Below are positions 1 to 64,000 of a stretch of DNA of 64,000 nt, one piece after another. The stretch comes from Neckera pumila (lineage: Eukaryota > Streptophyta > Bryopsida > Hypnales > Neckeraceae). The notes below the pieces were generated by a model. It was not told the DNA's origin and did not search any database. It saw nothing but the letters and a program-made list of their open reading frames with translations. The stretch covers positions 44,591,282 through 44,655,281 of the forward strand of contig OZ018409.1 of assembly GCA_963969595.1 (NCBI GenBank), given 5' to 3'. The translations under genes were made by a program, and so were the position numbers. How positions within the stretch are numbered: position 1 is the first letter of the stretch; every line of letters starts with the position of its first letter.

Positions 1-787
1 AATCCCAAAATTTACAAGTAGAAGCTTTATTGGTTCAGACCATCTATGAACTGTAGTTGTCACTACGCATTTTCAACATGCTGGAAATAAAAACTTTGAG
101 GGTAGAGGATGTCAGCTTGCGTTTTACTGCCTGTACTGCAAAAATCTAGCCAAGGTTTTTTTACTACAGCAGTTCACACAAGGAACAATATCAAAAATAG
201 CAGCAGAAACAAGAAAAAAAAGCAACCTTCAAAGAGCACCAACTCAATCATTTGGTGAAATCTATAGATTCATTGCTGGCTAGAGGACAATAGTGTCATT
301 TTATAAGTTGTATTGCTTTCCATCTTTCTGCCACGTAAAACTTAGATTCATAGGTCAGCTACTGTGAGGGTGCCAAACAGAGCTGTGTACCATCTACCAT
401 TGGCCAAAGGACGCTACAGTCGCCATGAATCCAAGCACACAACCATCACCATCTACGGAATTCATGCCTCACTAAACCCTAAAGTCTGAATTTAGAATTT
501 ATTGTGCAAGAATAAACCACATTCAATACATTAGGAGGGTGCAAAATTTCTAAATTGCAGTGAACCTTACTTGTTTCTCTACCAATATAGCCTTGAATGC
601 CACAACAAAGAAGACGGTCACATAAATGATGGATGCACTTACTAGAACCTTTGTTAGAAAAAAGTTTAAACCTTCAAAGAGCCCCTCAAGAATTGACATG
701 CCAAGCCATTTATTGAAGGCTAGAGATGATAGCCTAAGTATACAAATATGTACATAATTGTGTCTCTACCTTGTGTGAATTTGATCA
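1..787. other. AT-rich intergenic DNA, nothing recognised
   Basis: No reading frame, terminal inverted repeat or RNA gene could be supported here. The sequence is moderately AT-rich and mixed, without the TTAACCCC ends seen elsewhere. Confidence 0.5.
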
Positions 788-1165
788 AGTACCATGAACT
801 TGTCAAAATAAAGAATTGTTTTATAGTACCAAGGACTCAAATGACAAAAAGTACCTAATTTCTTATTGTCCAATAAAAAGCATTTCATTTTGCAAACACC
901 ATGAGCAATTAAGTACCCATGAACCTTTTAAAATAAAAAATTCATTCATAGTGACAAGGACTCAAATGACAAGATGTACCTAATGTCTCACACTCTCACC
1001 CTCCAATAAGAAGCATTTCTTTACACAAACATTATGAGCCAATAGTACTTAGTTGCACCAAATTTGTCCTTTTCCATATAAAGTATTTTTTCAATGTACT
1101 AAGGATTTGAATGACAAGAAGTACCTAATGTCCAATTGTCCTATAGAAGGAATGCAACTATGTAA
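788..1165. repeat. Degenerate tandem repeat, three units of about 125-145 bp
   Basis: Three successive blocks share the order 'agtacc-atgaac', then 'aaggact(c/t)(a/g)aatgacaa', then 'gtacctaatgt', then 'aagcatttc', then 'catnatg'. The shared 'aagga' anchors lie at 831, 956 and 1101. The third unit is the most diverged. No coding frame runs through all units. The origin is unknown; an old minisatellite is the simplest reading. Confidence 0.6.
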
Positions 1166-1745
1166 ACATCATAATGCCAAAAATGGGTGGAAATAGGGAA
1201 AAAATATCAAATACGGATTTAAATCCAATTAAGATCCCCTATCAAGGATATTTTAGAGGGCACTCTGAAGGCCCAAATTTCTTCTAATGAAACCCAAAGC
1301 GACAGCAGCAAAGTAAGCTTGAATGAATTTGAAATAGAGATTTACTAAATTGCAAACCTTATAGTCTCAAGTAGACACCATTGAATTCTAATAGCCTGAA
1401 CAAATGCAAAACTCATGAAGTATCAAACCTGAACCCAAAGCCATGTATAAGCACAACGAAGAACCCTAAAGCCAAAATGCAAAACCAATGCATGAACCCT
1501 AACACAAAATGGGATGCTAAAAGAAACCGCAACGATGAAGACAACGAACACATGGGCAACGGTTGGAAGAAGAGTGCAATGCATGCCAAAGCAAACCCCA
1601 CGCCCGTTGCAAATCTTGAACACTAATGCATTCCCGCCACACCAACTTGAACCCAAGAGTCTTTTTCCACCATTCCAAATTAAAGCGCTTAATTCTATTT
1701 CAAATTCAAGATAGCTATTACAACCCCCCTCCCCTAAACCATTCA
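1166..1745. other. Intergenic DNA without a supported gene
   Basis: Overlapping open frames of 60-113 codons occur on both strands between about 1380 and 1835, but they overlap each other, show no recognisable motif and run into the transposon that starts at 1746. I see nothing else here. Confidence 0.45.
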
Positions 1746-2653
1746 TTAACCCCAAAAGGACCAAACAACGTTTTTTGGCAACATAGCAATTTTAGGCAGC
1801 TCACTACAAACGGAAATTTTATTTTTTTTCTTTGAAATTTTTACTCAATATGCGCATGAGGAGTAGCTTTAAGGCCCAACAATTTTCAGAACTTCTGACT
1901 ACATAGCTAAAAAGTTAATGGATGACATGTCATTTTCAACGTTTGGCGGGCAGCTCAATTTTTTTTTGAAAAATCACTTTTTTAAAAATGGAAATTTGAA
2001 AATGGTCCTCTAGATTTACATATACATGGAAAGCTTTGAATTATTCCATTTTTATTTATGAGATGAAAATTACAAAGTGTTCTAGTTTGCGGGCAGTTAT
2101 GGACTCTCTACTCTAAAATAAACTTTGGAGTTCTTTATTTAACTCAATTTTTAATATTTTTCCAAAAAATTAAAAGCGTAGGATTTGTGTTGTTTATTAC
2201 AACATTACAATCGTTGGGATTGACATTTTATAATTCCATAATTAAATTCTTAACAATTTAGTGTTTTGAATCATTCTCTACTTCTTTCTACTTACTATTT
2301 TTTTCCTATATGTTGTACAATTTCAAATAATTTGAAATTTTTTGAGCATGTAGCCAACTTGCTTTGAAGAATGAACCCAAGGAGTTACCACCATTTGGGA
2401 GATTTCTTCCTATAAATGTGACCTTGTGAAGTGTAGCTGCCCGGATTTTTTCAATTCAAACGTTATTATTGTGCAATCTACATGGTAAAAATTCTGAAAT
2501 TTTTTCCACATCTTTTCAAACCAGTGCACTATAAGATCCTATGGTTACATGTGTCTAAAAATGTTTTTTTTTCTAAAATTTGGTACTTGTATTAGAAACA
2601 ACAGTTTTGGAGCAGTTTTAATGAAAACATAGTCTAAAACCTTTAGGGATTAA
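1746..2653 (-). mobile_element. TTAA-flanked non-autonomous element, family A
   Basis: The left end reads TTAACCCCAAAAGGACC and the right end CCTTTAGGGATTAA, so it has terminal inverted repeats and TTAA on both sides. The interior matches the other family A copies: the 'ttttgggcagctcactac' block next to one end and 'ccatttctagta' with 'catagtc' next to the other. It carries the uninterrupted site 'aaattcTTAACaattt' at about 2244-2258, which is the empty site for the nested insertion at 42401. No transposase frame. Confidence 0.85.
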
Positions 2654-3381
2654 GAAATTGATCTACTAAGTACTTTTAGGAGGATCCAATGGTTGTTACC
2701 TTATTATTTTCTACTATACAAAAAAGTGAAGGCTTTTTTCAATACCCTATTTTTTTATAATCACCCGATGCACATATTACCAATGCTCTAGTAGATCTAT
2801 CAAAAGTATAAACTTTTCCTTCAACGAATTAAATTGATTCTATTTTTTATCTCACGCAATTTTCTATTGCATTGATGGTCCCCCCCCCCCCCTCCCCCCC
2901 CCCAAGTCTTTTTCATACAAAAGCTAAATAAGTCTTTTTTTCATTTCAATGGTGGTGTTTATCAAAACTATTTCACAAAAATGAGGAATTATGCATATTA
3001 CATGAGCTAGTCAAGAAAACAAGAGCTATGCTCAAACACCCCTAGTCCTTTAGGGTTTAACACTGAAATCATCCATTTGACCTTTTAGGTCTATAGCATC
3101 TTTACAAGGTTAAAGTGCAATAAAATCTACTTTGGTTTTTCATTTTGAAGAAACTAAACCAGAAGATATTTTGTAGTCTTTTACGCAAGTTTTAATATGC
3201 TTTTTCAAGGTTGACAAGTAGGAAAATTAAACAAAATCATATGAAGCATGTGCCTACTCCCTTGTCTATTTTGTCACAATTTAAAGTCATTATGCTTTTG
3301 GAACCTAGTTTATTTCATTTATTTGATCAATTAATTGCACTACACTAATAATGATATTTATCGTTACCTATACTAATTGAT
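2654..3381. other. Intergenic DNA with a poly-C tract
   Basis: No gene is visible. The only notable structure is an almost pure C run at 2880-2903 interrupted by one T. Such a homopolymer is a likely assembly or sequencing weak point, and could form an i-motif/G-quadruplex on the opposite strands. Confidence 0.5.
2880..2903. repeat. Poly-C tract, 24 bp with one T
   Basis: A run of C broken by a single T, in otherwise AT-rich DNA. Read directly from the sequence. Confidence 0.9.
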
Positions 3382-5226
3382 GTAACCCCTAAAGGACTAA
3401 GTGTCCATTCAATGGACACTTGAAAACTATAGGAGGGTCATACGGATTCAATTTTTTAAAGGATGTTTTTAAAATTTTGACATAAGAGGGGAACATTCAC
3501 CTCCTTGATGAAAATCTAAAAAAATTCCTGTTGGATGCTAAGATCAAAAGTTATGCTACTCCAAAAAACTCAAGGAGATTTATCTTTGTAAATTAAAATA
3601 TACACTTGAGCTGAGAGGGTATTTGATGTGGGGCTATCTATATTAATTGTTGCATTTAACATGACCATATTTTTACATAAAAAGCTACAAGGGTATATTT
3701 TCAATACCCTATATTTTTTGGTAAATTCATTCATGCGTTTTTTTAAATGGAGCTACCTTACATACAAAATTTACATGCCAAATTTTTTCTTGCCAACGCC
3801 CTTCTTTACAAATATTTCCTTCCCTCTACTACATACATGTGTAGGATATAGAACATGAAACCAACAAAAATCAAATCAATTCAATTCAAGTGCCATTGAC
3901 CAAGTGGCTGTTTTTAACAACAAATTTACCATTGAATACTTCAAAATCCCTATTGAAACTATTACGTGAACATCCCATTCAATATGAGTGTGTTTAACAC
4001 ATATGGCCTTAGAGATTGAAGTTAAATAGACTATAAATTCTATCCTCATATTGTACAATTTTTCAAGTCATTGAATCCACTAAGGTAAACTTCTCAGATA
4101 TCCGTGCAATGTTACAATTTCTAACATTTGTGGTCAATGTCTTACATTTACACTTAATTTTTTGATATATACACTATTAGTATTGTGGCACAATTTCCAT
4201 CAACTATCCTTCTTTGTAGATTTTTTTGATTGTGCTCATTTGATCATTCACATGAAATTATCTATCTATATCTATATTCATTGTACCATAAAAAATTTGC
4301 ACGGCCCCTATCTCTTAAGGCTAAATTAATAATAAACATTCTTACTACATGATGTTTTTATGTTTTTATATACATTAGAGTATGTGAAATTTTATAACTC
4401 TTTAGTAGCCCTACATATTATATAAAATTTTCCCCCTTCAAATTAAATTAAATCTATCTTTTAACAACCAAGAGTAATCACTCCAGGCCAAAAAAATCCT
4501 TGCGGTTTAGGTGTTTTGGGCATCTTTTGCCAAATTTGTCATCTACTTTTGAAATTTGGCATGTTGGTAAAAAAAATGATATAGTATCTAATTTGGAATG
4601 TCTACTAAATTTAGCACAAAAATCTCTTTCCAAGAAGAGCCAAACTCTACTAACCTTGCCAAGCATTTTGTTCTAACTTTAAATGTTGTTTTATTGAAAT
4701 TTATGATTTCAAGGTTTTGGAATTTTTCCCACATATTCCATATGTTTGTATTTTACTCTTTACCATTTGAACTTCAAATAAAATTATTCTTCACTGCAAA
4801 AAAAAGCATCAAAAGATTGACTATTCTATTGCCAATTCACTTAACCAGCCTCATTGTTTTGTAGGTTGATTTAGAATAAGCTAGACTTCATATTTGCTTT
4901 TGAAATTTTGCATGAGTATACCTAACAAGATTTAGATTTCAATGGTGTAGAGATGCAAATTCATCAAGAGCAAAATTTAACTCCAAGAGGGCTCAAAGTA
5001 TGTTGACCTTGTAGACCTCAACCGGATTTTTTTCTCACTTCAAACACTATAATTTTTCAATCCACATAGTTAAATGGTCTAAAAGTTTTCCAACATTTCT
5101 ATAATATTCTACCACATTTTTGTATAATTGAAGTTCAAAAAAGCAATTCAATTTTAGTGAATGTCCAAAAAAATGGCAATTTTTGACCATTTCTTACAAA
5201 ACAAAATCTAGTCTTTGAGGGATTAA
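3382..5226 (+). mobile_element. Diverged TTAA-type element, family B-like, enlarged
   Basis: The left end is gtaaCCCCTAAAGGAC followed by 'gtccattcaatggacac', which resembles the family B start. The right end is 'gtctttgagggattaa'. The right-hand 250 bp ('caaacactataatttttcaatcc' and following) resemble the family B 3' part. At about 1.85 kb it is double the family length, so it may contain an unrelated insertion or be two decayed copies. Boundaries are uncertain. Confidence 0.45.
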
Positions 5227-5340
5227 AAATGCTCTAAATTTTTATTCCTCATAAATATTATGGATATTTTTCTCTTTAAATAATATTGGATATATTCTCT
5301 TGATAAAAATATTTATCTCTAATAAAGACTTATAAAAATA

Positions 5341-6470
5341 TTAACTCTTGAAGTCCCAAGGTCTTTCTTTTAGCAAATTCCACTTGTAATTGTCATTTCT
5401 ATTGCAAACCAATATTCTTTTTTTGGCAATTTTTCATCAATTTGCACAAAAATAATGGGCCTAGCACCAAGCCTATAGAACATAGTAGTACTAAAAGGGT
5501 AGAAAATTGCCAGAAAAATTCAAATTTAAAAAAAACACTTTAATGAAATTGCCAGATTGTGGATGAAAACTGAATTATGGACATGTGATGTGTGCTAATG
5601 TGCTAATTCTATCCAATACGTAGATGAATGTTGACATTTGGAGCACTACTATAAAATCTAATATTTCCACTTTGGCACTTCATAAAAAATGAAAAAAAAA
5701 AAATATTGCAAACTACAAAAAATTTAGAAATTGTTTTTTTTGCATATCTAAATGTAAGATCTTGCACTAGACTAGTATAAGAATGTGTGGAAGAAATTTT
5801 AGAAACTTTGACCAAGTAGATTGCAAGATATTTGCATTTGAAAGAAAGAAAACTAATTTTTTACACCTTGAAAGTCTAGGAAAATGAATTCAAAAAAATC
5901 CACTTGATTTTCATTCTTTAAGAAATTATTAGGTAGAAGTGGGTATGAGATTGAAGAAAAATCTACATTGCTAATAGGTCTACAATGGAATGAGAATGCA
6001 AAAATTCCAATGGTGAGGTTGTTCTAATAAGCCAAATAAACCTTAGCAACCTTTTTTTTTAATTTTGAAAATTGTGTTCAAAAATTAATCCTATGAGATG
6101 GAATCACTTTTTCAAAAAAGATGATTAGATTGCTTGAAAAATAGGATTGTCCATAACTTTCTCATCACTAGTCTTAAAGAATGAATCATTCAAATCTTCC
6201 CATGTAGACAAAAATATTTTGTATGTGAAAGAAAATTCTATTTTGATTTTTTGTGAATATTTTTGTGTTGCCCAATGACCCCCGTTTAGAAATCAAGTGC
6301 CATAACTTTGTTCCCGGGCACCAATTGATATAAAAATTGTATTCCTAGAAAGCTAAAGTGTTTTCTATCTTTTAAAAATCATTCAAAATATCTTGATGAA
6401 AATTGAGACTGTAGGAGCCTTCCTAAAATCTATTTTATCCTTGACAAGACAATGAGACTTTAGGAATTAA
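5341..6470 (-). mobile_element. TTAA-type element, family B, carrying a retroposon
   Basis: It starts TTAACTCTTGAAGTCCC and ends GAGACTTTAGGAATTAA, decayed versions of the family ends. The interior has family B landmarks on the minus strand: 'gtaagatcttgcactagactagta' and 'ccataactttgttcccgggcacc'. It is about 0.29 kb longer than a normal copy because a retroposon at 5410-5703 has inserted into it. Confidence 0.7.
5410..5703 (+). mobile_element. A-tailed short retroposon (SINE-like) with 10-bp target duplication
   Basis: The 294-bp insert is bounded by the exact repeat TATTGCAAAC at 5400-5409 and 5704-5713 and ends in an A-rich tail (about 5684-5703). Other family B elements lack this block at the same place, so the insertion is clear. 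A related block with an A tail lies at about 53530-53811. I could not place convincing pol III A and B boxes, so calling it a SINE rather than a truncated LINE end is inference. Confidence 0.7.
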
Positions 6471-6663
6471 ATCAATTAGCTTAGGTAACACTAAATACCA
6501 TTTCTAGTGCACTCCAGTTGGTCCATGTAAAAATGCCATTTTGCTAACAATATTTTAAAATTCCTAATTTATAGGCTCACATCTTGAGTACAATTGTCTC
6601 CCAGGAATTGATGTGTTGCATAAGTTTTTATTTCAATCCCTAGAAATCATAAATAACTGTGGT

Positions 6664-7595
6664 TTAACCCCTAAAGGTCAGAGACTATGTTTTCACCAAA
6701 AATGCTCTAAAACTGCCATTTCTGGTACAAGTATCAAAGTTTAGAAAAAAAACATTTTTGGACACACTTAACTACAAGATTGTATAGTAAGCTTGTTTGA
6801 GAGTGTGTAGAAAAAAATTCAGAATTTTTCACCTTGTAGATTGCAAAATATTAGCATTTGAATTGACAAAAAACCTTTTATTGGCCCTGCAAAAAATCGG
6901 GCAGCTGCACTTCATAAGGTCACATTTAAATGAAAAAATGTCCAAAATTGTGGTTACTCCTTGGATTCATTCTTTAAAGCAAGTTGGCTACATGGAAGAA
7001 ATTTTCAGATCATTTAGAATTGTACAATGTATAGGAAAAAAATAGGTTGTAGAAAGAAGTAGAGAATGATTCAAAACACAAAATTGTTAAGAATTTAATT
7101 ATGGAATCAAAAATGTCAATCCCAATGGTTATAATTTTGGAATAAACAATATACATCCTATTCTTTTATTTTTTTCAAAAAATATTAAAAACTAAAGTAA
7201 ATAAAGGACTTCACAATTTATTTTAGAGTAGAGAATCCATAGTTGCCCGCAAACTAGAACACCTCATAATTTTCATCTCATAAATCAAAATGGAATATTT
7301 TAAAGATTTACACATATATATAAATCTAGAAAACCAATTTCAATTTTTTTTTGTTTTTTTAAAGTAATTTTTCAGAAACTTTTTGAGTTGCCCGCCGACA
7401 GTTGAAAATGACATATCATGAATAACTTTTTAACCATGTAGTCAAAAGTTTTGAAAATTATTGGGCCTTAAAGCTACTCCTTGGGCACACATTATGTGAA
7501 ATTTTCAAAGAAAAAAAATAAAATTTTCGTTCATAGTGAGCTGCCCAAAATCGCTATATTGCCAAAAAAACATCGTTTGGTCCTTTAGAGGTTAA
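6664..7595 (+). mobile_element. TTAA-flanked element, family A
   Basis: It begins TTAACCCCTAAAGGTC and ends TTTGGTCCTTTAGAGGTTAA. The interior carries all family A blocks in order: 'catttctggtacaagtatcaaa', 'acaatgtataggaaaaaaatag', 'tgttaagaatttaattatgg', 'gagttgcccgcc' and 'gctatattgcc'. About 0.93 kb, non-coding. It shares its right-hand TTAA with the next element. Confidence 0.9.
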
Positions 7596-8534
7596 CCCCT
7601 AAATGCCAAAGGCCTTTTTTGTACTTCTTGGAATTCGTTTTGAATTGAACAAAAAGCCAACATTTTGATAAGTTGTATCAATTTTTTTTGTATTGTGAAA
7701 AAACATGTTAGAGATCATTAGGAAAAGAAAATTCATCCATTAGAAAAAATTTGAATCCTTGGGAAGGCCGTTAAGTTTTTATTTTTTGGCACCTTGCGGT
7801 GCAAGTAAAGAATTTTTTATTTTTTTTTAGTATTATTTTTTGAAAAGAAAATAGTAAAAAAATGTAAAAATAGTAAAAAAATAGTAAATTCTGACGTGGC
7901 GCTTATGCGGCACAAGTAGTGCCACATCATATGTTAAATTGAAAAATAAAAAATAAAAAATAAAATAATTTTATTTCCTCTCTAATTGCATCCGGTGAAT
8001 TCAAAACTCATAGCCTTTTAAAGGGCTAAAATTCTTCCTAATGAATAGTACTGATAGATTGAAAGTTTATAAAATTTGATCATGAGGATGTTAAAATGGC
8101 AACAATGATTTGAAGTCTTTCAATCCTCTTTTCACATGGTAAATATAAAAAATTGGTCACCAAAAAAATATGAGGTTAAAGGGCCTAACATGCATAACCC
8201 CAATCAATTTGTAACTTCTCAAGATCTACTCTACAATTTTTTTAAATGGATTTGTAATGTGCTTTTTTCTCCAAGATCTAGTGTATTTGAGGCTCATTTC
8301 CAAGAGCTCTCCAACACTACGGAAAGTCAAGATTGCAATGGACACCCTCGCACAAAATCTTGAACAAAAAATCATGATCAATCATTTTCAAAATCGTTTT
8401 TTTAGTGCTAAAACTAGACTTCAAAACTATTTTTTTCAAAAGTTCAAACTATTAAAAATAGCAACTTAATTAGATTTTGTTTTTCAAAATATTATCAATA
8501 CCAAAATTTGGTGCCTTAAGCATTTAGGGATTAA
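7592..8534 (+). mobile_element. TTAA-flanked element, family C
   Basis: It begins TTAACCCCTAAATGCC and ends AAGCATTTAGGGATTAA. Its interior differs from families A and B but matches, in reverse, the element at 38535-40086, including 'ggctcatttccaagagctc' and 'aacactacggaaagtcaag'. A short frame inside is not conserved as protein between the two copies as far as I can see. Confidence 0.8.
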
Positions 8535-10400
8535 TCAATTGTAGTAAAATGCATTATAGGGTCACTCAAAGACCCTAATAAATGTAGTCTATGTACAATA
8601 ATATTAGTGTCATTGACAAAGTCTTTTTAGAGTCACTTAAGGGTTCTTAAATGAACAAATTCTTAATGCATAGCAATCATAAATCATAATTGCAGTTATT
8701 TTCTCTTTTGGCATAAAAATTGGAATAGAATGGATTTTGAAAAATTGGATTTTTCATAATTCTTGATACTTTCAAGGAGGGCCAACACTATAAGAAAGAC
8801 ACATTTTGGGGGTTGTTTGGCAAAAAATGCACCGTATTTTTTCGATTTGGAGCGGGAGTAGTGGAAATTTTGTATGACATCCACAAAAATGAGCACTTGA
8901 GAGAGGGCCAGACAGCTACATGTCAGCACGAATGAGCATGTCAAAATGAACATCCAAGAAAACAAGCCTACGTTTTTACGAGACATATTGATGTTTTTTG
9001 CAACCAACAAGCCCAAAAATTGACATTTCACATTAGCTTAGGCAAAGAGACAAGGACTTGAGTGTCTTTTAATTTTCATTTATGGTATCTATCTTTTTTT
9101 ATCAAAGCCCTTTTTCTTTTGCCTCATCTCTTTTTTAGTGTCTCTTGTAATTGAACCTTCTAGGGCATCAAAGCTTCAACTTGATTTCTGTCCCAAAAGC
9201 AACAAGTCTTTAAACAAGCATTTGAAAACTTCAATGAAGATTCTATAATTGAGGTCAAATATTGTTAGCTCTACCACAAAAGTTCAACAAACTTTTAATT
9301 TTTTTTCCGTCATTTTATTGATCCATGGTAAGATTAATGATACTAGAATATCTTTCATGATTATCACCAACAACTGTAGCAAAGTTGAACTTAAAAAATT
9401 AGATGAAAATCATTTAGTTTTCACAAGACTTATTTGACCATTTATAAGTCATTTTGTGGGTTCTTTCAACACTTTAGCTAGGTTAAAGCATTTGCAACTT
9501 TGCACTGGGAGTGTCTGACACAAAGCTAACGTGCATGAAAAGTGTTTTATGTACTTCAAGATATTTTGCAAGTATTTATCCTACCTTGCTAAGATTAGGC
9601 TTGTCCAATCTAATTTAGCCTATGTTTTGGTCAATTCACTATATCATCTCAAAAAGGTTTGTCATATTGCACTAATATGACTTTCACCACAATACCATAG
9701 CAAATGTAATTAGCAAATGAACTTCTAATGTAATAGTAACTTTTAATAATTTCAATAATATATAAAAGTTGCAACTTCAAAAAAGTTATGATTTTACAAA
9801 ATTGTTATGCCTTTTCAACGTTATGAAATTCTTTAAAATTATAACTTCTAAAAAGGTAGTAAATTTTCATGTTATATGAGGTTTATACAAAGTCGCATCT
9901 AGTGTAGTATTGCGAAAGTCATATGAATGTCATATGACCATGACAAGGGGGCTCTATGGAGATGATATGGAACACATTTGGTTTGTTAATCCCAGAAGGA
10001 CATGCTGGTCACCCTGCAAATCAACTTTTTTGGTACAATATGAAACATTTGTTTAAATAAAGCCAAAAGCATGCATTGAGGTCAAACTACTATACAAGAC
10101 CTTCCCTTTTCACACAAAATTTCAAAGATGAACATCTACTCTTCTATCTTATATAGAAAGATTCTATATCATCCATTGAACATTTAGTGTCCATGGCATC
10201 CTTCTAGAGTGGAGCAGCGATCCCAAAACTGGCTAGATTTTGCTCAATTTCTACTTAATTTTCCATACCCTCAATATAAATTCAAAAAAATCTTCCAAAC
10301 ATGAACATTTGGCTAAAACCCCTGAACCCGTTCTGAGATAGCTGGGGTGGAGGGTGGAAAATAAGGAGTTGGAAGTCTCCCCAAATATTCTTGAGAAATG
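8535..10400. other. Gene-free AT-rich DNA
   Basis: No supported gene, RNA or element boundary. A minus-strand open frame at 8696-9031 (111 codons) has no recognisable motif and sits in AT-rich DNA; I do not call it a gene. Confidence 0.5.
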
Positions 10401-11937
10401 ATAGCGTGTCAATCTTGCAAGGGTGCCGATGCTCTGCAATCTTCCGTCTAAGATAGCGTACTTGTGGGGTTGGTGTTACGGTATAATTCAAAGAGTGGAC
10501 CACAACACCACCAAAGCAGTTTGCACTTTTCAACCATGCACGTCCACGTCCACGCAACCAGCACGGCGCAACAACCAAGGGACACATCATTCAAATTCTC
10601 AATGGATATTCCCTACTTATGAAAGGCTGAAATGAAAGCTGAACTTCGTGTGATAACAAGATTATCCGCATCCACAATGCCACACAAGATTTCTCTCAAC
10701 ATTTCTGAAGGTCAGATGTGAGAATTTCAATAAATAAAAAGACCTCAACGAAATGCAGAATTAGCCAAGCTTTGGTACAATTGGGCTTCGAAATGTACTT
10801 ACATGTGTTCACAACTTGCTATGTGAAAGCTGCGGATCAAATGTGTACACAATATGATAAATTATGAGGACGATTATACTATGAGTGTGTAATTGCAGAA
10901 GGTCTTGTGAACCTGAAACAACGACATGGATCAGTGTTGATGGAAAGAGACCACCATGTCCTCGTTATTCAGTAAAATAGGAATGCTGGAATGAAGGATC
11001 TTCCGGTCAAACACAAATGCATACTTCCAACTGTGCGCAGGCTCAACAATTTAAACTTGTCCCTTAGTTTGTAATTACGAAGGCCTACAACTTACTTCCC
11101 ACTCTTGCAGAACTCTCGTGCACTTTGGGTGCCTCGGCTGTGGCATTAAAGAGGTCTGGATGAAGCAAAGAGGAAAACCAGAGAGATGCAGCAATTGTAA
11201 AATAAATAAACAGTCCATTGAAAGATTAGACAAGTCCAGGATTTGAGCCACACTACACAGGCATTACAAAGTCATGTACATTAAATTTACAGTTTCTTGA
11301 ACGGGACTCCTCATTTGGTACGAGGAGCTACCAAAAAGCAGTCCCAACTAAGTAACATGTCAGGAATTCTACAGGAAGAGTAACTCACAATGCAACAAAA
11401 GATGGAGAAACCACTTCCGCTGACATAAAATTCCTTCGATCGAAATCCGTGTGTCTACTCCAACGCTCCTTCCCAAAAAATTCGGAGAAAAATCTTCAGT
11501 TGCTTCCTCCTTGTGCTGTCAACGAGAGTGCTGCTCAGGAAATCGCACCCAGCGTATGTTCTATGGAGAGAATGTATCTCAAGTCTACGTTTCAGGAGCT
11601 CTGTCACCTGAGCAGCACTCGTCCCCTGTCAAAACCTATACTACATGGAAGGAGCAATGGCTGGCAAGCAAATCTCACGCAACTCCCTTTTTTTACTGTT
11701 TTCGAGGTATCTTCATGTCGTCGAATTTCAGCCTATATACAGAAAAGGACACGTTCTTGCAAGCAAGCTCATCTAATGCTTCACTGCATTCGCAAGCGCA
11801 TTGTTGGCTATGGCGATCCAAGCATGTTGGGCTATGCAGCAAACTAACACAAGCTTCCTGCAAGCTCGACTCTCTCGAGAATTTATACGGCGCCGCAATC
11901 TGGTTGCACAATGCGGCATGCTTTCGTCCTGATATGA
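10401..11937. other. GC-richer DNA 3' of the RTFL gene
   Basis: Base composition shifts upward compared with flanking transposon DNA, as around the other genes here. Two overlapping plus-strand frames (11449-11847 and 11451-11945) have no motif I recognise. Part of this stretch is probably the 3' untranslated region of the minus-strand RTFL gene. Non-coding or undetected exons cannot be excluded. Confidence 0.4.
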
Positions 11938-12168
11938 TCACTTGATGGAGTGCTTGTGCCAAAGCAGGAGCATCGTGATGCAGCGGCGCACGATGTAGAG
12001 CTTGCCGCGCTGGTGCCGGATGAATGACAGCGTGTTCTTGGTGCCGTTGGAGATGCAGTTGCTGTGCAGCGAGTAAATGCCCCCAGTCGACCGCCGCTTG
12101 CCGGCCGTGTTCTTCCAGGAGTCGCTCTCATCGATCGTTGCCGCCTCTCGACCATAACACTGACCCAT
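11938..12168 (-). CDS. DEVIL/ROTUNDIFOLIA-like small polypeptide
   Basis: A 76-residue single-exon protein. The C-terminal third (about residues 51-73, RHQRGKLYIVRRCITMLLLW then HKH) matches the RTF/DVL domain: a basic QRxKxYIxRRCIxML core ending in a Trp-bearing hydrophobic run. The N-terminal half is Ser/Lys-rich and unconserved, as usual for the family. It starts MGQC, which would permit N-myristoylation at Gly2 and palmitoylation at Cys4; that is inference. Family knowledge: these plant peptides act at or near the plasma membrane and restrict polar cell proliferation during organ growth when overexpressed. The ATG chosen is the only one giving the family length. The coding region is far richer in GC than its surroundings. 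The overlapping plus-strand frames at 12024-12465 are antisense shadows. Confidence 0.8.
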   Translation of the reverse strand: MGQCYGREAATIDESDSWKNTAGKRRSTGGIYSLHSNCISNGTKNTLSFIRHQRGKLYIVRRCITMLLLWHKHSIK

Positions 12169-13110
12169 TTCGCACCTACTCCCAATTCACGCAAGAAAAA
12201 CGAAACCCACAACCAAGAAGAACCAGAAAAAACTCAAAACCATCAAAACCATCAAAACCCACAAAGATTTCATCACGCAAACGCAACCATTTGCAAACTA
12301 CTCTCCATGGGCACTCCCACGGGCTCAATTCAACCCACAAGATCGAATAGAACTTGCGATGACTCGCTCAACGACACCGACAATCTTTTCCTATGCAATG
12401 CAAAATCTCTGCCGGCCATGGAATCTTTAATCATCGACTCGGTGCATGCCGCCCAATTTAGCTAGGCGCCCATCACGTACGTTTACTAATTCAATGCCAC
12501 ACCTCAATTCCAACACAATCTCGAATTCCACATGCAACTCAGCACGCCCCGAACCCAAACAGAATTACAGACTGATCCGTCACTAAGTTACTGCTCCATC
12601 CCCAAGACTGAAACTGAAACTGAAACTCCGGGAGTGTGCCGACGGCATCCAGCCAGAGCTTCGGTCTCATCAAATAACTTGCCAGAACCTCCGGCAGCCC
12701 GGCGACGCAGCGTGAGAAAGCGACAATGCTTCTCGCGAAAGGAATACTCGCAAACGGATCGAATCCGGGGAGTGCAAATCAGGCCAAATTGGAAATTGGG
12801 AATTGGAGGGGCCTACAGATCGAATGCATGGAGGTTTCGTGGTTTGGAAGAAAGGCAAAGCCACAGGCTTGTGGGCTTCATCGCCAGGCTTGTACTTAAC
12901 TTGCTGTGAGAGGTGACGAACTGACGATGAGCAGAGGGCGGGGGAGGGGAGCGTTCACACTGGTGAGGCTTGGTCCGGGTATGGAATCTCCGAGGGTATG
13001 GCAGGGTATAAGAGGGTATAAGAGGGTATGAGTACTGGGGTGGAAGGAGGACGCGGCGACAGAGTTAGGTGCAGCGGATCTTGGTCTGATTGGTCTGATT
13101 ATCGAAAACA
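12169..13110 (-). promoter_or_regulatory. Presumed 5' UTR and promoter of the RTFL gene
   Basis: About 0.9 kb of GC-richer, repeat-poor DNA lies upstream of the minus-strand RTFL start. It includes a short direct repeat with 'gggtat' units (12976-13030, 'agagggtataagagggtat'). The overlapping frames at 12532-12909 (+) and 12670-12864 (-) show no motif. RTFL genes typically have long untranslated leaders, so a leader plus promoter is the likely content. I cannot place a transcription start. Confidence 0.4.
12976..13030. repeat. Short GGGTAT-containing direct repeats
   Basis: The unit 'agagggtata' or 'gagggtat' recurs several times with spacings of about 10-18 bp, within the presumed RTFL upstream region. 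It may be a simple minisatellite or a cluster of regulatory sites. Confidence 0.6.
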
Positions 13111-13547
13111 TCCTTTACGTCAGCACTGCATGTCAGCATCGGGGTTTTTTTTCCATATATTTTAAGCAGTGCAGAAAACGATAATCTCTAGAAGGATGAA
13201 GATATTTACATCCATGGGAATGGATGAGACTTGCAATCTAAGGGATTTCATTTATTCATTCAAATGATGTACATTCATCCAATAATGAGTGATACTGTTC
13301 CAAAATTTGGTAGCAAATTAAGAATTCATCCACTAAAAAGCAAGAATATACTGCCAAATATTCCTTGAGAAAAAAAAATAAGCGCTTTCGAACGAATTTT
13401 GCTACAAAAGAACCCGTTGGTTAGCATGGCTATAGGAGAAACAACATGGATGCAATATACAAAACATGGATGAAAACATAATTATTCATCTAAAAGCCTA
13501 TAAATTCACCCTTAATAGAGCAATATTATCTATAGATTTTATAGCAA

Positions 13548-14491
13548 TTAACCCCTAAAGGTTTTTGACTATGTTTTCACCAAAATCGCTCCAAAACTAC
13601 CATTTCTAATACAAATACCAAATTTTAGAAAAAAAAACATTTTTAAACACATGTAACCGTAGGATCTTGTAGTATACTAGTTTAAAAGGATGTGGAAAAT
13701 AATTCAGAATTTTCCACCATGTAGATTGCAAGATAATAGCGTTTGAATTGACAAAAATCCTTTTTTCATCACTGCAAAAATCCGGGTAGCTGCCCTTCAC
13801 AGGGTCATATTTGTATGAAAAAATTTCCAAAATGGTGGTTACTCTTTGGATTCATTCTTCAAGGCAAGTTGGCTACATGTTTAAAATTTTCAGATCATTT
13901 GGAATCGTACAACATATAGGAAAAAAATAGTAAGTATGAAGAAGTAGAGAATGACTCAAAAAACTAAATTGTCAAAAATTTAATTGTGGAATTGAAAAAT
14001 GCCAATCTTAGCGGTTGTCATGTTGTAATAAACAATGTACATCTAATGTTTTTTGTTTTATTCAAAAATATTGAAAATTGATTTAGAGAAAGGACTTCAA
14101 AGTTTATTTTAGAGTAGAGATTCCATAACTACCCTCCAACTAAGAATCCTCATAACTTTTGACTTGTTGATCCAAATGGAATGATTCAAAGCTTACCAAG
14201 TATATATAAATCTATAAAACAAATTTCAAATTTTAAATTTTTCAAAAAAGTATTTTTTAAGGAATTTTTTTGAGCTGCCCGGGCTACCTGCCGAACGTGG
14301 AAAATTACATATCATGCAATAACTTTTTACCCATAAAGTCAAAAGTTATGAAATTTGTTTGGCCTTGAAGCTACTCCTTGGACACATCTTGTGTGAAAAT
14401 TTCAAAGAAAAAAATTAAAATTTCCATTTGTAGTGAGCTGCCGAAAATTGCTATGTTGCCAAAAAATGGTGTTTGGTCCTTTAGGGGTTAA
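13548..14491 (+). mobile_element. TTAA-flanked element, family A
   Basis: It begins TTAACCCCTAAAGG and ends GGTCCTTTAGGGGTTAA, 944 bp. Interior blocks follow the family A order, including the 'gagctgcccgggctacctgccg' block and 'gctatgttgcc' near the right end. It is one of the best-preserved copies and has no coding capacity. Confidence 0.92.
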
Positions 14492-16391
14492 ATGATTTCA
14501 TTCACTGAAAATAGGGGAATCTATCGTCAAATATTCCTTCCAAAAGTTATATAGATTTTGAGCAATAAATGAACCCAAATATACATAGATAGAAGTAATT
14601 TTGTTTCACGTTTTATTTTTTGGAAATTTAGGGTGAAATTTTTTGCATAGCAAAAGAAAGGGGAGAAGTTTGGACAAGTAAAAAATGGTTGTATTTGAAA
14701 ACCTAAATGTTGACTTAGAAGGGGAGAGATAAGGTAATTGAACCAACAAATATCACTATGGTAGTACTAAATGTAAAATACTTTAATTGGATCTTATTGG
14801 CAGATGGAAGAAAATTCTATTGCATTTTAGAATGCACAATATGGAAATTATATGAGTAAGTTTTGTATTTTTGAAGCATATTTTAGGTGTACTCAAAATC
14901 AAGACTAGACTTTCACAACCTCTCATATTTTAATGGTATATATTTTGTGTAATCAATATCTTACAAGATTTTAGCATTGCTTCTGATCCAACATAGGTGT
15001 CTCTTTTAAGACATTGATGATTTCAGATGTACTTACTTCAACTTGTGAAAAATCAATTGAGAAAATGAGTCACATGTCACTGGAGAATATGAACTTAGAG
15101 GCACGCAATATGAACAATGTCATAAAATTTATATTGTGATCTTATAGAGTGAAAATAAATGAAGGAAACCCCTGATTGCATCCGGATCTCCAAAGCTAGA
15201 TACTTTAAATTTAGATCACAACAAGTTGTTTAGGATTCAAGGTAATACATGTCTACAAGAGACTTTATTATATTCATGACATTAACCTCAAAAGGACAAG
15301 GCCTATTACCAAAGTAATCTGTCAAAAATGATTAAATTTTTGGGTCAATAGGCACATTCTTCATTTCTATTGTAATCTCAAAAATCATCCATTGGCCACT
15401 TTGTGGCCCCAACATCCTTCTAGGATTAATTTCATTCAACAAGTGTCTACAAAAGAAGAAAATCAACCAAAAAAACTAAAGCACTTCATAAACCCTCCAA
15501 TAAACCTATAACTTTGCACTCAAACAAGTGAGAAGAGTTGGCCACTCACGATTATGATACCCATCTAAAGGTTTGGTGAAGCTTGAAAATGGCTTATGAA
15601 TAATTTCAAATGATAAATACATGATAAAGGACTACAACCTTCACTACAACTTCCTTGAGTTTGTTCGCAGTAACATAACTACAACTGATATTTTTGATCG
15701 AATAACTCTTTGAGCTTGGTTCCTATTCTGAAACTAATTTTTAATTGGATCTTGTTGGGAATCAAAAAGGAGGCTCTAAATTCTCTTTGTATGCATTTCT
15801 TGGATAATGCATGAATAAACAACTATAAATCTCTAAAGCAATAAAAATAGGTATATCCAAACTTGACCCTAGGCTCTTATGTACATAGAATGCACAGTTT
15901 AGACAAGATGTAATGGTTTTGCAAATAGATTATAATTAGGTGCAATTACCAGAGAGAGAATGAATTTGTTTTTATTGAAATATTAGTGAATTTCTATTGG
16001 AATAGAAGAAGGAACATAAGAATGATTAATCGACGGATCAAATTTACATTAAATTTTGCTAAGCACTTCTTTCCATCAAAAATTTGGAAATTGTAAGTTG
16101 TAGTAAATTAAGACACATTTTTTGCTTTTCTATAATAGAATATTTTTAATTGGTTGGAAGTTAATGAGATAGCAACATATAGTTGTTACTTATTTGCAAA
16201 ATTGTTGTTTGTAGTTTTTAACCTAAAATTTAAGTACCCTGAACATGAAAGTTGAAGACTAAGTTTGGATATTTTTATTACCAATACTTTGGAAATTTAT
16301 AATTAATTCATACGTTGTCTAAAAAATATATGTAAAAAGGAACTAGCATCTTACTTTGACAAATTAGACAATTTAATGATGGAAAATGAGC
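14492..16391. other. Gene-free AT-rich DNA
   Basis: I see no gene, RNA, element end or clear repeat in this 1.9 kb stretch. Confidence 0.5.
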
Positions 16392-17325
16392 TTAACCCCT
16401 AAAGTTCATGACTATGTAATCACCAAAAATGCTCCAAAATTGTCATTTCTAATAGAACTACCAAATTTTTGGAAAAAAACAATTTTTGACACATGTAACC
16501 ATAGGATCTTGTAGTATGATGTATTAACGACGTGTGGTAAAAATTTCAGAAAATTCCACCGTGAAGATCAAAAGATATAAGCATTCAAAGTCTCCAAAAC
16601 CATTTTTTCAATCCTACGAAAATCCAGACAGCTGCACTTCACAAGCTCATTTTTCAATGAAAAAATGTCCAAAATGGTGGTGCTTCTTTGAATTCAATTT
16701 CCTAAATAAGTTGGCAATATGCTTGAAATTTTTTGCATCATTTGGAATTGTACAACATATAGGAAAAAAATAGTAAGTAGAAAGAAATAGATAATGATTC
16801 AAAATACTAAATTGTTAAGAATTTATTTATGAATTAAAAAAGTGCCAATTGCAGCGGTTGAAATGTTTTAATAATCAATCTACATCCTAGGATTTTATTT
16901 TTTTTCCAATAATATTGAAAACTGAGTCAAATAAACGATTACAAAGTTTTTTTTATAGTAGAGAATCTATAACTGCCTGCAAACTAAAAACCCTTATAAC
17001 TTTTGACTCAATGATTGGAATGGAATGATTCAAACCTTTCCGCGTATATGTAATTGTAGAAAACCAGTTTCAAATTTTTATTTCTGAGAAAATTGTTTTT
17101 TTTTAGAGTTGTCCAAACTGCCTGTCCGGTGAAAAAAGCAACATATTAGGCCATAACTTTTGACTTGTATTTCCAAATGTCATGAAATTTGGTGCACATG
17201 AAAGATATTCCTCGTCCCAAAGTTCTATTAAAATTTCAGCCCAAAATATTTAAACCTCTAATCACAGGTACCTGCCCAAAACTTCTATAATGCCAAAAAA
17301 TGCATGCTGGTCCTTTAGGGGTTAA
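16392..17325 (+). mobile_element. TTAA-flanked element, family A variant
   Basis: It begins TTAACCCCTAAAGTTC and ends GGTCCTTTAGGGGTTAA, 934 bp. The right half has the variant blocks 'acataggccataacttttgact' / 'cacaggtacctgcccaaaactt' that also occur at 26400-26520 and 35640-35770. These three copies therefore form a subfamily of A. Confidence 0.9.
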
Positions 17326-17880
17326 TTATTTCTTTGGACAATTTTTAAGTGTTGCCGGTTACTTGAGAGTGAGTTGCATTCATACACTACTTAAGTGGCA
17401 TGCCCATTAAGTTCAATACAAAAACCATACCAAAATTAGTGGTGGTGATGAAGTTTTCTTGCAGTGGGGGAAGTTCCCAATCAAGGTAGTTAAAACATTT
17501 ACCAATCAAGGTAGTTATAACCTTTACCATTTGCCTCCCGGCCCCCCATTTGTATCAAATAGGTATCCATTGAAGTGTCACCAATACAATATGCCCTCAA
17601 ACTATTTGCTTTGAATGGCTCTATTTTACAATTGGCACTTCATGGTTGTAAAATAGCAAGATTTTAGTGAATGGTTTGGGTATGCACATATTGGTGCTTC
17701 AAAGTTCAAACATGTACCGATTGAACCTTTTGAAGTTTCTTCTAGTCTTGACGTTGAAAATTCACAGAAAATACAAAAATTCTCCAAATTTAACATTTTT
17801 TAAGAATATTATTGATTTTATTTGTCTACATGGCAAAAACAATAACTATCCATGCTTTTACTCCATCTATATACACCATC
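17326..17880. other. Intergenic spacer between two TTAA elements
   Basis: It contains a short direct duplication ('caatcaaggtagtta-aaacatttacc', about 17477-17528). No gene is visible. Confidence 0.5.
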
Positions 17881-18734
17881 TTAACCTCTAAAGGACCAAA
17901 CACCATTTTTTGGCAGCATAGTGATTTTGGGCAACTTACTACGAACATAATTTTTTAATTTTTTCTTTAAAATTTCCACACAACATGTGTCCAAAGAGTA
18001 GCTTTAAGTCTCAAATTTTTTTATACTCATGACTTAATGGTTAAAAAATTATTGTATGATATGTAATTTTCATTGCTCGGTCGGCAACTCAGACAACTCA
18101 ACAACATTCTTCAAAAATCATTTTTTTTAGAAATAAAAATTTAAATTGGTTTTCTCTCTCTCTCTACAAAAATAAGCTTTGAAGTTCTAAACTAGTAACT
18201 CAATTTTCAATATTTTTTGGAAAAAAATAAACTATAGGATGTAGATTATTTATTACAACATTACAACCATTGGAATTGGCAATTTTTCAATTCCATAGCT
18301 AAATTCTTGACAATTTTATATTTTGAATCATTCTCTATTTCTTTCTACTTACTATTTTTTCCTATATGTTCTACAATTCCAAATGAACTGAACTTTTTCA
18401 AGAATGTAGCTAACTTGCCTTGAAGAATGAATCTAAAGAATTAAAATCATTTTGGACATTTTTTCATACAAATGTGACCTTGTGAAATGGAGCTGCCTAG
18501 TTTTTTGTAGGATAAAAAAAAGGATATTTGTCAATTCAAATGCTAATATCTTGAATTCTACGCAGTGGAAATTTTTGAATTTTTTCTCACGTCTTTTCAA
18601 ACTAAGATACGATAAGATCCTACAATTACTTGTGTCCAAAAATGTTTTTTTTCCTAAAATTTGGTACTTGTACTAGAAATGGCAATTTTAGATTGTTTAT
18701 GGCAAATTTAGAGTCAAAATTATATACGGGTTAA
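17881..18734 (-). mobile_element. TTAA-type element, family A, one end decayed
   Basis: It begins TTAACCTCTAAAGGACC with the 'gattttgggcaacttactacg' block, so it lies in reverse to the copy at 13548. The far end ('acgggttaaataa') is badly eroded but TTAA remains. The central part is also shortened compared with other copies. Confidence 0.75.
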
Positions 18735-19865
18735 ATAAAATGTAAGGTAGTCTGCTCCCAAAGCGAAAGTCTTCATCAAATCCATCCTATAATCAGTTCT
18801 GGAATGGATATGAGGTTGACATTAAATCAACTTCTTAGGCCGTTGAGGAAAAAGTGTTATTTATTGCAAAAACCAATCATTCTCCTTGGCTTCCTCACAC
18901 CTCTTTACAAGTTGCAAGTGAACGGATTTTGAGGGACCTAGAGTTACAAATAGGTACTTACAACACAAATCTTTGAGAATTCATAAGTAATCCAATAATG
19001 CTTCAAAAAAATATGAAACCAATAGTGTTACATTCCACATCTATGTGTCTTTCTCTGAAAAGTGAGCTAAAAATCTTTCAAAACCATGGAAAAGGGCAGC
19101 CCTTAAGTAGTTGCTTTTATTTTTATTTTATTTTATTTTTGAACAAATGGAAAAAATCCACTACATTAAAAAAAAATACAAAACAGCCAAGCCATGAGGT
19201 TGGACAAATGAAGAGATAATGAGCAAAAAGGACCCAAAGAAAAAGAAAAAATTAGAGAACACTAAAACAAACTACAATCAAGAGGGCCACACTCTTGCCA
19301 CCTGATAATGTCACCTTCTTTTGAAGCTGACAACTTAGAATGGAGCCAAATATTATCAAATTTGAGCCAAACAAAAGATGCTTGGTAGAATTTGAGCCTA
19401 GAGGTCATTAGGCTTTAAGAAACACTACTCAGCTTGAGTCAAGAAGTGTGTCCCAGAGTGCTTGCTGCAAGAGACCACGCGGCCACAACTTGTGTGAAAA
19501 CACCTTCTAGTTCAAAGCAATCCAGATAAATCAAAGTGACTAACCTCTCAATAGGGACCAAATAATTCAAAAAATGGTTGCTTTTAGACCAGCTGTTTCT
19601 AACCTTGGGCTGTAATGTGTACTTGGTTATAAGCTAAATCTTTGTTAGCCCTACAACACTGCCATGGACACTAAGTGTTTGATGAATAACAAAAAAACTT
19701 TGCATGTAGGACAGAAGTTTGATTGTTCATCTTTAGAATTTTGTGCAAAAAGGAGAGACCTTCTATAGTAGCTTGTCCTTAAATGAGTGCTTTTGGTTTT
19801 TTTTAAAGTGGATGATGCACATTGTATCAAAATGGATGAATTCCACAAAGACTAGCCCGTCTTTA
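18735..19865. other. Spacer with a possible retroposon tail
   Basis: No gene. A block at about 19105-19290 ('ttttattttattttatttttgaacaaatgg' region followed by 'gccaagccatgaggttggacaaatgaagagat') resembles the block at 20978-21130, suggesting two copies of a poly-T-headed element in minus orientation. Confidence 0.45.
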
Positions 19866-20088
19866 GAGCAACCACACCGTGACACTGAAAATGAAGAGGG
19901 CAGAACATACTTGGTGGGTCAGGGAATTGACTGTTTGCACACAAACCTAAATAGTCCCCACCGTGACTCGGAATGCCAAAAAAAATCCTTGAGAAGTTGC
20001 AGCTTTTGGAATGTACTCCTTTTTTGCACCTTCCCCGCCCTGTATTCTCTGCTTGAAAGCTTGATGTGGTCCTTTGGAATCTTGTCAA

Positions 20089-20932
20089 TTAACCCCTAAA
20101 GGACCATTGTCAATTCGGCGGACATTTGGGATTTTGGGCAGGTACCTATGGGTTGAAATTTTGTTGTGATTTTTTGAAACTTTTTTTGAAGATAGAAAAA
20201 TTGATAAGCTTTGTAGGAATATAGTTTTTTTCAATATTGGTGCCCGGGAAAAAAAGTTATGACTAAATAAGCTCAAAATAGGGGACGGCGGGTAGCCAAA
20301 AAAATGGACAAAAATTTGAATTTTTTTTTTAATATTTTTTTTTCTCATAAATTATATTTTTGTCTATCTGGAAAGCTTTTATTCATTTCATTTGGATTTG
20401 TTATGAGAAAGTTATGCACATTCTTGATTTTGGAGCATTTAGAGCATCTTTTTGAAAAAAATAACTTCTAGGATGCATTTTTGAATGCAGTTTTCAAATT
20501 TTTCATTTTTATTTCTTGCATGGTTTATATTAATTGCTAAAACAATCTCACTATGGGATTAGTGCATTTTAATTCCATCTAAATTTTTTTTTTTAAATTC
20601 CTAGACTCTCAACTCAATTCTCCACTATAAAGATTTAAAGCTCAAAACTCTGTAGTGCAAAAAATTTAGGTTAAAAAGGTGCAAAGTCAAAAAATCTAGT
20701 TCCGCAATGTGCTGAAAAACTTGTTTTCTTCACTTTAAACGCAGATATTTTGCAATCTGTGTGGTCAAAAATTCTGAAACTTTTTCCACACACTCTCATA
20801 CTAGTTAGGTGTAAGATCCTATGGTTAGATGTGAAAAAAAAACATTTTTCAATTTTTTTTACATTTTGCTATAGAAATGGCAATTTTGAGTGTTTTCTGC
20901 CAAAAAAAGGGCCTCGGTATTTTAGGGATTAA
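20089..20932 (+). mobile_element. TTAA-flanked element, family B
   Basis: It begins TTAACCCCTAAAGGACC with the family B block 'attcggcggacatttggg', and ends GTATTTTAGGGATTAA. Interior landmarks are 'gtgcccgggaaaaaaagttatg', 'gagcatctttttgaaaaaa' and 'gtaagatcctatggttagatgtg'. It lies inside the TTA-flanked element 19866-21352. Confidence 0.88.
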
Positions 20933-20977
20933 GGATGCTTCCGACCAGATCACTCCAAAAGAGAGACACATTGAAGC

Positions 20978-21180
20978 TTTTTTTTTTTTTGGGTAACAAA
21001 TGGAAACCATTGTATTAAAGAAAAAAAATAACCGCCAAGCCAAAGGGTGGACAAATGAAGAGAATAAGAGCAATTGAAGTGAAGATGACCAACAAAAAAA
21101 AACATGAGGCTAAGCAAACAAACAAAGAGGGGGACCCTCTTTATTCCACCTAACAGAGCGACCAACCTTAGTAGCAAGGA
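20978..21180 (-). mobile_element. Possible LINE 3' end, poly-T headed
   Basis: A T tract at 20978-20990 is followed by 'gggtaacaaatggaaaccattgtatt' and 'gccaagccaaagggtggacaaatgaagag', closely matched at 19105-19290. Read on the minus strand this would be a 3' end with a poly-A tail, as in LINEs or SINEs. No reverse transcriptase motif is present, so only a 5'-truncated tail could be here. Confidence 0.4.
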
Positions 21181-21355
21181 CTAGGGATTGTAACCAAATT
21201 CACGCTCAAACTTTGAGTGGCCACGGAAGGTTGCCGTCCAGGCTGTGAAACTTGATGAGTCTGGGCTACCTTATTTGGTTGGCGCGCTCACGATTCGGTG
21301 GAAAAAACTGCCTGACCCCAGTCAATCGTTCCGTGTCACAGTGCGGATGCTCTTA

Positions 21356-21748
21356 GAGTATCTCCTACAGCCCGCTCAAACACCCCTGTTAAGGAAGTTT
21401 TGAATGGCCGAGTGAAATCCAATCCCCAACAACACTGTAGTTGGACATGTAAAGGTCCGGGGCCTCCAGATTTTGTCTCTACTGCACTAGAATTTGCATT
21501 TCTGTAGGGACCCTCTAAGGCCCCTCTTTGTCATCAAGTTCCGTGCTTGGGCAAGTCAAGGGTTAAATTAATGAGAAAGTTGCCTTGGGGAAGCCGCAAG
21601 CTTTCTCCATTGGCTGTACACCATCATTTGCTGGCCCTCTTCTTCCAGTCCGCAGGAACTTTTCCAACCCCGCTCACTTTGATTTCGCCACTCTTCCCTC
21701 CAAAGCCCATTTGGCAGGGTCAAACCAAGAGGGCCACAGGAGATACTC
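21356..21748. mobile_element. Short TIR element (MITE), GAGTATCTCC ends
   Basis: GAGTATCTCCTACAGCCC at the left pairs with GGGCCACAGGAGATACTC at the right. The flanks are TTA on the left and TAA on the right; only TA is common to both as a direct repeat. It abuts the preceding element and uses the same TTA at 21353-21355. The 76-codon frame inside shows no motif. Confidence 0.65.
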
Positions 21749-21776
21749 TAACAGGGTTAGATAATAGGCTCACTTA

Positions 21777-22342
21777 GGGCCGCTTTACACCAAGAGGCTG
21801 GGCCAATTTCCTGTGTCAGAGGCCAAGAATCTTGACTTCTGATTGGACAAAAGGCTCAAATCAACCCCAACCCCTTTACACCAAGAGGCTGGGCCAATTT
21901 GGTGAATTGAATTATTTATTCAAAAAAGACATGATCTGACATGGCCCGAGCTCGCTGAATTGGGTGCACCAAAAATGGGAGGCCAATTCTTGGCCTTGGG
22001 GCCAATGTCAGATTTCAATTAAAAAAATTATTTTAATAAAAAACTATTTTTTTCAACTAATCATTACCATTGGATTTTGTGCAATCGGCCTCATGGGGAT
22101 TAGGACTGGCCTCTAGGTGTAAAGTGGCCCTGAAAATTTCAACCCCTCTTTCTTTCTTTTGTAGGTTTTATTGAATCGGCCCGGCTTCTTGGCCTTAAGG
22201 CCTTTACATATGGGAAAATTGACCCCCATTATAATCTTATTCTAATAGGAAGTTGAGGCCGGCCTCCAGCCCAAAAGGGGCTGAAATTTTGTGCAATTGG
22301 CTTGAAGGAGAATTGGCCCGACTTCTTGGTGTAAAGCGGCCC
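21777..22342. mobile_element. PIF/Harbinger-like MITE with nested inner TIRs, copy 1
   Basis: The ends GGGCCGCTTTACACC and GGTGTAAAGCGGCCC are perfect inverted repeats flanked by TTA on both sides. A second TIR pair lies inside (about 21867-22132, 'cctttacaccaagaggctgggcc' to 'tctaggtgtaaagtggcc'). The same two-layer structure occurs, inverted, at 50527-51093, so the composite moved as a unit. Confidence 0.85.
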
Positions 22343-22867
22343 TTATGTGAGAGTCATCGACGTTTGCTGGTTTGCAAAAATTCTGAAGTATAGTTAAAGA
22401 TAAACTTTAGCTGAACTGGTGTGAGTGTGTGCAGGAAGCAACGTACGTCAGCGGCCAAGATGCATTTAATTGCACCGGATCCCTATCTCCGTGCTTTCAT
22501 TAACTTTTCTCAGGGCATCTTGACCCCTCAAGGCCTCAACCCTGCGCTCATCAGGCGTTCCCTTTATTTGTGTCAAAAATAAAATAAAATAACATTCAGG
22601 CAGGCTCCATAACATTCAGTAGCCTTCAAAGAGGCTGCCTTTCCCTCCCTGGACTCCTCATCCACGAAATTCATCCTCAAATAATTAATGTCAGCTTAGG
22701 TGCTAAGATAGTGGCAGTACATTATGTTTTGTTTCATTTTCTTTGTTACTTTTTGGACCAAACATACAAATCAACAAATAGTTGTAAGAAAAGATGTTGG
22801 CAAAGGATCCAATGAATAATGCATTACAACCATTTGTCATCAATATCGTATTTTGAATTTTCAAGTG
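22343..22867. other. Spacer without a gene
   Basis: No gene or element end is seen; the sequence is mixed. It may hold older flanks of the foldback element that follows. Confidence 0.4.
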
Positions 22868-23382
22868 AAAAGACAATTCTATATATACGCATGGGGTGGT
22901 AGGAGGTAGAACAACCCATGTGGGATAAACAAATTTGAATTTGTAGTTTTTCAAGCACTCATTGTTAAGTCAAAAACAAAGAATTGTGTTAAAAAGTAGA
23001 ATTTCAGACCTCATTTAGGCATAGTAAAATAACTTTTTTCAAAAAGAATTGAACTAATAAAAGTTGGAAAATGAAGATAGGTTTCACCTCCAAAAATTCG
23101 TTTGGTATTTTAAATCTCCAGCAAAAAGTTATGGAAAAATCTCAAGAGGTCAAACTTTTTGGAGGTCAAACTTATGTTCATTTGACAACTTCTTTTAGTT
23201 CAAAGTTTTTTGATAAAGGTTATTTTACTATGCCTAAATGAGGTCTGAAATTCTACTTTTAACACAATTCTTTGTTTTTGACTTAACTATGAATGCTTGA
23301 GAAACTACAAGTTCAAATTTATTTATCCCACATGGGTTGTTCTACCTCCTACCACCCCATGTGTATATATAGAGTTGTCTTT
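22868..23382. mobile_element. Foldback (inverted-repeat) element, about 515 bp
   Basis: The left arm at about 22868-23034 and the right arm at about 23219-23382 are near-perfect reverse complements. The arms include 'ccatggggtggtaggaggtag'-type sequence paired with 'ctacctcctaccaccccatg', and 'cagacctcatttaggcatag' paired with its complement. Much of the centre also pairs. The RNA would fold into a hairpin of well over 150 bp. No target duplication could be fixed. Confidence 0.85.
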
Positions 23383-23981
23383 ACAAATAAAATCACAAAA
23401 CATGAATGGCAATCACATCAAAGTGATGCAATTCAAGCATTGAGATAATTGATATCTATTTTGATTGCCATTTTGAATAAGTTTGCTATTTGAATTATAG
23501 CTTTAATTCAAAGTACTTAATTTGTTGTTAGTACCAATATGCATCTGTGACCTTGTAATTAACCCAGGCCCCTTCCTGGATTCTGACAAGTTTCGCCAAG
23601 TGTCCTTGTAGTTACTGATTTGGTGTGGAATATACCACACCATTTCATCCCTCAGATGAAATGATGTGGTATATTCCATATCATTCTATTCAGGGAAGGC
23701 AGTTGCAGTGACTGCTACCGAATGTAATGTCTTTCGCCAATTTGTTTTTTTAACTTTTTGAGAAAGTGCCCAAACTCATAATTTGGTGACGGACTCAAGC
23801 ATTGTATTTCTACAGCACATTCATCCAAATTTTTGAAATTAAAAATAAATGAACTATATTCATGCACTTTTCTATTTCAAAATTGAAATTTTTATTCATA
23901 TTTTAAATTAAAATAGAAAATATTAGACAAAAATAATAAGTACAAATTCATTTTGGAATGGAGCATTTTGGCTTCATGGTA
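23383..23981. other. Spacer with a short perfect hairpin
   Basis: A 24-25 bp inverted repeat lies at 23626-23678, with one mismatch and a loop of about 4 bp. Nothing else is recognised. Confidence 0.5.
23626..23678. repeat. Short hairpin
   Basis: 'tggaatataccacaccatttcatc' at the left pairs with 'gatgaaatgatgtggtatattcca' at the right around 'cctca'. Too short for a MITE on its own; it could be the core of one. Confidence 0.8.
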
Positions 23982-24170
23982 CAGTAGAACTCCTCTAAAT
24001 GCATAGGTCCGAGACCATCTGACAACATTCATTTTGAGAGGTTTTGCAATTATAAGGGGTGCATGTAGAAGAAATTCTATTGTAGTACCACCTCAAGCCG
24101 GGACCGCTAGGATCGGATAGTTAAAGAGATTTTTGCAATTATAAGGGGTGCATTTAGAAGAGTTCTATTA
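23982..24170. mobile_element. pogo/Tc1-mariner-like MITE
   Basis: CAGTAGAACTCCTCTAAATG at the left pairs with CATTTAGAAGAGTTCTATTA at the right, with TA on both sides. CAGTAGAAC-type ends with a TA duplication are known for pogo/Tigger-related elements. A repeat of the sub-end block 'gcaattataaggggtgcat' occurs at about 24046 and 24134. Confidence 0.75.
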
Positions 24171-24763
24171 TACTCTCCCAAAGGAATTGTCTTCTGTCAT
24201 TCCAAAAATTACAACATTTATTTATTATTTATTCTTATTCATATTCTTATTATATTTGAACACATAGGACTCTGGCAATATTTTGTGTAGATAATATTAT
24301 ATTATAGGTAAGTTATAAAGGTCACAAAGCAAGTAATTTGTTCAATCACTTGCTTTGTGGCCTTTATTGTGTAGATAACATTATATTGTAGGTATTTGAG
24401 AAGAAAATTACAAAATACAAACAATATTTCCGCCAGTGTTACAATTATCAAAGAAATTGTAGTTTGCTATCTTCACCTATAGTGAGAGATATTGCAGTCT
24501 TCCACAATGGTCTAAAAGTCGTGTAGGCAAATGAAACTCGAAATGAAAGTAAAACTTATGTTAAAAAATAGTAGTAGTATGTTAAAACTCATCATTCTTA
24601 AGAATTCATTTCTAGTAGAATTGTTACATGTAGATATTTAGAAATTATAGCATTCTAAATTGTCACATTTGAAATTTTAGATAATAAAGCATATAGTGGA
24701 TTGCTTTAAAGATCATATAAAAAGAGACACACGAAAATAGTACATATTTGTTTAAATAGAAAC
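24171..24763. other. Spacer with a short inverted repeat
   Basis: A 20-bp inverted repeat surrounds 24327-24366 ('cacaaagcaagtaatttg' / 'aatcacttgctttgtgg'), itself between two copies of 'gtgtagataayattatattrtaggta' (about 24280 and 24370). No gene. Confidence 0.5.
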
Positions 24764-27645
24764 TAGTGTGTCTTGTGCCATTGCCACAACCAAAATAAAA
24801 ATAAAATTGTTTTTTTAATTTTTTAATTTTTTGAAACTTTTAAATTCAATAACCTTCTCATTGTAATGTGAGGGATTGCATTCTTGGCACTAACATAAGC
24901 TCTATACACAAAGGAGTGCAAGGGCTTTGTTTTGTGGCGCTTGGACATGCAATGTGAAAGTTATGATTTTTCTAAAATAAAAGATAATTTAGTTCCATTT
25001 TTTAATTTTAAAAAATCCATTCCTTTCATACTATAGGTCCAAACGCCACAAAATTGGCACAAATAGAAAGCTCTATGCACGAAGGATTGCAAAGTCTTTG
25101 TTTTGTGGCGTTTAAAATTGTGATGTAAAAGTTATATTTTTTCCAAAATAAAAGATAATTTAATTCAATTTTGTGACTCATAAAAACTTTGAAATTTAAT
25201 TAATTTCACATGGTAGGTCCAAATGCCACAAAACAAAGTCCGCGCACCCCTCCTTATCAAGAACTTTTGAATGGTCCAAGCATGGAGCTAGACGCCTCAC
25301 AGGACGCCTCACAGTTTGTTCGATTTTAATGTATCAAACAAACAAAACAAACGAAATAAACAACCTAATTTAAGATATCGATGCTTGTGATTTGTTTCTT
25401 GTTCACTTTGTTTTCATTTTTCTCACATTCTAACATAGAGTATTTTGTTTTTCTCCATATGCTTGAATAAGAATATCATCAGTCTAGCACAAAAAAATAC
25501 TCACTGAATATTTACTATCTTTTGATAATGTGAAATTAGAACTTCTAATCATTATTTTTGAAAGTGCATCAAAATTGATTTGAAATATAAAGAATATTAT
25601 ATGGATTTGAACTTTGGAAAACAAACATAGAGACCATTTTAACCCCTAAAGTTCCAGGACTATGTTTTCACCGAAAATGCTTAAAAATTGTCATTTTTAG
25701 TACAAGTATTATTTTTTGGAAAAAAACTTTTTGTGACACATGTAACCGTAGGATCTTGTAATATGATGACTTAAAAACATATGGTAATAATTCCAGAGAT
25801 TTCCACTGCGTGGATTGCAAGATATAAGCATTCAAATTCACTAAAACCATTTTTTTTGGCCCTGCAAAAAACAGGGTAGGAGCGTTTCACAAGCTCACTC
25901 TTCGACGAAAAAATGTCCAAAATGATGGTGCTTCTTTAATTTTTTTTCCTAGATAAGTTGGTTGCATGCATGAATAGTTTCACTTCATTTGGAATTGTAC
26001 AACATATAGGCAAAAAATAGTAAGTAGATAGTAGTAGAGAATGATTCAAAATACTAAATTGTCAAGAATTTAATTATAGAATTGAAAAATGCTAATCACA
26101 ATGGTTGCAATGTTGTAATAAATAATTTACATCCTACAATTTTATTTTTTTCAAAAATATTGAAAATTGAGTAAGTTAAAGGACTTCAAAGTTTATTTCA
26201 AAGTAGAGAATCTATAATTGCTCGTAAACTAAAAATTTTCATAACTTTTGACTCATTAATCAAAATAGGATGATCTAAAGCTTTTTACGTGTATATAGCT
26301 CTAAAAAAACAATTTCAAATTTTATTTTTGAAAAAAGTGACTTCTTTTATCTACCCCTACTACCTAGTTACGAAAGAAGTAATTTATTAGGCCATAACAT
26401 TTGACTTCTATTAATAAATTGCATGAAATGTGGTGCATATAAAAGATAATTCTTGCACCCACCAACTATTAAAATTTGGGCCTAAAATATGGAAATCTCT
26501 AGTTGCACAACCTGCCCAAAATTTCTATACAACCAAAAAACGCTTGCCAGTCCTTTAGAGGTTAAGCAAGCTAAAACAAACAAAAATTGCAATAAACCTC
26601 AATGAAACATGCTAAAAAAAAGAAAAAAAGATGAAAATAATACAACAAATTTTGATCATGATAAATTTGTGAATTTTGAAATGATCAAATTTATAATTTT
26701 GCATGTATATGATATTCTTAAAGTTTATATTCATTAAAATTAAATTAATTTTTGTTATCAAAATATTTCATATTTGACCAAACTATCAAAAATTAATCCT
26801 AATAGATTATAGAAAGTTGGATCAATTTGACTCGTCAATTTTTTTCCATATATATACTAAATATATTTCTTCAAATACTGTATTATTAGTAAACATTAGT
26901 AAACACTAGTTGTAGGCCATACATATTTCTTATTACATATGAAGGTTGAACATATACCTTCATATTGCTAGAAAAAATCTTGTTGAAGTATGAGCATCCA
27001 TCTATAGCTTAAATTAGCTTGGATTTTTTTACTATAATTAGGTACCATATTTTATGTATTTTGTTTGATACATTGAGATGTAACAAACCGTGAGGCATTT
27101 GGTGGCACTCTTGGTACCACTCAAAAACTCTTGACAAGAAGGGGTGCACAAACTTTGCTTTATGGCATTTGGACCTACTGTATGAAACTTATTGAATTTT
27201 AAAGTTTTTATGAATTAGAAAATTGAGTTAAATTATATTTTATTTTTAAAAAACTATCACTTTTACATCACGTGTCTAAGTGCCATGAAACAAAGCCCTT
27301 CCAATCCTTCATGCATAGAGTTTTCTATTTGTACTAGTTTTGTGGCATTTGGACCTATGGTGTGAAAGTTATGGATTTAAAAAAAATAAAAAATAGAATT
27401 AAATTATCTTTTATTTTAAAAAAAACACAACTTTCACATTGCATGTCCAAATGCGACAAAACAAAACCCTTGCACTCCTTTGTGCATAAAAATTTCTATT
27501 CATACCAAGAATACAACCTCTCACACTACAGTGTGAAAATTCTTGAATTTAAAAGTTTTACTGAATTAAAAAATTAGAAATTTATTTTTACTTTTATTTT
27601 GGCTGTGACATCGGCACAGGGCACAGGGCACACTAGTTATCAACT
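24764..27645. mobile_element. Large foldback element with arms of about 0.6 kb
   Basis: The left end 'aactagtgtgtcttgtgcc' pairs with the right end 'ggcacagggcacactagtt'. The arms (about 24764-25350 and 27040-27645) are built of repeated units such as 'gctttgttttgtggc(g/a)' and 'tcctt(t/c)(g/a)tgcatagag', in opposite orientation. The centre contains the family A element 25639-26565. Superfamily not assigned; target duplication not resolved. No transposase motif seen. Confidence 0.65.
25639..26565 (+). mobile_element. TTAA-flanked element, family A variant
   Basis: It begins TTAACCCCTAAAGTTCC and ends CAGTCCTTTAGAGGTTAA, 927 bp, of the same subfamily as 16392-17325. It is inserted between the arms of the large foldback element 24764-27645. 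Confidence 0.88.
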
Positions 27646-28528
27646 AGGTTATGCCTAAATATTAGCATCTAAAATATGAACATCAATTTGGAAGACATCC
27701 CAATAAAAAATTCCATTCAAGAAAGTCACTAAACAAGTGTCATTATGTAAATTCACAATTGGATGCTCATTGCATTTTTTTCCAACATTTGCACTTGATT
27801 TATGGCAGATCCTACTATCAATTACTGGTGCTATACTGAAGATGAACTTTGGAAGTGACTAGTGAAATTACATACCTAAAATGACACAAAAACTAGAGAA
27901 ACAAAGGATGAGACCGCGAATAATGGACAAGCTCCAATCAGAGGGTCAATGAAAAAGCCTGTTGAAGCCAAAAACATCTACATAGAACTCTACATGAAAC
28001 TCTAAGCCCACTTAACTGATAACTACTATTCTTTGTTTAAGAGTGACATTCTCTACTTTCACTTCAACACAAAGCCCACTTAACCCTAAACTCTAATATT
28101 TCTTTGTTTTGGAGTGAAATTCTCTACTTTCATTTCATTTCAACAGGCCCTCTCTACTAACTGCTAAAACACAGATTATTCTTTCATCCAAAGTCCAATT
28201 CTAGACAGTTGTGGCTGAACTCCAATAAGTGGCAATTGTAGAGACGCATACCTTATTAAACTTCAGGTATTATGATCTTGCAATTGGAGGGGATTTCTAC
28301 TCCAAAATGTGAGGGAGACATACATAAACAAGTTAACTAAACTATTGCATTGCTTTGCCAAAGAGTACTTGGGAGTAGTAAAGGGCCTCAAAATACCAAA
28401 CAGCTTTAAGAGTGAAAATCCTTATTTGTGTAGTGATAACTCACAAATACTTAGAAATCCGTTTCTGGCGGGATGGCTCACTCCCAACAACACTGCCAAT
28501 TTTTGTGCCACGTTCCACAACTCTGAAA
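27646..28528. other. 3' flank of the phosphatase gene
   Basis: No element ends. A direct repeat of about 55 bp ('agcccacttaactgataactactattctttgttt' and 'agcccacttaaccctaaactctaatatttctttgtttt') lies at about 28001-28130. It presumably includes the 3' untranslated region of the minus-strand gene. Confidence 0.4.
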
Positions 28529-30618
28529 TCATCCTGTCCGAAGGAGCTCTCGGAATAGCCTCTCAACATCCCTTGCTGAGGTCCACTCGTGCACAGTTGC
28601 TTGTACCAAGTCAATGTTCGTTGTTAAACGTTTCGAGAGTGGAAATCTGGAAAGGAAATAGACATAGAATTATCCTTCATTATAAAGTGTTCGTCATAAA
28701 GTGCCTAGGAGCTCTTCTGTTATGGAGAAAATTGAAGCTCAGATCAGCATGTGCTTACCCCTGCCTCGCTAGAACGTGGTCTCCTTGTACCAATCTCAAA
28801 GAAGGGCAGTAATCCCCACCCCCATCCCCAACGTAAATTACACGCCTCTTCAGAGTTTCTGATGATCCCATTCTTATACTGTCCAAAATCAACCCCTGCA
28901 GAAACACAGAAAGCATCAAATCTAAGAATAAAATTGAAGACAGACAATAAAAAGAGGGTCAGGAGTAGTGTAGAGGACGCACAGTACCAACCCGGTATTC
29001 TGTAGGGTAAGAAGCCAATGAAGCTCTATCTAAATTTTAGAGGGACCTACTGTATTTGTAAAAACCGAAGCTCCGAGAGACGGACCCCTGACGAGACCGT
29101 TTTCTCACACTTTTTCGATTAGACCCTCACTTGGACATGGCCTGCACGGCCCAAGAGCTTGTAGGATTTATGATTTATGAAGGTCTTCGAAGAGCACCCT
29201 AAAGTTGGGGTTATGGTCTTGAAAGCATCAGGCCTGAAGGATGAAAGCCAATAGTATGTTGAGTTTCTTCATTTGGTTCCCCTACAGAACAAACTAGGCA
29301 GAAAAGAAATGGCTTCTGCTACATCCTCGGGAAAGTAACAAAACTCAAGGGAATAACAATTGGCTTTCTATCATCAGAATTTGAGGGACACTCCACTAAA
29401 GAAAGTTTAGGCCACTAGAATGCCTGAACTCATGCTTGAGATGAAGTAGAGGATACTGGAACCGTTAGGAACCTGATTCATGCATTTGGTTGAAGTAATT
29501 CGCATGTGGTGTAAGCATGACTGGGCTAAGTGTCTATGGCCATTGATCTTTGAATAGAATGGGGTTATCCGCTGTCAGGAATAATGATATACAACCTTCG
29601 ACTTTGAAATTGCATACGAAATTCATACACAGCTATGTTTGACCTCAACAGATTTGGTCTTGTACCCAAAGATCTCTCCACACTTCTATACATCCCCCCA
29701 AAAATCACGCCTACCTGCATTCAAATCTGACGCAGTATCTCTAACTTACAACTAAGTATGCTCTTATGACCGACAATCAAACAAAGCAAATTGAAAGAAT
29801 TTCATGCAAAAGCACAACTGATTGCGTCACATAGTAATACCTTACACATGTTAAGAGGACAGAGTTTGCAACCATGCGGCGTGTCTTGAGGATGCAAAGG
29901 CAGAACGCGCAGCGCTCCACTGTCATCCACATGCCCAGGGTTTGTGTGCACTTGGGAGAAGTACTCCTGGAGGCCATGCCTCTCCAGAATTTCCTTGATG
30001 AAATAAGAATTCGCGTCACTCACAATCTGGAGCTCGCACCTGAAATCATAAAACCATAAGTTTCGTCAGTTCGTGAAACTGAAATGCTTGGACATTGACT
30101 TTGAATCTAGCTCACTGGAAATTTAGGGCAAGAACCTGCACTCCCAACCTGTCGGAGCGTGAGAATCACCCGAGCTCTGCCGCAAATTTGACACTCGTCA
30201 CCATCTCTTGCTCCATGGGCGCCATTCGCAGGCAATTCGTGATGTCCTCGAGTGTGCACCCGTCGTTATGAAGCTCCCCCATCATCCTGTCCTACATGTG
30301 AGGAAGATCAGGATTAGGGTTTAGAGTTCGCACCTGACCTGAAACCAAAACACCATTCGACAGATCGGTGTTTTCAAAATTTGACTCCACGGCCTTTAAA
30401 ATTTTTGACTCCTCGAATTGCAGTACAGGAAAATGAAATGAGAAGATTGAGAGAGACGGATCGGGATGGGTTTTTTTGTTTACCATGAGCTGCGTCCACG
30501 GAAGAGTACTTATAAGGGACTTCATGCGCTCCATGGCGCCCAGCTTTTCCACCACCCATGTGTCGCTGTTGCAGTCGATCAAGCTCCAGTCGAAATCGAA
30601 CACGATGAGTGTCTCCAT
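28529..30618 (-). CDS. HAD-family phosphatase, PHOSPHO1 / TH2-like
   Basis: Five coding exons on the minus strand: 30484-30618, 30170-30291, 29841-30039, 28759-28895 and 28529-28646. All introns are GT-AG, the frame is kept throughout, and the product has 236 residues, the usual family size. Motif I is DFDWS at residues 8-12 (nucleophile Asp8, acid/base Asp10). The motif II serine is in IVSDAN (Ser93), the motif III lysine is probably Lys152 in NMCK, and motif IV is GDGGGD at 175-180. Residues 100-140 carry the 'FSQVHTNPGHVDD' and Cys-rich 'GCKLCPLNMC' blocks of the plant and PHOSPHO1 group. Known members hydrolyse small phosphomonoesters: phosphoethanolamine or phosphocholine, pyrophosphate, or thiamine monophosphate (Arabidopsis TH2). 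By resemblance TH2-like is favoured, but substrate cannot be read from sequence. The start ATG at 30618 is the first in frame. The third intron (28896-29840) is far longer than the others. Confidence 0.93.
30315..30322 (-). promoter_or_regulatory. Telo-box in intron 1 of the phosphatase gene
   Basis: TAGGGTTT on the plus strand, so AAACCCTA on the gene strand, inside the first intron close to exon 2. In plants this motif is bound by telobox-binding proteins and recurs in 5' regions of growth and RNA-processing genes. A single 8-bp match is weak evidence alone. Confidence 0.35.
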
Positions 30619-31023
30619 AGACAGCACGACGCAATACTCCGGAACCCGATCTCAAATTCTGCAACTCGATCTCCGGAAGAAAAAATCAGTCAATTGCTCG
30701 TTTGATCGGGCTCCGCTCAAAACGAGTCCCGGAAACAGTTCCTGTATCAAAAATGCCGGAGGATCGGAAAGATCGTCCATTTGAGGACATCATCCATCTA
30801 CCAGTTATGTGATTTCATCCACAAATTTATTCAAAATTGGTAAATTTTGGCGGATTTCAGTTCATCCACATATCCGTCCAATCTTTTATAGTGTAAATCA
30901 GACTACGACTCTGGTGCACATAGCTTGCATGCTTACTTCTCTTGAGCATTAAGCGATTAGGGTTAGGGTTTAGGGTACAGAGGAAAAAATACTGGATCCC
31001 TGAGGATGTGAGCGATTTCAGTG
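30619..31023. promoter_or_regulatory. Divergent promoter region, 405 bp
   Basis: The start codons of the phosphatase (minus) and the U11/U12-20K gene (plus) are separated by only 405 bp with no transposon between them, so the two leaders and promoters share this interval. A telo-box-like cluster lies at 30957-30975. No clear TATA box stands out. Confidence 0.65.
30957..30975 (+). promoter_or_regulatory. Telo-box cluster upstream of the U11/U12-20K gene
   Basis: Nearly three plant telomere-type units (TTAGGG, TTAGGG, TTTAGGG) end about 50 bp before the ATG, with a perfect AAACCCTAA match in reverse. Telo-boxes near plant transcription starts are typical of ribosomal-protein and RNA-processing genes, which fits a spliceosome component. 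Confidence 0.6.
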
Positions 31024-32494
31024 ATGCCTGCGCACAAGTACTACTGCGACTACTGCGACAAGCAGTTCTACGACACGCCGGCGTCGCGCAAGCGTCACTT
31101 GGAGGGGATTTCCCATCAGCGGGCCAAGAAGCAATGGTTTGATTCATTTCGAGGTGCGCTACCTTCGTTGGTCTCTTCTCGTTACGAGATTCTCGCTATT
31201 AGAGGCTGAAACTGATCTAACGAGAATTGCTCATGAATTTGCAGACCAGGACTCACTGGATTTCAGCCGACCACCTTGCACGTATTTCTTACGCACGGTA
31301 AGCTCTCAAATTTTACTTCGAAAGGTAGGACACTTCATGGATTCCTTCTCGCACTCAAGGCAGAGGATTTAAGCGTCACTTTAAGCATTTTGAAATATGT
31401 GTGAGTGAGTTTTGGGAGATTTGTTTACAGGTCTTTGGTTACAAGAGCCAAACATGTTGCGATAAATTTTTTTCCACTGTGTATGAATTTTTTTTAAGTC
31501 AATTTCAATGGGGGAAGGCTTTAGAGACAGTAATCAATCCCTTTCTACTCAAAGGTCATTTAGTCAAGTCATCATAGACATAGACATTTAGTAATCATAG
31601 ACATTTAGTCAAGTCTTGCTTACACCACTTGCAACAATTTTAACCAACTGAATGAATAAATGATTTGCTGCTGGTTATTAGGTCTTTATGGAAGACGGGA
31701 TCAGGTCCCTAATTGTTTTAGTATCCTCTTCCTTCGTTGTTGCTAAATCGGGATCAAATACTATGAGGCACACTGAATTTACTGGAATTGATGGAAATTC
31801 TGTCATTCCCAGGGAACATGTCAATACGGAAGTGAATGCAGGTTTGAGCATCCGGTCCGAAACCCGGCTCCTCCACCACCAGCCCATCCCGCTCCTTTGG
31901 GTGAGTATAAATTTTTCATTCCCCTCTATGCTTCAAGATCCTTTTTTTTTCATTCTTTCAGCAAAATGTATGAGATCGTATCTTTGACTGTCATGTCCAT
32001 AGTAGAAACCTCAAGGGTATTCTGTAAAGCCTAGCCACGTGAACCCTGCCAATGACCCTGCCAAGGTGGCAATTTTTAATGTAAACCTTGCCAGTTGTAA
32101 CATGGCTAAATTTTTCAGAAGATCTCTTGGGGTGGAGTCTCTACTACTCTGCAATCAGTTCTAGGTCTTGCCAATTTTATTTTCAGCAACTTCTGTGAGG
32201 GGCACTGGATTTCGCGTTTCAACAGAAAGGATTCCACTGGATTTTAAGTTCGCGAGGGCACACGCGCGAAATAGGAGAGATTAGTTGTGGTGCAGTGTGA
32301 TTGTTCACCCAAACCTAGTAAGAAGTTTGGTGTAGTGTCTTCTGAAACGTCGAAATGGTGCATACATTGTGGCAGGAGCATTGCACGCACATGAATCAGC
32401 TCTCGCAAACTTTCTGATGAAGGATCTGCCACTTTCGCTTCGCCCTCCTCCCGAAGGAGGCCATCCTCCAGTTGCTGTTGTAGATTGGGGATGA
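31024..32494 (+). CDS. U11/U12 snRNP 20 kDa protein (ZMAT5-type)
   Basis: Exons 31024-31153, 31245-31297, 31813-31900 and 32376-32494 join in frame to 129 residues with GT-AG introns. Residues 6-31 form a U1-type C2H2 zinc finger (Cys8, Cys11, His25, His31) followed by the conserved 'AKKQWFDSF'. Residues 55-74 form a CCCH finger with C-x8-C-x5-C-x3-H spacing (Cys55, Cys64, Cys70, His74), split by intron 2. A proline-rich linker leads to a C-terminal LPLSLRPPPEGGHPP and final VDWG, as in plant homologues. Family knowledge: this protein belongs to the U11/U12 di-snRNP, which recognises minor (U12-type) introns in the nucleus. A second in-frame acceptor at 32398-32399 would shorten the product by 8 residues. 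The upstream in-frame GTG at 31021 is rejected in favour of the ATG. Confidence 0.93.
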
Positions 32495-33711
32495 GCTTTG
32501 GGTGTGCATATTTTGCACTCTCTCGCTGTTCTCAGTCTTGTTCGTCACCAATTTGCAGCCAACTGTTGGCAGCTGATATGTGCATATTTTATACAGTTGT
32601 TGCAGTGTCAGTTGCGAACTATCAGCTGTTTAGTTCATTAGTCCTTTGAAGTGGATGAAGGGATGTCAAAACTGTTAGAATCTACTACGTTTTCTGTAAA
32701 GCTGATTTGTCAGGCTAATTGATGTTCAATCTCTGAACCACGTCTTATGTATAATGTATTTTTGTTGGCAGTGTTGTCCAGAATATAGGAGGCTTCATCA
32801 TGCCTATCCATTTGAAACAATATGAGTAAAGTGTCGAGGACTGCCCTAAATGGTTGAGCAAATCTTGCCTTCATCGTATTGAAGGCCTGGAACTACTTCT
32901 CTCATTTAGACCTTTCGGTACATGATTCAACTCCAAAGACTCCTTGATTTCAACAGCACTACTTTTCTCATTCCCAACTGAAATGTATCAAGTCGTAACC
33001 CTCTCCTCTCTTTTTCATTGCCGCATGGTGCCTTACAGTGGTGAAAGGGCCTGAATCACAACCCCTGTTCTTCCCTGCATTCTTAAGTAGCTCTACAGTA
33101 CTATACATCTCTAGGATTTTACAGATTTTACAGATTTTACAGATTTTACGTGATTTACTCTGGAAGAGAGGGTTATGCGTGATAACTGTCTCGAGCCTCC
33201 TAACCGCTTATCCATTACACTACATTCTGAAACAAGGTAAAGCAGATAATTATGGGTGTTTATGATAAACATTACGGAGAGTGGATTTAGACCCTGCTGC
33301 CATGATGCCCTATGATTAGATTAGGATTCAAAGTTTATTGATTCTTATCAAGTCTTGGGCACTATTCTTAGTTAATTCTGGATTTCAACATTGTTTTCTT
33401 TCTCACGACTAGTCCACTTGGAGAGGTATGTGATAAAGTCTGGTTCAGGATATTCTGCAGGTCCGTAGAACATCTGTTTCCAGAGATTAGTGAACGATCA
33501 TCCATTAGTGTTTCCTGTAAGTGATCATGGTGTGTGTACTTTTCACCAACTAAGGACAGCTTGTTATTGGTCGCACTTACCAACACAAAGGGATTGCTAG
33601 ATTGCTAGAAAGCTTGGATTGCCAGACTGCGAAAGGGGTGACTGTGGGGGTGTCTGAGGTGCAGAAAAAGGCAATCTCACCAAGAGGACTACTAGAGTTC
33701 TAGTAGGGTAA
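32495..33711. other. 3' flank of the U11/U12-20K gene
   Basis: It probably includes the 3' untranslated region. A 9-bp tandem repeat ('acagatttt', four copies, 33119-33149) is the only clear structure. No further exon was supported. Confidence 0.45.
33119..33149. repeat. 9-bp tandem repeat
   Basis: About four head-to-tail copies of 'acagatttt'. Confidence 0.85.
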
Positions 33712-33975
33712 GAGCATCTCCAATGCGGAGACGAGAACATGCACAGTACCCAGATTTTGAAGTGGAGGCAGGCGGACCTCATTCCCTTTTGGCGACTTTT
33801 AAAAAAAACTCTCCCAATGCAAAGCTGCAATCCATACCTCAAAGGGACTTTTCCGCATTACAAAAAGGAGAGGAAAGATTCTACATTAAATAAAGACCTT
33901 TCATGCAAAAAAGAAGAAGAATTCTAATTTATTAGCGCACATAACAAGGTTAAAAAGGTACGACAATGATGACTT

Positions 33976-34841
33976 TTAACTCCTAAAGTCCCATTGTCCC
34001 CTCAAGGGACAAATTAGATTTTGGGCAAGTATCTACAGACTCAATTTTTAGTGAAACTTTTTGAAACTTTTCCATAAGATAGAAAAACTGATTAGCTTCA
34101 TGGGAATATAATTTTTATTTCAATTGGTGCTCGGGAGCAAAAGTTATACAACAAAAAGCCTCAAACTGAACTCGGCGGGCAGTACAAGTTTTTTTGCAAA
34201 AAGTCAAAATAAATTTTAATTTTTTTTTTTTCCAAAACTTTATATTTTTGTCTATATGTGAAGCTTTGATTCATTTTATTTGGACTAATAATGAGCAAGT
34301 TATAGACAATCTTGTTTTTCAAGCAATCGAAGCATCTTTTTGAAAAAATAACTTGTAGGATCCATTTTTGAATGCAATTTTTACAATTTTTTACAATTTT
34401 CTTTTTGAGAATGTTGTGTTTGCTTGCTAAAACAATCTCACCATTGGAATTATTGTATTTCAATCCCATCTAAGAGCTATCAATGATTTATTTATTTTTT
34501 CAATCTTGGACCTACTTCTACTTAACAATTTTTTAAAGAATGAAAATCAAGTGTGTTTTTTTGAATTTTTTTTGGAGACTTTCAACTTACATCTTCAGCA
34601 GAAAAAAATTTAAATTCAAAGTCTGTAGTGCAAAAAAATTCCACAAATGGTGGTCAAAGTCATCTGAAATTGCAGATCAATGTTCACAAAACTTTCTTTT
34701 CAACTTTGAATGCTAATATCTTCCAATCTTTACCACATGATCTTTGACAAGTGAAGTACAAGATCCTACGGTTAGATTTTTAAAAATGGCAATTTTGAGT
34801 GTTTTTTGACAGAAAATTGGCCTTGGGACTTTAGAGGTTAA
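33976..34841 (+). mobile_element. TTAA-flanked element, family B
   Basis: It begins TTAACTCCTAAAGTCCC with 'gtcccctcaagggac' and ends TTGGGACTTTAGAGGTTAA. Interior family B blocks are 'ggtgctcgggagcaaaagtta' and 'caagatcctacggttaga'. It belongs to a subfamily together with 42401-43352 (shared 'cacttctacttaacaatttttt' and 'acaaatggtggtcaaagtca'-type blocks). Confidence 0.87.
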
Positions 34842-34880
34842 ATGCTATTGTATGCCACCTTGCAGGCTTTTCAAATTTCC

Positions 34881-35809
34881 TTAACCCTTAATGATTCATG
34901 ACTATGTTTTCAACAAATACGTTCAAAACTATCATTTTTTGAACAAGTACCAAATTTATAAAAAAAGACTTTCTTTGACACATATAACCGCAGGATCTTG
35001 TAGTACATTGGTTTGAAAAGATGTGGAAAAAATTTCAGAAATTTTCGCGGTGTGAATTGCAAGATTTTAGCATTTGAATTGTCAAAAATCCTTTTTTTGT
35101 CCTGCGAAAAATCAGATAGCTGCGCTTCACAAGCTCACTTTTGTATGAAAAAATGTCCAAAACGGTGGTAACTCTTTGGATTCAATATTCAAGGCAAGTT
35201 GGCTACCTGTTTGAAAATTTTCACATCCTTTGGAATTGTTCAACATATAGGAAAAAAATAGTAAGTAGATCGTAGTAGAGAGTAATTCAAAATATTAAAT
35301 TGTTAAGAATTTAGTTATGGAATTGAAAAATGCCAATCCAATGGTTGCAATATTGTAATAAACAGCAGGGATCCTATGATTTTATTTTTTTCAAAACATA
35401 TTGAAAGTTGAGTAAAATGAAGGACTTCAAAGTTTATATTTAAATAGAAAATCTATAACTCCCTGCAAACAAAAAATCCTCATAACTTTTTACTCATTGC
35501 TCAAAATGGAATGATTCAAAGCTTTTGAGGTATATATAACTCTAGAAAATCAATTTCAAATTTTTATTTTTGAAAAAAGTGATTTTTTCTTATCTGCCCA
35601 AACTACCCAGTTATGAAAAAAAGTAATATACCATGCCATAACTTTTGACTCACATTTCCAAATGTCATGAAATTTACTGCATATGAAAGATATTCCTTGT
35701 CTCCACCTTCTGTTAAATTTTGGGCCAAAAATATGGAAATCTCTAATCACACGTACCTACCAAAAATTCTATGTAGCCAAAGAATGCATGTTGGTCTTTT
35801 AGGGGCTAA
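34881..35809 (+). mobile_element. TTAA-type element, family A variant
   Basis: It begins TTAACCCTTAATGATTC and ends GGTCTTTTAGGGGCTAA; the right-hand TTAA has mutated to CTAA. It is of the same subfamily as 16392-17325 and 25639-26565. It lies 39 bp from the preceding family B element. Confidence 0.85.
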
Positions 35810-35944
35810 GTTGCCATTCTGTGGGTGGAAAATGGCGGGTTTGATGCAAAGACCCATGCCCTGTGCATTGGAGCTTATTTTTTTAGTTGGTACGTCATTG
35901 TGTGAATCCCGTGCCGGTGCAATACCGCATTAGATCTGCTCTAA

Positions 35945-37256
35945 GCTTACATGGGAATAGAAGAATTGTATTGATCCCAATTTGGTTGCAAATCTACATT
36001 TACAGTAGAACTTACATTAGGTAATAGCCCTATGACCAAAGGAGAATATTACATCAAAGAGGTTATTGCTTTAGAGATGGGTTGCAACATTAATGACATT
36101 TGAAGATTTTTTTAGTAGGTTCACTAGATCAACATTTGGATTCCAAATTTAATGAAAGTTGTTTTTCTTTTTTTACTTATTTTGTACATCTTCAATGCAT
36201 CATTGTTGCTCCCAAATGAATAATATCACATTCAAGAGATTATGGCTTATAGAAGTTTTAATATAATAAATTGTAGTTGTTCAAGAAGATATTTGTAAAG
36301 ACACTAGTTTAAAATGGTTTGCATAGACCAAAGAAATGATCCATAATTAGACTTAAAATGATCAATGAGACCCATTTACGGGTTAATTCTTTGGTCTATA
36401 GAAATCATGTTTCCACTTGTAAAGAAGATTTTCTTGTTGTTATAGAGAGGCATTGCAATGGAGAGTGTTACACCTCGTGTTATAGTTGAACTTCACATTA
36501 GTCGTAATTTATAAGACTTGTGAAGGATTCAAGGCTTATTGGCACCTTCAACAAATGCATGAGTTTGTAAAGCAACCAAATTAGTGACACAACTATGTGA
36601 ATAAAAGACAAAAGAAAATATTTTTCTAATGTACATGGATGTACTTCATCTATTCTATGCAAATCCTACAGTGAATCCTAGAAAATGTTTGTCAATCACC
36701 TATTGGATGCAAGCTCTCTTAAGGATTCACCTTTACAAAAATAAAATCCCGATTATGGTCACAAATGTATTTTCTTGAATGTTAAATATAGATGGTGTAT
36801 CAATTAAGGTATATAGTAGGGACAAAAGTTTATCCTGACTTGTTCAGCTAGATCCAATGACATTTGAGACTCTAGCCTTGGATCTTTATTGCACTCCCTA
36901 CATGTCTCAAAAACAACAAAATACTTGCATGTTCTACTTGCTCAGTGCTACATTTGAACAGCACATGATAATGCATTAGAAGAAATTTGGACCCTACTGA
37001 GGACCGCTGCAACTACAATAAAATGTGCATTTATAGAAAAAGAATATTAAAAAACTAATAATAATAATAATAATAATAATAATTTCAAAAACGTTATCAA
37101 GGTGACTAAATTTTTTCTTAAATTAAAAAGAAAATTCAGAACAAAAAACAAAATATAAAAATATATATATATTTATGTTTTGCTTTTTTTCTGTAGATTT
37201 GCACATTCGGCGGCTTGTCAGATGGCCCTCTACAGGGCCTAAACTTTCTATAATGA
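35945..37256. other. Gene-free DNA with a (TAA)n microsatellite
   Basis: No gene is visible. A (TAA)n run lies at 37056-37083. 'cagtagaac' at about 36003 resembles the pogo-like end at 23982, but I found no partner end. Confidence 0.5.
37056..37083. repeat. (TAA)n microsatellite
   Basis: About nine uninterrupted TAA units. Confidence 0.95.
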
Positions 37257-37821
37257 TTATCCCTAAAGGACCAAGTGCCGGTTTAATATATGTAAGAAAT
37301 CTTAGGTACATCTATATGAAGTTTATTCTAAGTATACGTTCATGAATTTCTGACACAAGGTATGAAAATATAACCCCTCAGTGGGAATAATTTTTTTTAG
37401 AGTGGGTGCCTAGATAAAAGTGTAATGCCCACAACTTTTCAAGTAAGACGGACAACTTTGGGGAAATATATGCAAAATTCCTCCTCTACTTATAAATTTT
37501 GCTAGGTAACTAATATCATGTAGGATGCAATTGTAAAAAATAACCATGCATTGTACAAAAATCTCAATCTAGGAGGAATTTAAATTTGTTGACCCTATTT
37601 GCTGAGGTCAAATTCAAACTTTTTCTTCTACTTTCAAACACTATAATCTTTCAATCTACGTGACCAAATTTTTTTTTTAATTCCACACATTCACATAGTA
37701 CTCCAATACAAATTTGTATAGTTTATACAAATTCTTTTGTTCATTTTTTTCTCATTGCCCTATAAGACAACAATTTTTGAATTTTTTTGACCAAAATGTG
37801 CTTTGGTCCTTCAAAGTTTAA
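37257..37821 (+). mobile_element. Short, decayed TTAA-type element
   Basis: It begins TTATCCCTAAAGGACC and ends TTGGTCCTTCAAAGTTTAA. Its right part resembles 3382-5226 ('caaacactataatctttcaatc'). At 565 bp it is shorter than a full copy, with most of the centre missing. Confidence 0.55.
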
Positions 37822-38534
37822 ATGTCAAAATGTCATCCAAATGAGTGATGCTAATTGTTGAATTATCAATCCAAGAATTTATGTTTTGTCCTATTTATGT
37901 TAAAAACCTAATTTACATTGTAACCTAAAAAATAGCGTTATAGTTTTTTGTCCTATTTAACTTTATAACCTAATTTATATTCTATGAGTCAAATAAAATA
38001 TCATATATATTTTTTATTGCAACCCTTTAACTATGGAAGGATTGTACCCTTTATTATCAAAGTTAGATAAATTAACCTATGACAGACAAAATGGTTGCTT
38101 TGATATGTTGGCATTGTTGAAATTTTTTATGTTTTTTTCCATTTAAAAGCCAAATGGGAGAAATAGAAGAGTTATGGAATTTTTTTTTTTGACAAAGTCT
38201 AAGTTTGTTATGAATTTTTGAGGTGAGTTGCCTAATTGGCCCAAAAGAGTCTCTAGACTACCCCAAAATCAACAATAAGCGTATCCATAATGATCATCTT
38301 CACCTTGAGCATTCACAATATTTCTTAACAGGGCCAGATCATGAAGGTCTAAAATATGTTCTTCATGTGATGAATTTACGCTCTAAAAATGGAAGTTCCT
38401 ATTGCAGTTATGAATCATCCAAGACCATCATCCAAGACATTGATTGTGGCCACTAACTCAACCTAAATGAGATGTAGATCAAATCTCATTTATTGGAAAA
38501 CTTAGTCATTGGGTACATGCAAGATTTTAACCCT
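37822..38534. other. Spacer without a gene
   Basis: A 77-codon frame at 38223-38456 shows no motif. Nothing else is recognised. Confidence 0.45.
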
Positions 38535-40086
38535 TTAACCCCTACATGCCCGAGGCATCACATTTTGATGTCGATAGAACTTTGAAGTTAACCCCTAAAG
38601 GACCATTGTCCGTTCGGTGGACATTTGGAGATTTTGGGCAGGTGCCTACAGGTTGAATTTTTGTCTTTATTTTTTGAAACATTTTTTGAAGATAGAAAAA
38701 CTGATAAGCTTTATGAGGGAATATAATTTTTTTTCAATCAATGCCTGGAAACAAAAATTATGCCCAAATAAGCTCAAAATAGGGAAGAAGGGGTAGCAAA
38801 AAAAAATTCCAAAAAAAATGTATTGTTTTTTGAATTCTTTTTCCATATTAGATTATATATTTGTCTATCTAGAGAGCTTTGATTCATTCCATTTGGATTT
38901 GTTATGAGAAAGGTATGGACAATCTTATTTTTTGGGCATTTAGAGCATCTTCTTTAAAAAAAATAACTTCTAGGATTCATTTTTGAATGCAATTTTTAGG
39001 ATTTTCCAATAAGAGAAGTTCCACATGGTTTAGTTTTTTTTTAGGACAATCTCACTATTGGGATTAGTGCATTTTATTCCATATAAAAGATATAAATATT
39101 TTAGATTTTCCCTCTATCTTGTACCTACTTCTACTTAACAATTTTTTTAATAATGAAAATTAAGTTATTTTTTTGTTTTTTTGTTTTTTTTTGTTTTTGC
39201 TGGACTTGCAACTCAATTCTCCACTATAAAAATTTAAAGCTCAAAACTCTATAGTGCAAATAATTTAAGTTAAAAATGTTCAAAGTCATAAAATCTAGTT
39301 CCACAATGTGCTGAAAAACTTATTTTTTTCACTCTAAACGCAGATATCTTGCAATCGGTCAAAGACTTTGAAATTTTTCCCACGCATTTTTATACAAGTT
39401 AGGTATAAGATCCTACGGTTAGATATGGAAAAAAAAAATTCAAATTTTCTTACTCTTTGCTATAGAAATGGCAATTTTGAGTGTATTTTTGCAGAAAAAT
39501 GGCCTTAGTCTTTTAGGGGTTAAATAAGACCTAGTTAAGGTTTTATTTTTAGTAGTTTATATTTTTGACAAATTCTTCTTGAAGTCTAGTTTTAGCATCA
39601 AAAATCCAATTTTTTGTTTAAGATATTGTGCAAGGGTACCCATTGCAATCTTGACTTTCCGTAGTGTTGAGTGCTCTTGGAAATGAGCCTCAAATATTCT
39701 AGATCTTGGCGGAAAATCACACTATAAATTCATTTAAAGAAATTATAGAGTAGATTTTGCGATGGCATAAATTGAGTGGGGTTATGCATGTGAGGCCCTT
39801 CAACCTCATATTTGTTTGGTGACCAATTTTTTAGATTTTACATGCATAAAGAGAGCTGAAAGATTTTTATAATTTTAGTACCCTCACGATCAAACATTAT
39901 AATCTTTCAATCCTAAGGTGATATTGTTGTGTTTTCTTTTTCTATGTGATCTCTAGCATGTCTACTTTGAATTTGTATGGTTACAATTCAAAAAAAACTA
40001 TTCAATTTATCAAAATGTTTGCTTTTTGTTCAATTTAGAGCAAATTCCAAGAAGCTCAAAAGAAGCCATGGGCATTTAGGGGTTAC
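38535..40086 (-). mobile_element. TTAA-type element, family C, interrupted
   Basis: It begins TTAACCCCTACATGCCC and ends GGGCATTTAGGGGTTAC. Apart from the family B element nested at 38588-39523, its sequence is the reverse complement of the family C copy at 7592-8534. Without the insert it is about 0.62 kb, so it has also lost internal sequence. Confidence 0.78.
38588..39523 (+). mobile_element. TTAA-flanked element, family B, nested in family C
   Basis: It begins TTAACCCCTAAAGGACC with 'gtccgttcggtggac' and ends GTCTTTTAGGGGTTAA. Flanking family C sequence continues on either side ('actttgaag' before, 'ataagacctagttaagg' after), so it inserted into that older element with TTAA at both junctions. 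Confidence 0.9.
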
Positions 40087-41161
40087 GGCTCCTATAGACA
40101 CTAAGTATCTAATGGGTGATAGAAAATCCTCCCATATAAAATAAAAGTACAGATTTTCATCCTTGGAATTCAAAAAGGGAAACTTCATTAGTGGAGCTAC
40201 AAGGTCTAAGTGAGTATTTGCATTTTCATTTGGACCAAGTAGGTAGAAAACGTTTCACTAAAAAATTCACATATATTGATTTCCTCAACATTGATTAGTC
40301 TCAACCAATAGGATTGTCCACATATATCAATGAAACATGAAATCTTGCTTCTTTTTTTTCTTTTTCCTTTTTTGACACAAGCATGTTGAACAACACACTA
40401 CAAGGATTTTGTCAAGGAGAAAGGTTGCTTTCACGCCAAAAAAAACACCCATCCTATTGTCACTAGGTATCGAACCCGCAACAGTGCCATTCGATTTGGG
40501 TCCCTTTCCAACATCATCCAGTAGTTTAGGTCACGTCTCGGACTAGAAATTTTGCTTTTTTTTTCACTCATTACTTCCGCAAGACAATCGGTGGAACTCT
40601 TCTTGTCTTCTAGTGCTGACTTTTTTGCCCACCGCTGGGGCATGGCCTTTTTTAAGTGTTGGTCGCAACATTACAGAGTTAGGCCTTTGGGGCCTTTTGC
40701 CTGGGATGGGCGGGGTTAGCCAAAAATAGTCCTGCCTTTTCGTCCTCCTGCACACTCCTGTGACGTGTCTAGTTTCGCCGGCCGCGTCATCATCACCAGT
40801 GTTCTCTGTCTCTCTCTGTGTCGCCAGTGTGAACAGCCCGACATGGAAAGGTTGTCGCTGTCTAGGGGCCCGTGCCGTTCTGAAGGCCCTGAGGCCCATG
40901 TGCCCCCCCTGCCTCCCCACTTTCCGGCCTGCGCCACCATGTGAGGCACACCCCACTGTCCTTTTCTGTGGGCGCCCCCCAAGGTGGCTGGGGAGCAGGA
41001 GGAGTTGAGGGCATGGGGAAAAGCCGCAGGAGGGGAGCATCAGGCTAGTAACTTACTCTAGTCTCATCACAAGTCACCAAAAAAAACCGCGTCAATCTGA
41101 CTACTGCCTTGTAGGTAGGCAGGGTAAATTACAGTGGAAACACCCAGAACCGTCAATATAA
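40087..41161. other. Mixed spacer, partly GC-rich, with a SINE candidate
   Basis: About 40570-41050 is unusually GC-rich for this window and yields overlapping frames on both strands (158 codons on the minus strand, 82 on the plus strand). None shows a domain, and the composition alone explains the lack of stops. The left part holds the tRNA-like SINE candidate listed separately. Confidence 0.45.
40345..40565 (-). mobile_element. tRNA-like SINE candidate
   Basis: On the minus strand, GGGTTCGATACC (plus 40468-40480 region) fits a pol III B box, with an A-box-like 'tgacctaaactactgg' about 50 bp upstream. T-rich tracts on the plus strand at 40347-40374 would be the A-rich 3' tail. No target duplication was confirmed. 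Confidence 0.4.
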
Positions 41162-41623
41162 GAGCATCCCCACCCGTCTTGCAAAACGGATGACTTCTTG
41201 TAGAGGCTTGCAAAACCTCCCCACCCGTCTTGCAAAACGGATGAACTTGTTAAAAGGTTAAAAGGTTAAAAGGCCGGGCCAAAAGCCTCAAGTGGCTTGC
41301 AAAACCAGGCCATTTTGCAAGCCAAGGCGCGGCTTGCAAACTGGCTTGCAAAACCGCATACGACAATTTTCCCAAAAAGATGGCAAGTCATCAGTGAACC
41401 AATTGGATTACCTTCTGTCAAGTGAGTGCGAAGTTAGCAGTTGCCGAATGAGACAGGCTAAGGATTGGATCAGGTTTTGACGATTTGAAACTGGACTGTA
41501 TTTTTAGAAAAATCGTGGCCTGTTAGCAGGCTTGTGGGTGGGACAGACAAGCTTGCAAAGTGGATGGCTTGCATTTTGGCAGCCAAATCCACTCTGTATT
41601 TTAACAGCCGGGTGGTGATGCTC
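41162..41623. mobile_element. PIF/Harbinger-like MITE, 462 bp
   Basis: GAGCATCCCCACCCG at the left pairs with CGGGTGGTGATGCTC at the right, with TAA on both sides. The interior has many copies of 'ggcttgcaaa' / 'cttgcaaaac', including a 52-bp direct duplication at the left end ('ccccacccgtcttgcaaaac', 41168 and 41220). Confidence 0.85.
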
Positions 41624-42400
41624 TAAACAATTCAGCATAGTTGGAGGCACCTTTTCCTAAAAATAATATTTGTGGTATTAGCAAGTGAATATCACAAATA
41701 TTAAAAATAAAAAATAAAAAAAGATTTTTCAAATGTGGTATGTAATTTCTATGATTTTTCAAAGTAGCAGTTCCCTAGGCTACTGAAACTGTCACATAGA
41801 GAAACTCTAAACCAAAATTTGGAAAAAAATGGTAGTCAGCAAATCAGAATAAAGTATGTGTCCTTCAATTGCATTAGCAAATCACAGTTAAGTATTTAAC
41901 CCTTAGAGGACCAATATGTGGTTTTGGACTACATAGAAGTTTTGGGCAGGTACGTGTGACTGGAGATTTCCATATTTTTGGCCCAAATTTTAATAGAAGG
42001 TGGGGACAAGGAATATCTTTCATATGCATTAAATTTCATGGCATTTGGAAATATTAGTCAAAAGTTACGGTCTAATATGCTACTTTTTTTTTTAAATGGG
42101 CAATCCGGGCAGATTAGGAAAAATCATTTTTTTCAAAAACAAAAATTTGAAATTGGTTTCCAAGTGCTATATATACGTTGAAAGTTTTGAATCATTATAT
42201 TTTGATCAATGAGTCAAAAGTTATGAGGATATTTTGTTTGCAGATAGTTATGCATTCTCTATTCTAAATTAAACTTTGAAGTCCTTTATCTTATTCAATT
42301 TTCAATATTTTTGGAAAAAAATAAGATTATAGGATAAAGATTGTTTATTGCAATATTGCAACCATTAGGATTGGCATTTTTCAATTGCATAATTAAATTC

Positions 42401-42772
42401 TTAACCCCTAAAGACCCAAAGTTTCATTGGAGGACACTTGGGATTTTGGGCAGACTTGTGCGACCTGAAATTTTGGCCTGATTTTTTGAAACTTTTTTTG
42501 AAGATAGGGAATCACATTATCTTTTTGAAAATGTATTTTTTTTTTCCAATCAAGGCCTAGGAGCAAAACTTATGCCACCCAAAGTCAAAAAAGCAACTCA
42601 CCGGGCAGAAAAAAACAACTATAAAAAATTATTGTTTTTTTCTTAAATTTTTTCTTCGCAAATATCATATTTTTGTCTACATTTGAAGCTTTAATTCATT
42701 CTATTTGAACTCAAAATGAAAAAAGTTATAGACAATTTTGTTTTTTGGGCAATCTAAGCATCTTCAAAAAAA

Positions 42773-42818
<46 letters not shown>

Positions 42819-43352
42819 TTTTTGAATGCAACTTTCAATTTTTTTTCAATTTTTTTTTTGAAAAGGATAAATTTGTTTGCAAGAACAATCCCACCATTGG
42901 AATAATGGTGTTTAAATTCCACCTAAGAGCTATTAATGATTCAGTGTATCATTCAATTTTGGACCCACTTCTACTTAACAATTTTTTTACATGTGAAGTC
43001 AAGTTTTGACATTCTGAAAAAAAATTCCCCAACTCTCAACTCAAATATTCAACATAAATTTTTTTAATTCAATGGTGTGTAGTGCAAAAGAAATCTACAA
43101 ATGGCCATCAAAGTCATTTGAAATTGTAGGCCACAGTTTAAAAAAATTTCTTTTTCCAACTTCAAATATCTTCCAATCCATACGGTCAAACTTCATGAAA
43201 TTTTTACCACATGATCTAAGAAAAGTGAAGTACAAAATCCTATAGTTAGATTCTTAAAAAAAGTATTTTTGGTTTCTTGAGTGATTGCAGCAGAAATGGC
43301 AGTTTTCAATGGTTTCAGAGCCAGAAAAATGCCTTGGGCCTTTAGGGGTTAA
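42401..43352 (+). mobile_element. TTAA-flanked element, family B, nested in family A
   Basis: It begins TTAACCCCTAAAGACCC and ends GGGCCTTTAGGGGTTAA. The host reads 'aaattc' before and 'aaatttagtatttgaatcat' after. The intact copy at 1746-2653 reads 'aaattcTTAAcaatttagtg' at this point, so one TTAA became two. It contains an (AT)n(AG)n microsatellite. Confidence 0.95.
42773..42812. repeat. (AT)n(AG)n compound microsatellite
   Basis: An AT run (42773-42786) passes directly into 13 AG units (42787-42812), inside the nested family B element. It replaces the 'aataacttgtagga' stretch seen there in other copies. Confidence 0.92.
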
Positions 43353-43769
43353 AAATTTAGTATTTGAATCATTCTCTACCACTATCTACTTACTTACTTT
43401 TTCCTATATGTTGTACAATTCCAAATGACCTCAAATTTTTCAAGTATGTGGCCCATTTGTATAGGAAAAAAATCCAAAGAAGCACCACTACTTTGGACAT
43501 TTTTCCATAGAAAAATGAGCTTGTGACGTACAACTACCCTGTTTTTGGCAGGGCCTAAAAAAATGATTTCAATTAATTTGAATACTCTTTATCTTGCAAT
43601 CCATAGAGTGGAAATTTCTGGAATTTTACCACATGTTTCCAAGTTACTATACCATAAGATCCTACAATTACATTTGACAAAATAAGTTTTTTTCAAAAGT
43701 TTGGTATTTGTTCTAAAGATTGAATTTTTGAGCATTTTCGGTGAAAACATAGTCATGGAACTTTAGGGG

Positions 43770-44722
43770 TTAACCCCTAAAAGCCCGTTGTCCCTTTGGA
43801 GGACAAATGCGTTTTCGAGCAGGTACCTACGGGCTGAAATTTTCTCTTGATTTTCTTAAACTTTTTTTAGAGGTAGGAAAGATGATTAGCTTTGTGGGAA
43901 TACAATTTTTTTCACAATTGGTGCCCGGGAACAAAAGTTATGACCAAATAAGCTCAAAACAAGGGACGGCGGGTAGTCCAGGCAGCAAAAAAGAATAGAA
44001 AAAAAAATTTAATATTTTTTTTCTTATAGATTATATTTTTTTTCTTATAGATTATATTTTTTTCTATCTGGAAAGCTTTGATTCATCTCATTTGGATTTG
44101 TTATGAGAAAGTTATGGACATTCTTGTTTTTCAGGCAGTTAAGAGCATCTTTTTGAAAAAATAACTTGTAGGATTCATTTCTGAATGCAATTTTTGAATT
44201 TTTTGAATTTTTTATTTTTTTTTGCATGGTTTAGTTTACTTGCTAGAACAATCCCACCATTGGGATTAGTGCATTTTAATTCCATCTAAAATATATGAAT
44301 ACTTTAGATTTTCCTTCTATCTCGTACCTACTTCTATTTAACAATTTTTTTAGTAATGGAAATTAAGTTTTTTTTATTTTTTTATTTTATGCTAGATTCT
44401 CAACTCAATTCTCCACTATAAACATTTAAAGCTCAAAACTCTATATTGCAAAAATTTTAAGTTAGAAATGTTCAAAATAAAAAAATCCAGTCCCACAATG
44501 TGCTGAAAAATTTGTTTTTTTCACTTCAAATGTAGATATCTTGCAATCTGTGCGGTCAAAAATTCTGAAATTTTTTCCACACATTCTCATACTAGTTAGG
44601 TTTAAGATCCTATGGTTAGATGTGCAAAACAAACATTTTTAATTTTTTTCACTCTTTGCTAAGAAAATGGCAATTTTGGGTGTTTTTTGACAGAAAAATG
44701 GCCTTGGGCCTTTAGGGGTTAA
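43770..44722 (+). mobile_element. TTAA-flanked element, family B
   Basis: It begins TTAACCCCTAAAAGCCC and ends GGGCCTTTAGGGGTTAA, 953 bp. It shares its left TTAA with the right TTAA of the family A element that ends at 43773. A 26-bp tandem duplication ('tttttttcttatagattatat', about 44011-44058) lies inside. Confidence 0.92.
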
Positions 44723-44879
44723 AGAACACATTGATGGAAATCTAGGGATGCATTTAGTGGTAGTCTATGGTACATGAATAGGAACAGGGACAATTTGGGG
44801 GGCTTCTAATCTAATTTAGATGGGGAAGTAACTTTGCATCATAAAAGTTGATCTACCTTCAAGAATTTATTTTTATTTT

Positions 44880-45272
44880 TAATTTTGGAAGGTCTTCAAG
44901 TCATTTTTTTTAAATCATTAAAATTTGACATTTTCAATGCAAACAACGAATTATGATTTTTTTGATTTAATTTGATTTTTTAATCAACCATAGAATCTTG
45001 CACAAAATTAGTATAAAAATGTCTAGAAGAAATTTCAAAAACATTGATAATATCAATCACATGATATAAGTTTTTTTGTGACTAACCTGACTAGCTTACG
45101 TAAGAAAATTTATATTACAAATTGTGAATTAAATTTTGTTTTATGTCAAAGAATTGAGTTGAGAATTTGGACAAATTTTATTCATCTCGCCCCCCTTGCC
45201 AAATTGAGACCATAGATATTTGCCCAAACCTTCAAGAGTTCTTTATGGGACTCTTGAAACTTTAGGGGTTTC
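44880..45272 (-). mobile_element. Decayed fragment of a family B-like element
   Basis: It carries recognisable family B pieces: 'caatgcaaacaac', 'gaatcttgcacaaaattagtat' and, at the right, 'ggactcttgaaactttagggg'. The left end is not preserved and the middle is shortened. Confidence 0.4.
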
Positions 45273-46634
45273 TGTAACAACAAGGTGGCTTAAAAGTGTG
45301 CTATGGATGAAAAATAATCTTTCTATATAAGACAGTAGTGCAAATGTTCATCCTTGGAGTTTTGCATGAAACGAAGAAGTCTTGCACAACAATTTGACTA
45401 GTAATGAGTGCTCTTGTTTCTTTTAAAGCAAAAGATTCATACAATATCATAAAGGATGATTTCCACAATTATCAACTTGACATTTTTAGGGTTACAAGAA
45501 AGGAAAGTACAAGCTAGTATTAAAGGTCTCAAGCCCTTGCTCAATCTCCATAATAGCTAGCAAGTCACTCACTATCGGGATCAAATCCATATCAGGAGGT
45601 TTCTATTTCCACTTGATCAATAAGTCATTCCGACTACCCGTGACCTTCCTACTCTATCTTGAAAAAGTTTGCGTAGCAAGGATACAAGAAAGTGAGACAT
45701 TAAAAAGACATAATGTCTATAAAGAGCCTATTAAAGAGCTCATTGCATTTGAGGAAGCTAAATTCCTTGATATTTTTTTTTTGGAAAATTTTTTTAGAAA
45801 GAAAAATGGAATAGGTGTCTAATCCAAATCATTTTATTTTAGCAGGCCCTTTGTGAAATTAGTTACAAATTTTTGAAATTGAAATGCAATGGTCTTTAAA
45901 AGGTTTCATCTCTTGCAATGTACACTACTTATACATTGATGATGCATTGAAGAAATGAAAGTGTAACTTTGTGTTAGAAGATGCTTTTAGAACATGGTAT
46001 GTTGGGGGACCTCCGACCTTGCACAAAATGAGTGGTCTCGTACAACTCCTTGTTTTATTTTTATTGGACAATGAAAATAGTAATCTTTATAAGAGCCATA
46101 GAGCTTTAATTAACCTTGGAAGGACATAGCTCTCAAACATCAAATTTCTTCACACTTTGTGCTCTATTTTGTCACAATAAGTAAATGAGTTTTTTAATTT
46201 TTTCCAAAGACAAAATCACATGTCTTTTTTAATTCTAGAAACATTCAAATCTTTTAATCAAGATTTGAAATTACTATTTATTTTTAAAAAAGATAAGAAA
46301 ATTTTTAGTTCAAAAAATCTGAAAATTTCATCATATGTAAGATTCTATTATAGTAATGAATATTTGAATGTAAATAAAAGCTCCATATTATTCTACAAAT
46401 AAAAAATTAGTTTAATGTGATAATAGAACCTAAATTCAAATTGCAATACATTATTCAATTTTAGAGAATTTAGAAAATTTAGAATTGGAGTAAATTAAAA
46501 ACTGTATTTGATTGACTTCAATTTATTGATCGGGATCAATTTCAAAAAAGATCATCTTTGTTGTTGAGTTTCATATCTAGAGCAAGAACTAAAAGTTGCC
46601 AAATACACTACAAGGTGACCCATGGCACATACAC
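45273..46634. other. Gene-free AT-rich DNA
   Basis: A 69-codon frame at 45613-45822 has no motif I recognise. Nothing else is seen. Confidence 0.45.
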
Positions 46635-47530
46635 TTAACCCTTGAAGTCCCATTCAAAAACCACTCAAAATTGTCATTTCAAGTGCATTGAGGCAATAGA
46701 ATAGAAAACAAAAATTCTACGTATTAAACCATAGGATCTTATACCAAACTTATATAAAAACATGTATTAAGATTTTTGTGAATATTGACTACATAGATTG
46801 GAAGATATTAGCATTTGAAGTAAAGACACCCATTCTAGGGGACATTGCCACATGAGATTATAAGACTCTAAATCCTCTTAATTTCAATTTTCTATACTAT
46901 AGATTTTGGTTCAATTTTTTTTATGTTAAAGAATATATTGTTAAGAGTCTTAGAGAGAAAAATCAACAATAAAAAAATGATTTTTATCCTTTAAAAAATT
47001 GTTAAATAGAAGTAGGTTGAAGACGAGAATAAAAACTAAATCATTAATAATTCAAGTTCTAAGATGGAGTTAAAACATGCAAATCTCACTGGTGAAATTG
47101 TTCTAGCAAATAAACTAAAATTTGTGGACCATATTTTTTGAAAAATGGAAAAAATATTTAGTTCAAAAATGAAGCTAATGCATTATTTGTCACAAATATG
47201 CTTTAAATTTCCACTAAACAAAATGTCTTATAACTTTACCATCACTTCTCAAAATTAAATAAATCAAAAATTTCCATATAGAAAAATATACTCCATACAA
47301 AAATGAAATAGTGTTTGTTTTTTTAAATTTTGATTTATTTGTCCAAATAAAAATTGACTATTTTTAGATATGGTGGCATAAATTTTGCTCTTGGACACAT
47401 GCTGAAATAAAAATTATATTCCCTTAAAAATATAATTTGGTTTTATATCTTTCAAAAATGTTTCAAAAAATCATTTCAATAATTGAGATCATACAAGCCT
47501 ACCCAAAACTCTTTGGACCTTTGGGATTAA
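46635..47530 (-). mobile_element. Old TTAA-type element, family B-like
   Basis: It begins TTAACCCTTGAAGTCCC and ends TTTGGACCTTTGGGATTAA. Interior landmarks ('accataggatcttataccaaac', 'gaaaaatggaaaaaa', 'cttggacacatgctgaaat') match family B in reverse at low identity, so this is an old copy. Confidence 0.65.
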
Positions 47531-47951
47531 ATTTACACCAGAATATGTAAGCCAATATGATGATCTACCTACAGCATAGCAATAAAAAAGAGCAATTAGA
47601 CCACCACAAAAAAATTGAATGAAAAATTGTTGTTTACATCCTCTAATATGCTTAAAATCTCATCCAAAGTGAGCTTTGTAGATAGAGATGTAATTGGATT
47701 GAGAGTCCCTAATAGGGACTTTACGAATGCAATTAGAACCTTCACGAATGCAAAGTATTCTTTGTTGCACGACAAATTCGATTGTAGAGCAATGGAAACC
47801 AAGTGGACTTCTTGGTTTGCTCGCAAATAGTTCTACAGAGGAAACTATCCCCTAAAGAACTAGTGGACTTCTTGGTTTGCTCGCAAATAGTTCTACAGAG
47901 GAAACTATCCCCTAAAGAACTAGATGCCTAATTTTGCTTCCAAAATATACA
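47531..47951. other. Spacer with a 60-bp tandem duplication
   Basis: The 60-bp unit at 47802-47923 is described separately. The frames crossing it in both directions (47596-47830) show no motif. Confidence 0.5.
47802..47923. repeat. Exact 60-bp tandem duplication
   Basis: The segment from 'gtggacttcttggtttgc' through 'cctaaagaacta' occurs twice, head to tail, with a period of exactly 60 bp and no difference visible. This indicates a very recent duplication, or an assembly artefact. Confidence 0.95.
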
Positions 47952-48858
47952 TTGAGCCTTCGAAGTTCCAAGGCCATTTTTCCATCAAAAATCACTCTAA
48001 ATTGCCATTTTCCATGCAAACAACAAAAAATTTAAACATTTATTTCTTTTGCATACCCAACCTTGGGATCTTGCATTAGACTAATATGAGAATGTCTGGA
48101 AGAAATTTAAGAATCTTTGACAATATTGTTCACAAAATATAAGTATTTAAAGTGAATAAATCAAATTATTTGGTTCTACCTTGATTAGATTATAAGGCTT
48201 TGAATCTTCAATTCTTAGAATTTTTGTACTACAAATAGTGAATTTAAATTCCTTTATATTGAGGAATTGAGTTGAGAGTTTGGGAAAAAAAATTTACCAT
48301 CTCCCCCTAGATTTTCATTCTTTAAAGTTTGTTAAGTTGAAGTAAGCACAAGATAGAAGGCAAAAATAAATTGTTGACAGCTCTAAGATGGAATTGAAAG
48401 ACACAAATAAATCCTCGTAGTGAGATTGTTCTAAAAGCAAACTAAATTGTGTACAACTTTAAAAAAAATTAATAGTTGGATTTGAGCTCATAAATGGATC
48501 CGATACATTATTTGCTAAGATAAATCAAGAAGTTGCTAAGATTCCAAAAAAAAGAAGCTTCACAACTTTCACACCCTTATCCAAATGCAATGAATAAAAT
48601 CTAAGAAATAAGTTTAAAAAAAATGATAATTTCAATTTTTTTTTGTTTCCTGCCTTCACTTGTTTTGGGCTTATTGTGACACAATTTTTGCTCCAAGTCA
48701 CCAATTGAAGTAAAAAAATTATATTCCCAACAAGCTAATCATTTTTCCTATCTTATAAAAAAATTCAAAAAATCTTGCCAAAAATTGAGATCATAGGTAC
48801 TACCTATCCAAAGTCCATATTTCCTCTTTGAAGGGACTCTTGGAACTTTAGGGGTTGA
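47952..48858 (-). mobile_element. Old TTAA-type element flanked by TTGA
   Basis: It begins TTGAGCCTTCGAAGTTCC and ends TTGGAACTTTAGGGGTTGA. Interior pieces match family B in reverse ('ttgggatcttgcattagactaatatg', 'tgctccaagtcaccaattgaag'). Both flanks read TTGA, not TTAA. Confidence 0.65.
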
Positions 48859-48935
48859 GGAGAGTATCCCCCAACTACCACCTTTTGCTCGGTTGTTGTA
48901 CCTATTTATTGTAGTCAAATTTCTTTATTTTTTTA

Positions 48936-49240
48936 TTGGCAAGTGAAAGGAGGTTCCAATGCACTTGTCCCAAAGACTTGATTTGGCCATTCCGTATGCC
49001 AAAGATACAAAGGGTCAAAGTTTTTTGGAGGGGTTGAGATTCTAAAACCGATTCTTCCACATAGGTACAAATTTTTACAATTTTTTAATTGGCAAGTGAA
49101 AGAAAGTTCCAATGTACTTATCCCCAAATAATATGACTGATTTGGCCATTCCGTCCATATGCCAAAGTTACAAATGGTCCTATTTTTTTGGTTTTGGGAT
49201 TGAGATTCTCAAAGCGACTTTTTCTTCCACAGAGGTACAC
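48936..49240. repeat. Two-copy tandem duplication, period about 153 bp
   Basis: 'ttggcaagtgaaag' at 48936 and 49089 starts two similar blocks that continue through 'gatttggccattccgt', 'atgccaaag', 'ttgagattct' and 'cttccaca-aggtac'. The copies differ by small indels, so the event is not recent. Confidence 0.85.
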
Positions 49241-49310
49241 ATTGCTTTTGGAGATGTACCCAGACTGATGATGGCAGTTTCATTGTGGGGGCCTGCCCAG
49301 TGCCCACCTT

Positions 49311-49382
49311 ATCTTTTTTTTTTTTTATGACTTTGTCCTTTTTTTTTTATGACTTTGTCCTTTTTTTTAATGACTTTGTCCA
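49311..49382. repeat. Poly-T / 'atgactttgtcc' tandem repeat
   Basis: Three units of a T run followed by 'atgactttgtcc' (the last with 'aatgactttgtcc'), period about 20-22 bp. Likely polymorphic. Confidence 0.9.
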
Positions 49383-49696
49383 TTCTTAGGCTTATGGCTG
49401 TCTGTGTGGGGCACTGGAGCACCGCTTTCAGTTTTGGCTTTGTGTTGCATGCGTTTCTGAGCGAGGATGCTAAAAGCTTATCAAGTATCCACAATTCCAC
49501 ACTATTTAATTTCAAAACCCAGTCTAGAGATGACATTTAAAATACACTGCAATAATTTAAAAAAAACATCGTGAAAAGGAGCCTCACTTTGTGAAAAATA
49601 TCAACTCCAGGACAGAAATACAAAGTAGATTCTTGCTTGGGTCACTCTGATTTCTGGATGTTGGGGCATTGAATAAGGTGGGAGTTCCAAGGTTTA

Positions 49697-51541
49697 GGGC
49701 CGGTTTATACTTGGCCTGGGGTCGGATGGAAGGCCGGCTGGATTTGCCTTCAATCCGGCCCTCAATCTGGCCCCAATTCTTCCATCCGGCCCCAATTAAT
49801 GTAAAGCCCTTGGGCTGGATTCCAGAGCCCAATTTTCAATTCATGTGCTCTTAATTTTTTTAATGCTCAATTAAAAAAATATAAAAAATATTAATGTTTT
49901 TCTTTTTCTTCCTTTCTTTCCTATTTAAAAAAGAAAAAGAAAAGTTTATTTATTTTTTTATTACTTTTTTTTTCTATTTATCCTATTTCAAAAATAGAAA
50001 AAGAAGTTTTTAATTTTATTTTAACTTTTCTTTTTTATTCCTATTTTTCCTATTCCAAAAATGAAAAATTGATTTTTGTTTATTTTTTTGAAACTTTTCA
50101 TTTTCTCCTTGCAACAAAATATTTTGGTCCTTTCACTATACGGGTTTGAAATATTCACACAACTAATTGACTAAACCATGTAAATATAGATTATGTATTA
50201 TTTTTATTATTTGGTGTGCACAAACATTTATGTATTATTTTTATTCCGTGCAAGCAAATGTAGATTATGTATATTTTTAATCAATATATGCGAACATAGA
50301 TATATGTTAATTTTAATCAGTGTGCTTGATTTCCTAGTTAGAAAGTGGCCTTATTGTTACATTAGTTAAAATAAAGTACTGAGTCAAAATCAAAATCAAC
50401 TCAGTTTACCAAACTCAATCAAATATTAAACAACATTGGTAAAAAATGTAAATTAGCTAACAAGCATTACAATTCAGTTAAGCCTCTAAACAAGTATTAT
50501 GATTCAGTTAAGCCTCTGAATAATAAGGGCCGCTTTTCACCAAGAAGCCGGGCCAATTCTCCTTCAAGCCAATTGCACAAAATTTCAGCCCCTTTTGGGC
50601 TAGAGGTTGGTTTCAACTTCCCATTAGAATAAGATTATAATGGGGGGCCAATTTTCCCATATGTAAAGGCCTTAAGGTCAAAAAGCCGGGCCGATTCAAT
50701 AAAACCTACAAAAGAAAGAGAGAGGGGCTGAAATTTTTAGGACCACTTTACACCTAGAGGCCGGTCCTAATCCCCATGAGGCCAATTGCATAAAATCCAA
50801 CAGTAATGATTAGTTGAAAAAAATAGTTTTTTATTAAAACAATTTTTTTAATTGAAATCTGACATTGGCCCCAAGGCCAAGAATTGGCCTCCCATTTTTG
50901 GTGCACCCAATTCAGCGAGCTCGAGCCATGTCAGATCATGTCTTTTTTGAATAAAAAATTCAATTCACCAAATTGGCCCAACCTCTTGGTGTAAAGGGGT
51001 TGGGGCTCATTTGAGCCTTTTGTATAATCAGAAGTTAGGATTCTTGGCCTCTGACACAAGAAATTGGCCCGGCCTCTTGGTGTAAAGCAGCCCTAAGGTT
51101 GTGTTTATCCTTCACATATCACTGTGTTGCATCTTGCTAACTTGAGCAAGCATGGGATTGACAATAAAGCCCCAAAATTTCAGCAATGCAAATGGAAGGA
51201 AGTTTCTTGAGAATACAATTACCAAGCATGTAATAAAAAAGGATAGAAAAGACCTTGCATTAATAGACGGTGGAGGTTTGTACAATCCAACGGAGGGGCT
51301 CCATCCGGCCTAAGATGGGAGTTCGAGCCACCCAAAACCTCGTCCCGATTGCTCCCTTTGGGCCGGATGGTTTGGCACCAAAACCATGCCACCTAAGGTG
51401 ACACGTAGGATGAGTTGTAGTTCCTGCCGGCCCCAAGTATAAAGCCCTTGGGCCAGATTTGGAGAAATTGAGTGATTCTATTGGTTCAAACTTGGAGAGT
51501 TCCGGCCAGCCTTCAATCCGGCCCCAAGTATAAACCAGCCC
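49697..51541. mobile_element. PIF/Harbinger-like TIR element with nested MITE
   Basis: GGGCCGGTTTATACTTGG at the left pairs with CCAAGTATAAACCAGCCC at the right, with TTA on both sides. Sub-terminal blocks 'ttcaatccggccc' and 'aaagcccttggg' recur near both ends. The middle carries the 567-bp MITE 50527-51093. No transposase motif. Confidence 0.82.
50527..51093. mobile_element. PIF/Harbinger-like MITE with nested inner TIRs, copy 2
   Basis: GGGCCGCTTTTCACC at the left pairs with GGTGTAAAGCAGCCC at the right, with TAA on both sides. It is the inverted counterpart of 21777-22342, including the inner TIR pair. It lies inside 49697-51541. Confidence 0.88.
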
Positions 51542-51594
51542 TTAGTGTACAGTATCCTAAAGAAAGAGTATTGTACATAACTTCTGTCTCTTAA

Positions 51595-53084
51595 GGGCAA
51601 CCCCATGGCTAGTGAGCAGTGTTTTTTTTTTTCTTAATTTAAGGAAATCTGAAATTGGGCTCCAGATGAGAATTCAGTAGCTGAGGTTAGGCGCCCTAGA
51701 AAAAAAATTTGGTGCAAAATTTGGCTCCAAGTTAAGAATTGGTGTGAGTAATATGGCACCAAAAAAAACCCTGAGAAAACATCTCTAATAATTTCAGCTC
51801 TTGGACTAGTGCCTCCCCGGCCTTCCTCTCTCCTTAGCACTTTCAAGTTTTCATTTCGTCTCGCTTGAAAAACAGGCCCAAAATTCTCTCTTTCCACAAG
51901 TGCAGTTGCAATAACCGAATCGCAAAGTAGCAAACTAGACCAGATTCACCAGTGGCCGCAAGCCCCAAAATTAGCAATAAACCTTTTAAGAAGGTCCACC
52001 TAAATTTCTCCAAAGTGAATGGGCCTTGTTCCTTTGGCGACCATTTCTAATTTCTTATTAACAGACAAGAAAACCTGGTGATATGACACAGGCACCGACA
52101 TGCATGCGGCTACAATTTCTATTAATCTTACCAACTTTGGTGTAATTTAGGCGACACCAAATGAAAAGTTGTTGAATCAACCATTCCACAGGTGGCGACA
52201 AGGTTGCATACTTCAAGAGTCATTGTGGAGGCAGTGGCCGCAAGGGTGTCATCAAAGATTTGGATCTGGCTTCTTAAACTTTTTTATCTCCACATTTTTT
52301 TGAAGGCTTGGTGCAGGAGATAAATTTTTGGTGCTTTTAGTCTTTTTATTGCCATAAAAAACAACACTAGTAGTGAGTCGGAGAGGCGTGCCAAGAGCGA
52401 TCTTCTGTGGCCTTCAGCGCGTGTGGTGGTGGCGCTTTGCCCCACTAGGCACTCCAAACAATGTACGCGGAAATCGGGAAGTTCGGAACCTCCAAAAAAT
52501 AATCCACTACATTATGGGTGGGCAATCTTTGGGTGACGTTTGATGATGATGGAATTTTTCTTTCGAGCTATTTCATTGGACCTTGTGGCATTACCTCGGA
52601 AATGATGTCGGATCTTGTCTCAAATTGCAAGTTTGAACTGCGAGTCTCTATTTGCCTGTGGCTTCTTCATTTTTGGCTATGGCCGGGCATGTTTTTTCAC
52701 TTGGCGTGCATGCCATGGGGCAATTTCCAAGCCACGGCCCGCTCATTGCCTGTGTTGACAGCCTTTGGCACGTTGCTATGGGGTTGCTCTAAAAAACATG
52801 CCCGGCCACGGCCAAAAATGAAGAGGTTACGGGCAAATGAAGTGTTTTGAATGCGGCTCGCCAAGCTATTAAATAATCTTTTGAGTCTCACCTTTTGAAA
52901 GCTTCTCTTCAAAAGTTGAAGAGATTCCTTTTAAAATAATAGTAATAGGAAATTTGGAGCACCTTTTGACCACTTGGCAAGTCTCCTCGTGGAGCCATGA
53001 TTCTTCAATTGAAATGGCGGCACGCTAAACCACAAGATTTCTTCCTTTGGCGCCTTTGTTGCGCATGTTAGCTGTGGGTTGCTC
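51595..53084. mobile_element. PIF/Harbinger-like TIR element, about 1.5 kb
   Basis: GGGCAACCCCATGGCTA at the left pairs imperfectly with TAGCTGTGGGTTGCTC at the right, with TAA on both sides. A further 'gggttgctctaaaa' copy at 52781-52795 and an internal inverted repeat ('gccgggcatgttttt' at 52682 with 'aaaaaacatgcccggc' at 52791) suggest a smaller element nested in it. The 110-codon plus-strand frame at 52518-52850 crosses these repeats and has no known domain. Confidence 0.62.
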
Positions 53085-54225
53085 TAAAGGCTTAATTTTG
53101 AAATCATATTTAGTGTATGATCCATCAAGATTTTGAAAAAACTTTTTGAACAAAAATAGCTTAGAATTTATAGGAGAACAACTTTTGTCTTTAGCCAAAT
53201 AGCGTATTGTGCATTTGTAGTGAGTGACTAATTGACAAAGTAGAAAGGTGTTTTTTTCAAATCACATTTACTACATCACTTACTAAGATTTTGAAATTAC
53301 TTCTTAAAAAGAAACAACTTAGAACTTTCAAGAGAATAACTTCCATTTTAAGCTCAAAAGCTTATCATGCCTCAATGGTTCACAATTTAAGCCCAAACAA
53401 GTGGACCAATCTCAAAAGACAACTCATCTGACCAAATAATTTGTTTCTAGTCTTCTATCGTCCAATGCTAGTTATGTATTGCAAAGATTAGCCTTGCAAG
53501 CTTGTGCTTGTTGTTTATAAACGACTTTCTTTTTGGCTTTTTGGTGCCAGATTGCACCAGAAAAAATTGATTTGGCTAAAAAATGCCTTATGAAATGTCA
53601 AAAAAATTGGATGAAATTGCCAAAAAAATTCAAAGAGGAAATTTTTTTTGGATGAAATTGCCAGATGTGTATGAAAACCAAATTATAGACATGTGATATG
53701 TACTAATGTGATCTTTTCTATCCAGTATGTTGATGAATGTTGAAATTTGGAGCACCACTAGAATATTTTATATCGACACTTTGGCACTTCTTAAAAAATG
53801 AAAAAAAAAGCTCTGCTTTATTGCAATGCAAGATTGATAGTCCAAACTATGGATTACCTTTTGGACTATGACAATGGTGAGATTGGTCCACTTGTTTGGG
53901 CTTCATTTGTGAACCATTGAGGCATGATAAGCTTTTGAGCTTAAAATGGAAGTTATTCTCTTGTAAGTTCTAAGTTGTTTCCTTTCAAGAAGTAATTTCA
54001 AAATCTTAGCAACTAGTGTAGTAAACATGATTTGAAAAAAATACCTTTGAACGTATAATATTTCACTTTGTCAATCAATCACTCACTACAAATGCACAAT
54101 ATGCTATTTTGTCAAGAACAAAAGTTGTTCTCCTATAAATTCTAAATTGTTTTTGTTCAAGAAGTTTTTAAAAAATCTCAATGAATCATCCTCTAAATCT
54201 GATTTCGACATTTAGCCTTTAGGCA
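53082..54225. mobile_element. Foldback element with arms of about 340 bp
   Basis: The left arm at about 53085-53430 and the right arm at about 53877-54221 are reverse complements at high identity. An example is 'aagcttatcatgcctcaatg' paired with 'cattgaggcatgataagctt'. The ends are TAAAGGCTTAATTTTG and its diverged complement ending GCCTTTA. The central 0.45 kb contains a relative of the A-tailed retroposon at 5410-5703. No coding frame. Confidence 0.85.
53530..53811 (+). mobile_element. Second copy of the A-tailed retroposon, diverged
   Basis: It shares with 5410-5703 the blocks 'gacatgtgatrtgtrctaatgtg', 'gatgaatgttga' and 'ggagcac-act' and the final 'cactttggcacttc' before an A-rich tail. 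It sits in the loop of the foldback element. Target duplication not found. Confidence 0.55.
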
Positions 54226-54389
54226 GTAAACTGGAAGTTATGTACTCTTTCTATGGGGTATTGTACAGTAATGACATAAGTTATAACCCAATACTTCCAA
54301 AGGCTGCTCTAATAAGCTACAGTATAGTATAATAACTTAGTGTACAATATAGTACTGTATTGTAGTACCAAAATGCTCACCAACGCTAC

Positions 54390-55320
54390 TTTTCCAATTG
54401 CTACGGCACCCCAAGTTCAGTGGTTGCTAATTGTTTGAATTGGGAGCTACATTGGCTGATCTACAGGGCTTTTAGTGATCAATTCTCACTTTTGAGTGTA
54501 ATGAAAACTCGTCCACTACCAGTTTGCAGTTCTGTCAGTTAAAAATTAGAAATAACCTACTTCAGTAACCCTGAAAGGACGGATCCTATGACTATGTGGC
54601 ACCCCCCAAAGGACGGATCTTATGACTATGTAATAATCCAAAAAGGATGGAACCTATGACTGTGTGGTAACCTTGAAAGGATGGATCCTATGATTGTGAT
54701 ATATTCGTGAAAGGACGGACCCTATAATCCATGTGATAACTTTGAAAGGATGGATCCTATGACCATGTAGTAACTTTGAAAGAATGGGTCCTATGACAGT
54801 GTAGTAACTTTGAAAGGATGGATCTTATGACCTTGTGGTAGTCCCCCAAAGGACAGATCCTATGACCATGTAATAAATTTGAAAGGATGGATCCTATAAC
54901 CGTGTAGTAGCCCTCAAAGGATGGACCATGTGATTGTGTGGTCAAACTTCAAAATCTTTGAATGTGTATATTTGACTAAAATTAAATGATTTAAAAAAAA
55001 ATTCAGCGCTACTCTTCCAATTGCTACGACACCCCAAGTTATTGGTTGCTTGAATTGGGAACTACAGTGGCCAGTCTACAAGGCTTTTAGTGATCAGTTC
55101 TCACTTCTCAGTGCAATGAAAAGTCGTCCACTACCCGTTTGTAGTTCTGTCGCTAAAAAACAAGAAAAAACCTACTTTGGTAACCCTGAAAGGACAGACC
55201 CTATGACCATGTGGTACTCCCCCCAAAGGACTGATCTTATGATTGAGTAGTAGCTTTGAAAGAAAGGACCCTATGACCATGTGGTATCCCCAAAGGACAG
55301 ACCTTATGATTGAGTAATAA
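54390..55320. repeat. Minisatellite array with duplicated leader
   Basis: About eleven degenerate units of 33-35 bp ('gaaaggatggatcctatgaccatgtggtaac' type) fill 54567-54945. A second, shorter array of about four units fills 55182-55320. Each array is preceded by a similar leader of about 170 bp (54390-54560 and 55005-55180), so leader plus array was duplicated as one block. Confidence 0.85.
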
Positions 55321-55629
55321 CACTACAACACAAGTGATGTTGTATGATTGCAAAATATAACTAAAATAAGTCATAAAATCTCAAAATATGACTCATGCAA
55401 AATTCACTGTAGATGATTTGCGCTATGACTAGGTCTAGTCATTACCGACGAGTTGCTTCAAACATGAGTCATATTTGTAGTCATATGGGTTGGGAGATAT
55501 AATTAGCCAAAATTTGCCATATTTTGCCAACGTGGCGTATATGTTGACCATCCTTGATACACTTGACTTTTTTTTGAGGTGCCCGAGCAAATGGACAAAA
55601 ACCCTACATGGCATATGACTGCGTGCAAT

Positions 55630-56060
55630 TATATTTTTGGCTGACATGGAATATGACTATGGTGAGTCATATTTTGGCTAACATGGTATATAACTCTAGT
55701 GAGTCATATTTTCTGCTGTTCTGAAAGCTGACTCTTATGAGTCATATTTTTTGCTATTGTGAAAGATGATTCTTGTAAGTCATATTTTCTGCTAAAAAAT
55801 GACTCTTGTGAGACATATTGTTGGATGATGTAGAGTTTGACCCTTGTCAGTTATATTTTTGTTGATTTGAAATATGACTCCTATGAGTCATATTTTTGAA
55901 TGATGTGGCAATCCATATGGAATGTTATTAATAATTTTATGATTGAATGTAGTCATATTTTTAAAGTATTGAGTCACATTTTTGGCATGATTGTGAGCAT
56001 CGTGTGACTATCACCAATCATATTTTCACCAAGATATTTTGTGAAATATAATTGAAGCAA
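55630..56060. repeat. AGTCATATTT repeat field
   Basis: About ten copies of 'gagtcatatttt' or close variants are spaced 40-60 bp apart. Several are paired with an inverted 'atgactc' just upstream, so each unit can form a small hairpin. Confidence 0.8.
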
Positions 56061-56619
56061 ATAATATTCTGGATAAGTGGAGTCACATTTCTTAGATTTT
56101 TATTCGTGGTTTGTAATTGAGGTAACTAAGGCCTATGATAGTTTAATTCTATCATAAACTACACTCACATTTTCTATACATTTTAAATGGACCTGACGCA
56201 TTGCATTCATACATGAATATGATTTAGCAGCTAAATAAAAGATTCCATCCAATTAAAAATGAATACATATAATTTTTGAGATGCATAGACAGTCATACTA
56301 GAAAAGGAAAATGCAAGAAAGAGTGTGACTCTTCTCAATCACATTTATTAGTCACTAATACAAAATACATCACAATGACACTCTATAAATGCATATTCCC
56401 ACACATTTATAAGATCTATCCTCCTTACAAAAATGTGAAGATGTTGCCTCTTTGGTGTTGCAAGTAGTCTCTAATAACTTCATTCCAATTTGGTACCTAC
56501 ATAAACAATCAAAGAGGTTAACTTTCAATGAAATGAACAATATAGCTCAACCTTTAAAGATTTAAGGCAATACAAATATGTTGTACAAGTATAAGATAAG
56601 AAAAAGTCATAACCACTAT

Positions 56620-57250
56620 ATCTTTAGAAAATCACAGATAAAGAAGAAGAAAGAATAAAAATGGTAATAGAGGGAACAAGAAGCAAAAGGTGGCCAGTAT
56701 TTAAAGGTAACAACAAGCAAGAATTTAATGCAACAAGATACAACAAAAAACAAAAAGAAGAAAGAAATAAGATGCAACATGAAGCAACAAGAAACACAAG
56801 TTAAGATGCAAAAAACACAACAAATTAGAAGAAAAAGCAAGAATTGAGATGCAACTAGAGCTCTAGAAGTAACTAGAAGCATGAATTAAGATGCAACAAC
56901 AAGAAATTAGAAGCAAGAACTAAAAAAGCAACAAGAGGAAACAAGAAGCAAAAAGTAAGCACTAAGAGATAACAAGAGGAAATTAAAAGCAAAGAGCAAG
57001 AACTAAGAGGCAATAAGAGAAAATTCAAAGCAAGAACTAAGAACTAAGAACTAAGAAGCAACAAAAGCCAAGAACTAAAAAGCAACAAGAAACAAGAATT
57101 TAGAAGCAAAAGAAACAAGATCTAAAAGGTATTAATAAGAAACAAGAACTAAGAGGCAACAAGAAATAAGAGCTAAAAGGCAACAAGAGGCAAACCTAAG
57201 AGGCAATAACAAGCAAAACCTAAGAGGCAATAAGAAATAAAGAAGAAGAA
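56620..57250. repeat. Purine-rich degenerate repeat
   Basis: The plus strand is nearly all A and G with regular C, built from variations of 'aacaagaagcaa' and 'gaactaagaggcaacaag' over about 0.6 kb. The absence of stops in some frames is a by-product of composition. Confidence 0.8.
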
Positions 57251-57520
57251 ACACAAATAGCCAAATGTTGCACTTTGAGGGGGTGGCTCAAAAAAATGGA
57301 GGCTAGGGGTTTTAAAATCCTAAATCAATGGTGGCTACGTGAAAGTGGTGGCTAGGATTTTAAAGCCCTAGTTATATGACTTGCCCTAGTCATACATATG
57401 ACTTGCTCTAGTCATGTAACTTGTCCTACTCATGTAAATGACTTGCTCTAGTTATGTGACTTGTCCTAGTCATGTACATGGTTTGCTTTAGTCATAAGAC
57501 TGACCAAATATGACTATACT

Positions 57521-58340
57521 AAGCAACTAAGTTTTTCTAACAACCAAATTTGATCTAAAGAGAATACATATATTGACACTAAAATCTTAGGTATGCAACT
57601 CATGTATTATATACATGGGTCATCGGCATTAAAACGGCTTAGTAGACAACTTTTGTAAAAATTGTATCAGATTAAAAAGACCAAAAAATTAGGTGAAAAC
57701 CAAATTAAAAAAATAAATAAACATAGGAAATGTTGGGTTGCATACATATTAGAAAAAACTCACAATATTTTTGAAGAATTAGAACACCTATACATAGTTT
57801 TTAAGATTCTGTATAATAAATCCTTCCAATTAAGATTATTTTTTTATTAAAAAGCATAAAAAGTTGGATATCTTATCCCATGATACAAGTATTGAAATAA
57901 CTCATATAATTTGGTTTATAATGCTATTATTGTCCTCAAAAAACAGTCATTTCATATTTATAATTATATTATTGGACTTCTCTTTGAAAAGACTACAAGA
58001 ATTTTCTACAATAAAACAAATTATATTCCATGAAACTAGACTAAAATGCATTATAACTGATTATAATCAAGGCCATATAATATGGGACTATGGAAATTGC
58101 GTACCCAGGACTAAAACTCCATAAAATGCATAAAGGAAATTTGCAAGGCCTTAAGCACCTATAGTTATGGCAAAAAATCTAAATAGATGTCATGCATTTG
58201 TCAAAATATCTACGCTCGTGCACAAAATGTGCAGGAGCAAAAATATTTGATAGAGGCACTATTTAAAAGCATCTTTTATGCAAAAAAGGGATTATGCTTT
58301 TATAATTTATATCCTTGTAAAAACATCCAAGCAACCATCT
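57521..58340. other. Gene-free AT-rich DNA
   Basis: Two short frames (57662-57850 and 57864-58124) have no motif. Nothing else is seen. Confidence 0.45.
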
Positions 58341-59274
58341 TTAACCCCTAAAGGACCGAGGTCCTTTTTCTACCAAAAAACACTCAAAACTGCCATTTCT
58401 ATAGCAAAAAGTAAATAAAATTGAAAAATGTTTTTTTTTCCACATCTAACCGTAGGATCTTACACCTAACTAGTATGAGAGTGTGTGGAAAAAATTTCAG
58501 AATTTTTGACCGCACAGATTGCAAGATATCTGCATTTAAAGTGAAAAAAACAAGTTTTTCAGCACATTGCGGGACTAGATTTTTTGACTTTGAACATTTT
58601 AAACGTAAAATTTCTGCACTACAGAGTTTTGACCTTTAAATCTTTATAGTGGAGAATTGAGTTAAGAGTCTAGGAAAAAAAATTAAATCCAAATAAAACT
58701 TAATTTTCATTCTTTTAAAAATTGTTAAATAGAAGTAGGTACAAGATAGAAGAAAAGTCTTAAATATTAATATCTTTTATATGGAATTAAAAAACACTAA
58801 TCCCAATGGTGAGATTGTTCTAGCAAGTAATATAAACCATGAAAAAAAATTAAAATTAAAAAACTTGAAAAAATGCATTCAGAAATGCATCCTAGAAGTT
58901 ATTTTTTTCAAGAAGATTCTCTAACTACCCGAAAAACAAGAATGTCCATAACTTTCTCAGAACAAATCCAAATGAAATGAATCAAAGCTTTTCAAATAGA
59001 CAAAAATATAATCTATGAGAAAAAAAATATCAATTTTTTTTTTTTTAATTTTTGTCCATTTTTTTTGCTACCCGTTGTCCCCTATTTTGAGCTTATTTGG
59101 TCATAACTTTTTTTCCCAGGCACTGATTGTGAAAAAAATTATATTCCCACAAAGCTTATCAGTTTTTCTATCTTCAAAAAAAGTTTCAAAAAATCATAAC
59201 AAAATTTCAGCCCGTAGGTACCTGCCCAAAAACGCATTTGTCCCCCGAATGGACAACGGTCCTTTAGGGGTTAA
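58341..59274 (-). mobile_element. TTAA-flanked element, family B
   Basis: It begins TTAACCCCTAAAGGACC and ends GGTCCTTTAGGGGTTAA, 934 bp. It carries all family B blocks in reverse, including 'taaccgtaggatcttacacc', 'cagattgcaagatatctgc' and 'tcagcccgtaggtacctgcc'. It is a well-preserved copy. Confidence 0.93.
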
Positions 59275-60335
59275 ATTGCAATACAAGCACGTGTGTGCCA
59301 ATGGTAAGCCTCAATCTTCATATAAATAATTTTGTGACTTTTGTAGGGCCTGTAGAGACTCGAAAAATGTGGCTTATATGACATTGCTGAGAACATTTTT
59401 AAGAAAGAAACAGACTTCAATACATATCATAGACATATATACATGTATACATATGAGCATTTTATCTATATCATTAAGATAAAGTATGCACAAATGACCA
59501 TGTTCTTTATTCTTGAGCTTTGTGAATATTTAAATGGTGTTCAATTGGCATTGTAAGAATCTAAGCAACGAACAAGAATTTTCTAATGAAAAGTGTAAGT
59601 GGATTACTTCTTAACTAAAATTGGTACAAACTGTAAAAATTAGGGATTTGAGATGGTTTTAGATGGATTCAGCCAATCTAGGCCAAAACTCTAGACTTCC
59701 TAATCCAAGTTGAGAAATTTAAATTTCTTGTTAACTTTAGTTGTCAAGCACTGCATGCATATCCTAAAATAATAAAAATCTATATAATGGGATATTTTTA
59801 GCAAAAATTATGGATAGATGAAGTTTTATCACTAATTCATCTTTCAAGACTTCATCCACATTTGCACCTAGCCTATAAGTCTAAATTAATTTTTTACTTT
59901 CAAGATTGGATTCTAAATGTCACCTAAATTTGAAGGTTCCTTTCTAACTTGAATTAGATGAATTTTCTATATTTTTTAATCTAAAGCTAACACTCTTGAC
60001 TGTCTAATTTCATCGCATTTTATCCTCCTTAATTTTTATCGAGTTTTAAAATTGTGATAAATTTTACTGAAAACCTCTAGAAATTACCTAAGTATTCTTG
60101 AATTCAAAGTTGGATTTTAGTAAATTTTTAGAAATGTGACTCAAACCTCTTAATTTCTAATGTAACTATAGTTTCTATGAGAAGAAAAATAACAAAGTGC
60201 CAAATTGAAGGACATGCCTCGGAATCTGTTTCCACCACATTCTTATTCTCCAACACTCATGTTGTAATTGTAATTGTGTCATAAAGCTTGCATTGATCCA
60301 TTTTTGTTGCATTTTTATGTCTTTGTATATACAAC
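59275..60335. other. Gene-free AT-rich DNA
   Basis: I see nothing in this spacer between two TTAA elements. Confidence 0.5.
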
Positions 60336-61081
60336 TTAACCCCTAAAGGACCAAGCACCGTTTTTTGGCAATATAGCGATTTTGGGCAGCTCACTACGGA
60401 TGGAGTTTTTATTTTTTTTCTTTGAAAATTTTACACAACATGTGCCCGAGGAGTAGCTTTAAGGCTCAACAATTTTCGTAGCTTTTGACTATACGGTTAA
60501 AAAGTTATTGCATGATATGTGATTTTCATTGGACGGCGGGCAGCCCGGGCAGCTCAAAAACTTCTTTAAAAATGACTTTAAAAAAAATAAAAATCTGAAA
60601 TTGGTTCTTTAGATTTATATAGAAGTGTGAAGCTTTGAATCATTCAATTTGGATCTATGAGTCAAAAGTTATGAAGATTTTAAGTTTGAGGGTAGGTATG
60701 GAGTCTTTCAAAACCATAGCTACCCACAAACTTAAAATCCTCATAACTTTTGACTCATAGATCCAAATTGAATGATTCAAAGCTTCACACTTCTATATAA
60801 ATCTAAAGAACCAATTTCAGATTTTTATTTTTTTTTAAAGTCATTTTTAAAGAAGTTTTTTGAGCTGCCCGGGCTGCCCATTGTCCAATGAAAATCACAT
60901 ATCATGCAACAACTTTTTAACCGTATAGTCAAAAGCTACAAAAATTGTTGGGCCTTAAAGCTACTTCTTGGGCATATGTTGTGTAAAATTTTCAAAGAAA
61001 AAAAATAAAAACTCCATACGTAGTGAGCTGCCCAAAATCGCTATGTTGCCAAAAAATGGTGCTTGGTCCTTTAGGGGTTAA
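60336..61081. mobile_element. Palindromic TTAA-flanked element (two family A ends head to head)
   Basis: It begins TTAACCCCTAAAGGACC and ends GGTCCTTTAGGGGTTAA. The two halves, about 60336-60702 and 60715-61081, are reverse complements at very high identity around a centre of about 10-15 bp. Each half equals the 'ggcagctcactacg' end of family A. The other family A end is absent. Confidence 0.95.
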
Positions 61082-64000
61082 ATGACGACTTTTATAACAA
61101 GCTGTATAAATTCTATCTATAATCTTAAATTTTTCTTTCAACCTATTTCTTTCTACTTCTCCCTCTTGGCTTTCTACAAATTATTTTCTATATTTTTCCT
61201 TTTTTTTCTTTATTTTTGGAATATCTAAGAATTGCAATCTTTGACTACTAGTTAATTTCTAATTATTCTACAAATCAAACAATTCTAATGACATAAACCT
61301 CATAACTGCTAACTAAATATATACTTAAGACTTTAAAACTCCATTTGATCAACTATGCGTAATATAATCAACAAATTTTTTGATTAATACATAGTCAAAC
61401 TTCTATAAGGGGGTCAAATTAGTCTTTTAACTATGCCAAGTGGCAACTTGGAACTTGTAAATCTACTTCAAACTCTTAGACTCTCAATACAAATTGCACT
61501 CCTCACTTACTCTTTGCTCCATGGCCACTCGGGTATGGATTTTTCTCACACTCTTTTTTCTCCATCTTAGATTAGAGTTTTCCCAAGCTTCAAGTATTTT
61601 TTCAAAACTCCACAACCTTCAATCTACATCACTAGTTTAAATGTATTAGATTTCACCTTGTATCAATCGACCTAATTAGCTTCAATTTGTATCATCCATT
61701 ACAGTCAATCAACCTCGAGGCAAGTTCCAATAATGGACTAAGGCAAGTCTGGTTTCCAACTTGGGTTCTTAGACTTGGTCCTGCCTTGGTGTTGCAGTTT
61801 GTTCATAAGCTTTAATTCCTCTCTAATTTCCCCCTAAGCTCTAAATAAATAATGTAATTATCTCCTATTATTTTAAAATTACTTTATTCCTCTCTTCTTC
61901 CCTTCTAAGTCCTCTGAAAATTTTAAATATTTTAATTAAAATAGAAATATATGCTTTCCAAATTATTTGATGCTAGTTCAATAGCTAACACAGCACACAA
62001 AAGAAATAATGTTTTTTTAATAAACATGAAATAAGTCAAATTTTGAATTACTGCAATCTCATTGAAAAGAAATAAACATCCAAAAACATCCAAAAATTCA
62101 TCATATCACTCAAAACATTCATACAAAATGCATTTGCTTTTATTTATGCAAGCAAAATGTATTCCACAATTTGTATAAAACATATTCATCCAAACATAGG
62201 TCAAAAGTCAAATTGTAGTTGATGACCAAGTCTATGAAAGTCACAATTTGCTTGCAAGGAATTTGCTTGGAATTTGTAAGGAATTTGCAAGGAATTTGCT
62301 TACAAAAATTGACATTGTCTATTCTATTATGTATTTATTACAATGATGCTCTATAATAGCGATATTGATTGGTGATTGTGATTGTTTTTGGATAGTTTGC
62401 TTGTGTAAATTGTTGTAAAGGATAGCCTAGATTAGAAGCCTTTCAATGGAAAATTGCTAAAACCTAAGTATAAAATTCATACAAACTTTTTAGAACCATT
62501 CTAAGAAGAATATAGATGCCACCAAATATATATGCCTATAGAATAAATTTCCTATGTATTAAAATTCAATCAATATGTGGGTGATAATAAGAAACATTAA
62601 TGTTGTATAGTGTCTTTGAATTATACAAGTCATTAGAGGTTGTTTGAGACCTGCAAAAGACTGTTTCAGAGTTGTTCTTGTTGCTTGGAATAAGCACACT
62701 GATGTCAGAAAATAACAATAATAATAATAAGATTTTAAAAATATTTATTTTAAAAATATTTAAATTAGTTAATTAATTAATTAATAACATATGACATGGC
62801 AATTTCAACCACTTCATATTGGTGATATGGCAAATTTCCCACATTCCCCACAGTCTGGGAACTCTCCAAGAGCTCGCGTTCTTCTAAAGGCCTCAAAAAA
62901 CCTCTAATGTGTGGTTTTAGGCCACAAATTTTGTGACATAATACTTTTGATGGATTCAAGATTTCCAATTGAGGTTGAAAATATAATATTTGGAAGCAAT
63001 TGGATGACTTTTCACCCTTCAAAAGTAACTCCACAAATATGATTAATAAACTTTGATACTACAAACATATGTGCATTAAGGTTCAAAAATAGGTTCATCC
63101 TTGGGGCTAATGAAGGATGCCCTTCTCACATAGCGGGCATTACATAAAATTTTATTCTAAAAATTAAAGCTTATTCAAAAATCCTTTCTCACTGGTGAAA
63201 TAGAAGTTGTGAAAAGAAAAGAGTTGCGATTCTTATAAGGCTATTGAAGAGTTTCTTGTGATAGTTATTTAAAGTTTTTTAGACAGTTTTTGCTACTATT
63301 TAAATTATTTATATGCAACAATCAATGCTTCAATGTTTGTTTTTCTAATTTTGTATGTTTTTCTTATTGAATTTCAAACACGGCTTTCTTTTTATACAAT
63401 TTGTATATTTTTCTTGTACTATTTATTGATGTGTATGGTCATACATGTAAAATGCAATTGTTCTATTCTATTTGCATGATTTTTTTATTAGGCATGATTT
63501 GTTGTAGCCCACATGATTTCTGTTTTATAGTTTTTTTTAATAGTTTTTAAGAATGAAAGCAAGAAACATTTGCACCAATTTTGTAATTTGTTGTGTGACC
63601 AATTCAAATGGAAGATTGGGAGTTTGTTATATAATCTCAAATGTGAATATACTTTTTGAATTAAAAAAAATCACATACTATTTAAAAGTGAAAATTTTGT
63701 GTTTTGTGTAGACATGTTTTTTTGATGGTTCTTAGTACTATGGATTATCCAAAACAATAAACCTTGCTTGAAAATTCTTCTTCCACTAGGATTAAATACA
63801 CTTGTTGAGAAATTTAAAAATAATAATTACCTTGCCCACCACACATATGCAAAGAAGATTCTTTTGCATGCACATTCTACCAATTCTAGATACTCAATTT
63901 TTTTCTATTGTTTCATTGGTTGCATCTTGTCTTTATAAAATTTCATAAATGAATTGTTTTTTCAAGATTATTTTTCTTATGCCTAAAATTTTAAGAATCT
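61082..64000. other. Gene-free AT-rich DNA
   Basis: No gene, RNA or element end was recognised. Minor local repeats are 'aaggaatttgc' (three to four copies, 62257-62301) and a TTAA-rich stretch at 62749-62788. An 85-codon minus-strand frame at 62777-63034 has no motif I know. Confidence 0.5.

Follow-up and report, generated by a model that had tools for sequence, protein, structure and literature searches.

Repetitive elements of the window

The window, a stretch of 64,000 nucleotides from the genome of the moss Neckera pumila, contains families of short TTAA-flanked elements, designated A, B, and C, together with decayed and partial copies. The features are listed by position with the strand in parentheses.

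1746-2653 (-): A-family MITE; end-to-end BLAST and profile match, TTAA at both ends
3383-5225 (+): fragmented B-related remnant; profile pieces 3383-3563, 4610-4738, and 4929-5225
5705-6470 (-): decayed B-family copy; profile matches 5705-5864 and 5867-6470
6664-7595 (+): A-family MITE; right TTAA common to the C element at 7592
7592-8534 (+): C-family element, whose interior differs; its left end is TTAACCCCTAAATG
13548-14491 (+): A-family MITE; 14-bp ends exact at both sides
16392-17325 (+): A-family MITE
17881-18734 (-): A-family MITE, internally deleted
20089-20932 (+): B-family MITE
25639-26565 (+): A-family MITE
33976-34841 (+): B-family MITE
34881-35809 (+): A-family MITE; right tetranucleotide CTAA
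37259-37820 (+): short B-related element; profile matches 37259-37436 and 37537-37820
38535-40086 (-): C-family element, split by the B element at 38588-39523
38588-39523 (+): B-family MITE inside the C element
41896-43773 (-): A-family MITE, split by the B element at 42401-43352
42401-43352 (+): B-family MITE inside the A element; empty sites in six sister copies
43770-44722 (+): B-family MITE; abuts the A element 41896-43773 via a common TTAA
44898-45270 (-): B-related fragment; profile matches 44898-45196 and 45201-45270
46636-47523 (-): decayed B-family copy; profile match
47954-48857 (-): decayed B-family copy; profile match
58341-59274 (-): B-family MITE; 14-bp ends exact at both sides
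60336-61081 (no strand): foldback element, an inverted duplication of the A right end, the two being 94% alike; TTAA at both ends

Both ends were mapped for 17 elements, and the decayed or partial relatives detected by profile matches raise the number to about two dozen. Based on the family profiles, A and B occupy 27.6% of the window and, with C added, 30.0%; the two dozen elements of the first-pass annotation are reached when decayed copies are included, and its third of the window becomes about 30%. Its count of at least three interior families is reduced: with one of the two reversed, A and B are homologous along their whole length (58% identity, versus 38% on average for 20 shuffled controls), so only C has a distinct interior.

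Two of the B elements are nested. The one at 42401-43352 has an empty site in six sister copies of the A element, which reads TTAA in four and TCAA in two. The B-in-C case at 38588-39523 says nothing on duplication, because its sole sister copy has a gap at the site. The longest stop-free runs in the window consensus are 93 aa for A and 58 aa for B, and these MITEs were therefore treated as non-coding. No transposase domain was found in the window ORFs scanned (18 of the 25 of at least 100 aa, plus two shorter ones) or in six-frame readings of positions 1500-6495, 8535-13531, 13548-18543, 20933-25638, 48859-53856, and 53500-58340, in agreement with the earlier statement that none of the elements here encodes a transposase. 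A phosphatase piece compared with the PDB, one residue of which was mistyped in the query, gave no lead.

Ends and target site

The terminal sequence adjoining the TTAA target is CCCCTAAAGG, so that the termini have the form CC...GG; the ends may also be written TTAACCCCTAAAGG and TTAACCCC. Families A, B, and C agree in the TTAA and in most of the last 10 bp of their ends. The terminal motif, with up to three mismatches, is present 56 times in the window as compared with 7.7 expected, a number reached in none of 100 shuffles. The 14-base ends quoted originally are exact in only 12 of these 56 matches. TTAA lies to the left of all 17 mapped elements and to the right of 15, the departures being CTAA and TTAC, and two of the TTAA sites are common to abutting neighbors. 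The outermost letter is T at every left end (17 of 17), and on the right it is A with one exception (16 of 17).

These observations uphold the description of a TTAA target with ends beginning CCC. CCC as the initial three bases is reported to be common in piggyBac elements (PMC10813416); the strict CC[C/T]T terminus that is quoted as a hallmark (PMC2872659) is not present, since the fourth base is C and the ends start CCCC. The strict form was not treated as defining because CACTA, CCCTC, and CCCAT ends are also reported within the superfamily (PMC10813416). The words GGGCA/TGCCC are enriched in 15 elements (31 versus 3.1 expected from mononucleotide shuffles), but no binding site is claimed because related copies have words in common by descent.

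In the whole genome (339.5 Mb) there are 18,843 exact occurrences of the 14-base end, compared with two of a reversed-pattern control, and the outer T is present in 18,843 of the 19,572 NTAACCCCTAAAGG ends (96%). Viral contigs scanned for an 18-base end gave no matches. Among 30 genome copies of A, including the one from the window, TTAA is found on the left in 26, on the right in 27, and on both sides in 24, and by script reading it is absent from at least one side in six. The flanks expected by the first-pass annotation are thus seen across the genome. Copy L015 has ATAA at both ends, as expected if a target other than TTAA had been duplicated over 4 bp. The window elements, the genome-wide ends, the nested site, and L015 together support a TTAA target with a 4-bp duplication. 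The consensus of the 30 copies took in L023 in the wrong orientation, and the divergence of 0.51 for this copy is an artefact.

Transposase-bearing elements with the same ends

The Pfam model PF13843 (DDE_Tnp_1_7, piggyBac transposase) gave 872 candidates in the genome, and all 116 that were scored exceed the cut-off (best E = 4.6e-80), whereas none of 14 control genomes matched. The matches fall on 11 contigs (C1-C11) out of 18; the longest contig measures 52.8 Mb. Two families of larger, TTAA-bounded elements with a transposase inside were delineated, each represented by two copies of autonomous size that are ~99% identical and have different flanks. The 7.3-kb copies, L061 and L062, are 99.4% alike with unrelated flanks and have the ends TTAACCCCTAAAGGACC...GGTCCTTTAGGGGTTAA; the second family, of 5,631 bp, has the ends TTAACCCCTAAAGTCCC...GGGACTTTAGGGGTTAA, and its copies are 99.1-99.8% alike over three compared stretches. 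The transposases align to the solved piggyBac structure 6x67 (E 8.7e-26 and 1.9e-34), and residues corresponding to Asp268, Asp346, and Asp447 (D268/D346/D447) of the Trichoplusia enzyme are conserved at all 30 loci that were fetched. The partners that the first-pass annotation proposed to look for, which combine these ends with an internal DDE_Tnp_1_7 transposase and a DDD triad, are therefore present in the genome, and together with the TTAA flanks they support its assignment to the piggyBac superfamily. The 844-aa frame of L061 stops short of a cysteine-bearing tail that is present in other copies, and this copy may therefore not be functional; zinc-finger models gave nothing over the Pfam cut-off in the four frames scanned. 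Many transposase lineages are present: at 29 other loci, identity to L061 ranges from 34 to 98%.

The families of the window differ in their relationship to these partners. The B consensus resembles them on both sides: the matches to their left ends are 69.7% over 208 bp (E = 3.5e-18) and 73.0% over 211 bp (E = 3.1e-30), and those to their right ends are 76.8% over 99 bp (E = 1.8e-15) and 77.1% over 96 bp (E = 1.2e-16). The A right end matches L061 over only 18-19 bp in the consensus and 36 bp in the copy at 13548, and gave no significant match with the 5,631-bp partner. For C, the similarity to L061 comprises 28 bp at its left end (85.7%) and one weak internal match, with nothing significant in the 5,631-bp element. 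The proposal of a single transposase for all families is supported for B by the common ends and more weakly for A; for C these ends do not show it. We consider it a serious possibility, if a somewhat doubtful one, that B alone is moved by the transposases found here and that A and C use other piggyBac or other transposases. The many transposase lineages fit such a division, as does the gradation in which B has both ends in common with the transposase elements, A one end strongly, and C barely; the terminal bases and TTAA common to all three families and the end-to-end homology of A with B speak against it.

The elements of the window are almost certainly non-autonomous, MITE-like transposons (~0.75-0.95 kb) of the piggyBac superfamily that would be served by the DDD transposase of larger elements. 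PiggyBac transposition is known to proceed through a hairpin at TTAA and seamless excision. By analogy, the DDD transposase provided by the 5.6- and 7.3-kb elements elsewhere in the genome would recognize the common ends, CCCCTAAAGG next to TTAA, and excise the element, which would reinsert at another TTAA with duplication of the 4 bp. B would be a shortened relative of the transposase-bearing elements, with ~200 bp and ~100 bp of their ends in common, and would be moved in trans. A is a sister of B, and C would depend on this enzyme or one related to it. The cut-and-paste chemistry, which follows the known biochemistry of piggyBac, and the mobilization in trans are predictions.

Alternative assignments and the place of the moss elements

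Two other superfamilies could produce similar target sites. PIF/Harbinger (Tourist-like) MITEs are frequent in plants (PMC10004981), and their TTA or TAA duplications are both contained in TTAA. This origin is nevertheless highly improbable, since a 3-bp duplication would leave the outer base free, whereas T is kept in 96% of the genome-wide ends and the outer letters in the window exceed that expectation; the partner transposase is also of piggyBac type. Kolobok elements are specific for TTAA (PMC9587614), and Xenopus T2 MITEs resemble those of the moss in forming large families with TTAA duplication (PMC9587614, PMC6004289). We give a Kolobok-type origin very little credence, as Kolobok termini are 5'-RR...YY-3' (PMC9587614), with RR/AGGRR ends and another transposase in the Kolobok and T2 systems (PMC9587614, PMC6004289), in contrast to the CC...GG termini and the DDE_Tnp_1_7 domain of the same-end elements here. 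The partner elements carry PF13843, as against the Sola transposase. Sola3 elements, which have that enzyme, also target TTAA.

PiggyBac is familiar chiefly from animals, and the sequences might in principle derive from a moss-associated animal contaminating the assembly; no named plant protein is among the matches listed in the piggyBac protein searches, which is not proof of absence. Such a source is extremely unlikely. The transposase matches are spread over eleven of 18 contigs, and the MITEs adjoin plant genes inside a single contiguous window. Among named proteins, the neighbor gene in the window has its highest identity to Physcomitrium (75%) and then Sphagnum (62%), which confirms a plant, specifically a moss, as host. 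In a quick tree that omitted P0205 and P0214-P0221, the 10 moss transposases included lie together on one side of a branch with a support of 100, in a clade that also takes in unnamed records but no named animal sequence.

The non-autonomous piggyBac assignment can be compared with known systems. Trichoplusia ni piggyBac (6x67) agrees with the moss elements in targeting and duplicating TTAA, in ends that begin with CCC, and in a related transposase with the same Asp triad; it differs in the weak alignment, in its end sequence, and in its length of 2,472 bp (PMC10813416) as compared with 5.4-7.3 kb for the moss transposase elements. Coral CMITEs (PMC2872659) are likewise TTAA-flanked MITE families and include tandem copies, and identical ends connect one family with a piggyBac-like partner, but they are ~100 bp in length rather than ~930 bp and have CC[C/T]T ends. 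In two reviews, PiggyBac is named as one of the superfamilies of plants or angiosperms (PMC10794571, PMC10004981), piggyBac is said to have been isolated from plants (PMC10813416), and a fern table gives 1,230 pieces or 0.00% of the assembly (PMC6890710). The superfamily label is thus not unheard of in land plants. These sources give it traces or an entry in a list (PMC6890710, PMC10794571, PMC10004981), whereas in the moss the ends number 18,843 and the scored transposase matches 116.

Judged by its sequences, the moss system is a new lineage within a known superfamily; it is abundant and was mobile in the recent past. It makes this moss a heavily colonized plant host for piggyBac and is a candidate for a piggyBac system native to plants. 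A further question is whether elements of this kind go unnamed when the repeats of other mosses are annotated. Whether the clade was inherited or acquired by horizontal transfer becomes a testable question. The chances seem to us evenly balanced that mosses, and perhaps other land plants, have an ancient piggyBac clade of their own, mislabelled or unlabelled, that is still jumping and would account for about a tenth of this genome.

The elements and their target site

The 14-base end TTAACCCCTAAAGG occurs 56 times in the window at three or fewer mismatches, including 12 exact copies, as compared with an expected 7.7, and none of 100 shuffles reached 56. By self-comparison, the window contains eight copies of family A, six well-kept and three decayed copies of family B, two C elements, one foldback, and a few fragments; A, B, and C are non-autonomous, MITE-like families. 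Coverage of the window by the A and B profiles is 27.6%, rising to 30.0% once C is added, against about a third estimated in the first-pass annotation. That annotation also reported TTAA at the element ends, and among the 17 elements with both ends mapped it is present on the left in all 17 and on the right in 15. The foldback (60336-61081) comprises two A right ends of 94% identity, bounded on each outer side by TTAA, and hints that a symmetric right-right element may have been mobile. GGGCA/TGCCC and ATAACTTT words recur inside A and B elements.

A B element (42401-43352) is nested within an A element, and joining the host sequence with one TTAA kept gives an uninterrupted copy. At the same site, six sister A copies carry either one TTAA (four copies) or TCAA (two copies). 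Two element pairs abut through one common TTAA, at 7592-7595 and 43770-43773. The same target is found genome-wide: in 30 A copies, a sample that includes the window's own copy, TTAA is on the left in 26, on the right in 27, and on both sides in 24. The six exceptions are L015, whose two sides both read ATAA, which is what duplicating four bases of an unusual target should give, and five copies with a one-sided deviation (L004, L012, L016, L025, and L028), that in L025 being a script misreading where the end continues beyond the matched stretch. Exact genome-wide counts are 18,843 for TTAACCCCTAAAGG versus 729 for VTAACCCCTAAAGG, so that 96% of these ends carry the outer T.

The A consensus aligns end to end with the reversed B consensus at 58% identity (mean 38% for 20 shuffled B sequences). 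Conservation is uneven, with peaks near alignment columns 80-200, 440, and 620 and a variance reached in none of 2000 column shuffles. No long open frame is present in either consensus, and, as previously proposed, no transposase was detected in the window among 20 ORFs and six read-through stretches, the only domains being those of the following features.

28758-30618, minus strand: PHOSPHO-type phosphatase gene, exons between ~30618 and 28758 (protein comparison)
31012-32031, plus strand: frames matching U1-type and CCCH zinc fingers, a divergent pair with the phosphatase gene
11941-12186, minus strand: DVL-family small peptide gene (window scan)

A Physcomitrium patens protein shares 75% identity with the phosphatase, with 86% of the query aligned; identity is 62% for Sphagnum, 60% for the alga Klebsormidium, and ~47-55% for most of the seed plants listed. 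In E-value order, one Senna tora protein (47% identity) stands above Physcomitrium. Among lgn records, identity reaches 82% at full-length coverage and 94% at 54% coverage. Ranked by identity, and taken together with the DVL peptide, these matches indicate that the host is most probably a moss other than Physcomitrium. The window also has an inverted repeat (21773-22346 and 51097-50523, 94% identical, ~29 kb apart), with no Pfam domain in either region, and a tandem-like array of ~34-bp units with words like AAAGGAYGGA (54381-55328).

Transposase-bearing partner elements

The 339.5-Mb genome (18 contigs, the window being on C2) contains 872 candidates for PF13843 (DDE_Tnp_1_7, the piggyBac transposase domain). 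All 116 that were scored exceed the cut-off (best E 4.6e-80), and none of 14 control genomes matched. The end motif at two or fewer mismatches is absent from 30 fetched transposase loci with 1.5-kb flanks because the elements are longer than this. Ends were determined for three of the transposase families.

L061:1089-8388: 7.3-kb partner element
G000:C2:8442023-8447653 (contig C2): element of the second partner family
L063:1490-6860: 5.4-kb piggyBac family, first copy
L064:1537-6908: 5.4-kb piggyBac family, second copy

The 7.3-kb elements at L061 and L062 are 99.4% identical, with ends TTAACCCCTAAAGGACC...GGTCCTTTAGGGGTTAA and different flanks. Elements of the second family are 5,631 bp long with ends TTAACCCCTAAAGTCCC...GGGACTTTAGGGGTTAA, and TTAA bounds each of two copies that are 99.1-99.8% identical in three compared stretches. 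In the 5.4-kb family, the copies are 98.8% alike, and the ends differ from these (TTAA[C/T]CCCTTGGGGAC). The same-ended elements with a DDE_Tnp_1_7 domain sought since the first-pass annotation thus exist: both ends of both partner families match the B consensus. Family A matches the partners' left end at 68.5% over 200 bp and 73.4% over 173 bp. On the right, A has 18-19 bp in common with L061 and no significant match to the second family. Family C has two matches to L061, one covering 28 bp at its left end and a weak one in the interior, with no significant match to the second family. The end direction agrees between L061 and the second partner, but the transposase region is inverted, the result of an internal inversion in one lineage.

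The 844-residue L061 frame matches PF13843 at 256.6 bits and the solved Trichoplusia ni piggyBac transposase (6x67) at E 8.7e-26; the 655-residue L032 frame of the second family matches 6x67 at E 1.9e-34. Asp268, Asp346, and Asp447 of the Trichoplusia enzyme correspond to Asp553, Asp644, and Asp762 of the L061 frame. This triad is intact in all 30 fetched loci, one of which (L043) is the L061 locus itself; the other 29 are 34% to 98% identical to L061. The domain is free of stops in 18 of the first 30 PF13843 matches listed. A cysteine-bearing tail is kept in the L031, L032, and L054 frames, and the L061 frame stops before it; no Pfam zinc-finger model passed the cut-off in the four transposase frames scanned. 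All of these frames are given unedited.

Mechanism and relatives

The evidence is best read as cut-and-paste transposition of the piggyBac type at TTAA, with the MITEs mobilized in trans. The chemistry would be that of the known enzyme, and the partner transposases would act on B and may also act on A and C. The PF13843 scores and the match of B to both partners uphold the superfamily assignment made earlier from the ends. Kolobok-type elements are disfavored because their termini are described as RR/YY (PMC9587614). PIF/Harbinger elements, in which only TTA or TAA would be duplicated, are likewise disfavored, since the outer bases are fixed here, the outer T to the extent counted genome-wide.

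Protein searches with the moss transposases gave 40 and 61 matches, mostly jgi, lgn, and ena records. Named animal matches are Rotaria, Acyrthosiphon, Ixodes, Callosobruchus, Solea, Stylophora, Leguminivora, and Macrobrachium; one record is fungal, and no named plant protein is among the matches listed. A quick midpoint-rooted tree of 102 rows, with nine matches left out and no bootstrap, places 10 moss rows, scattered over several lineages, in a 50-row group with support 100, beside 40 unnamed rows and no named animal row. Environmental samples containing moss DNA may be the source of the unnamed rows. No moss piggyBac population was found in the open-access literature covered. A figure of 23.68% DNA transposons is given for the moss Pohlia nutans, in a passage that does not mention piggyBac, and the "piggyBac" match in the Niphotrichum paper was "expression piggybacking" only.

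Abundance and age

Applying the window's ratio of 12 exact ends per 19.2 kb covered to the 18,843 ends suggests ~30 Mb of such elements, ~9% of the genome; exact ends are ~3.4 times denser in the window than on average. Around 29 other A copies, a non-random sample of sites, 13.9% of 86,420 flanking bases are covered by the A and B profiles, which match 18 of 58 flanks; shuffled flanks gave no matches. Genome copies nearest the A element A6664 diverge by ~4-8% from their own consensus (one misoriented row apart), whereas copy pairs in the three transposase families whose ends were determined diverge by ~0.5-1.2%; copies of another transposase family differ by 2-2.5%. By these divergences, the sampled MITE burst predates the youngest of the transposase copies.
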